From positions 2,170,001 through 2,234,000 of the forward strand of contig NC_031672.1 in the NCBI RefSeq assembly GCF_001640025.1: a stretch of 64,000 nucleotides of DNA, read 5' to 3'. The stretch comes from Sugiyamaella lignohabitans (taxonomy: Eukaryota; Ascomycota; Dipodascomycetes; Dipodascales; Trichomonascaceae). Made by a program: the position numbers and the translations under genes. The notes below the pieces were generated by a model that saw nothing but the letters and a program-made list of their open reading frames with translations, was not told where the DNA came from and searched no databases. Of the stretch, positions 1 through 64,000 are shown in pieces (within the stretch, counting starts at the first letter, position 1; each line of letters opens with the position of its first letter).

Positions 1-354
1 CAGCGTACCCCCGACGAATCTCTTCCTTATATTGATCCCAACGATCTGCAATCTGTTCTCATCCCCGACACTTGTAAATGCCTTGGCTACGCTGTCGTCC
101 AATCCATCGATGTTGCTGACAACACCATTCGTCTCTTAACACCGATCCCACCAAGTGTCATATCGCAAAACGACCGCCAAAAGCTAGTCCTTCTCCGAGG
201 CAGACTACAACTGCCTCTATGGGAGCTCTGGAACCCCTCTCTCGACGACGCGTCCTCCCCGGCCCCATACCTCTCCAAAAGCGGTCCTGGATCCGCCCCC
301 GGATCACACCGCTGGCGCGTCCGTCGAAACGTCCTCCGCAGAGGCTACGCATGA
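1..354 (+). CDS. GRC3: GRC3-like polynucleotide 5'-hydroxyl kinase, C-terminal part (partial)
   Basis: The reading frame is open from the left edge to a TGA at 352-354 and gives 117 residues. It contains a run reading TPIPPS, then a beta-rich segment LVLLRGRLQLPLWELW, and ends in a basic tail. This order resembles the C-terminus of Grc3/Nol9 proteins, nucleolar polynucleotide 5'-kinases that act with the nuclease Las1 in processing the rRNA spacer ITS2. The catalytic P-loop would lie upstream of the window and cannot be checked. The identification rests on short C-terminal similarity only, so the symbol is tentative. The next gene is 1.7 kb away on the same strand. Confidence 0.6.
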   Translation, partial: QRTPDESLPYIDPNDLQSVLIPDTCKCLGYAVVQSIDVADNTIRLLTPIPPSVISQNDRQKLVLLRGRLQLPLWELWNPSLDDASSPAPYLSKSGPGSAPGSHRWRVRRNVLRRGYA

Positions 355-399
355 CATATTTCTCGTATCTTTTATTTATTTATTTTTATCTTGCCTTCT

Positions 400-450
400 G
401 CCTCCGGCGGCCGGGCTCCGCCCGGACCTGGTTGTGCTCGCTTCGCGAGC
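400..450 (-). repeat. GC-rich GNA element, single L arm, gamma type
   Basis: One arm starting GCCTCCGGCGGCC. The outer hairpin is CCGGGC/GCCCGG with a GGA loop on the minus strand, and the inner hairpin is GCTCGC/GCGAGC with a GAA loop. It lies 45 bp after the GRC3-like stop codon. A degenerate R arm follows at 1121. Confidence 0.9.
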
Positions 451-2058
451 ATCCTCAACGCTGTGCTGGATTGCACAACCGGGACTAAATCACTGTCTGA
501 AAGCTTTGTGCATTGTTCATCGCTATTTCCAGCAAAGTGTTCACTCAATTAGTTTTGACTTTGAAACAAAAAATATTGTATTACCTCCAGTTTCACTTCC
601 AACTTCAACACTACTTCGCTTCGTAATTCGAAGATCCACATCGGAGGACTTGCTTTTATTGTTTGAAAACCACCTCGAATAACACTTCCCGGCAATCTTT
701 CTATAACATACCAAAAAACACAATTCTTCTTAAATTACGGTATATTCATGGAAAGTAAGTTGCTGCTCAACTCAGGAAGAGAAAAAATCTGTTCTGAAAC
801 TAATCGTCAAGGCAAAATGTGTTCAGTGCCCTGTTCAATTTGGACCAACAAAATCAACTGCTTTCTTGTCATTCTGAGTGCAATAAATAGGAACCAACCT
901 GAGCTGACTGTTGTAATGGTACTCTACAGTAGGTAAATACCTACCGATAATTTATTAACCTATCTAACACCAGTTGAACTCATTACGGCACTGAAGACGC
1001 ATAGATGCCTTGTAGCTCAAGATATGCCTCTACCTTAAGTTAATCTCGTCGGGCCAGAAACTGCTCTAGAGGTTTATATTCCAATACCAGTGTGCTCCGA
1101 GAACTGGAGAGCTGAAGCCCGACTCAAGCGGAGCGAGAGGAGCAACCAGGGTCTGGGGCGGAGCCCCAGCCGCTGGAAGCAGATAACCGTATAGCAGTAG
1201 TGTTTAGTACCCGTATTGGAAGCATCTCTCGAATATGGGAGGTAGAAGAACTTATCTGGTATTACAGGGAAGAAAGAAATAGTCATGCTATAAGCATCCT
1301 GGTGTAATTCAAGCCAGGTTTTTGTAGACTTGCCAGGACCTGTGTAGGGGATTTAGGATGGCCATCATGTGACGACACCTGCAAAGTCCCCCTGAGTTCC
1401 CCTGAGTTCGCCTATTAGAGGCATAAAGTTGCGCGGCTGACATATATCTGAGGAGTAGTTCTGTGTTCAGGCTCTAAACAACCCTGGAAGTTGGGTGGGA
1501 CTATTTTTCGAATTTAAATTCGTTATTTTTATAAGATGGAGTAGGGGACTGTTAAGTCAGAGGTATCTCGAACGAAAACTAGCTCAGTCTACCGGCTAGA
1601 GTGGTAGAGAAGGCAGAGTTGCTGAGGTGACTGGACTTAATCCAACCGTAGCATCAGTCAACACAGTTCTGAAAGAAAAAGTAGTGAAAGTGGGTCTTAA
1701 TTCAGCTTTCTTTAAACTTAACTGTTCGAAAAATGGCATTCGTAGACCTAGTGAAGCATATCAGCCTAACTACTTGCACTGTTAATCTGCCATGGCTGAC
1801 AACCGATTATCTTCCTATAAACTTGTCCTTTCCTCTTAACATATAAAATACTAGTCTTGTCACAACCCAGTATACCTATTTTATTATAAATACTATATTT
1901 CCATAATAATTATATTCCAGTGAATGACACAGTAACCTCTAGCGACGAAGCTGCTGAAACATAGGCACATGCGGCGGTGGTGGTGATGGAGCTGCAGGTC
2001 TTCATGAAGTGCATACTTTAAAGTTTCACTTCCTGTCAGCAGATGAGCAGTGAATCTG
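451..2058. other. intergenic, no gene recognised
   Basis: This 1.6 kb stretch separates two genes on the + strand. It is moderately AT-rich and has stops in every frame. The only structured item seen is the decayed R arm at 1121-1180. I see no tRNA or conserved ORF. Confidence 0.6.
1121..1180 (+). repeat. degenerate GNA element, single R arm, beta type
   Basis: The inner tip reads GCGGAGC within ACTCAAGCGGAGCGAGAG, one base away from the usual CTCGAG beta form. The intact GGGGC-GGA-GCCCC hairpin follows. The terminal part is CGCTGGAAGC instead of CGCCGGAGGC, so the copy is decaying. Confidence 0.85.
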
Positions 2059-2601
2059 ATGAATGTTAAAGAGGTTGACAAACTGTCAGCACAGTTTGCC
2101 GTGTCTCTCAGTGAAGCTACTGGACTCATCGCATCTTGGTTAGATGATGATGATGATGTAACCAACCCGTCAAACGGAGCCAGCAGAGCCGCTGGCAACG
2201 ATAGCGACGATGAAATCTACGAATCACTTGGCCTCAAACAACTGCGGAACTCACGAGCTGGTCTTGGATCCGTCAACACCAGCTCAATCCCGTTCCGCCG
2301 AGACCCTGTTTTCGACCTCAACAGCCGTGGAACCAGCACCACCGGCCTGGGTTCACGACCGGGCCAGCCAAACTCCAACCTCAGCAGCTCCCAGAAAGCA
2401 CTCCAGGCCATAAAAAAGAAACACCCTCACACCAGTACCGCCCAAACCACATCACAACCCACCCCCACCACCTCCCTAAAACCCCATAACCCGGACTCGG
2501 ACTCAGACTCCGACGGCCGGTCCTCACTCCGCACGACCGCCAAACGCACCTCGACCTCGTTCCTCGACAGCTACAAAAAGAACAAAAAAAGCCGCCGGTG
2601 A
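2059..2601 (+). CDS. hypothetical protein, 180 aa, nuclear-type low-complexity tail
   Basis: I do not recognise this gene with confidence. The start is the ATG at 2059; the frame continues upstream only through a GTG. An N-terminal segment of about 30 residues looks helical (LSAQFAVSLSEATGLIASWL) and is followed by a run of five aspartates. The middle contains DSDDEIYESLGLKQLR and a Ser/Thr/Pro-rich linker. The C-terminus has an SDSDSD stretch and a basic KKNKKSRR tail that could be a nuclear localisation signal. The short helix-acidic-basic layout recalls small fungal DUF3245-type proteins, but this is only an impression. The gene is convergent with SFL1, and a GNA element lies between the two stop codons. 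Confidence 0.65.
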   Translation: MNVKEVDKLSAQFAVSLSEATGLIASWLDDDDDVTNPSNGASRAAGNDSDDEIYESLGLKQLRNSRAGLGSVNTSSIPFRRDPVFDLNSRGTSTTGLGSRPGQPNSNLSSSQKALQAIKKKHPHTSTAQTTSQPTPTTSLKPHNPDSDSDSDGRSSLRTTAKRTSTSFLDSYKKNKKSRR

Positions 2602-2619
2602 GGCTACGGGGGTTCATGC

Positions 2620-2758
2620 GCCTCCGGCGCCTGGGGCTCTGCCCCAGACCCCGTAGCTCCTCTCGCTTCGCTCGAGTCGTTTTCGTGGGGATCCCCAGTC
2701 AACTCCTGCGAAGCAGGAGCAACCAGGGTCTGGGGCGGAGCCCCAGCCGCCGGAGGCA
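2620..2758. repeat. GNA element, two arms (L beta, R alpha)
   Basis: The L arm is slightly mutated at its outer end (GCCTCCGGCGCC) and has the CTCTGCCCC outer loop. The spacer contains GGGGATCCCC. The R arm has CTCCTGC-GAA-GCAGGAG. The copy fills the gap between convergent genes. Confidence 0.93.
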
Positions 2759-2844
2759 GGCCGGCACGTGTACGGTCATAGCCCGAAGGCTTTAATTATT
2801 AATATATAAAGTAAAATAAAAAAGAGGGGGTGATGCGACGGACG

Positions 2845-5646
2845 TTAGAGCACCTCGGCGCGCTGTCGTTTGACCTGGCGGTCGTCGGGGTCGTCCGACG
2901 ACGAGGCTGGGTTGAGAAGCGATTGTACGCTGCTGGACGTGGTTTGGCGGAGATTGGGGGTTGGTACGGGCGGTGGAATGCCGGTGATGGACCCGTTGCT
3001 CGTGCGGTGTTTCATAGGGGGACTCGTGGGGCCTGGTTTGTGGAGGTAAGTGGCTCCTGGCGAACTGGCTACCGAGCTGATGCTCGAGATACTGCCAATA
3101 CTGCCTTTAGAGGTCCCTATGCTGCTGCTGCTTCCTTGGCGCATGTATGTCAGTGGCTGGTTGGTGGGTTGGAACTCGCTCGTGTATACTTCGTCCGACG
3201 TGTGTCTGCGGAAATTAGTGATGGGACGCTGGTTTATTTGGGGGAGTTGCGAGTGTGGTGGAATGTGTGAAGGGTGTTGCGAGTGTGGGGGTTGTTGTTG
3301 GATTGGATGTAATGATTGTGGTTGTTGTTGTGTTTGATGGGTGTGTGGTGGTGGTTGTTGTTGTTGAGATGGTGCTTGGGTAGATTGTGATGGTGCTTGT
3401 TGATTTGCTGGTGGTTGTGATTGAGTAGGTGGTTGGTTGGTTGGTGTTTGTGTTTGTGTTTGTGGTTGTGGTTGTTGGTTGGTGGGTGGTGGTTTGATGG
3501 TGACAGAGGATTGTGGTGTTGATGCTGTACTGCTGAATTGCGACGCCGTGGGGTTTGGACTGATGGGTCCGTTAGGAGGAATCGAGTCGGGAAGACTGTT
3601 CATACGGTGGTATGAAGTTGACGAGGTTGCTAGTGGGAACGATCCAGGTCGTTGGTCTCGTGATGGTGGCATGTATCCTCCATTACTAGACGTCGATTCA
3701 TTAACGTAATTAAAGTATCCTTGCTGTTGTTGTTGCTGTTGATACAGGTGTGGAGGGAATCGTTGGTATGAACCGTGTGGTTGTGAATGTGAATAGAAAT
3801 GCGAATTACCAGTCTCATTCGATGGTTCGTTGTGACTTTGTTGTTGAGATTGTGATTGGCCAGCTGATGGTCGTGGTGGTGCAGGTGCAGGTGCTGGTGC
3901 TGGCGCTAGGGGATCATAAATAACTGATTGTGCCCTTTCTCGACTCGATTCTTTAAAATGGCTGTACAGATTGTGTTGGAATGGTGTTTGTTGATGGTTT
4001 CCTAATGGTTGTGGCCGTCCTTGGGGCGGTGGTGGAGGTGGGATTTGTGAATATCCTGGTCCAGATCCGCCAATACTGCCAAGTCCTCCTGTACTTCCAG
4101 TGACTGACGAACCTGTTAATGGTCCTCCTTGTACTGGTGGTTGAATGGCATATCCTGGATCGTCGAGTTGGTTCAGTATTAAACTGGCGGTGTGTAATTG
4201 TTGACGGATTCGATCCAACTCTACTACCACATCTTCTTCAGAAGTAGATCTAGGCGATGTGGTCCGTGATGCTTCGGTGACTGGATTACCAGAGTTATTG
4301 CTGGATGGTGTAGGAGCTGTACTAGCACCATTAGACGTTGCTGCTCCTGGTGCTGTTTTAATACTATTGCCAACACGAGAAATGCTATCAATACACGATG
4401 CAAGACAGTGATTTGTCTTTCTCAGCACATCGCTGAACCCGTTACTTCGAGCATGAAGTCGCTGATTCGAGTCCTGTAAATGATACACCGCCTGTTCTAA
4501 CGATGCAATCCGGTACTCCCAATCAGCTGAGCTCGATGTCGACTGACTATAATGCGCTACACTTGCCGGACTGTGAAGACCCGACATATGAGGACCTCCT
4601 GGACCTCCTGGGCCACTGGCTCCCGGACTGGCTCCTGGTGTATGATGCGATCGAGATGCTGGCATCGACAATGATGTCATTTCCATTCCTGGACCTAATC
4701 CTGGACCTCCTCCATTCGCCTGCTGTTGCTGCTGTTGCTGCTGCTGTTGTTGTTGTAATGCTTGGCTGGGTTGATGATGGCCACTTGGCGGCGGTGTCGA
4801 TGGGACTGACAGCGAAATCGACTTTACACTGACTCCGTCTCGATTCGAAGTCGTCGACTGCCGCGATGCTCGTCGTTTAATCGCTCTTAAACTTTCAACA
4901 TCGCCTCGTTTAAACGCCCCGCCGCCATGTCGAAACTCCCACTGCACATTATCCGTACCAGCAGCACCTGATCCACTTCCAGAACCACTGCCACTGGCAC
5001 CAGCACTGGCTCCACTGGCTCCTCCACTACTATTACTACTGGATCCGTGAAAGGTATCGTTGACCTTGTGAAACCCGTACATGTTCAACTGGCGAACAAA
5101 ACTCGACACATTTGTATGCTTAAAATACTGACTTAGCACCTTGGAAAACTCCTCTCCCGGCGTGATCACAAAACTGTCGTTTGTCGGTGTCCACGAGATC
5201 AGATGGACGATGGACGAATCCTCGAGCATGCTGGAATGGGTTAGTTTAGGGGGGTGGGGTGTGCCTCCGGCGGCTGGGGCTCCGCCCCAGACCCTGGTTG
5301 CTCCTGCTTCGCAGGAGAATGTGGGTGCTTACCTGTAGAGTTTGTGGATGAAGGCTGTTTGGTTCACTTTCAGACCGGACCACGAGTGTGGTTGTTGGGT
5401 CGGTGGTTTTGTGTCTGATGATGAAGGTTGGTTGCTTTGTGTTGTCGTACTGGCTGGGTTCGATGCTTGTGATGGGTTGATGGTTTGTTGGCCAGAGTTT
5501 GACGAAGCTGAGCCGTTACGACTGGATCGGCCTGACGAGTTGGCTGAGTTCGTGGCGGTCGTTTCATCGTGCGCTAGACCGTCGTGAGGTGCCATGACTG
5601 TCGAAGCGGTGGCCACACCGCCACTGGTGCCTCCGTTTGCTAGCAT
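2845..5646 (-). CDS. SFL1: Sfl1-type heat-shock-factor-family transcription regulator
   Basis: There are two exons: 5646-5333 and 5230-2845, with an intron at 5231-5332 (5' GTAAGC, branch AAACTAAC, 3' CAG). Together they encode 899 residues. The join completes KLYS-MLED and so rebuilds the HSF-type winged-helix DNA-binding domain at about residues 92-155, including VSSFVRQLNMYGFHKVND. That sequence is close to Sfl1, a repressor/activator of flocculation and filamentation genes, rather than to Hsf1. A coiled-coil-like segment follows at about residues 335-360 (EYRIASLEQAVYHLQ). Most of the rest is low complexity, with Gln, Ser/Gly and Pro runs and a long poly-Gln tract encoded at about 4720-4758. 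The intron carries a single GNA arm. The upstream 15.6 kb has no recognisable gene, so the promoter or leader may be very long (inference). Confidence 0.93.
5263..5317 (-). repeat. GNA element, single L arm (alpha), in the SFL1 intron
   Basis: A complete arm from GCCTCC to GCAGGAG. It lies 15 nt from the SFL1 5' splice site and 32 nt from the 3' splice site. Without it the intron would be 47 nt. Confidence 0.95.
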
Positions 5647-8459
5647 GCTAAACGATGACAGTTGTGGACTGGTTGTGGGTTGTGAAATGGTCGTCTTGTT
5701 CCAGACGTGGAATCAATCTGTTGTTCGAACCAGGATCAAAGTATCTACCCAAAATGAAATAGAAAAGAAGCTGCTGTTCACCTGCTTTCAAGTATGTACT
5801 TGCAGACAGTTATGTACCAGTTCTTCTTTTACTTTTTCCGCACTTTTTGTTTGTCGGGCTGTCTGTTCTATGATGTGATCCTTCCACTTCAAAATGAATT
5901 CGAATAGTGGTGATGTTGATGTTGAATGTCGTGGCCTGTTGTTTTCTTGCTGATTTCTAAACGGTTCACTGTTGACTGTCCGCTCGTTGCACTGTAAATA
6001 AAGTGGGGTCGCCGTTATGGTTGGTATCTATACAAATTAACTCTCGATACAGCAGAAATGTGTCAGAGGCTGTCAAAGACGGGGTGTAACTAGTGTTGCA
6101 GGGTTATTGTTGTAGTCCCAAATCCATGAAGTGTGATTAATAGTATAACTGAAAAGCACCAACAAGACAAAAAAAAAAATTAACCCAAACTGATCTGGTC
6201 GGACAAGAGGCACAGGCAGAGCAGATCGCTGTTAATCAAAGATCAAAGGTAAAAAGGCTAAAAATGAAGAGAAAGGGTTAGTGAGAGGAGCACCGAAAAG
6301 GAAATTCAGAAAAAGGCTCTTAAAAATCCCAAAAAAAAAATTGAGAACCAAACTTTAATCACCAAAAAACACAAATAATAAACTTTTAATAGTTAGGTAG
6401 GTTGCAGATTTGGAACAATAGTCGAACCACTTGGTTGTGTACAAAAAAATACAATCAATATAAGGAAGCGACAGAAATTCCAATACTGTAGTGATTCTGA
6501 TTCAAAGTCGACTGCACGTTTAACGTTGAAACAGTGGTTTAGAGCAATCAATCCAACTAAGAATACGACCAAGGGAATAAAAAAATAAAAAATAAAATAA
6601 AAATTACTGTCGAAAGGTCGAAATATTAATTACCCAACACAGAGCCAGACTTGACATACAATAGACAGAAAGAGAATAGACAAAATAGACGGTAGTCACA
6701 AATAGCCACAATAACCTCTGTAGACTTGGTAGACTGTAGACTGTAGACTGTAGACAGTACCCTCTGTAGTGTATAAACCCAGTAAACTTTATGAGACACT
6801 AACGTTGATACTGACAGACTCTGACACTGATTCTGTGACTAGAGTTACCAAATGGTAGTTACTTGCTATGTAGTAATAACCAGCTGGTTTGTCGTACAAG
6901 AAATAAAATAAAAAAATTAGCTGCAAAATAAAAGGAACAAAAAAAAAACCACTCAACGAGAAGCCGGTATCAGATGACCAGTCCAACAGAGTAAGCGAAA
7001 TATTCAGTCAAACCTTAAAAAGTGGTGGAATAGACCAGGAAAAAGAACGAGTATATCCAGATTAGTGGGCAGCGCGGACAAAGTCGAATATATTTGGGTA
7101 GCCGCGGCTGAGCCAAAAGAAGAAAATCACTAAATAGCCGGCCGGCAAGTCGAAAAGAAGGGTGAGGTGAGAGAGACTAGCTCTTGTAAATATTAAAACC
7201 GAAATGGTTTGTTAATTTTTTTATTTTATTGACCCGCGAGTTTGTCGGTTTTTTTTAGTGGTGCCGATATATTAGTTTGGGTGTACAGATGGAATTTGCA
7301 TCAACAATGGATCGAGGCTCTTGATATATAATGTTGCGTTGCACAATAGTGAGCGGCGTAACAGTAAGTAGCAGTACTAAGTATTAGACTGAATGCGAAG
7401 AAGATACGAACTTGTCAAGAAAAAGTAAACCCATCAAGCAATGCTAAGCACGACGTAATAATACCAGACACCAGTTGCTTATTAGTGAAACAGCAAAGCA
7501 GAAGCAGTAAATAGTGAATAGCAAAATATAGTGGAAAAACAATATTGTCGTAGCTGTGTGGAAAATATTTGATTGTGAAATAGCACTCACCACCTAATAT
7601 AAATAAAATAGCAAGCAGCCACTAGCTAGAGATGTTTTAAGATAAACAGACAAGTGGACCAAGTCGAGGCAGAAAATGGAACATATAAACCAGTGGGATG
7701 AGAGACTGATAAAGGGCCACTAAAAAAACAAATTAACATAAATAAAATAAAATAAAAAGTAAAACAAAATAAATTGCGTCTGCAAAAGCAAATACGCTAC
7801 ACAACCCACTACCACAACATACATTCAGCGACAACTAACAGCATACAATCAATGTATAATTAACAGCATACAACTAACGACAACAACAGCGACAGCGACG
7901 ACGTCAACTAACGACCTACAATGTACATCTAGTAAATAAAATAAAAAAAATCTAACTGGCTCTAGAAAGGTTCCAGACAGGCCCTAGACTAGACAGGACA
8001 AGCAGCGACGTCGGATATTCAAGTCTTGGCCGTCGGAAGATGGAGACGAAATAAAAAACCAACCTCAAAAGCAAATGCAAATAAAAATAAAAAATCAAAA
8101 AATCAAGCTAGAGAAAAACGGAAATGGCTACTACTGCCTGGTGTGGTGAGGGAGCGCGAGCAGCACCTGCTGCCGACACCTGGTGCTGGCGACTAGCGTT
8201 GAGCGTCCAGTAGTAAAAATAAAAAGCAACGCGCCTTCCTGCACACCACGCACTAACCTGAATATGTACCATATAAAACGGTTTACCTGACGTCGGTAAA
8301 AATATCCTTACCGCTCGTCACTGCACCTTGCTTTTTGCACCATCTGGCCATGCAGCGGGACCTATTCCCTAGGGCTAGGGCCGCCAACAATCTGGCTAGT
8401 GGGCACCCCTCCAAAAGCAACAAGCAGCAGCATCGGGACCTAGGAGGGGGCCCGGGTGT
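5647..8459. other. AT-rich gene-free region upstream of SFL1
   Basis: This stretch has many A-rich runs (AAATAAAAT-type), a GTAGACT microsatellite near 6718-6760 and CAACTAACAG-type repeats near 7800-7920. Stops are frequent in all frames and no conserved protein is seen. It may hold the SFL1 promoter and 5' leader, because SFL1 is transcribed away from it. Confidence 0.6.
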
Positions 8460-8614
8460 GCCTCCGGCGGCTGGGGCTCCGCCCCAGACCCTGGTGGCTC
8501 CTCTCGCTACGCTCGAGTCGTTCCGTATGGGGCTCCGTTCCACTAACCCCCCGGGCAAACTCCTGCGAAGCAGGAGCAACCAGGGGCTGGGGCGGAGCCC
8601 CAGCCGCCGGAGGC
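8460..8614. repeat. GNA element, two arms (L beta, R alpha)
   Basis: The L inner tip is GCTACGC (GTA loop on the minus strand) and the R tip is GCGAAGC. The spacer is about 39 bp. G-runs precede it and C-runs follow it. Confidence 0.95.
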
Positions 8615-8709
8615 ATACCCCTTCCCCCAATGTCTCGCATGAATAGAGGGGTATGCATCTCCCGGTGAGGAGTGCCGTGAGGAGTGAAGGTGGGGGTGGT
8701 GGGGGGTTT

Positions 8710-8852
8710 GCCTCCGGCGGCTGGGGCTCCGCCCCAGACCCTGGTAGCTCCTCTCGCTTCGCTCGAGTCGAGCAGTGGGATTCACCAGCTCAAAAAACTC
8801 CTGCGAAGCAGGAGCCACGGGGTCTGGGGCAGCGCCCCAGCCGCCGGAGGCA
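8710..8852. repeat. GNA element, two arms (L beta, R alpha)
   Basis: The L arm has the usual CTCCGCC outer loop, while the R arm has the CACGGGG/CAGCGCC variant. The two outer hairpins therefore do not match each other. The spacer contains CACCAGCTC. Confidence 0.95.
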
Positions 8853-9123
8853 CATCCACCCCCGCCGCCGGGCCCCTACTGTGGGGACCGACCCGTTTGA
8901 GTTTGGGTTTTGAGTTTGGAAGAAACTTGGCCTGACCGTTCGGCCGGTTGCAACTGTGTGCAGCAGCGGCAGCTGGCGGGGCCGATGCTGCGCACACCTG
9001 TCATGCACGCTGCACATGCCAGCCTGCCGCCGGCTGCCCACTGGCACCTGTCCAACCTCATCAAACTCTCAGTGGAGAGGGCCCTTCGAATCAGGCCATG
9101 ATTCTCAAAGGGGCACGGGCAGT

Positions 9124-9267
9124 GCCTCCGGCGGCTGGGGCTCCGCCCCAGACCCTGGCTGCTCCTCTCGCTTCGCTCGAGTCGGGCTGGGGGAGTCACC
9201 AGCTCAAAAAACTCCTGCGAAGCAGGAGCAACCAGGGTCTGGGGCGAAGCCCCAGCCGCCGGAGGCA
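9124..9267. repeat. GNA element, two arms (L beta, R alpha)
   Basis: The R outer hairpin loop is GAA (GGGGCGAAGCCCC) instead of GGA, which keeps the GNA pattern. The spacer shares CACCAGCTCAAAAAACTCC with the copy at 8710, so the two are close relatives. Confidence 0.95.
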
Positions 9268-9476
9268 GACCCTCCTCCCGCTTGTGAGTGAGGTGCCAAG
9301 ATTGCAACCACGTCGGTTGAGGTTAGTTTGGCCCCGGCAAATCTGGACTTCCGTTCCTGTCCGGGGTTAGCATGGCCCGGCGAGCACTCGAATCTTGCAG
9401 AAACGGTGGGCGCAGGGATGTTGTGCCTGTTCGGGGTAGCTTCTGGGTGCCCTGTTTGGGCGGGGTGGAGGTAAGT

Positions 9477-9693
9477 GCCTCCGGCGGCTGGGGCTCCGCC
9501 CCAGACCCCGCTGCTCCTCTCGCTTCGCTCGAGTCGGCTTGCGAGGGGTCCCCCGCGCTTGTTCTCCTGCGAAGCAGGAGCCACGGGGTCTGGGGCAGCG
9601 CCCCAGCCGCCGGAGGCAGTCGGGAGCCCCGAGTAAACTCCTGCGAAGCAGGAGCAACCAGGGTCTGGGGCGGAGCCCCAGCCGCCGGAGGCA
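9477..9693. repeat. GNA element, three arms (L beta, R alpha, R alpha)
   Basis: An L arm at 9477-9537 is followed by an R arm at 9564-9618 and a second R arm at 9638-9693. The two R arms differ: the first is the CACGGGG/CAGCGCC variant and the second the CAACCAGGG/CGGAGCC variant. This points to a nested or serial insertion. Confidence 0.95.
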
Positions 9694-10653
9694 CACCACC
9701 GCACCTGGGTTGAAGTCACCCCGCGGTCAGTCGGGGGTGCAAAGGGCCGACATGCCGACGGAGGGGCTTGGCTGGCAAAACAATTGTCCGGGATGGGGGT
9801 CAGACCGAGTCGGGCGAGCGAGAGAATGAGAGAGTGATGCCAGGGCCGCTGGAATAGGAAGTGTTTGGCGCCGCCGGAAAGGTTTGTTTCGTTCGATTCC
9901 ACGAGAACAGGTGCGGTGCTGTGCGTTCAGACGAGGACGACGAAGACGGAGACAGTCCACGATCACCGGCATCGCCAGCGGCAGGAGCAGCAGCAGGAGC
10001 GGCATCAGCAGCAGATGTCAAATCAGGCCGAGGTCGATGGCGGCACGAGAATAAACAGGAGTGCCAAGAAAGAGAGTTGCACAATCAATCAGGCAGCAGA
10101 CAGGCAGCCTGGAGACAAAGAAGATCAGACTGACAGCTGACAGTAAACGGCCAACAGCCAATTGCCAAAATTGAATTGCCGCAGTAACTGTAAATACACT
10201 TCGGTTTTAGCGAGTCATTGCACGGGTCGAACTCCTCCCTGTGAGATGGAAGCTCAGCAGGGGCCCCGCTGGTCGCTGGATCGGGCCTGCCGCGAATCAC
10301 GCCAAGCCAGATCCCGGCCAATCGCGCTGACAGCAGCATCGACAGGGGTTTCAACTGCTGCTGTCACTCTCTGACTCAATCGCCCACTCAATCGCCCACT
10401 CAATTGCCCACAAACGACCAGCAGCAGCAGAAACACGGGCCCCAGTGCCTGAACAGGACCACGATCTGACGGACGCAGGCCCTGATCTGCTGCCCACCTG
10501 CTTGCTTCACTCGCCAGATGCATAACATGCCCCTGCCGCTCGATCGCACGCTCCCCCTCCGATCCACCACTCTCCCCAACGTCGCTCCCCCTCTCTGGCC
10601 ATCGAGCGACAGGCACGGGCTCGATCGCGGCCTGGCGGGGGAGGGGGTGGTCT

Positions 10654-10802
10654 GCCTCCGGCGGCTGGGGCTCCGCCCCAGACCCTGGTTGCTCCTCTCG
10701 CTGCGCTCGAGTCGTCTCTGGGGGGCCCCAGCACCAGCTGGCGAAACTCCTGCGAAGCAGGAGCAACCAGGGTCTGGGGCGGAGCCCCAGCCGCCGGAGG
10801 CA
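10654..10802. repeat. GNA element, two arms (L beta, R alpha)
   Basis: The L tip is GCTGCGC (GCA loop on the minus strand). The spacer contains GGGGGGCCCC and CCAGCTGGCGAAAC next to the alpha arm. Confidence 0.95.
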
Positions 10803-10931
10803 CACCCGGATCGAACACAAGGAGAAGGACTGATCCCAACGCGGAATTATTGCACGATTGGCGCTACCATCCTGGCGGCGGTTGTTGGTGGTTGTTGGCG
10901 TTTCAGGGGTTGGCTCGCTAGCAACTGACGT

Positions 10932-10936
<5 letters not shown>

Positions 10937-10964
<28 letters not shown>
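10937..10964. repeat. (CTG)n microsatellite
   Basis: About nine uninterrupted CTG/GCT units in non-coding sequence, 77 bp before a second CTG tract. Confidence 0.9.
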
Positions 10965-11041
10965 AGCTGGAGATGCCAGCCCGAAGTCGGGGGTGCAGCG
11001 GTGGACACGCTAGTCTTGAGCCAGCTAGTGGCGGGGGTCAC

Positions 11042-11070
11042 CTGCTGCTGCTGCTGCTGCTGCTGCTGCT
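11042..11070. repeat. (CTG)n microsatellite
   Basis: About nine to ten uninterrupted CTG units in non-coding sequence. Confidence 0.9.
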
Positions 11071-11142
11071 AGTGTCTACCCCTCCTTGCGAGGCCGCTAC
11101 TTTCCTGTCTTCTCCCCGGGTCAGCCTCGGGGAGGGGGGACT

Positions 11143-11302
11143 GCCTCCGGCGGCTGGGGCTCCGCCCCAGACCCTGGTTGCTCCTGCTTCGCAGGAGTTT
11201 CGCCAGCTGGTTGGTGCTTGCGCTGGTACCCCCGACGCAACGACTCGAGCGAAGCGAGAGGAGCTACCAGGGTCTGGGGCGGAGCCCCAGCCGCCAGAGG
11301 CA
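11143..11302. repeat. GNA element, two arms (L alpha, R beta)
   Basis: Opposite polarity to its neighbours. The alpha inner flank GTTTCGCCAGCTGG matches the reverse complement of the spacer in the copy at 10654. The R terminus is mutated to CCGCCAGAGGC. Confidence 0.95.
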
Positions 11303-11508
11303 AACACCCCACCCGTAGCGCCAGGGTGAGACAGCCGGTGTTTCAGCGGCCATTGCTTTTTGTCGGGAGGTTTTTCACAGCTATGCACCATTCCTGGTTG
11401 GAACAATATAATATATCTGGCAGCGGTGCAGGCTGCTAGCGCCCGTGAAAAGCAATGTGATGGGCAGCGGCAGCAGCTGCGGCAGGAGGGGGATGGGCTC
11501 GGTGAGAG

Positions 11509-11543
11509 ATGGCATGGCATGGCATGGCATGACATGGCATGGC
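11509..11543. repeat. (GGCAT)n minisatellite
   Basis: About six to seven tandem GGCAT pentamers, one changed to GACAT. Confidence 0.85.
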
Positions 11544-11720
11544 GGCAGCGGGCCCAGCTGCCGGCAGCAGCATCAACGTCCCGTTTGGGGCGGGGCCTTG
11601 ATTAGAGGTAGTGAGAGGGGCCTTGGCATGGACGACAACCAAGCTGGCAGGTAGGGGGTGTTTGCGGCATGCCCGCGACGTAACACCGACGTGCTTCCAA
11701 TGTGCGTACGACGCTGGTCG

Positions 11721-11741
11721 AGCCAAGCCAAGCCAAGCCAA
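11721..11741. repeat. (AGCCA)n short tandem repeat
   Basis: Four AGCCA pentamers. A shorter AGCCA run recurs near 12368-12385. Confidence 0.8.
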
Positions 11742-12034
11742 GCTCAGTCGGTCAGCCAAGCGAGGGCTAACCAGGCCAAGCCTGTGCCGCAGCAACTGTG
11801 TCTGCCCCTGCTCTCTTGTTTCGTCGCTATTGTTCCCCCAAATGGCAGTCGTTGTAATCCGGATTCATTCGCTGCTGCTGCTGTCTCTGCTCTTGTTCCT
11901 GCTCCTGTTGCTGCTGCCGCTGCTACCAGCCTGGCTGCCTGACTGCCTGCCTCATGTGCTTATCTGATTGACATTGACAGCTGATCTCACTGGCTGACGG
12001 GCTGCTGACCGGCTGCTGACCGGCTGCTGACTGG

Positions 12035-12036
<2 letters not shown>

Positions 12037-12080
<44 letters not shown>
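12037..12080. repeat. (GCCT)11 tetranucleotide repeat
   Basis: Eleven perfect GCCT units. They follow a CGGCTGCTGAC repeat of about three units at 11998-12033. Confidence 0.92.
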
Positions 12081-12081
<1 letters not shown>

Positions 12082-12314
12082 ATTGGCGGACCAGCTGATT
12101 GACTGGCTTTCTGGCAGTTGAAAATTGTGTCTGCCTGACAGGTCAGACAGTCTTTTTTTTCTCAGCCTACTCCCTCACCAACTCACAGACTCACTCGTCC
12201 CACGAAGCCAGTATCAACTGAGGCCCCCTGAATCACCCCCGTGGACGCTGTTGGACGCTGCTACCCTTCTGGCGGGACTCCACTGCCAGAAACCCAACAG
12301 GGCCTATTCCACCG

Positions 12315-12356
12315 CTGCTGCTCCTTCTGCTGCTGCTGCTGCTGCTGCTGCCGCTG
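12315..12356. repeat. imperfect (CTG)n tract
   Basis: CTG repeats interrupted by CTCCTT and CCG. Translated, this gives alanine or other homopolymers, but I see no real gene around it. Confidence 0.8.
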
Positions 12357-12530
12357 CCAGGCCCAAACAAGCCAAGCCAAGCCAGCCAGCTAACCAGTCC
12401 TTATCCGGCGATTCGACTGCTCCTTCTCCTGCCAGTGCATCTGGCGCTAACCCCAACAGACTGGTAGAACAAAGTTCTGGAAATGGAACACTGGCCCCAC
12501 ATATCCCACCACTACCACCACCGGCCGCCT

Positions 12531-12665
12531 GCCTCCGGCGGCTGGGGCTCCGCCCCAGACCCTGGTTGCTCCTCTCGCTGCGCTCGAGTCGTTGCTCCAC
12601 GGTCCCAGTCTCCTGCGAAGCAGGAGCAACCAGGGTCTGGGGCGGAGCCCCAGCCGCCGGAGGCA
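12531..12665. repeat. GNA element, two arms (L beta, R alpha)
   Basis: The L tip is GCTGCGC (GCA loop). The short spacer carries CACGGTCCCAG, part of the recurrent spacer motif. Confidence 0.95.
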
Positions 12666-13281
12666 GACCCCCTTCTCACCCCCACCAGTGGTGGCCCAAC
12701 TAGGCCGGATAGACTATATTACATGGTGCATCCAGCAGCCAACAGCAACATGCACGATATCGCCAGATTGATAATATCTCACCAGCGTGCAGCGGCGGCA
12801 CCAGCAGCAGACCTAATTATTATACTGTAAAAACCAGCTACGGACGACAGGGTGCTATTCGACGTGGGGTGGTGGTGGGGTGGAGGTGAGAGTAACGCTA
12901 GAGAAACTAGCTCTAGCTGCGTCAAACCCGGGTAGGGACGGACAGTCCGAGCACGACCCCGAGCCAGCAGTTGTGACTGGCCAGTCTCAAACACCACACT
13001 CCACCTCACTGCCAAGTGCCACTCCTGCTGCGAAGCACTGACATTCACTTCCGAGCTTCACAATCCGAACCAAAAGAAACCAACCATCCAAACTGCACAC
13101 CCCATTCCTCCGAATCCCAACACATTTTTCCGTCCCGGAATCACTCCGGCACCCTCGTTCTGGCATTTATATTCCGGCGCATGCCCCACCACGCGTCGTC
13201 GCTCCTTCATCTAGCGGTTCCCTGACACCCGCCCGTCCATCCGTGTATCCGCTGTCATCCGTCCTCTCTGGGGAGGGGTCT

Positions 13282-13440
13282 GCCTCCGACGGCTGGGGCT
13301 CCGCCCCAGACCCTGGTTGCTCCTGCTTCGCAGGAGTTTTCCCAGGGGGAGTAGTGGGCACTGGGCAGCCCCACGCAACGACTCGAGCGCAGCGAGAGGA
13401 GCAACCCGGGTCTGGGGCGGAGCCCCAGCCGCCGGAGGCA
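13282..13440. repeat. GNA element, two arms (L alpha, R beta)
   Basis: The R tip is GCGCAGC. The L terminus is mutated (CCTCCGACGG). Confidence 0.94.
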
Positions 13441-13720
13441 ACCCCCCTTCCCAGAGATCCCAGCCGGTGCATAGCGTCGTTGCTTTTTCTTGAAACTTTG
13501 GTGCAGCTCAACGGTTTTTTATAAGGTTCGGGTCGGCATCGGGCCAGCCGCGCACCAGCAGCAGCAGGCCACAAATTTTTCCAGTGCCCCGCTCTCAGGC
13601 GGACGGGCGGCTGGGGACCCTAATGCGGTTCCGCCTGGAACCGGTGTGTAAACGGCCCAATCCGGCCCCAATGTATAACCATAACCTTAACCGTAAATTC
13701 AACGGGGGTGAGAGGGGTGT

Positions 13721-13868
13721 GCCTCCGGCGGCTGGGGCTCCGCCCCAGACCCGGGTTGCTCCTCTCGCTGCGCTCGAGTCGTTGCGTGGGGTGCCCGGAG
13801 CGCGCTGGGGAGTCTCCTGCGAAGCAGGAGCAACCAGGGTCTGGGGCGGAGCCCCAGCCGCCGGAGGC
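13721..13868. repeat. GNA element, two arms (L beta, R alpha)
   Basis: The L tip is GCTGCGC. The R arm ends GGAGGCTG, without the usual terminal GGCA. Confidence 0.94.
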
Positions 13869-14085
13869 TGCGCACGGTGCTGGTGCTGCCGGTTTCCACC
13901 AGGTACCTGCGTACCGTTCTTTCCGGTAAACTTAAAACTCTAAAATGGATATGTGGTGTAACAGGGGCCAGCAGCCGCCGTTGACCCGGCCCACACCTCA
14001 CCCCCGCAGCTGCCATTTTCTGAGCCCTCTCCGGCCCGTTACAGACCACCAGAGCCCAACCGGCTCAACCCGTCCCCCCAAGTCT

Positions 14086-14140
14086 CTCCTGCGAAGCAGG
14101 AGCAACGGGGTCTGGGGCAGCGCCCCAGCCGCCGGAGGCA
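14086..14140 (+). repeat. GNA element, single R arm (alpha)
   Basis: A complete alpha arm with the ACGGGG/CAGCGCC outer variant. No partner is nearby to the left. Confidence 0.94.
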
Positions 14141-14435
14141 GGCCCGGACCACCCCCCCTCCTGACGCGATGCAAGGTTCCCCGATCGACTGGTGTGCCCC
14201 TCTGGCGATCGGGCTTTTCTGGGACTGGTTTGCTGCTGGCTAGGGCCAAGGATCAGACGTTCTTTGGTTTCCACGCGCGCCCCTAGCTCACTAAGCTTTT
14301 CTGGTTTGGGCTCTGTTCCTAGCCATCTCTAACTAACCTTTCTCGACCATCACCCACCGGATCTGCAAGATCTTTGTCCTCGCTCCCCCCCCCTCTCAAC
14401 CGGTCAACCGGGCCTGAGTCTCGGGGAGCGGGGTC

Positions 14436-14640
14436 TGCCTCCGGCGGCTGGGGCTCCGCCCCAGACCCGGGTTGCTCCTCTCGCTTCGCTCGAGTCGGGC
14501 GTGGCGGTTCCGCGCACTGAGGGGGTGGAGGGGGTGGAGGGGGTGAGGAGACGGTGGTGCTCGGGTAATCTTATACCCCCAGTCCCTCCTGCGAAGCAGG
14601 AGCAACGGGGTCTGGGGCAGCGCCCCAGCCCCCGGAGGCC
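14436..14640. repeat. GNA element, two arms (L beta, R alpha), long spacer
   Basis: The spacer is nearly 90 bp and contains three GGGGGTGGA-type repeats. The R arm ends CCCCCGGAGGCC, a mutated terminus. Confidence 0.93.
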
Positions 14641-17300
14641 AGACCTGACCCCTGGACCCCGTCTTTGTACGCGTGGAGAAGCACCTGTTTAGGGACTAGC
14701 ATGGAAGGGTCAGCAGTAGCGGTTTATACGGCGTCAGATCAGGTCTTCGATCTCAGGTGTGATCTGGAATTGGTTTGCAGTTGTAAATCTAGCACCAATC
14801 TGACCGGCGTCTGCAGGCAAGTGTATGCACAAGACCTACCGGTTGTGGTAGCCGCGACGGCGCGGAATAGTAGTTCGCCGACTGGTACCGCTACTGATGC
14901 CCGAATATGGCTAGTTTGATAGTCAGAAAAAGCAAACCAGCGATTCCTAGTCGCGTTAAAAGTAAGACATTCTGTCGGTCACTAATGCATGTTTGATATA
15001 TGTCTTCGGATCTATAGTGTGGTTAGTCTGGATAAATAGCTGCAAGATGCAAATATCCTTCTTCTAAAATAATATCTTTTTGTATCTATGCATGTAGTTT
15101 GAAGTTTGCTTTGGATTGGATTGTCTGTGATTAGCGGGATATAGTTAGTTAACTTACCACAACCATGGTGCGTCATATGCGATGGGTCCCAAATGGGAAA
15201 TAAATGCTCCTAGCTCCTGCTAGTCTCCTGTATATCTGTTTGTCTGCCATCACTCTGGTGTTTTGTGTGATTCAGCCAGGTTCTGTTTTTGGGTTTTTTT
15301 GGGTCGGTTAATTGTGCGTGGGTTTTTATCTGGCTAAGATTATTTTTCGCTTTCTAATGGCGGGTGTTAGTTGCAGTTTAGTGTTGTTGTAGTATTTATT
15401 TGGTTGAGTTTTTATAAACTAAATGTGCCTAGTGTGGGTGTAATGCAAGTAGTACCTAGTTCCGCATCATCGCTCCTGTCAGAGGCAGTGAGGGTGTTTA
15501 GTGCACTGTCGAGTGTCAGTCAGCGGAAAGGGCCCTGTTTTATATTGAAAAAAGGTGGAAAATAAAATATATAGAATGTGAGACTGGGCGGCAGTTTTGA
15601 TAAGTGTGGTGTAAGAAATCGAGTTGCCAGGGGTTTTTCCTTGGGAGTGCTGTTCCGCAAGACAGACCGCTTTACCCCAGTCTGCTTATTATGAGGGAGT
15701 GTCATAGGAATTGAGAGTAATTGTCAGTGTTTTTTTTTCGTGCTGGGTAAAAATTGTGTAGAAATAACTGGAGTATCTCATCTGATATACCCAAGCAATA
15801 AATCAGTGAGTTGTATCGACCATTTTATTCGGTGAGAGTTATTTCGTCGTTTCGCTAGTACTGGCCCAGAGAACAAACAGAAATATTTACCCCAGTGGAA
15901 TAACTATACCCGTTAAATAATCAATTCGATTAACCAACTTGTTGGCTAGGTTTTTTATTCAGTAGAACAATTTTACTTCAATGACGAGATGTTCTTCTGG
16001 AATAATTATCCCTAGTGTAACCCAATTACCCAATAAAATATCTTAGTTGATTAACTAAAGTGTGAAGGTTTCATTTTTTCAAAAATTTCATTTTTCCATT
16101 CAATGACAAATCCTGGCTCTGCAACGTATTTCCACGTACTCAATACATCCATCCATTAGCTCAATTGCAAATATATTTCTTTCGTAAGTATTCTATTCAG
16201 TCCAGCGAGGTGGTAATACTTGTATTGATCTTGGACCAGATACCTTCAGCTTGGAATAACAGTGTTATCTGATTATATTTTTTTTAAAAAAGTGGAAACA
16301 TACTTAAAAGCCTGCTCTTACCAAATTATCTGGGTCAATCTAGTTAGATCCTAAACTTACCACCTAACAACGTAATGAGCAGTTGAAATCAAGTTAGACA
16401 TTTGAGTTAAAACATAAACTACTATCTAACATAGCTTCATATTTAGATATGAATACCAAGAAGTCTGGCCCTGTTTCTGACAGTTGAATAACTACTAGTC
16501 GATACTTGTGCAAAGTAAGCTTTATTCACTCAAGCTAGTTCAAACCCAGATGTGCTCTTCTTAATTTGAAATATCTGAAATATTTCTAAAATAATTGTAG
16601 TCTTATAGAGTTTAGCGTTTGACTGCCATCGGCTCTAGCAATTAACTCACATGAATGACCCACTAGGTTTTAATTAGTAAAGCTGTAATCACCATATAAA
16701 ACTTTTCTCTGCTTGTTAATTTTCTGAAGCGTCTTATCTTTAGCTAGCTAGATTAGCTTACAGTTTTAAACGTTCTTGATTTTATCTACCAAGAACAGAT
16801 ATGAAAAATTGAGTAGCAGACAAACGAGTGATCACTATAGGCATTTTAGATCTCTAAATTGAATTCAGTTTGAGCTATAGCATCTACTCTCTCTCTTGGA
16901 GTTTTTAAACTGAATTTTCCAGAGCTAGTAAATCATCTAGTGAATGAAGCATTTAAATATCGTCTTGTATTCCAATTCAAATAAAGTGTTTGCAGGAAGT
17001 CTGAAAAGGTTTAGTATTTTTCTAGAACTTTATGGTATTAGCATCGCAATTCTTACTATTCATATGACTAAAAACAACTCTTCCAATCAATTGCTGAATA
17101 AAAATTCAAAATCAATGGTTTTTCCTGTCTCAAGTCTCAAACCCAATTTCAATGTGGTATCAGCTTGTCAACTGGCGTATTGTGAGTAGTATAATTTGGC
17201 AAAGAAGCGGAATCATTGTACAATTTCCAAAGTAATGGTAAATTTACCTCCAGCGAGCACGAGCAACAAGATAATTACTCATGATGGTGGCAGTACTCAT
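14641..17300. other. AT-rich gene-free region
   Basis: GNA elements stop abruptly at 14640 and none occurs here. Two related stretches near 15895-15980 and 16000-16075 (CAGTGGAATAACTATACCC versus TTCTGGAATAATTATCCCT, each followed by a GATTAAC motif) suggest old duplication. I see no coding region. Confidence 0.55.
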
Positions 17301-19020
17301 TCTTTACCCATAACGGGCAATTCAATCAGGTAAATTCTGGTATCCACCTCCATATGGATACTTTTGCTCAAAGTAAATACCATTGCCGTATTACCAAGCA
17401 ACCTTATTAATTGAAACTCTTAACCTCATTTCCACGTAGATATCCTACCATCTGGTTGTGTTTTCCGTGTACATGGAATCAGATACGAGCCAGGTATTAT
17501 ACTTTGCTACCTGTAGTTGGTATCACATCATGCTCACGGCCTCTCGTCCACGACAAAACCAGATTTCAATAGAAACTCTATAATTACTTTATTTGTATCA
17601 TTAGTTGAATGCAATGAGAGACGAAGCAGGTATTATTTTTTTATGCGTCTTGAGATTGGTCTCACAGGGAATTCACGAGCTACTCCACCTCTAATCCAGT
17701 AACAAACACTTGTCAATAAAACTCTCTGGTACCTAAATCAATACAGCTGTCACTTCATTCTACCATTGATAATAATTTTTACGATATCCCTCTTTCCAGT
17801 CAGAGAGGAGGAAGTATTATATCCGCCTGTTGTGCCCGGTACCAATAAGCATCCATGACCCATTCAACCTTTCGTCCAATTGACCAACAATTGCTATAAC
17901 AGCTCTTGTGAGCAAGCAAGCATAGTTGTCACTTCATTTCAGATAATGATTTTACGTTCTTCATGGGTATCTTACACCTGGCTATAGAGGAGGCATGATA
18001 TTATATTAGGCGTCTAGAGACTGATATCAGAACGTCATATCCACGACCAGATTCCACCACTCGTCTAAATCACTAACAGTTGTTACAAAGGCTTTTCTAA
18101 CCAAACCAACACAGCTACCACCTAGTATTGGTTGTATGTTGTTCACAGGTACCTAGTTTCAATCATAGAGACAACATTTCAATGCCTAGTGACCTTTATC
18201 AAATGGCACAGACCTATCCACCACCTTGGTCCAATTCAAAAACAGTTGTCCATGAAAACATTGTTAACCAAACCAAGACAGCTGCCACTTCATTTCTTAC
18301 CTGACTGTTTTTTGCGGATATCTTACTTGCAGTTATAGACGAGGCAAAATATTAATTCTGCTTCTAGCGTCTGGTATCAAACGGCATCATGACTTATGCG
18401 ACAATTCGATCTTCGTCCAAGACGGTAACACTTGTGGAAGGTCTGCTGACAAAAGAAAAATAGCCGTGACTTCATTTCACCCATTGGGTGCATTTGTTTA
18501 CAGCTATCTTACTTTCAATCAGAGATAATTTAGGTATTACGGTATGTGTTCAGTAATTGGTATCAAACGGCTTTATGAGTCCTTGGAAAAATGACCTCTC
18601 GTCCAAAACAATAATATTTGTCGATTGAAACTCTGTGACAAAATACCAACGTAGCTTAGCTTCATTCACTGATTAAATATGTTGGAACTCGTGTATCTTA
18701 CTTCCAGGAAAGGACGAGTTAGGTATAATATTATGCGTCTTGAACTGGTATCAACTCCATCCGCGACCTAGTCGACTCCTTTGCCAAGACAACTACACTT
18801 CTGATAAGAACTCTGGTAACTAAACAAACATAGATGTTACTTCAATTCCTTCGCCCCTTCGAATGTTCTTTGAACATGGGTATCTCACTTGCAGTAGTTT
18901 TATAGACTAGACACGGTATTATATTCATCCTCTAGCAACCGGTATCTAACGGCATCCATGACCTACTCTTCCATCCAACCCCTCCCCAACACCAAAACAC
19001 CTGCCGATATAAAAATCTGT
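17300..19020. repeat. degenerate tandem array, period about 180 bp
   Basis: A set of motifs recurs in the same order. They are CACTTCATTTC, GTATCTTACTTGCAGT, GAGGCA then GGTATTATAT, GCGTCT, CTGGTATCAAACGGCATC, CTCGTCCAA and AACTCTGGTAAC. The CACTTCATTTC box lies near 17750, 17930, 18113, 18287, 18468, 18657 and 18837, which gives spacings of about 175-190 bp. Weaker copies occur to the left, near 17425 and 17585. Copies are highly diverged and not open in a shared frame, so this looks like decayed satellite-type DNA and not a coding repeat. Confidence 0.75.
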
Positions 19021-21234
19021 TAACGTTAACGAAACCAACAAACCAAATCAACGTCTTCTTTGCTTCTACTCGAATTTTTCACCGTCAGAATAAAACCAAT
19101 CGAAACGAACCATTCCAAGTAACACACACATCTGCAGAGCTGTCTTACCTCTTCACTCCTACATAGCACACATTACTTCACATCGTAAACCCCTCACATC
19201 CACCTACCTCACAAAATCTACTTCTCTATCACTGGACATTTCTTTAAAACTACAAAAAAAATTCTCCTTCGATTATTCCCCATCTTTCTAATTCCTCAGC
19301 TTACCTTTCAATTTAATGCCCCTTAGCAGGCTTTCTTTTTTCTTACTATATATTTTAACCGTTGTCTTGGATGTCTGAGGTCCACTGCAGGTTTCTTTTT
19401 ATAGCATCGATTGTAACCTTGTTTTTGCATCCATACAATCTAAGTTTAAAACTAATAAACAAAAAAAATAAATATCTGCATTTGCCAACGCTAAGACCCA
19501 GAACTTTAAATGTTTTATAAAATCATTTTACAAGAATTTTCATCTGATCCGATATAATCTCATCTTTCACGAACCAAGTCCAGTCAGATGTCGCGAAAAG
19601 TCAGACCACTTTTCTAGGGCCTAATTAGGCACTATATTTCAACCGGTGATCTTCGGATCTCGGGATTTTCCCCACATATCCGACCAGTTATCCGATTATG
19701 TCTATCCGACCAAGATGAAAATGATTTTACGCCATAGCCAACCCTAAATCTAGATATTAGCCTCTTCTCTGATCTGATTTTTTCTTTTCTTCCTTTGGTC
19801 TGCTGCTGCCGCCTTCTGGTGCTGCCGCCGCTCACCCTCTCACTCAAACCTACCACCTGCGTATCTGCTAGTCCACCAATGTGCTAGTGGTTTCAGAACC
19901 CAACCAACATCAGCTGTCGCGGTCACTTGGCTCTTTTTCCCACACTAAAACCGTCGAGCCTTGCCGCTACCGCCCCAACGGTCTCAAAACTACTCTCACT
20001 ACGCAGTGGGTACCCACCTGACATGAATTCCCGCTGTGAATCACGGGAGGGGGTCTGCCTCCGGCGGCCGGGCTCCGCCCGGACCTGGTTGTGCTCGCTT
20101 CTCGAGCTTACTGGGGGGTCCACTGCTGGAATAAACTCAGACAAGGTATCTGTCAAGTAATTAATGACGAGCAAACTCATTTACAGCTCATCTCCCGAAA
20201 CTGCTCTCTCAAGTCTACGAATAACTCATCTCATTCGAACGCACGTTAATAGTTTACCACTTGAAACTCCAAATCCAGAATGAACTCTCAACTATCACTA
20301 CTGATCTGGCTTGGCTTTGAGTCTGTCGCATATTTTTTCACTCTCTCCTGTAACTAATTAAATTTATCCACATGCAACTTTCCCTATGTGGATAACTCAG
20401 GGGAAAATACACCTTGCTGCTTGGCTATTGCACATAAGAACTGATACAATGATTTATTCAGCAGTCTCAATACGGTATTTTCTGGCTCTTTAATAGTTAA
20501 AAAGAAAAACTACCTCAACTTGAAATACCTATCATCCACTCGAATTACCAATTCACTTCTAAGTGCCTACTATTCACTCACCACATACGTGAAAACATAC
20601 AAGCTCACTCTCTATTTTAATTCTCTGTATCTGAATATTCAAATCAAAGCTACTAACACCCCAAACAACCTCAAAATTCCCCATAAATCAAAAAAAAAAC
20701 TAAGAATAAAACAGATCACAATATTTATTCTATTTAATTATCCAACTTTCAACTGCCAGTCACTTTTCTATCAGCCTCCTGCTCAATGTAAACAGATGTG
20801 CCGCAGTGGTTTCCCTAATCTTCTTATCTGCTTATCTTATCACGATACCCCAACCCGCAGAAACCAGTCGAACTGGCCCCTTTAAATTCTCTCTCGACAC
20901 ACCAATCAACGACAACACCCTCCAAAACCAACTCCAACCACTTCTCAAACCATCCAGTGAATTTTTCAACTCCCAATCCCACATCTGCCACTCGTCTGAT
21001 ACAAATACGAGTGTCGCTAGTCACAGGAACAGCGGTCAGATCCAGCCTAATCAGGCTGCCAGCGACCGGGCAATCTCCCAACCGTCCCACGCGGCTGAAC
21101 AAGATTCACGAGACTAGCGGCGACCCTCGCATTTCGCTTCTGTAGAGATAACATAACAAACAAGTTTACGTTCCCCTTACTTCTCTTCACCGACCGGCCA
21201 GTTGCTACCAAAAAGCCAACGCCACCTCCCAACA
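19021..21234. other. AT-rich region between the tandem array and YKT6
   Basis: Apart from the gamma-type GNA arm at 20056-20106, I see no conserved gene. The AT-rich open frame near 20520-20885 begins at a TTG and has no recognisable domain. Confidence 0.55.
20056..20106 (-). repeat. GNA element, single L arm, gamma type, damaged tip
   Basis: The inner hairpin reads GCTCGCTTCTCGAGC, one base off the perfect GCTCGC-TTC-GCGAGC. It is the only copy in the window with its GNA tip destroyed. Confidence 0.9.
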
Positions 21235-22093
21235 ATGAAGTTATTTTACATCGGAGTCATCCGCAACACCGACGACAAGGGTCTCGAGCTGTCCAGTGCT
21301 CGCGACCTGTCCACCTTCAGTTATTTCGAGAGATCAGGGTACGTTCTCCTCCAGTCTGGTGTCCTCAAAACCCCCGAAAACTAACCAGTGATCCAGAGTC
21401 GGCCAGTTCATGAGCTTCTTCAGTCTCACAGTGGCCTCACGAACAAAACCAGGACAACGTCAATCCGTCGAAGAAGGAGGTACGTGCTGACTTGAGCCTG
21501 CCTCCGGCGGCTGGGGCTCCGCCCCAGACCCTGGTTGCTCCTCTCGCTTCGCTCGAGTCGTTGCGTGGAGTATCCCCTCTAACCACGCCATCTCCTGCGA
21601 AGCAGGAACAACCAGGGTCTGGGGCGGAGCCCCAGCCGCCGGAGGCACACCCCACCCCCCAGTAAACTAACACGGAACAGCTTATATTGGCCATGTGTAC
21701 GCCCGAAGCGAGGGTCTGGCGGCCGTGATTATTAGTGATAAGGAGTATCCGGTGCGAGTGGCGTTTTCGCTGCTGAATAAGGTGCTGGATGAGTATCTGA
21801 TCAAGTTTCCTCCCACCAGATGGACTGGCGTGACCAGTAACCAGGGGCTCGAGTACGCTGCTCTGGAAGAGTATCTCAAGAAGTACCAGGACCCTCAGCA
21901 GGCAGATACCATTCTCAAGGTGCAACAGGAGCTCGACGAGACCAAGATTGTTCTTCATAAGACCATTGAAAGCGTGCTGGCGCGAGGCGAGAAACTCGAC
22001 TCGCTCGTCGACAAGTCCGAGGCCCTGTCGGCCAGCTCGCGAATGTTCTACAAACAGGCCAAGAAAACCAACTCGTGCTGCATCATCTCATAG
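21235..22093 (+). CDS. YKT6: Ykt6, prenylated/palmitoylated R-SNARE with longin domain
   Basis: There are three exons (21235-21338, 21397-21479, 21681-22093) encoding 199 residues. Intron 1 is 58 nt (GTACGT...CTAAC...CAG). Intron 2 is 201 nt (GTACGT...CTAAC...CAG) and contains a two-armed GNA element. The splices restore FERSGVGQFM and [15 protein letters not shown], both hallmark longin-domain segments. The SNARE helix follows at about residues 135-195, with the central-layer arginine in VLARGEKLD. The protein ends SCCIIS, a CAAX box preceded by a second cysteine, as expected for dual lipidation. Ykt6 acts in ER-Golgi, Golgi-vacuole and autophagosome fusion. The gene converges on the CYB2-like gene with a GNA element between them. 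Confidence 0.96.
21500..21647. repeat. GNA element, two arms (L beta, R alpha), in YKT6 intron 2
   Basis: It starts 20 nt after the 5' splice site and ends 33 nt before the 3' splice site. Without it the intron would be 53 nt. Confidence 0.95.
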
Positions 22094-22162
22094 ACGTTAC
22101 CCGTTATTCTCTCATCTGTGACAGTGTTTTTTTTATTCTTTAGTGTTTGGCGGGGTGGTAAT

Positions 22163-22298
22163 GCCTCCGGCGGCTGGGGCTCTGCCCCAGACCCCGTGGC
22201 TCCTCTCGCTTCGCTCGAGTCGGGCGTCGACGGTCCCAGCCATCTCCTGCGAAGCAGGAGCCACGGGGTCTGGGGCAGAGCCCCAGCCGCCGGAGGCA
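22163..22298. repeat. GNA element, two arms (L beta, R alpha)
   Basis: Both arms carry the matching CTCTGCC/GGCAGAG outer loop and the CGTGGC/GCCACG linker, so here the two arms co-vary. The spacer is CGTCGACGGTCCCAGC-type. It lies between the convergent stops of YKT6 and the CYB2-like gene. Confidence 0.95.
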
Positions 22299-22338
22299 CT
22301 GTGGCCGTCAGGAAAAATGTGTGTTTTAGGGGGGGGGG

Positions 22339-24032
22339 TTACAGTTTGGAGGCGGTCTTGAATTTGGGCACCGTCATGGGCTCGTAGACCGTGAGGGACA
22401 GGTGGTCGGCGGGGATGCTGTTGTGGGCGCTGAGACTGCGCACGTCGACGAAGGTGGGGTTGAGCTGGGTCAGGTCGGTGACTCCCAGAAGGCGCATGTT
22501 CATTTCAAGCTCGTCTTTCAACAGCTGGATCGCTTTGGACACGCCCTCGACTCCGTACGTCGACATCGCGTACAGGAATGGTCGGCCAATTCCAACGCCT
22601 TTGGCACCGAGAGCAATGCATTTGAGAATGTCAGTAGCTCGTTTGACTCCACCATCGACGTACACTTCGATTCGGTCTTGCCAGCCACGGGCTCGTAAAG
22701 CAGCCATGGTCTCCACGAGCACTTCAATTGACGAACGTGAAAACTCGAGTTGTCGTCCTCCGTGGTTCGAAAGGACTACTCCTTCAACTCCATGCTCAAC
22801 TGCTAGTAATACATCCTCGTATCTTTGTACTCCTTTTAATACAATTGGCATTTTAGTGATACTCTTGAACCAGGCAATGTCTTTCCAGGACAACGAAACA
22901 TCGATAAACGACGAAATGGCACGGGCTGCTCCTTGCGATCGGTCGACTTCACCGCCATCTTCGTCCTGAACATCGGCCACTTCTTCATCATACTTGGATC
23001 GCATATCTTTCTCACGACGTCCGAGCTGGGGTGCGTCTACTGTGATCCATAAACCTTTGATTCCACGCTTTTCCGCATGCTGAACAATTTGTTTCGTGGT
23101 CTCGCGATCTGAGTTAACGTATAATTGCATCCATTGAGTCTGTTTGTCAGTGGCAGCATCGATAATCTCATCAAAAGAGCACGATGCCAGGGTCGGAATC
23201 ATCTGGATCACGCCATGTTTACCGGCAGCCTGTGTTAATACCGTCTCGCCGTCCGGATGACCCAATCGACCCAGAGCCGTAGCAGTGATATAAAAAGGTA
23301 CAGACGATTTGGATCCTAGCATTGTAGTCGAGAAATCGACATTCGTGACATCGATCAGAATCTTAGGACGGAACCACACTCGATGGAATGCATGATGGTT
23401 TTCCCGTAATGTGATCTCGTCGTCAGCTCCGGATGAATAGTAAGCCCAGCCTGCTTTCTCCATAGTGTTTCTGGCCACATGCTCGAAATCCAGCAAATTA
23501 TAAATCTGGCTGAGAGGAGGTTTATTCTTGATGTTCTCGAGTCTCTGAGCCTCCTGTTCATCGACCTCCTCTTCCTTATCGCCATCAGCTGATTCCTTAG
23601 CTTCTTCAACACCAGTCACTGGACCCAGATTCTTAGATCCGGGCAAAAACTTGGCAATAATATCTTCTGGATGAATAGTCTTGAACTTATCCGTGGCATC
23701 CTTCCCTGCGTATCGCAGAATAATCTTCTGACCGCCGGGATGGTTAGGCAGGAACTCCGTCAAATCATACACATTTCCGTGAATAATGACCCAACAGTCC
23801 TCCTTCGTATTATGTTTAGCAACTGTTCTTGTTAGTACTACTACTACCACGGGGCATGCCTCCGGCGGCTGGGGCTCCGCCCCAGACCCTGGTTGCTCCT
23901 GCTTCGCAGGAGTTGGCGGGGAAATCCCAGACGTAACGACTCGAGCGTAGCGAGAGGAGCAACCAGGGTCTGGGGCGGAGCCCCAGCCGCCGGAGGCAGC
24001 GGGGGAAACCCACCTTCAGTAGCGTGAGGCAT
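22339..24032 (-). CDS. flavocytochrome b2-like L-2-hydroxyacid dehydrogenase ending in SKL
   Basis: A 19-nt first exon (24032-24014) joins 23822-22339 across a 191-nt intron (GTGGGT, branch TACTAAC, AACAG). The product has 500 residues and starts [18 protein letters not shown]. Residues 6-80 are a cytochrome b5 domain with heme ligands His34 (HPGG) and His57, spaced 23 apart as in Cyb2. Residues ~115-490 are an FMN-dependent 2-hydroxyacid dehydrogenase with [20 protein letters not shown] and the catalytic SNHGGRQ (His360). S. cerevisiae Cyb2 has a long presequence to the intermembrane space. Here there is none, and the last three residues are SKL, a classical peroxisomal signal. Location in peroxisomes is therefore predicted; substrate and electron acceptor are not shown by sequence. 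Confidence 0.93.
23858..23998. repeat. GNA element, two arms (L alpha, R beta), in the CYB2-like intron
   Basis: It lies 15 nt from the 5' splice site (minus strand) and 35 nt from the 3' splice site. The R tip is GCGTAGC. Without it the intron would be 50 nt. Confidence 0.95.
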
Positions 24033-26532
24033 TGTTTTCGGGGTGGTTGAGTGTGGTGGTGGTGCCAGGGGTTTTATAGTAGTTCGGTCGAATCATGTTC
24101 AGGCAGTTACGAAGCCCCCAACTCGGCAGAACATCGCGCGGCTTAGTGTGGGGGTAATGCATGTGAAAGCGGGTAATAATACTTCCCTGACGATCAGTTT
24201 ATGCAGGTGAGTGAGATCGCATGAATGGGAACGCACTTGGAACCTCGTTTGGCAGGGCCTCGATGGGAATCTGGGTAGGACTCTGGGATGGGAGAGTTTC
24301 AAGAAGGGAGCAAGGAAGAGGGGGGGGGGGGGGGGAGACGGGGGAGCTGGTTGGATGACGTGCGTTACGACAGTTTTGGGAAGTAGTGAATACGAGCAAG
24401 CACTTGGGAGTCTCGTATAACGGGTGCGAGAGGATGCGAGAGGCTGAGTGAAAGACAGTGGTGTGAGTTCTGGACAAAATTAGACCGACAGAGCAGGGAA
24501 TCAGTAGAGTTGGCGTTGAGAAAAGAAAGAATAGCTTGAGTTAAATTGGGTTTTGACGGAGTTCATTGCTCAGAATAGAGATCTGCATCAGTCGCTGCAG
24601 GGCCGCTATCAGGCATGCCAGTGCTTTAGGACTGGCCATCAGTGGAGCTAACTTCCTCGGTCCATACGCCCCAAATTAACTTGTACTGGATCAAAAAAGT
24701 TTATAGTTTTGCTGGTTGTAATGGCTATGGGAGAAAGTTGATTATGGGAGAAATTTGAACACCTTCTAGAATGACGAGGTGAATGACGGTACCCTGCAGC
24801 TGCAATTACAGAGAGAAACATGAGCCGAGTGTATTAACACAGCTCTGATCTAAACTTTTAGTAGCGTGAGAGGAAATTTAATGGTGAATCTGTCAAGTCA
24901 TCTGGCTCAATGTCTAATAGCTCAAGTAAATTTACAATTTATGGGCCGTTTAATCGGTATTAGCAAGGGCCCAGTGTCGGCAATATAAAATCGTAGAACT
25001 ATTCAGAAGATATTATTACCCCGTAATGTTCGACAAATCTGCGACTGGTTAAAAAAGCTGTCTGGTAATTGGACTTGTATACTGCTATTGTTGGAGGATG
25101 AGCTGAGAGAGTACTATGCAATCCTAACAGGATCATTATGCTTTATACTCGAAAAGCTTTCTTGTTGAATTTATAAGAATTGGTAGTAGGTTATTGTGAA
25201 GGGCACTTCCGTTGTTTATCTTAAACCAATTAGGAAAAGTATCCACAATTTGGGCTCGACCAATTTTTTAATGGCTGTTATAAGGCATGTTGATCGATTG
25301 GATGAAGCTAAGAACACTTTTCTGACAACGTCTTCAACAGTGAATAATAGAATCTAAAGATTGCTAATGGCCAGTGGTGAGGTTCAGAAGTAGGTTGATA
25401 AGTATCAACTATTAGACTCATGAACTGCTCACCTCATATTACTAGAATACGAAGTATCATGTATGAGAGGGCTGTCTAAGCGACTTCCAGGACATATTGA
25501 GCATATTGACTTTATTGGTTTTTGCGAAGAACAATATCTCTGGATATTCCAGTAACTATCTTGCTGATAGTTTGAGTGATGGGAAATGGTACTCGTCTAC
25601 GCACCAAAAACGACTGGCAATTGTCACGCACGAGTAGACCGAAGGAGTCAGCTCCTCAGACTACCAAGTTCTCAATTTGCCGTAACTTTTGGTAATATCG
25701 ATGTTCCAGAAGATATTTTGCACTTTGACCGAACTCCAGATGGACTTACAACTGCAGGCTGGTCAATGACAGGGGCCCATTATGTGTGCTCATAGAGTGG
25801 CCAGAAAATATTTGTTAGGGCAAGAATGGGCCAATGCTGTACGCTCTGCTCGTTGAAATCCCGTGTAAAGTTGGCGAATTTCTGATGTCAAATAGATAGA
25901 TAGCACGACAGGGTCTATCGAGTGTGTACTTTCGAAATCTGCGCACCTCGATGTTAATATATTTTATGAGAGAAGAGTCAACAAAAAGGTGATTCGACAT
26001 CATCGCCTGATATAGAGAGTTATGGCACTTTTCAAAGACCTGCGAGCTCAAACTTATACTGAAGTTGAAGCTGATGGTGTATACAGTTTCTGCGATCAAG
26101 AACCGGATATGTTAAACTTCCAAAATGGATCGTAGTCGATTAGGGAGAACAACTTATTTTTGTACTGCTCATTGTTGAATTTAGACCGCCATGTTGAGGA
26201 GCTGTCGGTGTAGTAACAAATATATTCTTGCTAACAATTGCCCCACTAGGGCATCGTGCTGAGTTTTTATTGGTTAGGTCAGCTCACCGAGATATTGCAG
26301 TGATCCAACCAAGATGTAAAGCGGTTATTAATCACTAGGTAGAGAAACACCATTATATCAAAAAGTAAACTGGCAGAGTGCCCTATTCACTCGCAAGAGC
26401 CACCTCCTCGTAGCTCCTGGTCCACCAACCCATAATATGATGGTTTTGGTGCTTTGGCTAGAGTTGTAACTTCATAAGCGCTAGAAGGTTAGTTTACTAT
26501 TGTCTTTTCAGTGGTTCGACCGCCGTAGCTAA
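24033..26532. other. intergenic, no gene recognised
   Basis: This 2.5 kb stretch lies between the start of the CYB2-like gene and the 3' end of the transporter gene. It includes a run of 16 G at 24320-24335. The few open frames begin or end arbitrarily and show no family signature. Confidence 0.55.
24320..24335 (+). repeat. poly(G)16 tract
   Basis: Sixteen consecutive G in a purine-rich stretch on the + strand. It is about 290 bp upstream of the CYB2-like start and may form a quadruplex. Confidence 0.9.
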
Positions 26533-26588
26533 CTCCTGCGAAGCAGGAGCAACCAGGGTCTGGGGCGGAGCCCCAGCCGCCGGAGGCA
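26533..26588 (+). repeat. GNA element, single R arm (alpha)
   Basis: A complete arm with a GCGAAGC tip, 75 bp beyond the transporter stop codon. Confidence 0.94.
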
Positions 26589-26662
26589 TTTGACCCTCCC
26601 GGAAGGGTATTCCAGAGCGAAACGGTATTTAAATAATATTAAATTGATTAGGAAAGATGCTA

Positions 26663-28492
26663 CTAAGTTTTGTTGTGCTTGCGCTCGAGACGGTCGTCGT
26701 TCCACTGGCGCACACGCTCACCGTAGAAATAGATTATAATGGGGAACGGGATGCCCAGAATGAACATGAGGATGCCGCAGATGGTATTCGCCCATCCGTA
26801 GCCCAGTCGGTTGTACATGGCGGTGCCGAAGAGTGGGAACCCGAAACCAAAGGTGGATCGGAACACAGCAGCAGCGCCGACAGCCGAGGCCGAGTATCTT
26901 GGGTTCATGTCGATGAGATAGTTTTGAATACACTGGAACACAGGGAACAGTGCAAACCCAAAAATGCCAGTACCCACCACGGGCATGATCCACACGAGCT
27001 TGGCCTCAGCACTCCATCCGTACCACAACAGTCCGCAGCCGAGAATGACAGCAGTGGGACTGACCAGGAAAATACGGAACTCGGGTTTTGGAATACCGCC
27101 ATTACGAGCAGTCAGCCTCAGATAGGTGTACTGGGTCAGCGGGGTCCACGACGCAACACTGAAAATCGAGCCGACTCCGAGTCCCAAATACATTAATCCA
27201 GCAATGCCGGGTTTAAAGTGGTACACATTATACCACAGATCAGGGTAGGTTACCAACATGAGATACATGAATCCGTAAACAAATGCCATGTACAGACCAA
27301 GTCCCATAATAATCGGGTTGGTGAACAACATGACAATGGGTCTGGTGATACCGGTAAGAAATCTCTCCATAAAAGGAGTACGGGCGATTTCAAACACAGT
27401 ATGAAGGTTGTCGTTACCAGACTCTTTTCTCAACTTCTTGGCTTTGCGAGAAAGTAGAGTAGGTGCATAAGTCTCCTTGTAGGTGATTAAACCGACAAAA
27501 GCTACAACTCCATTAATAATAGACAGAGTCCATAGAACCCATCTCCATGAAGAAGTATACTCGACAAGGAAACCAGCAATAATGGGAGCAATAACAGGAC
27601 CGAGATTAGGGCCTAAACTGTATAAAGCCAGAGGAGTGTTACGATCCTTGTCATTAAACATATCAGCCAAAGTACCAGCACCCACGGAAATAGGGGCAGC
27701 ACCGGCCATGCCCGCCAGAAAACGGAAAATTAAGAGTTGGCCAGTGTTACGGGCCAATGCACATGCAATATTGAAAATTAATAATAAAACAATCGAGACG
27801 TTGAGAACCACCTGTCTGCCAAACAGTTCGGAAAGGCCTCCAATAAATAAAGGGCAAATAGCAAATGCCAAAACAAAAATACTAACAGTGAGGTTCTGCA
27901 TAGTAGACGATTCAATGTGTAGCTGCTCGGCAATAGCAGGCACAGCAGGTGTCAAAATAGACGACGACAGAGGTGCAATCATCGTATAAACACTAACCAC
28001 AACTGTAGTGACCCATTTACGAAATGGGGACCAGTTTCTAGGATTCTCAGGGTCATCAGGACCTTCCCAAGTAACAAGTTCAGGATCAATATCCTTGAAT
28101 TCAGACCCATCTCTATTAACAGTATCACCACCATCGGCCGGGAAATAGTTTTCTGAATACACAGTAGAAATCCGAGACTTGATAGTTTCCATGGTCAATT
28201 GACGAGTGACTCTGATATTCTCAGGAGCAGCATCTCCATAAATCTCCTCGACACTATACCCACTAGCCAGCGACCTGCCACTAGCATTCGAAGCACGAGA
28301 CATAGATTGGGAAATGCCTGGCCCAATGGCCGAACCAGAGTCGGCCTTATACTGCTGTTTCTCCACATCCTCGACACTACAAGAATTATCGACCAGCTTT
28401 ACGGGAAGCGGATAATCAGACTCGGAGTTAGACGAGCCCGACCCACTGCCGCGACGATGATACTGAAAATGAGCGTCTTCAGCGAGCGACAT
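26663..28492 (-). CDS. MFS multidrug/polyamine-type transporter (DHA1 family)
   Basis: One exon encodes 609 residues. I chose the ATG at 28492 (MSLAEDAHFQ); the frame extends upstream only through a TTG. A hydrophilic, serine-rich N-terminal region of about 155 residues ends in VTWEGPDDPENPRNWS, a signature of fungal DHA1 H+-antiporters. About twelve hydrophobic segments follow. GGLSELFGRQVVL is the MFS loop 2-3 motif, and segment 5 has LGPNLGPVIAPIIAGF, the antiporter motif C region. A cytoplasmic central loop lies near residues 345-385 (KAKKLRKESGND). Relatives include polyamine and drug exporters of the plasma membrane (Tpo and Flr1 types); the substrate cannot be read from sequence. Confidence 0.93.
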   Translation of the reverse strand: MSLAEDAHFQYHRRGSGSGSSNSESDYPLPVKLVDNSCSVEDVEKQQYKADSGSAIGPGISQSMSRASNASGRSLASGYSVEEIYGDAAPENIRVTRQLTMETIKSRISTVYSENYFPADGGDTVNRDGSEFKDIDPELVTWEGPDDPENPRNWSPFRKWVTTVVVSVYTMIAPLSSSILTPAVPAIAEQLHIESSTMQNLTVSIFVLAFAICPLFIGGLSELFGRQVVLNVSIVLLLIFNIACALARNTGQLLIFRFLAGMAGAAPISVGAGTLADMFNDKDRNTPLALYSLGPNLGPVIAPIIAGFLVEYTSSWRWVLWTLSIINGVVAFVGLITYKETYAPTLLSRKAKKLRKESGNDNLHTVFEIARTPFMERFLTGITRPIVMLFTNPIIMGLGLYMAFVYGFMYLMLVTYPDLWYNVYHFKPGIAGLMYLGLGVGSIFSVASWTPLTQYTYLRLTARNGGIPKPEFRIFLVSPTAVILGCGLLWYGWSAEAKLVWIMPVVGTGIFGFALFPVFQCIQNYLIDMNPRYSASAVGAAAVFRSTFGFGFPLFGTAMYNRLGYGWANTICGILMFILGIPFPIIIYFYGERVRQWNDDRLERKHNKT

Positions 28493-28973
28493 GGTAGACA
28501 AAAAAGAGATGTCGATATTATAGCATAAATGATGACAGACCCAAATAACAAGAAAAAGCAGTTGGGTTCATCTAAATAGCACAAAAAGGCGAGCGACTTG
28601 CGTATAAAATATTTCGTTCACCTTTGAATTTTTCTTTTATCTTGATATTTTTTATTTTTCAAATTATCTCTGAATCTGTTTAATTTTTTAAAAATTTCTG
28701 ATCCTGGACACCACAAGAGGAACAAAACGCATATAAATACTTGTTCCATACTTCGAATATGTAGGAATATAAAATTTCGATGTCCGACACATGCAGCGAT
28801 CGCCATGAAAAACTAGCGAAAAAGCAAACGGTGCATGAAATTCAAGTACCAAGGCAAACTTTCGGCAATTCAATTTGCCTAATCCAGCAGTCGCTAGCTT
28901 ACAAATCCGTGTGGGGGCACACGACACCAACGCGGAACTTGAACAGCGGAATTTCGCCTGTCTGCCTCCGGCG

Positions 28974-29109
28974 GCTGGGGCTCCGCCCCAGACCCTGGTT
29001 GCTCCTGCTTCGCAGGAGTTCGCCAGTTGCTCAGGCATCCCGAGCCCCGACTCGAGCGAAGCGAGAGGAGCAACCAGGGTCTGGGGCGGAGCCCCAGCCG
29101 CCGGAGGCA
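28974..29109. repeat. GNA element, two arms (L alpha, R beta)
   Basis: Both tips have the GAA loop. The spacer begins GTTCGCCAGTTG and ends CCCCGACTCGAG, the usual alpha and beta inner flanks. Confidence 0.95.
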
Positions 29110-29365
29110 CGTCCCCACCCCCAGAAAAGAGACAAAGACCGTCTGCAGGTGGCCATCGACGGAAAACCCCACTCAGTAGACCCCACAAACCCATCACCAG
29201 CACGCTTCAACATCACCTGCTATCGTGCTTCTCGTCAGCCATGACTCAGTCCCCACCTCAACCCCAAACAGGCAAAACCTCCGGACATACCAACGGTCAT
29301 GCACCCCTCTAGCCGATCACCACGCGGCTCACCCGCGACCCCCACCCAGGGGGTGGACCCTGCGT

Positions 29366-29511
29366 GCCTCCGGCGGCTGGGGCTCTGCCCCAGACCCCGT
29401 GGCTCCTCTCGCTTCGCTCGAGTCGGGGTTCGGGGGTGCCACAACCCCCAGAAAACTCCTGCGGAGCAGGAGCTGCCAGGGTCTGGGGCGGAGCCCCAGC
29501 CGCCGGAGGCA
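29366..29511. repeat. GNA element, two arms (L beta, R alpha)
   Basis: The R tip is GCGGAGC (GGA loop) and the linker is CTGCCAGGG. The L arm has the CTCTGCC/CGTGGC variant. Confidence 0.95.
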
Positions 29512-29597
29512 GATCCGGGTCACAGATGTCAGCACGGGGCTCTATTATGGGAAAATATTTACTTTAGATACGCGGGGATGAGGGGGTTTTGCGGGGT

Positions 29598-31949
29598 TTA
29601 CAAGAGATCGTTCTTGACGAATTGGTCGTAGAGGGTCTTACCGAGTCTGGCGGGAGAACGCTCGACAGCGACACCGGCGGCCTCGAGAGCCTTGATCTTG
29701 GACTCGGCACCACCCTTGCCGCCGGAGATGATGGCTCCGGCGTGGCCCATACGACGGCCGGGAGGAGCAGAGATACCGGCAATGAACGAGCACACGGGCT
29801 TGGGTTGGGCTCGGGTTTGGTTGAATTCCTTAAGGAACTCGGCAGCGTCTTCCTCGGCAGAACCACCGATCTCTCCGATCATGATGATACCGTCGGTTTG
29901 CTCGTCTTCCAAGAATACCTTAAGAGCATCAATGAAATTGGTACCGGAGAATGGATCACCACCAATACCAATGACAAGAGATTGACCAAGACCGACATTA
30001 GTGGTTTGGTTGACAGCCTCGTAGGTAAGAGTACCGGAACGAGAGACAATACCGATTCTACCACGCTTGTGGATAGAAGAAGGCATGATACCGATCTTAC
30101 ATTGATCAGGAGCAATGATACCAGGACAGTTGGGTCCGACTAATCTGGTCTTGCTCTGGGTCTTTAAAGCATCAACGACCTTGACCATATCGTGTTGAGG
30201 AATACCCTCGGTGATACAAACAACAAGAGGAATCTCGGCCTCAATGGCCTCCATAATACCAGCAGCAGCAGCCGAAGGAGGGACAAAAATAGCCGAAGCA
30301 CTGGCGCCAGTCTCCTTAATACCCTCAGCAAGAGTGCCGAAAATAGGAAGACCCAAATGAGTCTGACCGGCCTTCTTAGGATTGGTACCACCGACAATCT
30401 TGGTACCGTAGTCAAGAGCCTGTTGGGCGTGGAAAGTGCCCTGCTTACCGGTGAAACCCTGGAACAACACCTTGGTCTCCGAGTTGATCTTGAGGTTGTT
30501 GATGGTCTGCGAGTAGTTGGATGCCTGCTTCGAGGTGGAAAAGGCCCTGCGATACGTTAGCTTCTGGTGGGGTGTGCCTCCGGCGGCTGGGGCTCCGCCC
30601 CAGACCCTGGTTGCTCCTGCTTCGCAGGAGTTGAGGGGGTCCATGGGAACGACTCGAGCGGAGCGAGAGGAGCAATGGGGTCTGGGGCGCAGCCCCAGCC
30701 GCCGGAGGCATGGGGGGGCACCCCAGCGTGGGGGAGGTGCAACGGGAGAGAGAAAGAGAGCTGACAGTGTCCTCAGTATGATCAGAAGACCGTCTTATGA
30801 GACTGACAGACTAGCAAGTGAGAACCTGATCACAAAGTCGACAGAGAGTGTGAAAGTACAAGAAGAGAGAAGAGAGAAAGTTGGACACAGTACTTTGACT
30901 GCAGAGACCAGATAGAATGGATCAGGAGATGGAGAGACGAGACCCATCATAGATCGTAATGTGGGATCCAGATGTATCACGATGTGTGGATCTCAAGGAC
31001 GACAGTGTCTATCTGTTTCTGATCTGGAACCGTAATCTGTAAAAGAGTATCAATCAAGACAGGTGTACTCTTGGCAATTTTGTCTTGTGTTTAATCAATC
31101 AGCTCCGAGAGGTTGAAATCCCAACGAGACCCCGATGTGAGAGCTATTGTTTCGTTTGTTACAGATCTGAAAACTGATTCTCTAGCCAAGATCACTATTC
31201 GCGATCTCCCCTTTTGGGTCCCTATTTCAATTCTTGTTTCTCGTCATTTTTCAATCTCCGACCAATAACATGGAAGGCTTGGTTGCTCAGATGTCCGACT
31301 GACAGCCTGACTATCTTAGCATAAGTAGCTTCTCGGGTATATTCTACCCATTTGTGATCATCACTGTCTCAGCTTGTTTCATAATTTCTTGTCTTTTCTC
31401 GATTTGTCTCGTCTTTTCTTGTCTTCATTTGTTCTTTCTCGTCTCTAGAACGTTGTTATCAAAGCATCTGAGCTCTTATATCATTGGCCAGCAATGTGTA
31501 TTTGCTCTTCCGATGATGTCTTAGTCTCAGAGTTGATGCTTTTTCTCCTATAGTTTTTCTCTAAATCCTTCCTTGTCTTTGTCTCTGCCATTGCTTTCTC
31601 TTCTCATAACACTCAATGTCCATCTCTTGTCGTTGTTTCTTCTCTCTCTCATAAGTTCAATCTTAATCTTTCACTTCACTTTATGATTGATAAGAGATAC
31701 AGTCAATTGACCCGAATAACTCCTTTTCGCGACTTAAACTTTCTCATCAGCTCATTCGCAATTCCTCTCACAATTGAACCCAATTGAAAGAAAAAAAACA
31801 CTCCAATCTTCCCGTGACACCTCACACCCGCGTACTTCGGGTCTTGCACCCGATAAACCGCATCACTCTCCAAACAGAAACAGCCATTCCCTGTTAAAAA
31901 CTCACCTTCTGACAGGTCCAGAGACTCTTTGAATGTTACGGGACAGCAT
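29598..31949 (-). CDS. LSC1: succinate-CoA ligase alpha subunit, mitochondrial
   Basis: Exon 1 is 31949-31906 and exon 2 is 30546-29598. Together they give 330 residues, close to the usual length of about 330. The 1359-nt intron has GTGAGT at its 5' end and GCTAAC plus CGCAG at its 3' end. Exon 1 supplies a typical mitochondrial presequence, [15 protein letters not shown], joined in phase to AFSTSKQ. The mature part has the CoA-binding segment [29 protein letters not shown], and the phosphohistidine loop [10 protein letters not shown] (His283). The enzyme makes succinyl-CoA/succinate plus ATP in the TCA cycle with Lsc2. Without exon 1 the frame would run into the intronic GNA element and start at an ATG at 30644, which I regard as a decoy. 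Confidence 0.92.
30576..30710. repeat. GNA element, two arms (L alpha, R beta), in the LSC1 intron
   Basis: It lies 29 nt from the LSC1 3' splice site but over 1.1 kb from the 5' splice site. The R arm has the GCGGAGC tip and a GGGGCGCAGCCCC outer hairpin. Confidence 0.95.
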
Positions 31950-33199
31950 TTTTATCCTTCTTTGCTTGTGTCTTTAGAACTACAAAAAAAAATCTGTGTG
32001 CAATTGAAGACAGCTGGTGGTTAGTTACTGAGAATGCAAGCGGGCCAGGTCAAAATTTTGGGTCCTTTTCCCACGATCGTCTCTGGCTCTTAGGGGAAGG
32101 GTGCGTGTGGGTTGTGCGGCATTTGGCTGGCGCTTCTGCCCTCATCTGCCGACTGGGCTCCCGATGACAGGCGGAAAAACTTCCCTCAGGGCAAGGGTTA
32201 CAGTCTCCTCTCCCGAGCCAGCCCGGCATTTGGGGCCGAGTCCGGCTTTATCTGCTACCGAACTGCAGCTCAGGGGGTGGTCGTGCCTCCGGCGGCCGGG
32301 CTCCGCCCGGACCTGGTTGTCCTCCGCTTCGCGGAGGGCCTAAGGGGTGGGTGTGAGTGGGGTGGGAGGAGTGGGAGGGGGGAGAAGGGGGAGAAAGCTT
32401 GCGAAGCGAGCACAACCAGGTCCGGGGGGCGGAGCCCGGCCGCCGGAGGCATGTCCGGGAATACCGGAGTTAGCGGACACCCGGAGGGGAGAAAAGCTCG
32501 CGTAGCGAGCACAACCAGGTCCGGGCGGAGCCCGGCCGCCGGAGGCTCGCCCGGGAAAGAGGTAGAGGCAGAGCCCGGAGCGTAGTGGACCGCCTGAGAA
32601 CCAGAGCATAGGTTGGTGTGCGGCGTTGAGCCGCACGGTGGAGTATGTTAGGGAGAGATGCAGGTTCGTGAAACGGTGGAAAACATTTGCTATAGAAAGG
32701 AAGCGATTCGAGTTAGTTTCGGAGCTGCTGGTTAGAATAACACGAGTAGATCTGAGTGCTTGATTGCTGGAGTGTGTTTGATATACGCAGACGGACGAAA
32801 CAGATACGAAGAAAAAATAGAAAGATTTGACGCGCGCGTGGAGACTTTTCTTCAGTCAGAGTCGATTTGGTACCTGCTTACGTTTGTGGTGAGACTGTTC
32901 TACTGTGACAGTTTTAGTCGTCTGACCTAGAGAATATTGTTTCCCAAAACACAACAGAGTGCTAGAGAATAGAACGAAGAAGATAGGACTCGAGAAAAGA
33001 AGAGAAGAAGTCGAGAATAGAAGACAGGCGGTCAAGTTTCAGGTGGTTTCATACTGGATTGTGTCTGGTTATATATTACTTAGTCAGAGTTTATTGGTTA
33101 GATTTGTGATTAGAGTGTGAAGTGAGAGAAGACTAAAAAGAGAAAGGAAACACCGAAATAAGAAAATAAGAAGAGTAGTCAGGAATCCACGAATCCAAA
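31950..33199. other. divergent intergenic region LSC1/BRF1
   Basis: About 1.25 kb holding two divergent promoters and a three-armed gamma-type element at 32285. A small hairpin GTGCGGC...GCCGCAC lies near 32618-32636. No gene is seen. Confidence 0.55.
32285..32546. repeat. GNA element, gamma type, three arms (L, R, R)
   Basis: The L arm at 32285-32337 has the inner stem CCTCCGC/GCGGAGG. R arms follow at 32397-32450 (tip GCGAAGC) and 32496-32546 (tip GCGTAGC). All have the CCGGGC/GCCCGG outer stem. The first R arm has extra G residues at its outer hairpin. Confidence 0.94.
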
Positions 33200-35263
33200 A
33201 TGGCGCCAAGAGTGTGTCCTAATAAATCGTGTAAAGGCACGTCGTTTGCATACGAGATCCAGTCTGGTGAGTACTGTTGTACCAACTGTGGTACAGTCGT
33301 TGAGGAATCGAATATCGTTTCTGAAATCACTTTTGGCGAGAGCTCTGCTGGTGCTATTACCGTCACTGGTTCGTTTGTAGGAGCCGATCAGGCCCATGCT
33401 GGTTCAGGCGGTCTACACGGCCATCAGGGCGAGAGTCGTCTTCAGACTATCGAAAAAACTAAACGTCGAATCAACGCTTTGGCTGCTAAACTTCAGATCC
33501 AAGAACACATTTCTGGCAATGCCATGCAACATTTCAAGCTGGCATTGTCTCATAACTTTGTCAAGGGTCGGAAATCACACTATGTGGTATCGGCTTGTCT
33601 CTATTTGTCGTGTAGAATCTACAAGACTGATCATATGTTAATGGATTTTGCCGAGGCTATTTTTGTGAATGTGTTCAGTATTGGATCTACTTATTTACAG
33701 CTACTTAAATGTCTGGGAATCTATCAGATTCCAACTATGGACCCGGTTTTTTTCATTCAACGATTCATTTCCAAACTGGCACTGAGTCCTAGTGACTCGA
33801 ATACGGTGAAAAACGATGCTTCAAGACTGACTCAGCGTATGGGTAAAGACTGGCTGACTATTGGAAGACGTCCTACCGGTGTAGCGGCCGCTTGTGTGTT
33901 GTTGGCGTGTAGAATGAACAACATCCGAGTGTCAAAAGCTCAAATCGTTCAAATAGCCAAAGTTGGTGAGACCACTGTTCAGAGAAGACTGGATGAGTTT
34001 AGTAATACTAGTGCTGGTGGTTTGGCGGTGGGTACTTTCCGAGCTACCATGATTGAATCGTCAGCAGACCCCCCTTCGTTCACAAGACGCCAGGAACTGA
34101 ATAGAAAGGCATCTGAGAAGTTGGCCAAAGAGCAAGAAGCTCTTGAACGAGGTGATATTATCGATAGCGATTTGATGAAAATGGCCAGAGAAATCGACGA
34201 GAACTTGAGTGAGGTGGGTCAGGCTTTAGGAAAAGAGGTCCAAGCTGCAGAAGAGGCCGAGGGCACTAATTCTCAGACTGCAACTGGTGAAGATAACGCC
34301 GATGCTGAGGGTGAAGCTAATGCTGAAGTCGAAACTACTGTGGAAGCTAATACTGAAACTACATCTGAAGCTGATGCTACTACTGAAGCTACATCTGAAG
34401 CTGATGCTGCTACTGAGGCTACATCTGAAGCTGATGCTGCTACTGAGGCTACATCTGAAGCTGATGCTGCTACTGAGGCTACATCTGAAGCTGTTGCTGC
34501 TACTGAAGCTACATCTGAAGCTGTTGCTGCTACTGAAGCTTCTGGCGAAGTTGACGCTGAAGCTGATAAAGGCAACGAAGAGGACAAAAACGAGTCGGAG
34601 AACGAGTTTTCTGACAGTCCGCAACAAAAGAGCAAAAACAAGGGTAAAGAAAAGATCACAGATGCAGCTGCTGCCACCAGTGAAACCGGTTCAACTGGCA
34701 ATTCAACTGCCACTACACAACCCAAAAAACAGCCATCACGAGCTGTGTCGTTCTTAGAACGATATCGAGCTCAGAAAGCCGAAGCTATTGCTGCAGCGCT
34801 TGCTGCCGGCAACGAAGACATCGATTTGAGCGGGATTGGCGGCGGTATCATTGGCCGGGTGCGAGAAAACGAGGGACCTAAATGGGTTTCTGAAGTGCCC
34901 GACGACCCATTATGTCTTTCCGATGTTGACGACGACGAAGTCAATGCGAGTGTGCTGACGGCGTCTGAAATCGAGATCAAGACTCAGGTCTGGATGACCA
35001 TGAACCGCGACTACCTCATTGAGCAAGAGAACAAACGACTCAAACTCGAGGCTGATGCTGCTGCTGGAATCATCCGAGCACCCAAAAAACGCAAGAAGAA
35101 TGCAGCAGCCCGAGTCAAGACCTCGACGTACAAACTCCAAGACGGAGCACTACCTTCAGCAGCCGAAACTGCCCAGCAAGTGCTCAAACAAAAAGCGTTC
35201 TCCAAAAAACTCAACTACGAGGCCGTATCAACCTTCCTCTTCAAAACCGGCCGCCAGCACTAA
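33200..35263 (+). CDS. BRF1: TFIIIB subunit Brf1
   Basis: One exon encodes 687 residues starting MAPRVCPNKSC. The N-terminus has a TFIIB-type zinc ribbon (CPNKSC then CTNCG, residues 6-31). Two cyclin folds at about residues 85-275 follow, with LYLSCRIYKTDHMLMDFAE and GRRPTGVAAACVLLACRMN. The C-terminal third has Brf homology region II near residues 555-620 (VPDDPLCLSDVDDDEV and VWMTMNRDYL), which binds TBP and Bdp1. Brf1 recruits RNA polymerase III to tRNA and 5S genes. Unusually, residues ~384-444 are six near-perfect decapeptides of the type TEATSEADAA, encoded by a 30-bp minisatellite. The gene converges on INP54. Confidence 0.96.
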   Translation: MAPRVCPNKSCKGTSFAYEIQSGEYCCTNCGTVVEESNIVSEITFGESSAGAITVTGSFVGADQAHAGSGGLHGHQGESRLQTIEKTKRRINALAAKLQIQEHISGNAMQHFKLALSHNFVKGRKSHYVVSACLYLSCRIYKTDHMLMDFAEAIFVNVFSIGSTYLQLLKCLGIYQIPTMDPVFFIQRFISKLALSPSDSNTVKNDASRLTQRMGKDWLTIGRRPTGVAAACVLLACRMNNIRVSKAQIVQIAKVGETTVQRRLDEFSNTSAGGLAVGTFRATMIESSADPPSFTRRQELNRKASEKLAKEQEALERGDIIDSDLMKMAREIDENLSEVGQALGKEVQAAEEAEGTNSQTATGEDNADAEGEANAEVETTVEANTETTSEADATTEATSEADAATEATSEADAATEATSEADAATEATSEAVAATEATSEAVAATEASGEVDAEADKGNEEDKNESENEFSDSPQQKSKNKGKEKITDAAAATSETGSTGNSTATTQPKKQPSRAVSFLERYRAQKAEAIAAALAAGNEDIDLSGIGGGIIGRVRENEGPKWVSEVPDDPLCLSDVDDDEVNASVLTASEIEIKTQVWMTMNRDYLIEQENKRLKLEADAAAGIIRAPKKRKKNAAARVKTSTYKLQDGALPSAAETAQQVLKQKAFSKKLNYEAVSTFLFKTGRQH
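34351..34530 (+). repeat. coding minisatellite, six 30-bp units in BRF1
   Basis: Units of 30 bp start at 34351, 34381, 34411, 34441, 34471 and 34501. Each has the form TACTGAGGCTACATCTGAAG followed by CTGATGCTGC or CTGTTGCTGC. Neighbouring units are identical or differ at one to four bases. Confidence 0.93.
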
Positions 35264-35356
35264 CCAGGCTCACCCTTCATTCACGAGTTACGATTTTCAC
35301 GATAGTATTTAGGAACTTTTTTAATTTATTTTATATTTTCTCTCTGGGATGACACT

Positions 35357-35502
35357 GCCTCCGCCGGCTGGGGCTCCGCCCCAGACCCTGGTTGCTCCTG
35401 CTTCGCAGGAGATTTCCAGCAGCTCAGGGACCCCCGAAGCCCGACTCGAGCGAAGCGAGAGGAGCAGCGGGGTCTGGGGCGGAGCCCCAGCCGCCGGAGG
35501 CA
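35357..35502. repeat. GNA element, two arms (L alpha, R beta)
   Basis: It lies between the convergent BRF1 and INP54 stops. The L terminus is mutated (GCCTCCGCCGGC). The spacer ends CCCGACTCGAG. Confidence 0.95.
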
Positions 35503-35525
35503 GTGCCCCCAAAACAATCAATTGG

Positions 35526-37196
35526 CTAGAAAACGAAGTAGAAGGTGTAGAGGGCCAGGAGGAGAAGGCCGCCGAGCGCTGAGTAGACGTGGCCACGGGG
35601 GGTGGTGGAAAGGAAGAGGCCCCAGCCGATGGAGGTGTCGGCGTAGTAGCTGAGGAGCGAGTTGTTTCGCGAGCGGGAGGGCGTGAGAGCGAGGTTGATG
35701 GATGTGGGATCGGTGGCAGATCGGGGGAGGACGAGGTCGGGGTGGTTGCGAAGGGATGGTGGCGGGGAAGAGGGGATTTGGATCGAGAGGTAGACCGGTT
35801 TGTGGTCGGAAATAGTGCAGTTCGGTAGCGAATCGTAGCGGTATACGGTTTCTGAACGTGAAGACAGGGTTGTGTTGTTGTCGCTGTCGCTGTCGGAGTA
35901 TGTGAGATAGAGAATACGGTCGCACCAGGACGGGATTCGTTTGCGGTTGTACGTCTGGCGGTTCTCGAAAAACTTGAATGTCGGGGGAAAGGTGATAGGT
36001 GGTTCAGAAAACCCTACAAAAGCATCGCCCTGACGTCGTGCAATTGTCAGTTCGTCGACTTGTTTATATCGTGATACTGCATTAGACGAGGACCCGAGTT
36101 CAGAAAGAAGACTGGTTTCTTCTTCAGACCGATCTGTGTTATGAGTAGTAGTTGATGCTGTGTTGCTGGCGGTATTACTTCCTGGAACGCCAAAAGGGTC
36201 TTCTATGGAACGATAGTTGAGATCGCCCATGAAAAAAAGATGCGATTGTGGATGGTACGCACCGTAGCCATCGCCGAAATCCAGCATCGTGACGATGTCG
36301 AGAAAGTCTCTGTTGCGGTAGTACACCATTCCTTCATTTGCAGTGAGATGAGCTGCTACAAAAGTCAGAATGGTTTTAGTGGTTGACTCTGAACCAGATG
36401 CTCCAGCTTCACTAGGCGCTCTAACAGACTCAATAGTCGAGTGAGCAGTAGAAATGGCGCCTGAATCAGTTACTGAATCAGTAACTGAAATGTCAGTAGC
36501 TATATCAGGAGCAAAACTATCAGCAACTGGGTTCGCGAGTTCGATTCGAATGCCGACTCCACCCTTCAGACTGGACCGTAAGTAACCTACACCGGTCGAC
36601 GCAGTGAGCACTTTGAGCACCGGAGTCTGAGCTCCTTCTGGCACAAACACATATAAAAGCAGAGCAATGGCACCGTAGCTATGAACAGCCACTCTTATGT
36701 ATCTCCCATGGTGAACAATACCACTTCCAGCACCGGTAGACTCGATTCGCTGCTGAATGTACCTGTCCAGAGCAGTCTCTACACCCTTCAAAATGGGACT
36801 TAAGTACTCGTCGAGGTCGCCAAAACACCCGTTCATGATCGGACCCACTTCCTCGAGTGCAATTGCCACGATTTCTGGCTCAGTCTCGGAACTTCCACTA
36901 CTACTAACTCCATTCTCAGTTGAGTCTGCTGATACTGACCCACCAGACCCAATTCCCGTTTCCGTGCCATTTCCATCCGTTTCCCCACCAAAACCGCTAA
37001 CTCCCAAACCAGAACCAGTACCAGAACCAGTTCCAGCTCCAAAAACACTACCAGAACTTCTACTGGCACCCGGCAACTGACTCCCCCGGCCTACCAGCGC
37101 CGGCAGCAACACCTCCTCAGCGAAGTACTTCGGCTCGAGTCTCGTCTTCCCGAGATTATACGTCAGCAGCAGCAAATTCACCGCGTCTTTGCTCAT
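35526..37196 (-). CDS. INP54: Inp54-like tail-anchored inositol polyphosphate 5-phosphatase
   Basis: One exon encodes 556 residues (start MSKDAVNLLLLTYNLGK). The 5-phosphatase core has the N-terminal TYNLGKT, a catalytic Glu region IVAIALEEVGP, FMGDLNYR, IPSWCDRILY and SDHKPVY. These are the conserved metal-binding and catalytic motifs of the family. The last ~20 residues (YSALGGLLLLALYTFYFVF) are a hydrophobic tail, as in S. cerevisiae Inp54, which is held at the ER and removes the 5-phosphate of PI(4,5)P2. The protein is longer than the yeast 384-residue form because of low-complexity Gly/Ser/Thr insertions near residues 40-105 and 235-285. Start and stop are clear. Confidence 0.9.
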   Translation of the reverse strand: MSKDAVNLLLLTYNLGKTRLEPKYFAEEVLLPALVGRGSQLPGASRSSGSVFGAGTGSGTGSGLGVSGFGGETDGNGTETGIGSGGSVSADSTENGVSSSGSSETEPEIVAIALEEVGPIMNGCFGDLDEYLSPILKGVETALDRYIQQRIESTGAGSGIVHHGRYIRVAVHSYGAIALLLYVFVPEGAQTPVLKVLTASTGVGYLRSSLKGGVGIRIELANPVADSFAPDIATDISVTDSVTDSGAISTAHSTIESVRAPSEAGASGSESTTKTILTFVAAHLTANEGMVYYRNRDFLDIVTMLDFGDGYGAYHPQSHLFFMGDLNYRSIEDPFGVPGSNTASNTASTTTHNTDRSEEETSLLSELGSSSNAVSRYKQVDELTIARRQGDAFVGFSEPPITFPPTFKFFENRQTYNRKRIPSWCDRILYLTYSDSDSDNNTTLSSRSETVYRYDSLPNCTISDHKPVYLSIQIPSSPPPSLRNHPDLVLPRSATDPTSINLALTPSRSRNNSLLSYYADTSIGWGLFLSTTPRGHVYSALGGLLLLALYTFYFVF

Positions 37197-40863
<3,667 letters not shown>

Positions 40864-40960
40864 ACTACTTCGCCCCATCTGATTTACTACACCTTTGTTT
40901 TGTTTATCCTATATAAATATAATCAACTAGAATTTAACCTTTCTCTCCGGGGGGAGACAT

Positions 40961-41015
40961 GCCTCCGGCGGCTGGGGCTCCGCCCCAGACCCTGGTTGCT
41001 CCTGCTTCGCAGGAG
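40961..41015 (-). repeat. GNA element, single L arm (alpha)
   Basis: A complete arm ending CTTCGCAGGAG, followed by ATGGCTCGAGCGAATC. The L-R pair with 41784 may be a long element. Confidence 0.94.
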
Positions 41016-41783
41016 ATGGCTCGAGCGAATCAACCCGAGATCCTTCACTTCTGAACCTTCTACTTGAGAAGTACTCGTAAACAGGCAGGTGAATCTAGTG
41101 TCGCCAGCAGCGACCGTTACACTTCATTCACTCCTGGTCGGTTTCTTTTATTATGGTCACTACACTAGAACATCGTCTGAAGTGATACGCGGTTGTAGCA
41201 CTTCTTCCGTGCACCCTCTCTCGACAGTTGCATCACCTCGATCATGGAAAGCTCCACTACGAGGTTGTCATATTATGACTGCCAAGTGCTGACAACTGGT
41301 ACAATACAATTCTCACAACATCGTCAACGCTGTATTGATTAGATGAAATCATATTATCGAGAATGTCACAGAACATTATATTTGTGACCTTCAGTTGTCA
41401 ACAAGTTCTGTGTTAGAATCTCTGACATAGAATTGGCCAGAATCTCATTTGAATTCTGACTCTGTCCGGGTCGCATTTTCCAGGACTTCTAGGGTCCGTG
41501 ACGGACCATTTGTTGGATTGAGCCTGAGTGATAGGACATATAATAATAATTTATAACAATGATCCTTGCAGTTCTAAATACAAAACCAGTAAGGCGTAAT
41601 CAGATGATTTATAAAATTTATTAACTGGAAATGTAAGCTCGTCGACCCCAGCGATATTCGCTATAGACATCTTCATGACAGCATTCCTCTAACTAATTAT
41701 ACTTATCGCTTATTGGGGCTGAGCAAACTGCAGTCCTCGCTGCTGCTCTGAGGGTGATCGAGTCGGTTCTGGGGCCCCGGGCC

Positions 41784-41840
41784 GCTCCGCGAAGCGGAGC
41801 ACAACCAGGGTCTGGGGCGGAGCCCCAGCCGCCGGAGGCA
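41784..41840 (+). repeat. GNA element, single R arm, GCTCCGC/GCGGAGC inner stem
   Basis: The inner hairpin is GCTCCGC-GAA-GCGGAGC, a stem variant with fully compensating changes. It is followed by ACAACCAGGG and the usual outer part. Confidence 0.93.
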
Positions 41841-42676
41841 GCGTCGTCAAGGCAAATTTAGAGAATAATAATATTATTAATTACAACAATAACCATTAAA
41901 CCCATCTCAGTTTTTGTAAAGTAGTAGAGTCAAGTTCAATCGATCAGGTGTGCGGTCTAGCCAGTCTAGCTTCTGTTCCTGAATAAGTGTCTGCCAGCTC
42001 CGTGAGAGGTGAGGGATCTTTCCGTCAATACAAGGAATCCCGTTAGAACAGAGTCAACTAGGCCATTGATTATCTCATTCGTTGAACTCGATCCCAGAGT
42101 CCGTGTCATGGTTATGGGAGGTACTATTAAGAGTCCATTGGCCAGGTGGGTGAGTAGGGGGTATCCACCTAAGGCGCCAAGTCTAAGAGTGCTCATCGTC
42201 CGTCCATAGAGATTGTGAGCCTTGATCTAATTCCAAAATGTCGCTAAGGAAGCGCCGTAATTGGAACGATTCAAGAATGTCCAGGAGTAGACTGGCGAGC
42301 CAGCTCTACCTAGTCGAACGGTCTAAATCGTCGTCTGCTCGCGGTGTGCGAGGCGACTGATGAAGTGAACAACAAGAGACGATGAGCAATTGTCGGGCTT
42401 GGAACCTGTGGGCCAATGAATGATAGCAGATGTCAGCCGAGACTCGGGATGCCGCCGACTGAAGATCGCTAATCCGAAAGGAAATTGTGTTGATAACCAG
42501 TCCAATAGTACCAAATGTGAAACCATGACAAGGGAGCCTAAGGGAGCCTCTGAAGATCAAATAAAAAGATAGTGTGACCATGAACTAATAGTCATAGCTA
42601 GTATTGGTCCCTCGAGGTAAGGGAGCAACAGACAAGGCCAGACCGACCAGATAATCGCACATCGTGAAAGAAGAAC

Positions 42677-44509
42677 TTAACAATGAGTAGACACTGATCT
42701 GCTGGGTCCAGGGACCACGGCAGATTGAACGAAATTAAGGAATCTCGCTCCATACTTCTTAGGGTTAACAACATCTACAGCGGATCTGCCAAACATCAGT
42801 CCTTTGACAGTAGTTTCCGCTCTCTTGCGCCAACTAAAGGGGCAAAGGGTATCAATCATACCAATAACAGGCTGTTGTTCACAAGTTCGAGTGTCACTCT
42901 GGAGTCCTACCAACAATGAGTAATCCATGATATTATGTCGCTTCAAGAAATCGACATCCTTTGAAACTTGAACCATTAACTTGTCTCTGTCCTCTTGAGT
43001 CATGGAGAGAGCCTCGTGTTTGTCAGTCCAGTCAAGATCCTTGAACACTACACGGCCACGATTGTCTTTTCTGGGCCCGGCACGTCGGTCATGGCTCGAT
43101 CCCTTGAGATCGTAAATCAAATCAGTCTCCTTCTGAAGCAAATTCTTCATAATGATAAAGTGAGTCTTCTGTCCGTCAGCAACAAGGGTGTAGTTCCCAA
43201 GGTAGAAAGGAAGCTGAGTGCTAGGGTGGGCCTTGATATGATTGTAATAGTCGGCCAAAAATTCCGCATTAGCAATGACGTTGTGCTCCTTGCGCTTGAT
43301 GGTCTTAATAATGTACTTGCCATTAGGAGTAAACAAGAAATCGGATCCAGATTTGCCAGGAGATTTAGTCTTGGTCAAGTCAGACTGCAAAACAAACGAA
43401 TTCAAAAACTCATGATAGTCGATTCCACAAAGAGTGCGGATGTTCTGATAAACAATTGGCGAATGGGCCTTAATAATGGCACCTCCATCAAGTCTGTATT
43501 TCTTGTTCTCCATGAGGGCTTCCTGGCTGCAAGGGGGAGTAGCATAGACGGCTGTTTGAACTCCATTAAACATGAGAGTGGATTTCGTAATAGGGGCAGC
43601 GCGTCCAGTAAAAGAATTCAGCTTTGCTTTGGCTCTTGTCATCAACAATGGTGTCTTGGGCTTGTTGACTTCCTCAACCTGAATGACCAAATTGTCAGAG
43701 GGAGTTTGAGCAATAGGTTTAGATGGAGCCAGTGGAGCTGTAGTGGGAAGCTCGGTGTATGGTTCAGCTTGAACTCCACCAGAAACAATCAATTGTGGCA
43801 AACCCTTGAATAAGTTTGCAACGGCAATAATCTCAGCAACAAGGCTGTCAATGGAACAACTGCCCTCGATGGCAGGGGCAAGGGCGTCGGCAATAGTGCA
43901 AGGGGTTTCATCATCCACCTTGGCAGGAGTGATTTCCTCAGATTCAGCCAAATCGCTGGTGGAGGTTTCCAAAGGCGACTCATTCAATGTCACTTCGTCA
44001 TGGGACTCAGGAGTAGAGTCATTCTCATCAATTTCAATAGGGCAATCAGATAGAGCCCAAGAGGCAGCAGGGGTAGTCCAGGTAGCTTCAGTGTTCTCTT
44101 CGGACCAATTAGTTTGAATTTGGCGGGTGGTAAAGGCAGCCTCGTCTCCAGCCTCAAAAGACCACTCGGAGGAGTTGTCATCATCATTATCTTTATCAAT
44201 GGGAGCAGAGTTTTCACGATAAGCTTGTTCGGCAACAATATCAATGGGTTTCCAAATGGTGGGTTCATTGAGGGTCTCATCAGATCCAACCGAGACACCA
44301 GAGTCATCGGGGGAACATTCAAGGATCAAAACCTTGTGATAAGCAAAAGCAGAACGTCTGGCAGGACGACGGTTCTCTTGTTGTACACAAGCACCATACT
44401 TGGGCACAGAAATACCGCAACGGACCTCACTCAAAACAGGACGACGAGGGACCTTGTGGGCTCCATTAGAAGGAAGATAATCACCGTTGGAAAAGAAAAA
44501 TGCACCCAT
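42677..44509 (-). CDS. phosphatidylinositol phosphate kinase (PIP5K-domain) protein
   Basis: One exon encodes 610 residues starting MGAFFFSNGDYLPSNG. The N-terminal ~320 residues are acidic and low in complexity. The C-terminal ~290 residues are a PIPK catalytic domain: GKSGSDFLFTPNGKYIIKTI (ATP-binding lysine), DLKGSSHDRRAG, FLKRHNIMDYSLLVGLQ and IGMIDTLCPFSWRKRAETTV, ending NPKKYGARFLNFV. These motifs match type I PI4P 5-kinases, which make PI(4,5)P2 at the plasma membrane. The metal-binding IID is MID here, and the region after it is diverged. The overall match to yeast Mss4 is too weak for me to assign that name. A TATA-like sequence lies about 170 bp upstream. Confidence 0.88.
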   Translation of the reverse strand: MGAFFFSNGDYLPSNGAHKVPRRPVLSEVRCGISVPKYGACVQQENRRPARRSAFAYHKVLILECSPDDSGVSVGSDETLNEPTIWKPIDIVAEQAYRENSAPIDKDNDDDNSSEWSFEAGDEAAFTTRQIQTNWSEENTEATWTTPAASWALSDCPIEIDENDSTPESHDEVTLNESPLETSTSDLAESEEITPAKVDDETPCTIADALAPAIEGSCSIDSLVAEIIAVANLFKGLPQLIVSGGVQAEPYTELPTTAPLAPSKPIAQTPSDNLVIQVEEVNKPKTPLLMTRAKAKLNSFTGRAAPITKSTLMFNGVQTAVYATPPCSQEALMENKKYRLDGGAIIKAHSPIVYQNIRTLCGIDYHEFLNSFVLQSDLTKTKSPGKSGSDFLFTPNGKYIIKTIKRKEHNVIANAEFLADYYNHIKAHPSTQLPFYLGNYTLVADGQKTHFIIMKNLLQKETDLIYDLKGSSHDRRAGPRKDNRGRVVFKDLDWTDKHEALSMTQEDRDKLMVQVSKDVDFLKRHNIMDYSLLVGLQSDTRTCEQQPVIGMIDTLCPFSWRKRAETTVKGLMFGRSAVDVVNPKKYGARFLNFVQSAVVPGPSRSVSTHC

Positions 44510-44678
44510 TTTATCAATTAAAACGGGTGACAGTAAAACAGTAGTAAAAAATAGTGTTGAAAGCGCTGGTTAATAATTCACAGAACAAAACTTGAGTGTA
44601 AAAACAGCTGGAGGTTTATTCTGAGGAGAAAAAAGAAAAAGAGAAGAAAAAAAGACCATTGCTGCGGATTTCCCATCA

Positions 44679-44686
44679 TATATATA
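44679..44686 (-). promoter_or_regulatory. TATA-like box of the PIP5K-like gene
   Basis: TATATATA on the minus strand, about 170 bp upstream of the ATG at 44509. Position and sequence fit a yeast TATA element, but no other support is available. Confidence 0.35.
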
Positions 44687-45111
44687 CACAGGGCTCTAAA
44701 GATTATGCTGATGTCTGATGTCTGCCTTGACCACATAATCTTGGATCACGGGCCCGACAGGCCTGCAGACTGCAGCCCCCCTGCAAGAACCCGCTACAGT
44801 ACCGGCTGGAGCACCCAAGCACAGCTCGAACACCCTCTAAAGACCAGCCGATGTTCACTACCAACTTTAAAGCATTAGTAGGAGTCTAATATCGATCGGA
44901 TTCTATTCATTTACCGCTCCATGGCTCCGTTTGTATCTAGCTTCAAACAGATAAAGTTCGACTCCGATCGACTTTACTCGGTATGGAAATGCCAGGGGTA
45001 ATCTCATCGCATCCCAGCCGAACAAGCCCATATGCAAGATAACGAACGGGCTGCACCAGAACTGCACCAGGGAATGCATGCCCGTTGGGAGAACTGGGGG
45101 CGGGCCCGGCT

Positions 45112-45160
45112 GCCTCCGGCGGCTGGGGCTCTGCCCCAGACCCCGTAGCTCGCTGCGCTC
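45112..45160 (-). repeat. GNA element, single L arm, beta-like
   Basis: The arm has the CTCTGCC outer loop and CCCCGTAGC linker, with a shortened inner part GCTCGCTGCGCTCG (GCA loop on the minus strand). Confidence 0.9.
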
Positions 45161-45430
45161 GTTACACCGGGGGTATCCCTCAGGGGTTGGTTGGGCTTGG
45201 AAAATGCGGACTCCGGGGGTACGGCATTGCATAGGGAGATTTGAACACGAACTTTAACGTCGTTCAGTATTCACAGTCTAAAAACGAGAAATATAACAGG
45301 TTGAAAAATAATTATTATTTTAATGACTACTATAAATTATGTTAAATAAATAATACAGGATCATGGGGGTTAACTTGGACAATCCAGGATTCGCTACGTC
45401 ACAAATACCAGTCGGGTGCTAAGTACTTGA

Positions 45431-45658
45431 TTACAGCTCGATTCCGGCCATGACACGGTGGAGAAACAGTTCCAACGGTTTCAAATCAAGGTTGCTGAAC
45501 AACCGTGTCGTTACGGCAGTCTAGAGAGTATCTCTCATATTATGGACGAGTGCCCACTCTTACAAGAGGCCCACAATGAACTAGGTGACGAACTGCCCAG
45601 TTTTAACGACCATGTGGTATTTGGAACTACTCAAGGGAATCAAATTGTCACATAATAT
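45431..45658 (+). pseudogene. relic of a non-LTR retrotransposon C-terminal region
   Basis: A short open stretch without an ATG, bounded by stops, reads LDSGHDTVEKQFQRF, then CRYGSLESISHIMDECPLL and VVFGTTQGNQIV, ending TAA. Its order resembles the region after the RNase H domain of LINE-type polyproteins: GH..., then C-x-x-G...E...H...CPLL. Only this end is seen. A stop precedes it and no reverse transcriptase is nearby, so it is a dead fragment. The identification rests on the Cys/His spacing and the general pattern. Confidence 0.5.
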
Positions 45659-46059
45659 TTGTTGAAGAATCAAATGCAATGCACCGTCGTGTAATTATCT
45701 GGCGTTGATGCCACTGAATGTCAGAAGTTTACCAACTCCAAAAACTGCAAGTGAGTTCTCGGGATAATTCGCTCAATTCAAAGCAATCAAATGATAGTAA
45801 AATGTAACAGCGTCGCTGGTTTATCTATGTAAGACAAAAAATTAATATTAATCAATAAATTAATTACATAACATGTATCATCCCTCTGATGAATATTTTA
45901 TCAATACTAGTTGCATTTACTAGTTATCACCTTCATTCGCTGCTGACCGAGTAATTGCATCATATTGTATAACTTACAAGACATGCGCCACGAGCTTCAA
46001 ATCAGGAACGGCGTCTTCGAGGTCGTTGCTAGTCTTGAATGTTCAGTCATTGATTCAAT

Positions 46060-46115
46060 CTCCTGCGAAGCAGGAGCAACCAGGGTCTGGGGCGGAGCCC
46101 CAGCCGCCGGAGGCA
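46060..46115 (+). repeat. GNA element, single R arm (alpha)
   Basis: A complete arm followed by a run of nine to ten C. With the L arm at 45112 it brackets the LINE relic. Confidence 0.94.
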
Positions 46116-46199
46116 TTGAACCCCCCCCCCAAGTAGAGTCCCCAGACGGAGGCAGTACACGTGTAACGGTTAGTTGATAAATACAGTTAAATAGAGAGG

Positions 46200-48109
46200 T
46201 TATATGAGCCCTTGTTTCTTGAGACTAGACATGTTAGTAGGGGTACGGTAGTGAGAGGTAGGGGAGGGGATACTTACTCGTTGTAGACTTTTTCGGACAT
46301 GACGTTGCCCTCGTCGTCTTCCATTTCGACGGCCACTTCGTTTGTGGTTTCTAATTGGCGGTTGTCTTTTTTGATTTTTTCCCAGAGACTCATGACGTCG
46401 GCTAGTTTAGTGATGCCTTTGAAAAGTGGACCGGGTTGCACACCGAGACATCGCAATCCATGGACATGGCGTGGTTCCAGAAAATGTTTGTCGAATGCTT
46501 TGCGACCGGCATAGGAAGCATTTCCACATACTTCGCAATCGAACTCGATTCCTAGACCTTGGTATTTATACAGCCAGAATGGAATGGGTCGACCGTCCCA
46601 GCCCAATGGCAGTTTCAGTGGGTTGTATACCACTTCATCTTCACTATCGTCATCGTCGTTGTTGTTGTTATTGTCGTTTTCAGCATCGCTGTTGTCAGAA
46701 TACCCATTTCCATTCGCTTCTAGTTCCAGTGCTTCGATTTCAGCCTGTCGTTCTCGGTCGGTAAGGGCCTGTCGTCGTTCAACATTGGATTTGGTGTCGG
46801 TAATGACTTTGGCCAGCAGGTCAGCCAGACAGTAGATATGGTACTCGTGCGAGGCAAGTGCTCTTAATTTCAGGTCTTCTCCAATAGGGATATTAGCGCT
46901 GATGTTGGAGCTAGGGGAGTTATTCGCTCCTGAACCGTCTGTACTGGAAGTACCAGCGGCAGCAGTAGCAGCAGCGGCATTCCGTTTGTGTTTTCTTCCT
47001 GGCAGATGGTTATTAAAAAGTGCTTCGTTTGTGAATCTTTTGTTACAGGGCACGCAGAACAGCGGGTCAGAGGATCCTGATTCGCCATCTGTGCTCCCAG
47101 CACCAGCACCAGCTTCGCCTTCACCCTTGATTTGACCACCATTTCTCGACTCTTTATCTTCTCGGATCCAGCTGGGATACTTTTGAGACTGCCAGAGAGA
47201 GTCGAAATCCGATTCGATACTAGCAAGACTCGATTCCGGATGCGCCAAAATCCGAGTTTTCCGAAAAAAGGTCTCGAGATACTTGTGTAGCTCGACAATG
47301 TACTCGAAATAGTGTGAACTGTTGAGTCGCTGTGAGCTGTAGATAGATTTGTCTGAGAAATCAGACATTTTGTCCAGATATTGCGTATATGATAGCTGGT
47401 GTTGTACAAAATGAAGGTTCAAAAACTGTTCATGCAGACCGACCATGTCCACGAACCGACCGTAATATTCTTCTCCCGAGAATTCGGTATCCACACTAAC
47501 ATTTTCTGCCACTGCAAATGTCGATAGCACACCTCCATCTGTCAAACCGACGGACTGGTCTGTCTGCTCAACATCTTTGTCCAGACCGTTATTATTATTA
47601 TTTGCCAAGTTCCTCTTCTTCAGAGTTCGAGCCATAGCATACGTCGCAGCCAAATCGTCCACATCCTGGTTGGGATACTTTCTATAAAACTCTTTAATCG
47701 AGCTGACTTCTTTACTATACTGATCAAGAAGCTGTTGAGACGCTCCCGAAAACTCTCCTAATGCCTTAACTTCTTTAATGTGTTGATCTGCTAGCACCAG
47801 AGCTCCACCATCAGTCGCATCGACTTCATCGCCCTTCTTCTGTCGTCGTCTCTTCACTCCTGAAATCACCGAGTTCATGTATTTACATTGTTCCTGATAT
47901 CTCTCGAGAAACTTGGCCACCTCCAACTGGCTCAAAGTCGTTTCCCTGACTGGTCTTTTCCTCTTCCCGTTCAATGACGAGCTCGTCGACAGCTGAAGGG
48001 TATCCGGAAGAATCCACGGGTTATGCACTATCCGGTCCGTCACGGCCTGCTCAATCCGCTCCAACTCTTCTAGAGCCGACCTCTCTATCTCCAGTATCTC
48101 TCCACTCAT
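46200..48109 (-). CDS. PRP9: Prp9/SF3a60 splicing factor
   Basis: Exon 1 (48109-46278) joins a 25-nt last exon (46224-46200) across a 53-nt intron (GTAAGT, branch TACTAAC, CTAG), giving 618 residues. The tail becomes EKVYNDLKKQGLI, which matches the conserved SF3a60 C-terminus (YxDLKRQGLL). Without the splice the frame would stop inside the 5' splice site. An N-terminal helix IERSALEELERIEQAV, a C2H2 finger CVPCNKRFTNEALFNNHLPGRKH and the matrin-type finger CEVCGNASYAGRKAFDKH are present, followed by HGLRCLGVQPG. Prp9 is part of SF3a in the U2 snRNP and is needed for branch-site recognition. It is divergent from the serine-rich gene at 49082. Confidence 0.95.
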
Positions 48110-48245
48110 GGCGTTTCTGTTCCTGCTGTCTCCTACTCCAACTTTCTCACTACTTCACGAACTTACCTGCAGAATTTACTGGTCACGTGACTACGGACCC
48201 CAGGGGTCTTCCCGGGTCCATTCTGTTTCCTTGGGGGGTTGGGTC

Positions 48246-48301
48246 TGCCTCCGGCGGCTGGGGCTCCGCCCCAGACCCTGGTTGCTCCTGCTTCGCAGGA
48301 G
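48246..48301 (-). repeat. GNA element, single L arm (alpha)
   Basis: A complete arm followed by GTTTTGTGGGGG, the usual inner flank of alpha arms. Its partner is probably the beta arm at 48764. Confidence 0.94.
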
Positions 48302-48763
48302 TTTTGTGGGGGAGGATGCTGAATTTCGAGGTTTCATTCGCTACTCACACATTCTGTCTGTACTCGAACTCCGAAATTTTATCAAAAAAAAAAAAGGTGA
48401 GTTTACTGAATCATATCCCCAGTCAGAGCTCTATCAAAAAAAATAACGTCACGGAGTCGAAGAGTTCGCTGTGGAGTAAAAAAATGAAAACTCAAAAATT
48501 ACAGCACCTTCTGTTCACGCCTGGTCTCCCACGGCATTACTGATCAAGGCTCTTAGAGGCTTGAATATGATTGATCGGACGGGAAATCTTATTTTACTCT
48601 AGATATGGCCGTAACTGAACAAAGACTTTCTCGCCTGCCCCTGAACCCCCGAATTACGGCAAATTCCCGCCCCTTAAACTCGCCAAAATGACCCTTCGAA
48701 AGTTTATTCACCCTCAAATCAGCAGTCCCAGAACCCCCTGCATGCCAGGGTCGGTAGACACAA

Positions 48764-48824
48764 CGACTCGAGCGAAGCGAGAGGAGCAGCGGGGTCTGGG
48801 GCGGAGCCCCAGCCGCCGGAGGCA
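48764..48824 (+). repeat. GNA element, single R arm (beta)
   Basis: It starts CGACTCGAGCGAAGCGAGAG, preceded by CACAA, the usual inner flank of beta arms. With 48246 it forms an L alpha / R beta pair split by 462 bp. Confidence 0.94.
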
Positions 48825-49081
48825 CACTCCGCGGCCCAAAACCCCCCTCTGATAACGAAGAAGCGAGTTTTGTGACTGAGTTAGCAGAAAAACAGGGAAA
48901 AAAGAGAGAGGTAGAACCCGGTTTTAGAGAGGGGGATCAACCAGGCAGTGTTCTCAGGGGTAAAGGGGGTATGCACAGCCTCGCGTGATGACCCCATGTT
49001 TAGAAACAGTCGCATCTCGCTTGAGTGATGCACAGGTGGCTCACAGTTTGATTACACAGAGCAGGAGCGAGATCTGGCAAG

Positions 49082-52000
49082 ATGGCTTCTAATAAGTACG
49101 TGACGTGGGGATTGCATGTGGTTGGGTGTTGACAGAGTCGGTTTTGGTATTGGAAAGGCGGTTTTTTGATGGTTTTTTGATGGTTTTTCGAGAGTTTTTC
49201 GAGGGTGGTTGCTAACAGGAAAACAGCGTACAGAGAGCTAAATCAGCCCGGTGGTTACAGCCGAATGTATCATATGACGGTGGTGGCTATGGTGATGATG
49301 ATTATGACGATTGGGTCGACGACGAAAACGGCGGAAATTACAATTATAACGATGATAACGAGGTACCTCCTTTGCCTCCGGTGATTCCCAGTATACCAGC
49401 CATTCCACAGGAGTATCTGCAAAATGCGGCAACACCACTTGGAAATGGTTCGGGATCTGATTCACAGGGCTCAACAAAGTTGGCTAGTGGGCCTGAAGTG
49501 GGTTCAGGTCGTGTGGGAATATCGAATAGTTCGGATTTTGGGACTGATTCGGGACGGCCAGTGGTTCCAACTATCAACGCACCAGAACCGGGATCAGCAT
49601 CTCCAGAGCTCAGTCACACGAAATCGAATGCTTCAACTGCCTCAAGAACTTTTGTAGAGGCTGGAGTTACTAAATATTCACTTTCAGATGGAACACCATC
49701 GCAACAACCCGGTTCAGAGTCTGTAGAGGGTACAGGAGATTCGGCAAATGAGACTGCCAAGTCTGCAGTGGGTACAGTTGGTGCTGCTGGAGGAGCTGTT
49801 GCTGGTGCTGCAGTTGGTGCAGTTGCTAGTCTGGCTGGAGCTGTAGGATTGACAAATGCTCCAAGTTCATCTTCAACTAAAGCTCCAGTTCAAGGTTCGG
49901 GTCCGAGTTCAGAACATCTGCCGGGAGCCTGGCCAGGAGCATGGCCTTCAGCAACTCCTACACCCACTCCACCCGTTAATGTCGGTACTAGTACGACTGG
50001 TAGTTCAGTTCCTGTTGAAACTGTAAATTCTGGTTCTGATGCCAATGCTAATGTGTCAAAATCTCTGGCTGCTGGCTCTACAGACGAGCAAGGTGCAGGT
50101 GCCAATGGAGATGCAGAGTCATATGACGACCATGAGGAAATCTATGACCAGTACTACGACGATGAGAATGAAGCTGATGATGACGAGGTAGTAGAGCCAT
50201 TGCCTAGTACACTACCTCAGAAACTGCCATCAGCACTTCCTGATATTCTCACGCCTCGAGCACCACAAACTACCCAGCTACAATCATCCTCACAACCAGC
50301 TTCTCAACTACTGCCACCTCACTTACAATCTCAGACAATTCAACCTTTGGGAACTCAATTTAATCCATTGACAGAGTCTCATTTAAACAACCCATACTCG
50401 CGTTCGCCAGAAGATGCCCACAATGGTTACTTGAGTCATGCCCAAAAATCAGACGACTTTTATGGAGAAACAGACTCGACTGCTTCATTGTCAACTGGTC
50501 GAAGATCATTAGACAGCACATCAGTAGCTGGTAGACTATCTCTTGATGAACGACCTGCTTTACACGGCAGACCAATCTCCGAATCAGTTCGTAGTCATCC
50601 TGTAATGGAAGACTCGGAGGAAGATGCTGACCGAAATGCTGTTGATCCTGATATTACTAATATCAATGACCAGATGAATGCAATGGGGTTGAAACATCGT
50701 CCTCAGGTTATTGATTCCGACTCATCCGATTCGTCTGATAGCGATTCATCAGATTCTGATTCAGAGTCTGATCTCAAAACACCTCGTGGGGCAGTTGCTG
50801 GCAGATGGAAACCTGATCCAATTGTAGGGTTGAATCCATCATCTAACAACGAGCAGTCACAAGTTGATGCTGTCAGTGAACCAGAAAAACAGCTACCATC
50901 ATCATTACAGCAACAACAACAACAACCAGACCAAACTCGTGATATATTGGCTAGTGAACTCAGCTCGTCGAATATTCCCTCGTTGCAAGTAGAAGGAGAA
51001 ACGTATGATAATACGGATCAGAACAATCTAGAAGCTGAGATAATGAGTTCTATTAACGGCAGTCACCATGGCTCGCCAGTTTCACCAGAGCGCAATGCAC
51101 CATCTCCATCCCGTGTAGAAGAGTACTCACCAGATCCAGAACTAGTACAGCTTGTTCAAAACACCCGATTTTCTCAACACGGGTTCCCAGAAATCAAGCC
51201 ACTGAACACAGGTCGTTCAAAAGGCAGTGATAGTGATGACGACAACCACTGGGGAGAATCGAGCGATGACGACAATGTCATTCAAGAAGAAGACGAAGAT
51301 GTCCACTCTGGTCAAGAGAGTCATGTCGCAGACTCCAACACTTCAACACTGACACCCTTAGACGGAGCTGACGCTTCACTCCCGTCCAAATCACCCAGTG
51401 CTGTTACTCCTGCTGTGTTCCCTGATAGCTCTAATACTGAGTCAACTGCTACTTCTCACGCTCCACAAAGTAGTACTAGTACAGGTCTTGACTCCGGTAT
51501 CGGGTTTGCTGGTGGTGCTGCTCTGGCAGGAGCTGCTCTTGCTGGAACTGGAGCTGCTGCTGCTGCTACTGCTGCTGGTTCTGTTGGTGCCACAGCTGAC
51601 ACACCAATAAGTTCTAGTCTTCGAGGACCAGTTATCCCTCCAAAAGACGAGGGTGAGAAACTGCACATTACCAAATCTCGACCCGACCGACTCAGCATCT
51701 CGTCTCTCGGCACTGACGCCTCTTCAGTCGGAACAGGGGTGTCAGAAGTCGATGCTATGGACGCCATATCTCCTATTTCCACTCGCGAACCATCGAACCT
51801 AGCTCCAGTCTCCACTGGAGTGACTATTCCATTAGACTCGACAACGGATCCACGACCGAGACAAATGTCGCAAGCCACGAGTGTCATGGCTAACCCAATA
51901 GCAGCCAAGCTCAACAAACAGCCTACATTCGACTTCACGGCAGCATTAGCACGACCGAATCCTGCCGAACGCAAGACACTCTTCGACAACGCACGAGCCC

Positions 52001-52296
52001 AACAAGCCGAATACTCACCCAACCTTCAAAGCTGGCTTCACGCGGTAACCGCGAGCCACGACGGCCGAGGACTCTACCCGAATGGCAACCCACCTAAACC
52101 CACACAAAACGAGGCTCGCGAAGAAGCCAACGCGCAACGAACCGTGTCAGCGACCTTCATCAAACCTGCCAAAAACATCGTCACGAACCTGTCGTCCAAA
52201 GACACCTTCGGCAAAGTCAGCGAAAAGTCCACCAAGCGGGCCAAAGGCCTCTTCGCCATGGGCAAAAAGTTCATCGGCGGCAATTCCGGTAACTAG
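49082..52296 (+). CDS. large serine-rich acidic protein of unknown function
   Basis: A 14-nt first exon (49082-49095, MASNN) joins 49227-52296 across a 131-nt intron (GTACGT, branch GCTAAC, AACAG), giving 1027 residues. The N-terminus reads NNVQRAKSARWLQPNVSYDG, then an Asp/Tyr/Gly-rich stretch and a proline-rich segment PPLPPVIPSIPA. The middle is disordered, with Ser/Asp runs and two Ala/Gly-rich hydrophobic stretches near residues 190 and 760. The last ~120 residues look conserved: FDFTAALARPNPAERKTLF, SPNLQSWLHAV and a basic end KRAKGLFAMGKKFIGG. The layout resembles fungal cortical or actin-linked scaffolds, and Fyv8-like proteins came to mind, but I cannot confirm a family. The gene converges on the 76-residue gene. 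Confidence 0.85.
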
Positions 52297-52342
52297 CAGA
52301 CTCTTTATTCTTAACAGGGTTATTTATCTGAGTCCTGTGCTG

Positions 52343-52475
52343 CCTCCGGCGGCTGGGGCTCCGCCCCAGACCCTGGTTGTGCTCGCTTCGCGAGCGGCTT
52401 GGACCGTCGAGGTTGAGGTCTCTCGCGAAGCGAGAGCAACCAGGGTCTGGGGCGGAGCCCCAGCCGCCGGAGGCA
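52343..52475. repeat. GNA element, two gamma-type arms
   Basis: The L inner stem is GCTCGC/GCGAGC and the R inner stem CTCTCGC/GCGAGAG, both with GAA tips. The spacer has GGACCGTCGAGG. It lies between convergent genes. Confidence 0.95.
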
Positions 52476-52536
52476 TGCCCCCATCTCGCAAAATAATAAA
52501 TTAAAGAAAACTATGTACAAGTGAGGGGAGAGTGAG

Positions 52537-52874
52537 TTATGAGAAGCGGTCACCGCCCTTGCGGCCCTGGAGAAGTTAGTAGGGTTCCTGGTGGAGTGTG
52601 AGGGGGGTACTTACGAGGTAGGAGCTGCCGCCGCCTTCGTATTTGCTCTTTCGGGTGACAGTGGACTCGCCAACGAACTCGCCGGGAGTGACGTATTCGG
52701 CCGGCTGGTCTGTCAGCCGCTGGCTGCCTCGGTAGCTGGGAGGGAAGTTAGAGGGGGGTTTCTGGGGAAGAAAAGGGGTCGGGGGGACTCTTACAGTTTA
52801 GTACCGATGGCTATAGACAGCGCGGCTACGGTAATTATGCCCCAGCCTCGATTGACTTTGAAAATGGGGTCCAT
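52537..52874 (-). CDS. small membrane-anchored protein, 76 aa, three exons
   Basis: Exons 52874-52795, 52735-52615 and 52566-52537 are separated by introns of 59 and 48 nt (GTAAGA...CTAAC...CAG and GTAAGT...TACTAAC...CAG). All joins are in phase. The protein begins MDPIFKVNRGWGIITVAALS and has one hydrophobic segment at about residues 11-27. A polar region with YVTPGEFVGEST and a short basic/glycine tail GRKGGDRFS follow. I do not recognise the family. The single N-terminal anchor would fit a small mitochondrial or ER membrane protein. Three clean splice sites support a real gene. TFG1 is divergent 400 bp away. Confidence 0.75.
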
Positions 52875-53274
52875 TTGTGCGGTCGTATTGTGGTTCTGAT
52901 CCAGGGGAATCAGTTCATGGATGGTCAGATCAGATCGCAATGGGAGTGCGGCCTATGCGGCGCGTGTGGTGCGGCGTGTGTGGCGCAGGTGGTGAAGTAC
53001 GATGTGTGGAGAATCGGTTTGCGGTGAGAATATAGGATCATTGTCGAGCCAGGGGCTGGAAGTAATAGGGCATAAATTGGCCCGATTTGACAGAAATACA
53101 CACTCAAAAGATATAGAACTAAACGGTAGTGTCGAAGTGAACAAACAACGAGGCTTTTTTTGGTCGCAATTATCACGTAATTACAAATTGATTCCGGTGC
53201 GGTCGGTGTTGAGATTGTATTTTTGATTCGGGCAAGCTGAGCTGGTGGCTTCAGTTTCTTCGTTTTTTGCCAGG
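52875..53274. other. divergent promoter region, 76-aa gene / TFG1
   Basis: A 400-bp intergenic stretch with no feature beyond a likely shared promoter. Confidence 0.5.
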
Positions 53275-55263
53275 ATGTCCTCATCGTCGAATCCGCTGAT
53301 TAGCAGGGTCAAACGACGACCACCTCCTCCTAATCCTCTTCGTCGTCCGAATGCCAATCCGCTTGTCAAACGTGAACCTCGGGACAGCGCCAATGGAGTC
53401 AAACCGGCGGTTCAGGTCAAGCGTGAGAAAGATGATACCAAACCAATTATTGCATCAGCATCGTCAGGATCTGGTGTGAAATCGTCATCATCTTCTTCTT
53501 CGTCGACATCGTCGTCAGCAACAGAGTCGTATACCGACTTTACTTTACGTAGTTGCTCTGCTGAAGAAGTCAAGGTGGCTCGTCACCATATTATTAAATT
53601 CCATTCACGAACTCCTGTTAATCCAGCTACTGATTTTACACCTCCTGTTCGGTTTCATAGAAAGGACCCGCGAAATCTACAGTTTCAACTGACTCTTAGT
53701 GAACTTGAACAGAGACAGAAAGATATCGAACAGAGCAATGCTCAGCTTGAACAGAGTTTGAAAGACCAGGAAGCCAAAGCTAAAGAAGCAGCTGCTGCAT
53801 CGCTAGCAGCTGGTGTAGCTCCTGAACCGGCTCCAAAGGCAGATATGTCGGTAGTGGCTCCAGATGGAGGTGCTCGTAGAAGTGCTAGACCGTTTGAAAA
53901 GAAGACTCGTCAGGTTATTTTGGGAGATGAACAGAGTCGAAAGTTGCGATATGAAGAGTATTATCCGTGGATTATGGAGGATTTTGATGGTAAAAACACC
54001 TGGGTCGGCAACTATGAAGCAGCTCAGTCGGATTCATATGTGTTGTTTGTGTTTGATAAGGACGGGTTTAAGATGGTTCCCGCTGAAAAGTGGTATAAAA
54101 TGACTCCTCGTAACAAGTACACGACATTGACGGTTGAAGAAGCCGAGCAACGAATGGAGAAAAAGTCGAATGTCCCCAGATGGATTATGAAACATATTGC
54201 TGAAGAACAACAAACTCAGGCTCAAGATAGATCATATAATGCACGAAGAAGATTCCGGACTGTTGATGGAGCAACTTCTGGGACATCTCCGACTAGAGGA
54301 CGAGACGATGACCATGACGAGATCGATTTCGACGAAGAGTTTGCTGACGACGAAGAGGCTCCTATCATGGATGGTAATGAAGAAGATGTTAAAGAAGTAG
54401 AAGAGAAGATCAAACGTGAACAACGGAATGCCAATACCATTGGCGTAGCTCCTGATGACGACAACGAAGATTTGTTTAATAACCCCGACGAGCCCAAGAT
54501 GGGTAAGGAGGGTCGAAAACTCAAGAAATACCTCCGATCGCTAGAAAAGAACGCTTATTACGAGAGTGACGATGAAGAAAACCCATATGCTTCATCCTCT
54601 GAAGACACAGATGACGACGAAATATCCAGTGCCACTACTCCTGCTGTCAAAGAAGAGCCAGATGCCGCTTCATCTGCTGCTAATGGCAATATAAATGGCG
54701 TCACTGTCAAGCGTGAAGACTCTGCCAACCCGTCTTCACGACCCAGTTCACAATCACCTCCACCAATCCCACTTCCCCGTAAGGTCACTGCCAAAAAGAA
54801 GTATAAAAACCTGCCTCCAGGAATGGTCGTCTTACATCTGTCACCCAGTTCGCTTTCAAATTTCCCACCCGATCTGTGGAATCCCAATGCCAAACGCCGT
54901 CGCGAAGTGTCTCCTGACAGCAACAGTTCCGAAACCGGCGGCGAGATCAAAAAGATCAAACTTCGGTCGCCATCACCTCCACAACCCTCTGCTGTTGCCA
55001 CTTCTTCATCAGTCCCATCTGCCAGCGTCAGTCCAGCTGCCACAACCACAACCAGCGACCCCGGCAACTCAGACGACCTTCTGACTGCCGACGACGTTCG
55101 TTCGGTCATCACCGCCAACCGAGTCAACGCCAAACAGCTCCTCGGCATCCTCAAACCCAAATTGCGCCGACACCCGCAAAACCACGAGCGTCTCAAACAG
55201 CTCCTTCGCGAGATGGCCAAAATCCACAATGGCGTGCTCGTGCTCAAGGGCTCTTCCAACTAG
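53275..55263 (+). CDS. TFG1: TFIIF large subunit (TFIIF-alpha/RAP74 homologue)
   Basis: One exon encodes 662 residues. I chose the ATG at 53275 (MSSSSNPLISRVKRR); a GTG lies 30 nt upstream in frame. The N-terminal half has the dimerisation domain split by a low-complexity insert, as in yeast Tfg1: PVRFHRKDPRNLQFQLTL, then YYPWIMEDFDGKNTWVGNYE and DGFKMVPAEKWYKM. A long acidic charged centre follows (residues ~360-470). The C-terminal winged-helix region is at residues ~600-660 (LLTADDVRSVITANRVNAKQ, LKQLLREMAKI). TFIIF binds RNA polymerase II and stabilises the initiation complex. Confidence 0.95.
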   Translation: MSSSSNPLISRVKRRPPPPNPLRRPNANPLVKREPRDSANGVKPAVQVKREKDDTKPIIASASSGSGVKSSSSSSSSTSSSATESYTDFTLRSCSAEEVKVARHHIIKFHSRTPVNPATDFTPPVRFHRKDPRNLQFQLTLSELEQRQKDIEQSNAQLEQSLKDQEAKAKEAAAASLAAGVAPEPAPKADMSVVAPDGGARRSARPFEKKTRQVILGDEQSRKLRYEEYYPWIMEDFDGKNTWVGNYEAAQSDSYVLFVFDKDGFKMVPAEKWYKMTPRNKYTTLTVEEAEQRMEKKSNVPRWIMKHIAEEQQTQAQDRSYNARRRFRTVDGATSGTSPTRGRDDDHDEIDFDEEFADDEEAPIMDGNEEDVKEVEEKIKREQRNANTIGVAPDDDNEDLFNNPDEPKMGKEGRKLKKYLRSLEKNAYYESDDEENPYASSSEDTDDDEISSATTPAVKEEPDAASSAANGNINGVTVKREDSANPSSRPSSQSPPPIPLPRKVTAKKKYKNLPPGMVVLHLSPSSLSNFPPDLWNPNAKRRREVSPDSNSSETGGEIKKIKLRSPSPPQPSAVATSSSVPSASVSPAATTTTSDPGNSDDLLTADDVRSVITANRVNAKQLLGILKPKLRRHPQNHERLKQLLREMAKIHNGVLVLKGSSN

Positions 55264-55309
55264 CAAACAAACACTGTATAATTTATTGTAACTGTGGGGA
55301 GGGGGGTGT

Positions 55310-55447
55310 GCCTCCGGCGGCTGGGGCTCCGCCCCAGACCCTGGCTGCTCCTCTCGCTGCGCTCGAGTCGTTTCGTCGACGGTCCCAGCAGTCTCCTGCG
55401 AAGCAGGAGCCACGGGGTCTGGGGCAGAGCCCCAGCCGCCGGAGGCA
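55310..55447. repeat. GNA element, two arms (L beta, R alpha)
   Basis: The L tip is GCTGCGC (GCA loop). The spacer has CGTCGACGGTCCCAGC. It lies 46 bp after TFG1, just before the tRNA-Ser pair. Confidence 0.95.
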
Positions 55448-55463
55448 CAAAGCCCCCAAGAAG

Positions 55464-55472
55464 AAAAAAAAA
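55464..55472 (-). terminator. RNA polymerase III terminator of tRNA-Ser copy 1
   Basis: Nine T in a row on the minus strand, 21 nt beyond the tRNA 3' end. No shorter T4 run comes first. Confidence 0.7.
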
Positions 55473-55493
55473 GTGTCCTGGAAGAGGGACTGT

Positions 55494-55591
55494 CGACACC
55501 AGCAGGATTCGAACCTGCGCGGGAAATCCCAAAAGATGCCCAAACTTTAGAAGATTCGAGTCTTTCGCCTTAACCGCTCGGCCATAGTGCC
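55494..55591 (-). tRNA. tRNA-Ser(CGA), intron-containing, copy 1
   Basis: A 98-nt gene. The acceptor stem GGCACTA pairs with TGGTGTC, with discriminator G at 55494. The anticodon loop is CTCGAA-A with anticodon CGA. A 17-nt intron at 55538-55554 follows position 37, which lets AAAGA pair with TCTTT. The long variable arm is GGGATTTCCC and the T arm GCAGGTTCGAATCCTGC. The mature RNA would be 81 nt plus CCA. S. cerevisiae tRNA-Ser(CGA) (SUP61) also has an intron. It decodes UCG. Confidence 0.95.
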
Positions 55592-55658
55592 TTGTTGACT
55601 GGGGGTGCCGAGCCCTGTTGTGGCCTATGAATTGTCACTATCAGAGATAAGATTGTGC

Positions 55659-55665
55659 AAAAAAA
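55659..55665 (-). terminator. RNA polymerase III terminator of tRNA-Ser copy 2
   Basis: Seven T in a row on the minus strand, 3 nt beyond the tRNA 3' end. Confidence 0.8.
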
Positions 55666-55668
55666 TGT

Positions 55669-55766
55669 CGACAGCAGCAGGATTCGAACCTGCGCGGGAA
55701 ATCCCAAAAGATGCCCAAACATTTGAAGATTCGAGTCTTTCGCCTTAACCGCTCGGCCATACTGCC
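55669..55766 (-). tRNA. tRNA-Ser(CGA), intron-containing, copy 2
   Basis: A tandem copy 77 bp upstream of copy 1, with identical D, anticodon, variable and T arms. The acceptor stem GGCAGTA/TGCTGTC differs at pair 5-68 in both strands (C-G in copy 1, G-C here), so pairing is kept. The 17-nt intron at 55713-55729 differs from copy 1 at a few bases. Confidence 0.95.
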
Positions 55767-56330
55767 TAGTTGTTGCAGTTTCCTTTTTGGTCTCCCTTCT
55801 CAATTAAGCACTAAACCCCTTGCCCACGTCAGCCACTTGGGAGTTTACAGCACAATATTCATCAAATCTACTGCTCAGAACTCCGATTTTCAACCCATTT
55901 TACTTTGATAATCACTGAACCACTGGACTGAAAGTCTGGATGTTCAAGAAATCATTCAGAAGGCCCAGTTATGAACCATTTGGAGCGGCACGGTGCCTCA
56001 TCTCACTTGAACTTCAATTTCACGGATACAACTCATAGCCATAAGTCATAAATGGAATTTCTATGATCCCACTACAGAATATATCCCTTTTCTGATTCTT
56101 TCATGTTAAAAAGAGGTGTTTGAGGCAGTGAATTTGCCACTTTAAACCCCCTGACCCCTTGAACTTAATCAGGGTTAGGTCTCTTTTGGCCACATGTAAG
56201 CTTCAGGGCTGTGTAGAGTGTAGTATATCTCCACACGGATCAGAGAACCGCTGAACTCCGAACATTGAAATTTGACACTGAACAGTATAAATTCGGCTTG
56301 AACAAAAATTAATTCAATCATAAACTGAAA
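55767..56330. other. intergenic upstream of SFT2 and the tRNA pair
   Basis: About 560 bp, AT-rich, with no recognised feature apart from the likely SFT2 promoter. Confidence 0.5.
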
Positions 56331-57271
56331 ATGGCGGAGAATGCGTTCCGAGCGCAGATGAATTCATGGCGAAATGCCCCAGGAACCAGTGCTGGAACGG
56401 TGCCAGCAGCAGCAGCCAGCGACTCGGTTCTGGACAGAGTCAAGTCCTGGAACCCATTCGGACCAGATGGAGCCCTTGCCAACAACAGATACATTAGACT
56501 ACCACTTTCAGAACGAGAGGAGCCTGAAGTCGTAGTAGAAGAGCCCGCGTGGTTCACATGTAAGTCTGGTGGCCCAAGCCATTATTACCCCTGGAGTAAC
56601 CCTCATGTCTCCAGGGGCCCTCTCTTTAACGAAAACTAACAATCAAACCAGTATCGCGATGGGACCGGTTACTCGTTTTCGGCGTTTGTTTACTAGGAGC
56701 TGTGGCGTGCTTTGCACTATGTTTCGCGATCCTGCCCATTCTGGCGCTGAAACCACGCAAGTTCGCGGTCTTGTAAGTGCCAGGACCTGCCTCCGGCGGC
56801 TGGGGCGCTGCCCCAGACCCCGTTGCTCCTGCTTCGCAGGAGTTTGCTGGGACCGTCGACGAAACCGACTCGAGCGAAGCGAGAGGAGCAGCGGGGTCTG
56901 GGGCGGAGCCCCAGCCGCCGGAGGCAAAACCCCACCCCCTGGAAAAGTGAGACTAACCTCGTGGCAGGTGGACGTTAGGATCCGTGTTGTTTGTGATCTC
57001 GTTTGGCGTTCTTCAGGGACCGATGGCTTATTTGATGCATTTGATCTCGCCCAACCGACTGCTGTTCACGGTGTCGTATTTCGGGTCGATTGTGGCTACG
57101 TTGGTGTTTAGTATTGGAATGAGGTCGACGCTGCTAACTATTTTGGCGGTTATTGTTCAGGTGATAGCGGCTGTGTGGTACGCCATCAGTTACTTTCCTA
57201 TGGGCACTCAGTCGCTGAAGTTTGCGTCTCGCATCGGTGCTCGCCAGATGACCTCGTGGGTCAACTCGTGA
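56331..57271 (+). CDS. SFT2: Sft2, Golgi tetraspanning membrane traffic protein
   Basis: Three exons (56331-56559, 56652-56772, 56968-57271) encode 217 residues; yeast Sft2 has 215. Intron 1 is 92 nt (GTAAGT, CTAAC, CCAG) and intron 2 is 195 nt (GTAAGT, ACTAAC, GGCAG), the latter with a GNA element. The splices restore EEPAWFT-LSRWDRLLVFGV and PRKFAVL-WTLGSVLFVIS. The N-terminus is cytosolic, with DRVKSWNPFG, and four hydrophobic segments follow. MAYLMHLISPNRLLFT and ISYFPMG are typical of the Got1/Sft2 family, which supports vesicle fusion at the Golgi. The gene converges on the I78-like gene. Confidence 0.96.
56789..56926. repeat. GNA element, two arms (L alpha, R beta), in SFT2 intron 2
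   Basis: It starts 16 nt after the 5' splice site and ends 41 nt before the 3' splice site. The L arm has the GCGCTGCCCC outer variant. The spacer has GCTGGGACCGTCGACG. Without it the intron would be 57 nt. Confidence 0.95.
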
Positions 57272-57629
57272 GGAGAGAAAATAGTGTTGCTGCTGGTTTA
57301 TATCGGTGTAATTGAATGACGGTGATGATGACTCGTATGATAATAATAATAATAATAATAATAATAGTAATAATCTTGAAAGTATGTTGATAACGAATGT
57401 GAATATCTGCAGGATAGGTATTCAGAAATCAATGACTGGCTGATAACAGGAGTGAATGAGATCCATCAGAGACAACTAAATAGATAAAAAAAATGAGACT
57501 ATTAAACGATTCAGACCATAACCAAGTCCAATTATTCACTATATTGTTAATTGTTATATATTGTATCTTTCAGCAGTGAATTGTCGTGAATACTGGACGG
57601 ACCCAGCATGACTCTAGACCTAGCTATGT
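57272..57629. other. convergent intergenic SFT2 / I78 gene
   Basis: About 360 bp, AT-rich, containing an AAT microsatellite. There is no GNA element here. Confidence 0.5.
57338..57367. repeat. (AAT)n microsatellite
   Basis: About nine to ten AAT/TAA units just beyond the SFT2 stop codon, followed by AGTAATAAT. Confidence 0.9.
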
Positions 57630-57962
57630 CTACCCAAAATAAGCACGCTCTACTTTTCCAGAATTATCAGTCAAAACATTGAGTCTGTCTGGTTGAAAGT
57701 CGCGAGTCATCATTTGAGATGGTCCTACCACTCGATTTGGCGTTGGAAGGCTTGTTTTTGCTACGTGATGTGGCTCTGTCTGCCATGGTCAGTCAGTGGT
57801 CATAATTCTTGTCACCAGATCTTGTTATTTACCCATTTCTTTCTGTAATTGAAATAAAGTCGCTAAATTACTTACCACATGACTTTCAGATTCTACAATT
57901 GTTTTCCCAGAGAGCTTTGTTGTCCATTCCTGGGACCTGGCTTCCATTTCCTCGGCTGACAT
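57630..57962 (-). CDS. peptidase inhibitor I78-type small protein
   Basis: Exon 1 (57962-57876) joins exon 2 (57779-57630) across a 96-nt intron (GTAAGT...GGCAG), giving 78 residues. The start MSAEEMEARSQEWTTKLSG is followed by KTIVESESHV. Exon 2 gives HHVAKTSLPTPNRVV and then MTRDFQPDRLNVLTDNSG. The arrangement (W..KL.GK...E, then LP...R.., then DF.PDRLNV with a C-terminal aromatic-Gly end) fits the I78 family of small serine-protease inhibitors. Fungal members are cytosolic; there is no signal peptide here from the chosen start. An upstream in-frame ATG at 58049 would add 29 residues and cannot be excluded. The branch site is not canonical (CACTGACTGACC). Confidence 0.85.
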
Positions 57963-58520
57963 GGTTGCTTGTAATGATAATCGATCGACCAAGTGTTGAG
58001 AAGATAAGATAAGCTGCAGCTGGGATGAGTGAGTGCATTTGAGGGGCATGGATACAGGTCTGACTGACAGTGATCCTGAAAAGTTGACTTGAATTTGCGA
58101 ATTTTTTTTTTTTCTTGATCTCTTCTTTTAAGCTGTATTTTTAATGGAAGCTAGTCTGATTTTATTTTTTAACATCGAATACTTGACAATTGGTATTCTG
58201 TATAACATGTTAGAGATAATGTGTTGTAGTTACCATTCATATAACATAGGCAGTGTAGAAAGATGAGAGAAAGAGAAACCGTAGTGAAATTGATATAGGA
58301 AATAGAAAATTGAGATCTAGAAGAAATTGAGGGTTAAAAGAGGTATAAAATGTGAATTAATACAATTTATAGGAGTTGAACGAGCTGGGTAGAAACTTGA
58401 ATATTTCAGGTCATTCACGTGACGAGTTGAGACGACGGAAATAATTCAGGATCAGCCGAAAGTTTCATGACCCCACATTGCACTTGTTGATTCGATACAG
58501 ACTCTCATTCGCCAGTCAAA
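57963..58520. other. divergent promoter region, I78 gene / HNT1
   Basis: About 560 bp, AT-rich, with T-runs near 58106 and no further feature recognised. Confidence 0.5.
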
Positions 58521-59091
58521 ATGTCGTCTTCTGCTGCTTGTATTTTCTGCAAAATCATCAAAGGTAAGCAATCAGCCCGTACTCGACCCGAATATGCTTG
58601 CGAAGCAAGCACAACGGGGTCTGGGGCAACGCCCCAGCCGCCGGAGGCACAACCCCCATCCTCCAAACTAACACCTGACAGGCGAGATCCCATCGCTGAA
58701 ATTGGTTGATACTGCCAAAACCCTGGCATTTATGGACATTGGACCAACAGCTCCTGGTCATGTTCTTGTGATTCCCAAGTATCATGGAGGAAAACTTCAT
58801 GAGATCCCTGATGAGTACCTTCAAGAATTGCTTCCTGTAGCCAAGAAGATTGTCGTCGCTTCAGGACTGGACAAGTCCGGTTTAGAGGGTGCTGGTTACA
58901 ACATTTTACAAAATAACGGGTCAATTGCTCATCAGGTGGTCGACCATGTTCATGTCCACATGATTCCTAAGAGAAATTCCGAGTCCGGTCTTATTGTTGG
59001 CTGGCCTCAGGACGCCGAGGCTGCCAAGTCTGTTAAGGACGTTCATGCTAAGCTTCTCGAGAAGCTTGGTGGTGTGCAGTCGTCTTTGTAA
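58521..59091 (+). CDS. HNT1: HIT-family nucleoside phosphoramidase (Hint-type)
   Basis: Exon 1 (58521-58563) joins exon 2 (58682-59091) across a 118-nt intron (GTAAGC, branch AACTAAC, GACAG), giving 150 residues. The protein starts MSSSAACIFCKIIKGEIPSL, with the CxxC of the branch. GHVLVIPKYHGGKLHEIPDE and NNGSIAHQVVDHVHVHMIPK follow. The HxHxH histidine triad is at residues 103-107, with the nucleotide-binding N and the catalytic central His. Hnt1/Hint hydrolyses adenosine phosphoramidates. The intron holds one divergent GNA arm. The gene converges on NAT1. Confidence 0.96.
58596..58649 (+). repeat. GNA element, single R arm, GCTTGC/GCAAGC inner stem, in the HNT1 intron
   Basis: The inner hairpin GCTTGC-GAA-GCAAGC keeps pairing by double changes. 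The outer hairpin loop is AAC (GGGGCAACGCCCC). It sits 32 nt from each splice site; without it the intron would be 64 nt. Confidence 0.93.
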
Positions 59092-59312
59092 GAACCGGAT
59101 GGTTGTTCTTTTCAGGAGGATACTGGATTCGTAGTTGAACCGGTAGGTTCGGTTTAAACAACAAAGTAACTTTTATATATGTAAAATATATACAGTGTGG
59201 ACACATTGAGGGGTTGCAGTAGGTTTTACCGGTGATATATATATAGCACCGGTTACTTTTGGTGATGTGAATTTGGATTGGTAGTGTGCGGAAGAGATAA
59301 AGACATCGTTGT

Positions 59313-61907
59313 TTAGGCAGATTCCGAAAAGACGGTGGCTCGTGGCCACAGTTGGGATGCTTTAGATCTATACTCGGCGAGACGTGGACTACGCCATGAC
59401 CTGAGAAGGTTATACGCTTCAGTAGCATCTTCTAACGAAGTGGTAGGCGATGGAACTGTCAAGAGACGGGTTTCGACATCAGTTTGCACTTCGTTCAGAC
59501 CCTGGATGGCTATTTTGGTATTGGCCCAGTCTACTATCGAGATAGGTTTCTCTGAATCGATAATATACTTGTCAGCAAATAGCTTCAAATCATCCTCAAC
59601 AATGTTACCATCAGTGACAATAGTTGGTAGGGTTCTGCTAGACACAAGTTTGAGTGCTGCTGGAACTGCCTCGTCTGCTTCTAGATCATGTTTGGCTCGG
59701 AGAGCAGATCCAACCACCCACGAATGTCTGGCTCCACAAGCTTTGGCTTTAGAAAGAGCTTGTAAAGCAAGAACATACTTCTTCTGTGCAAGATAAACGT
59801 CAAATCCAAGCTGCCAAGTCTTGTAATTATCAGGAGCAGCTTCGGAAAGTGGCTTCCAGATCTTGAATGCCTCTTGTAATGGGGTGCTAGTAGCTAGTAA
59901 CTGTTTACCAAACATGTCAGGGTCGGCATTTACCGCCTTTTCACGTTCCTCATGCTCTTTCTTGAGCTCCTTAGCTCTCTCTTTCTTGGCCTTTTTAATA
60001 GCCTTTTTCTTTTCTGCCTCGTCCATGCCAAGGTACTCGTCATCATCTTCAGGAGCTTCGCCAGCCTCCCTCCTGGCTTGCTTGACGGCAAGTTTGAGAT
60101 AAATTTTAATAGCTCCTGCAGCAGCTCGTTGATATGGAACGTTTCCGTCGACGTTTTTGGACCAATTGATCATATTGAGATAGGCCCGAATAGTGCCTCT
60201 TCTAGGACAGTAGAAATGAAAGTCAAACTGGTCATTCTTGGCATCTTCGTAAATGAAAAAAACAGCATGGAATCGTTTAAGTGCCATACCATCGTTGCCA
60301 ATACGAGCATATGCCTCAGCTTGTTCACCCAAGAACCACAGACCCTGCATATCGTGCATGTCCTGAACTCCTTTACCATTAGCATCGTTCTTGGTGAACA
60401 TAGAAATGGTTGTAATAGCCTCGTCGATTTTGTTAGCACGAAGAAGGTATTTGGCGGTTTTGGTGTTGATGAATCTATCCGATAAATCTAATTTTCTAGC
60501 CTCGTCCATGACATTGGCCGCTCCCTCGATATCACCAGCACGCTTGAGAATATGTGCTTTGGTCATAAGAAGTTCAAGCAACTTTGGTGACATGTTGATA
60601 GCCTCGTCTATAGTTTTCAAGGCAAGCTCATGCTTGGAAAGATATGAATAGTGTTGAGCCAAGTAGTATAATCCCCAAAGTAGAGGTGATGAAGAGCTGT
60701 CATCGTTCTCTTGCGTCTTGGCGCCATTAGCAGAGTCAGCAGCGTCTCCATTAGTAACAGAAGATTCCCCATTCACAGCAGTAACGCCATTAGAAGACGC
60801 ATTACCATCAACACTAGCAGCTCTCTGATTTTGAATTAGCTCATGAATGAATTCATCGATAATAGCCCGCTTTTCTAAATCTTTATACAGCGGTTTGACA
60901 ATGACAAATGTCGATGGCACCTGTCGTACTAAATAGTTGCTGATATACTCGGCAACATTCTTTTTGAACTCGGCACTATTACCAGCCAAGAATCCCAAAG
61001 GAATAGATCTTGGCAAGTCGGCCTTAGGGTATTTCTCTGCTAGTCGGTGGTACAAGGCAGTACGAACAGGAATGTCATCTTCCTTGATATTTAAAGCCTT
61101 TTCCAAACCCAAATAGTACTCTCGGCACTCAGGATTACGTTTAATCAGCATTCTATACTGTTTTTCAGCATCTTTAGCTCTGCCAAGTTCAAGCAGATAC
61201 TTGGCACGCCATTCATTTAGACACTTGACGTCGAGCACTTTGTCGGAAATGGACTCTAAATCTTCCAAAGCTCTTGCCACATCCCCACTTTCATAGATAA
61301 TGAGATTTTTGTATAAAAGAATCTCCGAGTTCTCAGCATCGTCTTTAGCCAATGTTTCGTTAGCAGTCACTTGTTCAAAGTTGAGAAGCGTCTTTTCAGC
61401 ACCAGCATAATCTCCTGACAAATGTTGGGCAATGGCCAAAGCATTCCAATTCTGACGGAATCCTGGTTGATGAGACAACATCTTGCTTCTGGTACTGACC
61501 AGAGCATCATATTGACGGACTTGCATCTGCAAGATACCCAAATCTCTAATTACATTTTGGTTCTCTGGATCATACTGCAATGCCTTGGAATAGCTCTTAG
61601 TGGCCTCTTCATAGTCTTTCTCTTGACGATGATACAAACCATAGATATGCCAACACACATAACTGGTGCTGTCCTTCTCCAAACCCTTTTTAATCGATTC
61701 ATGGCCCTCTTCCTTCTTGCCTAAATGATAAAGTACTAGACCCTTCAAAGCCAAAGATTCGCCATGATTAGGACTTTTCTTGAGTACACCTTCTACTCCC
61801 TTGAGCGCCTTTTTATACTGCTTGGCTTCATAGAGTTTTAATGCAGCGCGGAAATTCGAAGCATCCTTCGGCGCTAGGATTCGGTTCTTCGGAATCGCAG
61901 TTGCCAT
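59313..61907 (-). CDS. NAT1: NatA N-terminal acetyltransferase auxiliary subunit (Naa15)
   Basis: One exon encodes 864 residues, starting MATAIPKNRILAPKDASNFR. The protein is built almost wholly of TPR-like helical hairpins, for example YKKALKGVEGVLKKSPNHGESLALKGLVLYHLG split over the first repeats, and DYEEATKSYSKALQYDPEN near residue 100. A Ser/Asn-rich insert lies near residues 375-410. A charged helix KKKAIKKAKKERAKELKKEHEE near residues 630-650 is typical of Naa15. Nat1 anchors the catalytic Ard1 subunit and the ribosome and accounts for cotranslational acetylation after Met removal. Length is close to yeast Nat1 (854). Confidence 0.96.
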   Translation of the reverse strand: MATAIPKNRILAPKDASNFRAALKLYEAKQYKKALKGVEGVLKKSPNHGESLALKGLVLYHLGKKEEGHESIKKGLEKDSTSYVCWHIYGLYHRQEKDYEEATKSYSKALQYDPENQNVIRDLGILQMQVRQYDALVSTRSKMLSHQPGFRQNWNALAIAQHLSGDYAGAEKTLLNFEQVTANETLAKDDAENSEILLYKNLIIYESGDVARALEDLESISDKVLDVKCLNEWRAKYLLELGRAKDAEKQYRMLIKRNPECREYYLGLEKALNIKEDDIPVRTALYHRLAEKYPKADLPRSIPLGFLAGNSAEFKKNVAEYISNYLVRQVPSTFVIVKPLYKDLEKRAIIDEFIHELIQNQRAASVDGNASSNGVTAVNGESSVTNGDAADSANGAKTQENDDSSSSPLLWGLYYLAQHYSYLSKHELALKTIDEAINMSPKLLELLMTKAHILKRAGDIEGAANVMDEARKLDLSDRFINTKTAKYLLRANKIDEAITTISMFTKNDANGKGVQDMHDMQGLWFLGEQAEAYARIGNDGMALKRFHAVFFIYEDAKNDQFDFHFYCPRRGTIRAYLNMINWSKNVDGNVPYQRAAAGAIKIYLKLAVKQARREAGEAPEDDDEYLGMDEAEKKKAIKKAKKERAKELKKEHEEREKAVNADPDMFGKQLLATSTPLQEAFKIWKPLSEAAPDNYKTWQLGFDVYLAQKKYVLALQALSKAKACGARHSWVVGSALRAKHDLEADEAVPAALKLVSSRTLPTIVTDGNIVEDDLKLFADKYIIDSEKPISIVDWANTKIAIQGLNEVQTDVETRLLTVPSPTTSLEDATEAYNLLRSWRSPRLAEYRSKASQLWPRATVFSESA

Positions 61908-64000
61908 GATCTAGGATCTGCTCACCGAGTTAGTCTCCGTATTAGTACAACATGTCCCGAGGCCGTTTTTCGAATACAATCATCCCAAATTCACAAACCC
62001 GATTCTTTCAAAATCACCGGGAATATTCAACTTTTAACAGATCACGAGTCAGGGGACGAAACTTCGTGCCACAGTTTCAGCGTCTGAAAGTGCCGTCCCG
62101 CCCCTAACTTTCAAAACTGGTCATCCAAAGTCAAATCCAATCTATATACAAAACCATTCACCACTCTAATCACCGTACAAACCCCGTTACTCACCTGTTA
62201 CTGTTGTCTCTTGAGTGATCTGTCCTGTCTGTATGGTCGTATGACTCCACCCGCTAATACACCGCTCCGGCTGAAAAATCTAAACGCACCGGGGCGGCGT
62301 GAGCCGCACATGAAGCGCAGGGTCCACTGTGGAGAAGTGCACTTTCCCGAACGCTGGTGGGTGTTGAATTGGCAAGATCTAACTCGGATCTTATATAGCG
62401 GCCAATAAAATTTTAATCACTCTAGTCTTGAAACATGCTTTCGCTGGGGCTATAGCGTGCTGTGTACCGGCGGCTCTGAAAAATAAAAGACTGACCCACT
62501 TGAACTTTCGAAATTCCAATCAATTCGTTAACTACCAACTTCATAAAAGAGATTAATAGAGCCTAGAAATATTAAGGATTGGTGCGGCCTCCGGCGGCTG
62601 GGGCTCCGCCCCAGACCCTGGCTGCTCCTCTCGCTTCGCTCGAGTCGGGCGTCGGGAACTGGTGAGAACCAATTTCCCAGCAGGATACATGGAAACATTT
62701 GGACTTTTTTTATTCGACTGTTTGTTTTTCTTCAAGATTTAGCCATTGTAATAACAGCTTTTCGCAAGTTGATGAGTTGATGAGTTGATAAGCTCAGAAC
62801 CGAAGGAGCAGGCAGCCAGCTAAGTCGACAATTTTATGGCAATGCAGTGTAGAGTCCATGGCATGCAATGTTGCATAGGGAAATTTGTCAGAATACTGAA
62901 AACAATGGACGACAGGTAACTAAGCCCTTAATATAAGCTTGAATAAGCAAATCAACAAAGGAAGAGAAGGAGAAATTAATGGAACAATCTGGAAATGATT
63001 GGTAGTATATTGGTGACTCTGAACGCCGGGTAACTCGTGATGGCACCTTGTTTACGTCTTAATATTGGCAATTCCAGGCGCCAGCGGAATTTGTTCATGG
63101 AATAAACTGTCCAGAATCAATACCCAAACTAATATGTCCGTCCAGTTCCGCTCAACGGGTAGTTATGTCGGGGTTCCATGGGCTTTGGGTCAAAGCCCCA
63201 TGAGAGCTTATTGGCGGCTCAAGACAGCAGTTCTTGTATATTTTCAGACGGTCCAATTCAATTAGTATTTCCGGATTCAGATCATGCAATGAGCTTTCCA
63301 AGATGAATTGACCACATTAAGAGCCTGCAGCTCACTGTTTTTAACAAGTTTTTTCATCCACCGTTCCGTCAAACTTTTCGACTACATTCCCCTGTTTATG
63401 ACATCCCAAACAACGAGTGATTTAGATACAAATAAAATAATTTTGTTAATGTCCATTCTCATGGCCAGAGATTAAAGAGATCATATTGTCGCCAGGTTTT
63501 CATAATATCCCCAGGTTTCGTCAGCCGGGTAAGTGGTATAATTAAGATCTTTCTTATTTGCATTTTCTTATTCCTTTTCTTCTGTTCACTGTTTCTCAGT
63601 TTCCATTTAGTTATATAGTATTAGACTATTTTAAGGATTCTCAACTTTCTTAGAAAATCACTAAGTTCCCTTGAGAAAAGAAAATAAAAAAAAGACTTGA
63701 CAGGGGAGCTTTCACTCGTGGAAAAAATTTAGTGGCCATCCCTTCTCAGCCCTTGCCGTAAACTCAGCATTTAGCAATGCCAGATTTAATCTGACTCAAA
63801 TTGCCCAGTGTTTTTAATTTCCCTTTAATCTATAGAGACCGATGATGGTTGGAGCGAGGAGAACTTCTGCTGCAATGAGAGGACGGAGTCCGTGGTCCAG
63901 TATGCGATAATGCCCACATGCCTTATCGCTGCGGCCTGCATGTCCGATTGCGCTATCAAGATCAGCCCTCATCGCCGATCTCTAACTCTAATCCCTTTTA
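61908..64000. other. gene-free end of the window
   Basis: The NAT1 promoter lies at the left. One beta-type GNA arm is at 62587. Otherwise it is AT-rich with no recognised coding or RNA gene. A frame is open from about 63829 to the edge on the + strand but has no recognisable product. Confidence 0.5.
62587..62647 (-). repeat. GNA element, single L arm (beta)
   Basis: A complete L arm from GCCTCC to CTCGAGTCG, with no R arm within the rest of the window. Confidence 0.93.

Follow-up and report, generated by a model that had tools for sequence, protein, structure and literature searches.

Dispersed hairpin repeats similar in build to the element described here are known in bacteria and in organelles. 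The bacterial REP sequences and REPINs are built from a short conserved unit that occurs singly or as an inverted doublet, with a spacer that is less conserved than the units and with hairpins that carry compensatory changes, as set out in the relevant sections of PMC3116915. The mitochondrial GC clusters of the GC42 family are dispersed, GC-rich palindromic hairpins, and the sections of PMC4478555 that treat them describe a mechanism that is not settled. Here we analyse a family of hairpin repeats in the nuclear genome of the yeast Sugiyamaella lignohabitans, using a window of 64,000 nucleotides (contig NC_031672.1, positions 2,170,001 to 2,234,000) and 25 further stretches of ten kb. The family resembles REPINs, as far as that source describes them, in having both doublets and lone arms (120 of 182 sampled arms form 60 doublets and 62 are lone) and in having arms that are more conserved than the spacer (2–3% versus 24% difference), while it differs from them in being located in a eukaryotic nucleus, in having arms of about 55 nt with three hairpins, and in that no Y1 transposase was found. 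REPIN singlets are more decayed than doublets; in the yeast 46 of 62 lone arms and 99 of 120 paired arms are perfect, a difference in the expected direction that is not significant (p 0.24).

The genome-wide collection of copies that a preliminary description of the window had proposed yields 6,202 matches to a 26-nt arm core with up to two mismatches (3,124 + 3,078) in the 15.93 Mb genome and thus reveals a dispersed nuclear family; the same scan with the pattern read backwards gives no matches. At up to five mismatches there are 184 arms in the window and the 25 stretches, compared with none in the control, for which the sampled sequences were shuffled once in 200-nt blocks. The 64 arms already reported for the window are all recovered, but at 40 loci (24 doublets and 16 lone arms, Table 1) rather than 38, a figure that depends on the pairing rule used in our analysis. 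One doublet used as a query found 41 places (query included; best 40 of 3,308 candidates) with 90–100% identity across the element, and these near-identical whole doublets lie on all four contigs and on both strands. The contigs that carry the copies measure 2.3 to 5.9 Mb, and the copies lie amid nuclear genes. Loci centred on search hits (L001–L008, with L007 dropped because it overlaps L006) were excluded from the density, gene-distance and lone-arm counts, and kept in the middle-loop, tip-typing, 66-doublet target-duplication, flank, 86-doublet intron and covariation counts.

Table 1. Copies of the element, and one intron that contains a copy, in the 64-kb window.
Position	Strand	Feature
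400..425	-	Lone arm core, CCGGGC variant, C-type tip facing inward (right)
1155..1180	+	Lone arm core, B-type tip
2620..2757	.	Doublet B/A, 88 nt past HSF-type gene stop
5263..5288	-	Lone arm core, A-type tip
8460..8614	.	Doublet B/A, within GC-rich gene-poor stretch
8710..8851	.	Doublet B/A
9124..9266	.	Doublet B/A
9477..9617	.	Doublet B/A
9667..9692	+	Extra lone arm core, 50 nt beyond doublet 9477..9617
10654..10801	.	Doublet B/A
11143..11301	.	Doublet A/B
12531..12664	.	Doublet B/A
13282..13439	.	Doublet A/B, ACCCGGG linker variant
13721..13868	.	Doublet B/A, ACCCGGG linker variant
14114..14139	+	Lone arm core, A-type tip
14437..14639	.	Doublet B/A, ACCCGGG linker variant, long spacer
20057..20082	-	Lone arm core, damaged tip, CCGGGC variant
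21500..21646	.	Doublet B/A, in predicted intron ~21480–21680
22163..22297	.	Doublet B/A, 42 nt past FMN dehydrogenase gene stop
23858..23997	.	Doublet A/B, in predicted minus-strand intron ~24013–23823
26533..26587	+	Lone full arm, A tip, 76 nt past MFS transporter stop
28964..29108	.	Doublet A/B
29366..29510	.	Doublet B/A, 88 nt past CoA-ligase (succinyl-CoA ligase alpha type) gene stop
30576..30709	.	Doublet A/B, 5' side of CoA-ligase gene, probably intronic (by eye only)
32285..32450	.	Doublet, CCGGGC variant
32521..32546	+	Lone arm core, CCGGGC variant
35357..35501	.	Doublet A/B between two convergent genes, 94 nt from BRF1-type stop and 25 nt from phosphatase stop
37375..37572	.	Doublet C/C
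38579..38772	+	194-nt element-bearing intron; removal gives unbroken 825-aa CDC48-type protein
38603..38740	.	Doublet A/B, in CDC48-type gene intron 38579–38772
40961..40986	-	Lone arm core, A tip, 98 nt past CDC48-type stop
41814..41839	+	Lone arm core, different yet perfect tip stem GCTCCGC/GCGGAGC
45112..45137	-	Lone arm core
46089..46114	+	Lone arm core, A tip, 160 nt past PRP9-type stop
48247..48272	-	Lone arm core, A tip
48798..48823	+	Lone arm core, B tip
52342..52474	.	Doublet C/C, 46 nt past an ORF stop
55310..55446	.	Doublet B/A, 47 nt past TFIIF-alpha-type gene stop
56789..56925	.	Canonical 137-bp doublet A/B, in predicted intron ~56773–56967
58623..58648	+	Lone arm core, C-like tip TGCTTGC/GCAAGCA
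62587..62612	-	Lone arm core, B tip

The three hairpins of an arm all have triloops and comprise an inner tip, a middle and an outer hairpin. Doublets measure about 137 bp and consist of a variable spacer flanked by two inversely oriented arms, giving terminal inverted repeats with borders that mostly read T/GCC...GGC/A at both ends, the slash marking the border; the outermost C-rich tails are degenerate while the arms are conserved. The preliminary description had proposed a GNA loop rule, which holds at the inner tip, both in the wider sample (172 of 179 typed tips) and in the window (62 of 64 arms). One of the two other readings in the window, at 41814, is a mis-registered match with a true tip of GAA, and the other is the damaged copy noted earlier at 20056 (20057 here). 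The rule does not extend to the middle hairpin, where 113 of 160 arms of the wider set have a GNA loop and 47 do not, the loop being AGA, AGC or AAC in 12 of the 64 window arms. The stem of this hairpin is 7 bp long (CTGGGGC/GCCCCAG) and not 5 bp (GGGGC/GCCCC) as first described. Two inner tips carry an inverted loop, TTC instead of GAA, for which hairpin extrusion or template switching could be the source. Consecutive lone arms follow one another in random orientation (-+ 15, +- 14, -- 8, ++ 6), and the idea that they are halves of long-range pairs was therefore rejected.

Selection on folding had also been suggested, and for the inner tip a constraint on folding is supported by the covariation test, in which 79.4% of cells are paired in tips other than B compared with 51.3% in shuffles; the middle base of the loop is free and the stem is fixed. 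The suggestion gains nothing from the B tips, middle stems and outer stems, in which no covariation beyond shuffles was found, and the middle and outer stems hardly vary. Folded as one long hairpin the whole doublet reaches a z of -12.7, while single arms folded as DNA are far weaker (z -1.1 to -2.8), which weighs against the renewal of arms proposed below.

Between nearest neighbours among 55 doublets, 20 of which were selected by similarity, the two arms differ by 2.2% and 2.8%, the spacer by 24% and the outer flanks by 66% and 60%. The doublet at 21500 differs from its two best-scored relatives at 1–2 of 118 arm columns and at 10–13 of 30 spacer columns. Perfect arms make up 145 of the 184 in the window and the 25 stretches, with no decay tail. 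They are also the rule in the gene-poor stretch at 6–21 kb (20 of 23, versus 37 of 41 in the remaining window), and the intactness of arms there and of lone arms suggests that they are not kept by gene function site by site. Linker types cluster, which is a sign of local copying: type 1 is found in 46 of 64 window arms versus 18 of 101 elsewhere, and the ACCCGGG linker is confined in the sample to three neighbouring doublets (13282, 13721 and 14437) with different spacers. The linker types of the two arms of one doublet are weakly linked (12, 8, 3, 10; p 0.07; 33 of 35 doublets scored), and arm-to-arm correction inside a doublet was rejected on this ground. The doublet alignment covers 35 of 43 AB/BA doublets, those dropped being at hit-centred loci, too close to a sequence end or longer than 190 nt. 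By eye, spacer type and arm type appear partly linked in it, which suggests that descent has not been erased by conversion. A 261-nt piece across one doublet's long spacer occurs nowhere else in the genome, so that this doublet was not recently copied as a whole. Arm density tracks the GC content of non-element DNA across the 25 stretches (rho 0.79), which fits a recombination-linked process.

An Rfam scan of the window at the gathering threshold returned 5S rRNA and two tRNAs only, leaving the element unmatched, and literature searches found no comparable nuclear family, in agreement with the earlier statement that no named nuclear yeast family of this kind was known. Viral contigs gave no match to the element, and a search for element-derived peptides in public proteins gave one candidate without a scored match and otherwise none. 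The Y1 transposase (PF01797) had no match in the S. lignohabitans genome but was detected in 5 of 14 control genomes; of the likeness to REP/IS200-type systems proposed earlier the REP/REPIN-like build stands, while no such enzyme was found. The Helitron Rep/helicase (PF14214) was matched neither in S. lignohabitans nor in any control genome. Helitrons have asymmetric TC...CTRR ends and insert between A and T, and the borders of the element do not match such ends. Reverse transcriptase genes are present (13 RT matches). A SINE or other LINE-mobilised repeat would share a 3' tail with a LINE and have target duplications; the 2.1 kb beside one of these matches contains no arm, and no target duplication was found.

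Small size, inverted repeats, non-coding sequence, thousands of copies and a T and an A at most borders are all features that the element shares with an ordinary MITE of a cut-and-paste DNA transposon, the target duplication of which would be masked by decayed C-rich tails. We consider this origin unlikely because no target-site duplication beyond shuffled flanks was found, either within 60 nt in 66 sample doublets (by longest common substring) or within 90 nt in 20 similar doublets, because lone arms are, unlike in MITEs, about as common as doublets, and because conserved arms with degenerate outermost tails are the reverse of transposase-bound ends. Direct repeats of 2 to 8 nt at the borders were no more frequent than in shuffles, and a palindromic target site was rejected since flank complementarity is no higher than composition predicts. 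The element could also be a nuclear counterpart of the yeast mitochondrial GC clusters, perhaps mitochondrial in origin, as both are built in the style of short GC-rich palindromes with loops more variable than stems (PMC4478555). In the relevant sections of that source, however, direct repeats of AG or ACT are described for the four abundant clusters of S. cerevisiae, whereas the present element has none, is larger and lies in nuclear DNA in thousands of copies, making this relationship quite improbable. A bacterial source is suggested by an exact 32-nt match in one MAG, one base past the TAA of a 461-codon open frame, from which the element would descend via inter-domain transfer of 3'-end hairpin-chain repeats of Desulfovibrionaceae, repeats for which a literature search found no published name. 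In a related genome 34 sites match GCCTCCGGCGGC-NNNN-GGC-NNN-GCC; their stems are always of the CAG type and their loops always KYY, and most of those read then show ACCCC and a further hairpin. The yeast element likewise has GCCTCCGGCGGC followed by a GC stem whose loop is KYY (a pattern that fits the middle loops of 152 of 160 arms) and usually ACCCC and a further hairpin. The second hairpin of the bacterial chains is nevertheless different, A/B tips and doublets are absent from the bacterial stretches read, and the distribution is patchy (3 of 39 family genomes, and 1 of 297 phylum genomes for a related longer-stem shape that the MAG copy itself does not fit). As tight hairpin rules allow convergence, and as the bacterial pattern was sought only following the exact-match search, such descent appears very improbable.

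Copies land or survive preferentially just 3' of stop codons and in short introns, sites that probably have in common that they are transcribed but non-coding DNA. An arm lies within 100 nt past the stop in 28 of 93 ORFs and within 100 nt ahead of the first ATG in 8 of 93, and among tandem genes alone 19 of 28 loci show the 3' bias (p 0.087). This placement, the near-invariance of the arms and their folding as RNA above shuffles (z -2.8 and -3.2) would suit a host regulatory element, either a two-way 3'-end signal or an RNA hairpin, selected site by site. It is an improbable one, given that arms are as intact in the gene-poor stretch and not significantly less so when lone, that elements also lie in introns, that 3' ends show no preference between A and B arms (11 versus 9), and that 5 of 25 ten-kb stretches are armless although they contain long ORFs. 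In a screen that sought splice sites outside the element only, and so did not count introns with internal sites, 8 of 86 doublets fell within short introns compared with a mean of 0.7 and a maximum of 3 for shuffled pairing. These introns consist mostly of element, and those of the CDC48-type and zinc-cluster genes are confirmed by restored reading frames, as might be expected of an introner, the insertion of which creates introns. Both confirmed introns, however, have their splice sites and branch point outside the element, the CDC48-type intron still measures 56 nt without it, arms are missing from 4 of 8 introns predicted separately (2 of the 4 with an arm, including CDC48, have a misplaced donor in that prediction) and the majority of copies are outside introns. 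That insertion makes introns is thus extremely unlikely.

We give an about even chance to the reading that the element is a eukaryotic REPIN-like hairpin repeat, belonging to no tested family, with arms that are renewed by DNA copying through turnover or ectopic conversion. The dispersal of the elements suggests that they move. Copying would act on the folded arm, by one of two routes: turnover in which hairpin DNA transposes, or ectopic gene conversion from one arm to another following breaks at extruded hairpins. It would be this renewal, rather than selection at each site, that keeps the arms alike. Doublets typically pair an A tip with a B tip and none of 66 is AA, an asymmetry that counts against renewal. 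More tentatively, and with somewhat more doubt than belief, we propose that the about 6,000 arms form a REPIN-like population of their own in one yeast nucleus, kept near-identical by copying that reads the folded arm and not the spacer or flanks, with copies dropped or kept in transcribed non-coding DNA, local spread and a link to regional GC.

If true, a population with such a link would drive the GC landscape and intron size. A nuclear family thousands strong, with constant arms and fast-changing spacers, raises the question of which processes copy or convert hairpin DNA in the nucleus of a eukaryote, and the family may give rise to fragile sites, to the growth of introns and to regional GC.

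The 26-nt core of the arm (GGGGCGGAGCCCCAGCCGCCGGAGGC) was matched, at up to two mismatches, 3,124 times on the forward and 3,078 times on the reverse strand of the 15.93 Mb, four-contig genome searched, while the reversed pattern used as a control gave no match genome-wide. The genome of S. lignohabitans CBS 10342 is described as 16.0 Mb on four chromosomes, with 6,820 genes of which 5% are split (PMC5499181). The window holds 40 loci and 64 arms. Adding 25 ten-kb stretches selected solely for their position, 20 from contig 1 and 5 from contigs 2-4, gave a sample of 184 arms, of which 145, 18, 12, 4, 3 and 2 carry 0, 1, 2, 3, 4 and 5 mismatches at 23 fixed positions. One block shuffle gave no arm below six mismatches; at six and seven, 6 and 12 real arms compare with 2 and 10 shuffled. 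The stretches hold on average 4.7 arms (variance 17.8, n=25), five having none, and arm density in the window is about twice theirs. Of the 182 arms outside the loci centred on matches, 120 have a partner within 400 bp and 62 stand alone. If the sampled ratio holds, the genome would by extrapolation contain about 2,000 doublets and as many lone arms.

Read outward, an arm runs from a tip hairpin through a linker to CTGGGGC-NNN-GCCCCAG, GCC-GGA-GGC and an A, followed by a C-rich tail about 12 nt long whose sequence is degenerate even when similar copies are compared. Tips are of type A (CTCCTGC-GAA-GCAGGAG), B (CTCGAGC-GNA-GCGAGAGGAG, whose stem carries a two-base bulge) or C (GCTCGC-GAA-GCGAGC), alongside rarer perfect stems; 17 of 196 arms were left untyped. 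The 66 doublets comprise 43 AB/BA, 7 BB, 7 BC/CB, 2 CC and 7 in which a tip is untyped; AA doublets are absent. Linkers are CCAGGG and close forms (type 1) or CGGGG and close forms (type 2).

The GNA loop rule of the preliminary description holds for the inner tips (57/58 A, 96/99 B and 19/22 C), two tips carrying the inverted loop TTC in place of GAA, but breaks down in the middle hairpin (113/160); the outer loop is GNA in 156/160. Middle loops fit purine-purine-A/C (read on the opposite strand as KYY) in 152/160, a rule framed post hoc on the same counts, and are GGA with 61 of 64 type 1 linkers versus 47 of 101 type 2 linkers. The middle loop base of B tips is off its mode in 47% of copies, every other tip position in at most 6%. 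GNA triloops on GC stems are reported to form extraordinarily stable DNA mini-hairpins (PMC4686876). Covariation, the check proposed for such folding, was borne out by shuffle control solely in tips other than B. There, 79.4% of cells are paired versus 51.3% with 3' letters shuffled (maximum 59.7%; kinship is not removed by this control), with two-sided changes at every stem position among 34 distinct sequences that include some mis-registered damaged tips. Pairing shows no excess in B tips (69.7 versus 65.2% shuffled, shuffle maximum 69.7%) or in the near-invariant middle (79.9 versus 78.6%) and outer stems (85.4 versus 84.8%). Of the folds open to a lone strand, the long whole-doublet hairpin is much the most stable (z -12.7), and single arms fold at z -1.1 to -2.8. 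Pairing in the long hairpin would tie the middle loops of a doublet's two arms, though, judged by eye, these seem unlinked, which favours the arm as the folded unit.

The likening to REP/IS200-type systems is partly supported: the family resembles REPINs, the inverted-doublet hairpin repeats of bacteria, in its population organisation, but no Y1 transposase was found in the yeast genome, and on this point membership fails. Target duplication was not found at element borders, nor any Rfam match in the elements of the window, nor any match in viral contigs. For Helitrons, the Rep/helicase family PF14214 gave no match in the yeast genome, and none in the control genomes either. Thirteen reverse transcriptase (RT) matches are present, a small retrotransposon population. 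Several of them score identically and lie in open frames of about 1,145 aa; one frame has what we take to be a LINE-like C-terminal zinc knuckle. The 2.1 kb next to one of the 13 contains no arm. A nuclear yeast family of this kind was not found in searches confined to open-access PMC papers.

Among prokaryotes, one exact 32-nt match was found in the collection, in a Desulfovibrionaceae MAG, where it is single-copy and lies one base past the TAA that closes an open frame of 461 codons. One pattern located a sister motif with KYY loops at 34 places in the related genome G032, followed by ACCCC in most of those inspected. A stop codon lies within 80 nt upstream of 11 of 12 bacterial motif sites, a raw count from short stretches. 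Our default reading of the likeness is convergence under tight hairpin rules; descent relating the yeast family to the Desulfovibrionaceae motif is possible but unsupported.

Features and coordinates in the yeast and bacterial sequences
Sequence	Position	Strand	Feature
Window	5229-22339		no ATG frame of 200 aa
Window	6000-21000		gene-poor; 23 arms, CTG- and CCTG-type simple repeats
Window	8-14 kb		part of gene-poor stretch; about 62% GC, AT-rich sides 35-40% GC
Window	34275-34574		30-nt tandem repeats in BRF1-type gene, encoding acidic Ala/Thr/Glu-rich stretch
Window	48247	-	lone arm
Window	48496-48616	-	5S rRNA gene between lone arms
Window	48798	+	lone arm
Window	55491-55597, 55666-55772		tandem stretches, 95% identical, just right of a doublet; each with a 98-nt tRNA match, so probably intron-bearing
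L011, yeast	6529-6683		arm with middle hairpin and linker partly duplicated in tandem
L012, yeast	4231-4711		doublet nested in spacer of another element; joined flanks a perfect 10-bp palindrome, GTTGT-ACAAC
Contig C1	3056215		RT match
Contig C3	656590		RT match
Contig C3	703545		RT match
L029, Desulfovibrionaceae	4654-4735		GC-hairpin chain with ACCCC linkers, start GCCTCCGGCGGC
L057-L066, Desulfovibrionaceae			as L029

The window genes identified by Pfam (HSF-type, FMN dehydrogenase, MFS, CoA ligase, BRF1, PIP5K, PRP9, TFIIF-alpha and NatA auxiliary subunit) are ordinary nuclear genes. An arm lies within 100 nt past the stop of 28 of 93 ORFs of at least 200 codons and within 100 nt before the first ATG of 8 of 93; in tandem intergenic intervals the upstream gene's 3' end is nearer for 19 of 28 loci (p 0.087). 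Open frames of at least 200 codons contain 28 of 182 arms, with introns, read-through and true coding overlap lumped. Among 86 doublets, 66 from the sample and 20 chosen by similarity, 8 are flanked by a GTRNGT donor and a CTAAC branch point, versus a mean of 0.7 (maximum 3) under shuffled pairing, 5 of 1,250 random placements and none with reversed motifs. In a window gene of CDC48 type, judged by its sequence, the element makes up 138 nt of a 194-nt intron whose excision gives an unbroken 825-aa protein, and excision of an element-bearing intron likewise restores the frame of a zinc-cluster gene. In these two cases the element seems to have swelled a pre-existing short intron, not made one. 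A separate conservative prediction gave eight introns, four arm-bearing, two of the latter with a misplaced donor. Element-bearing regions at gene ends and in introns are assumed to be transcribed.

In the window, 46 of 64 arms have a type 1 linker, compared with 18 of the 101 arms from other places (p about 4e-12); leaving the window out, linker types still cluster regionally (p 0.02). Within the sample, the ACCCGGG linker occurs only in three neighbouring doublets, whose spacers differ. Such clustering would follow from local transposition and from local conversion alike. Across the 25 stretches, arms are denser where GC outside the elements (rho 0.79) and the GC3 of long frames (rho 0.65) are higher. 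Such a trend is expected of GC-biased conversion linked to recombination, but it may have other causes.

In a set of 55 AB doublets, 35 of them sampled and 20 selected for similarity, the difference between nearest neighbours comes to 2.2% and 2.8% for the arms, 24% for the spacer and 66% and 60% for the outer flanks. The best-scored relatives of the doublet at 21500 are 92% identical to it (40 scored of 1,965 candidates), and an alignment of the three shows differences at 1-2 of the 118 columns in the arms and at 10-13 of the 30 in the spacer. For one doublet, a 261-nt piece covering its long spacer is single-copy in the genome. Constant arms could reflect selection for a gene-end function at each of thousands of sites. 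However, arms are perfect in 20 of 23 cases in the gene-poor 6-21 kb stretch versus 37 of 41 in the rest of the window, and lone arms are not significantly less intact than paired ones, so such site-by-site selection is unlikely. The yeast repeat is a real, abundant and structurally ordered family that fits none of the tested families, and the simpler reading is that the constancy of its arms comes from a copying process.
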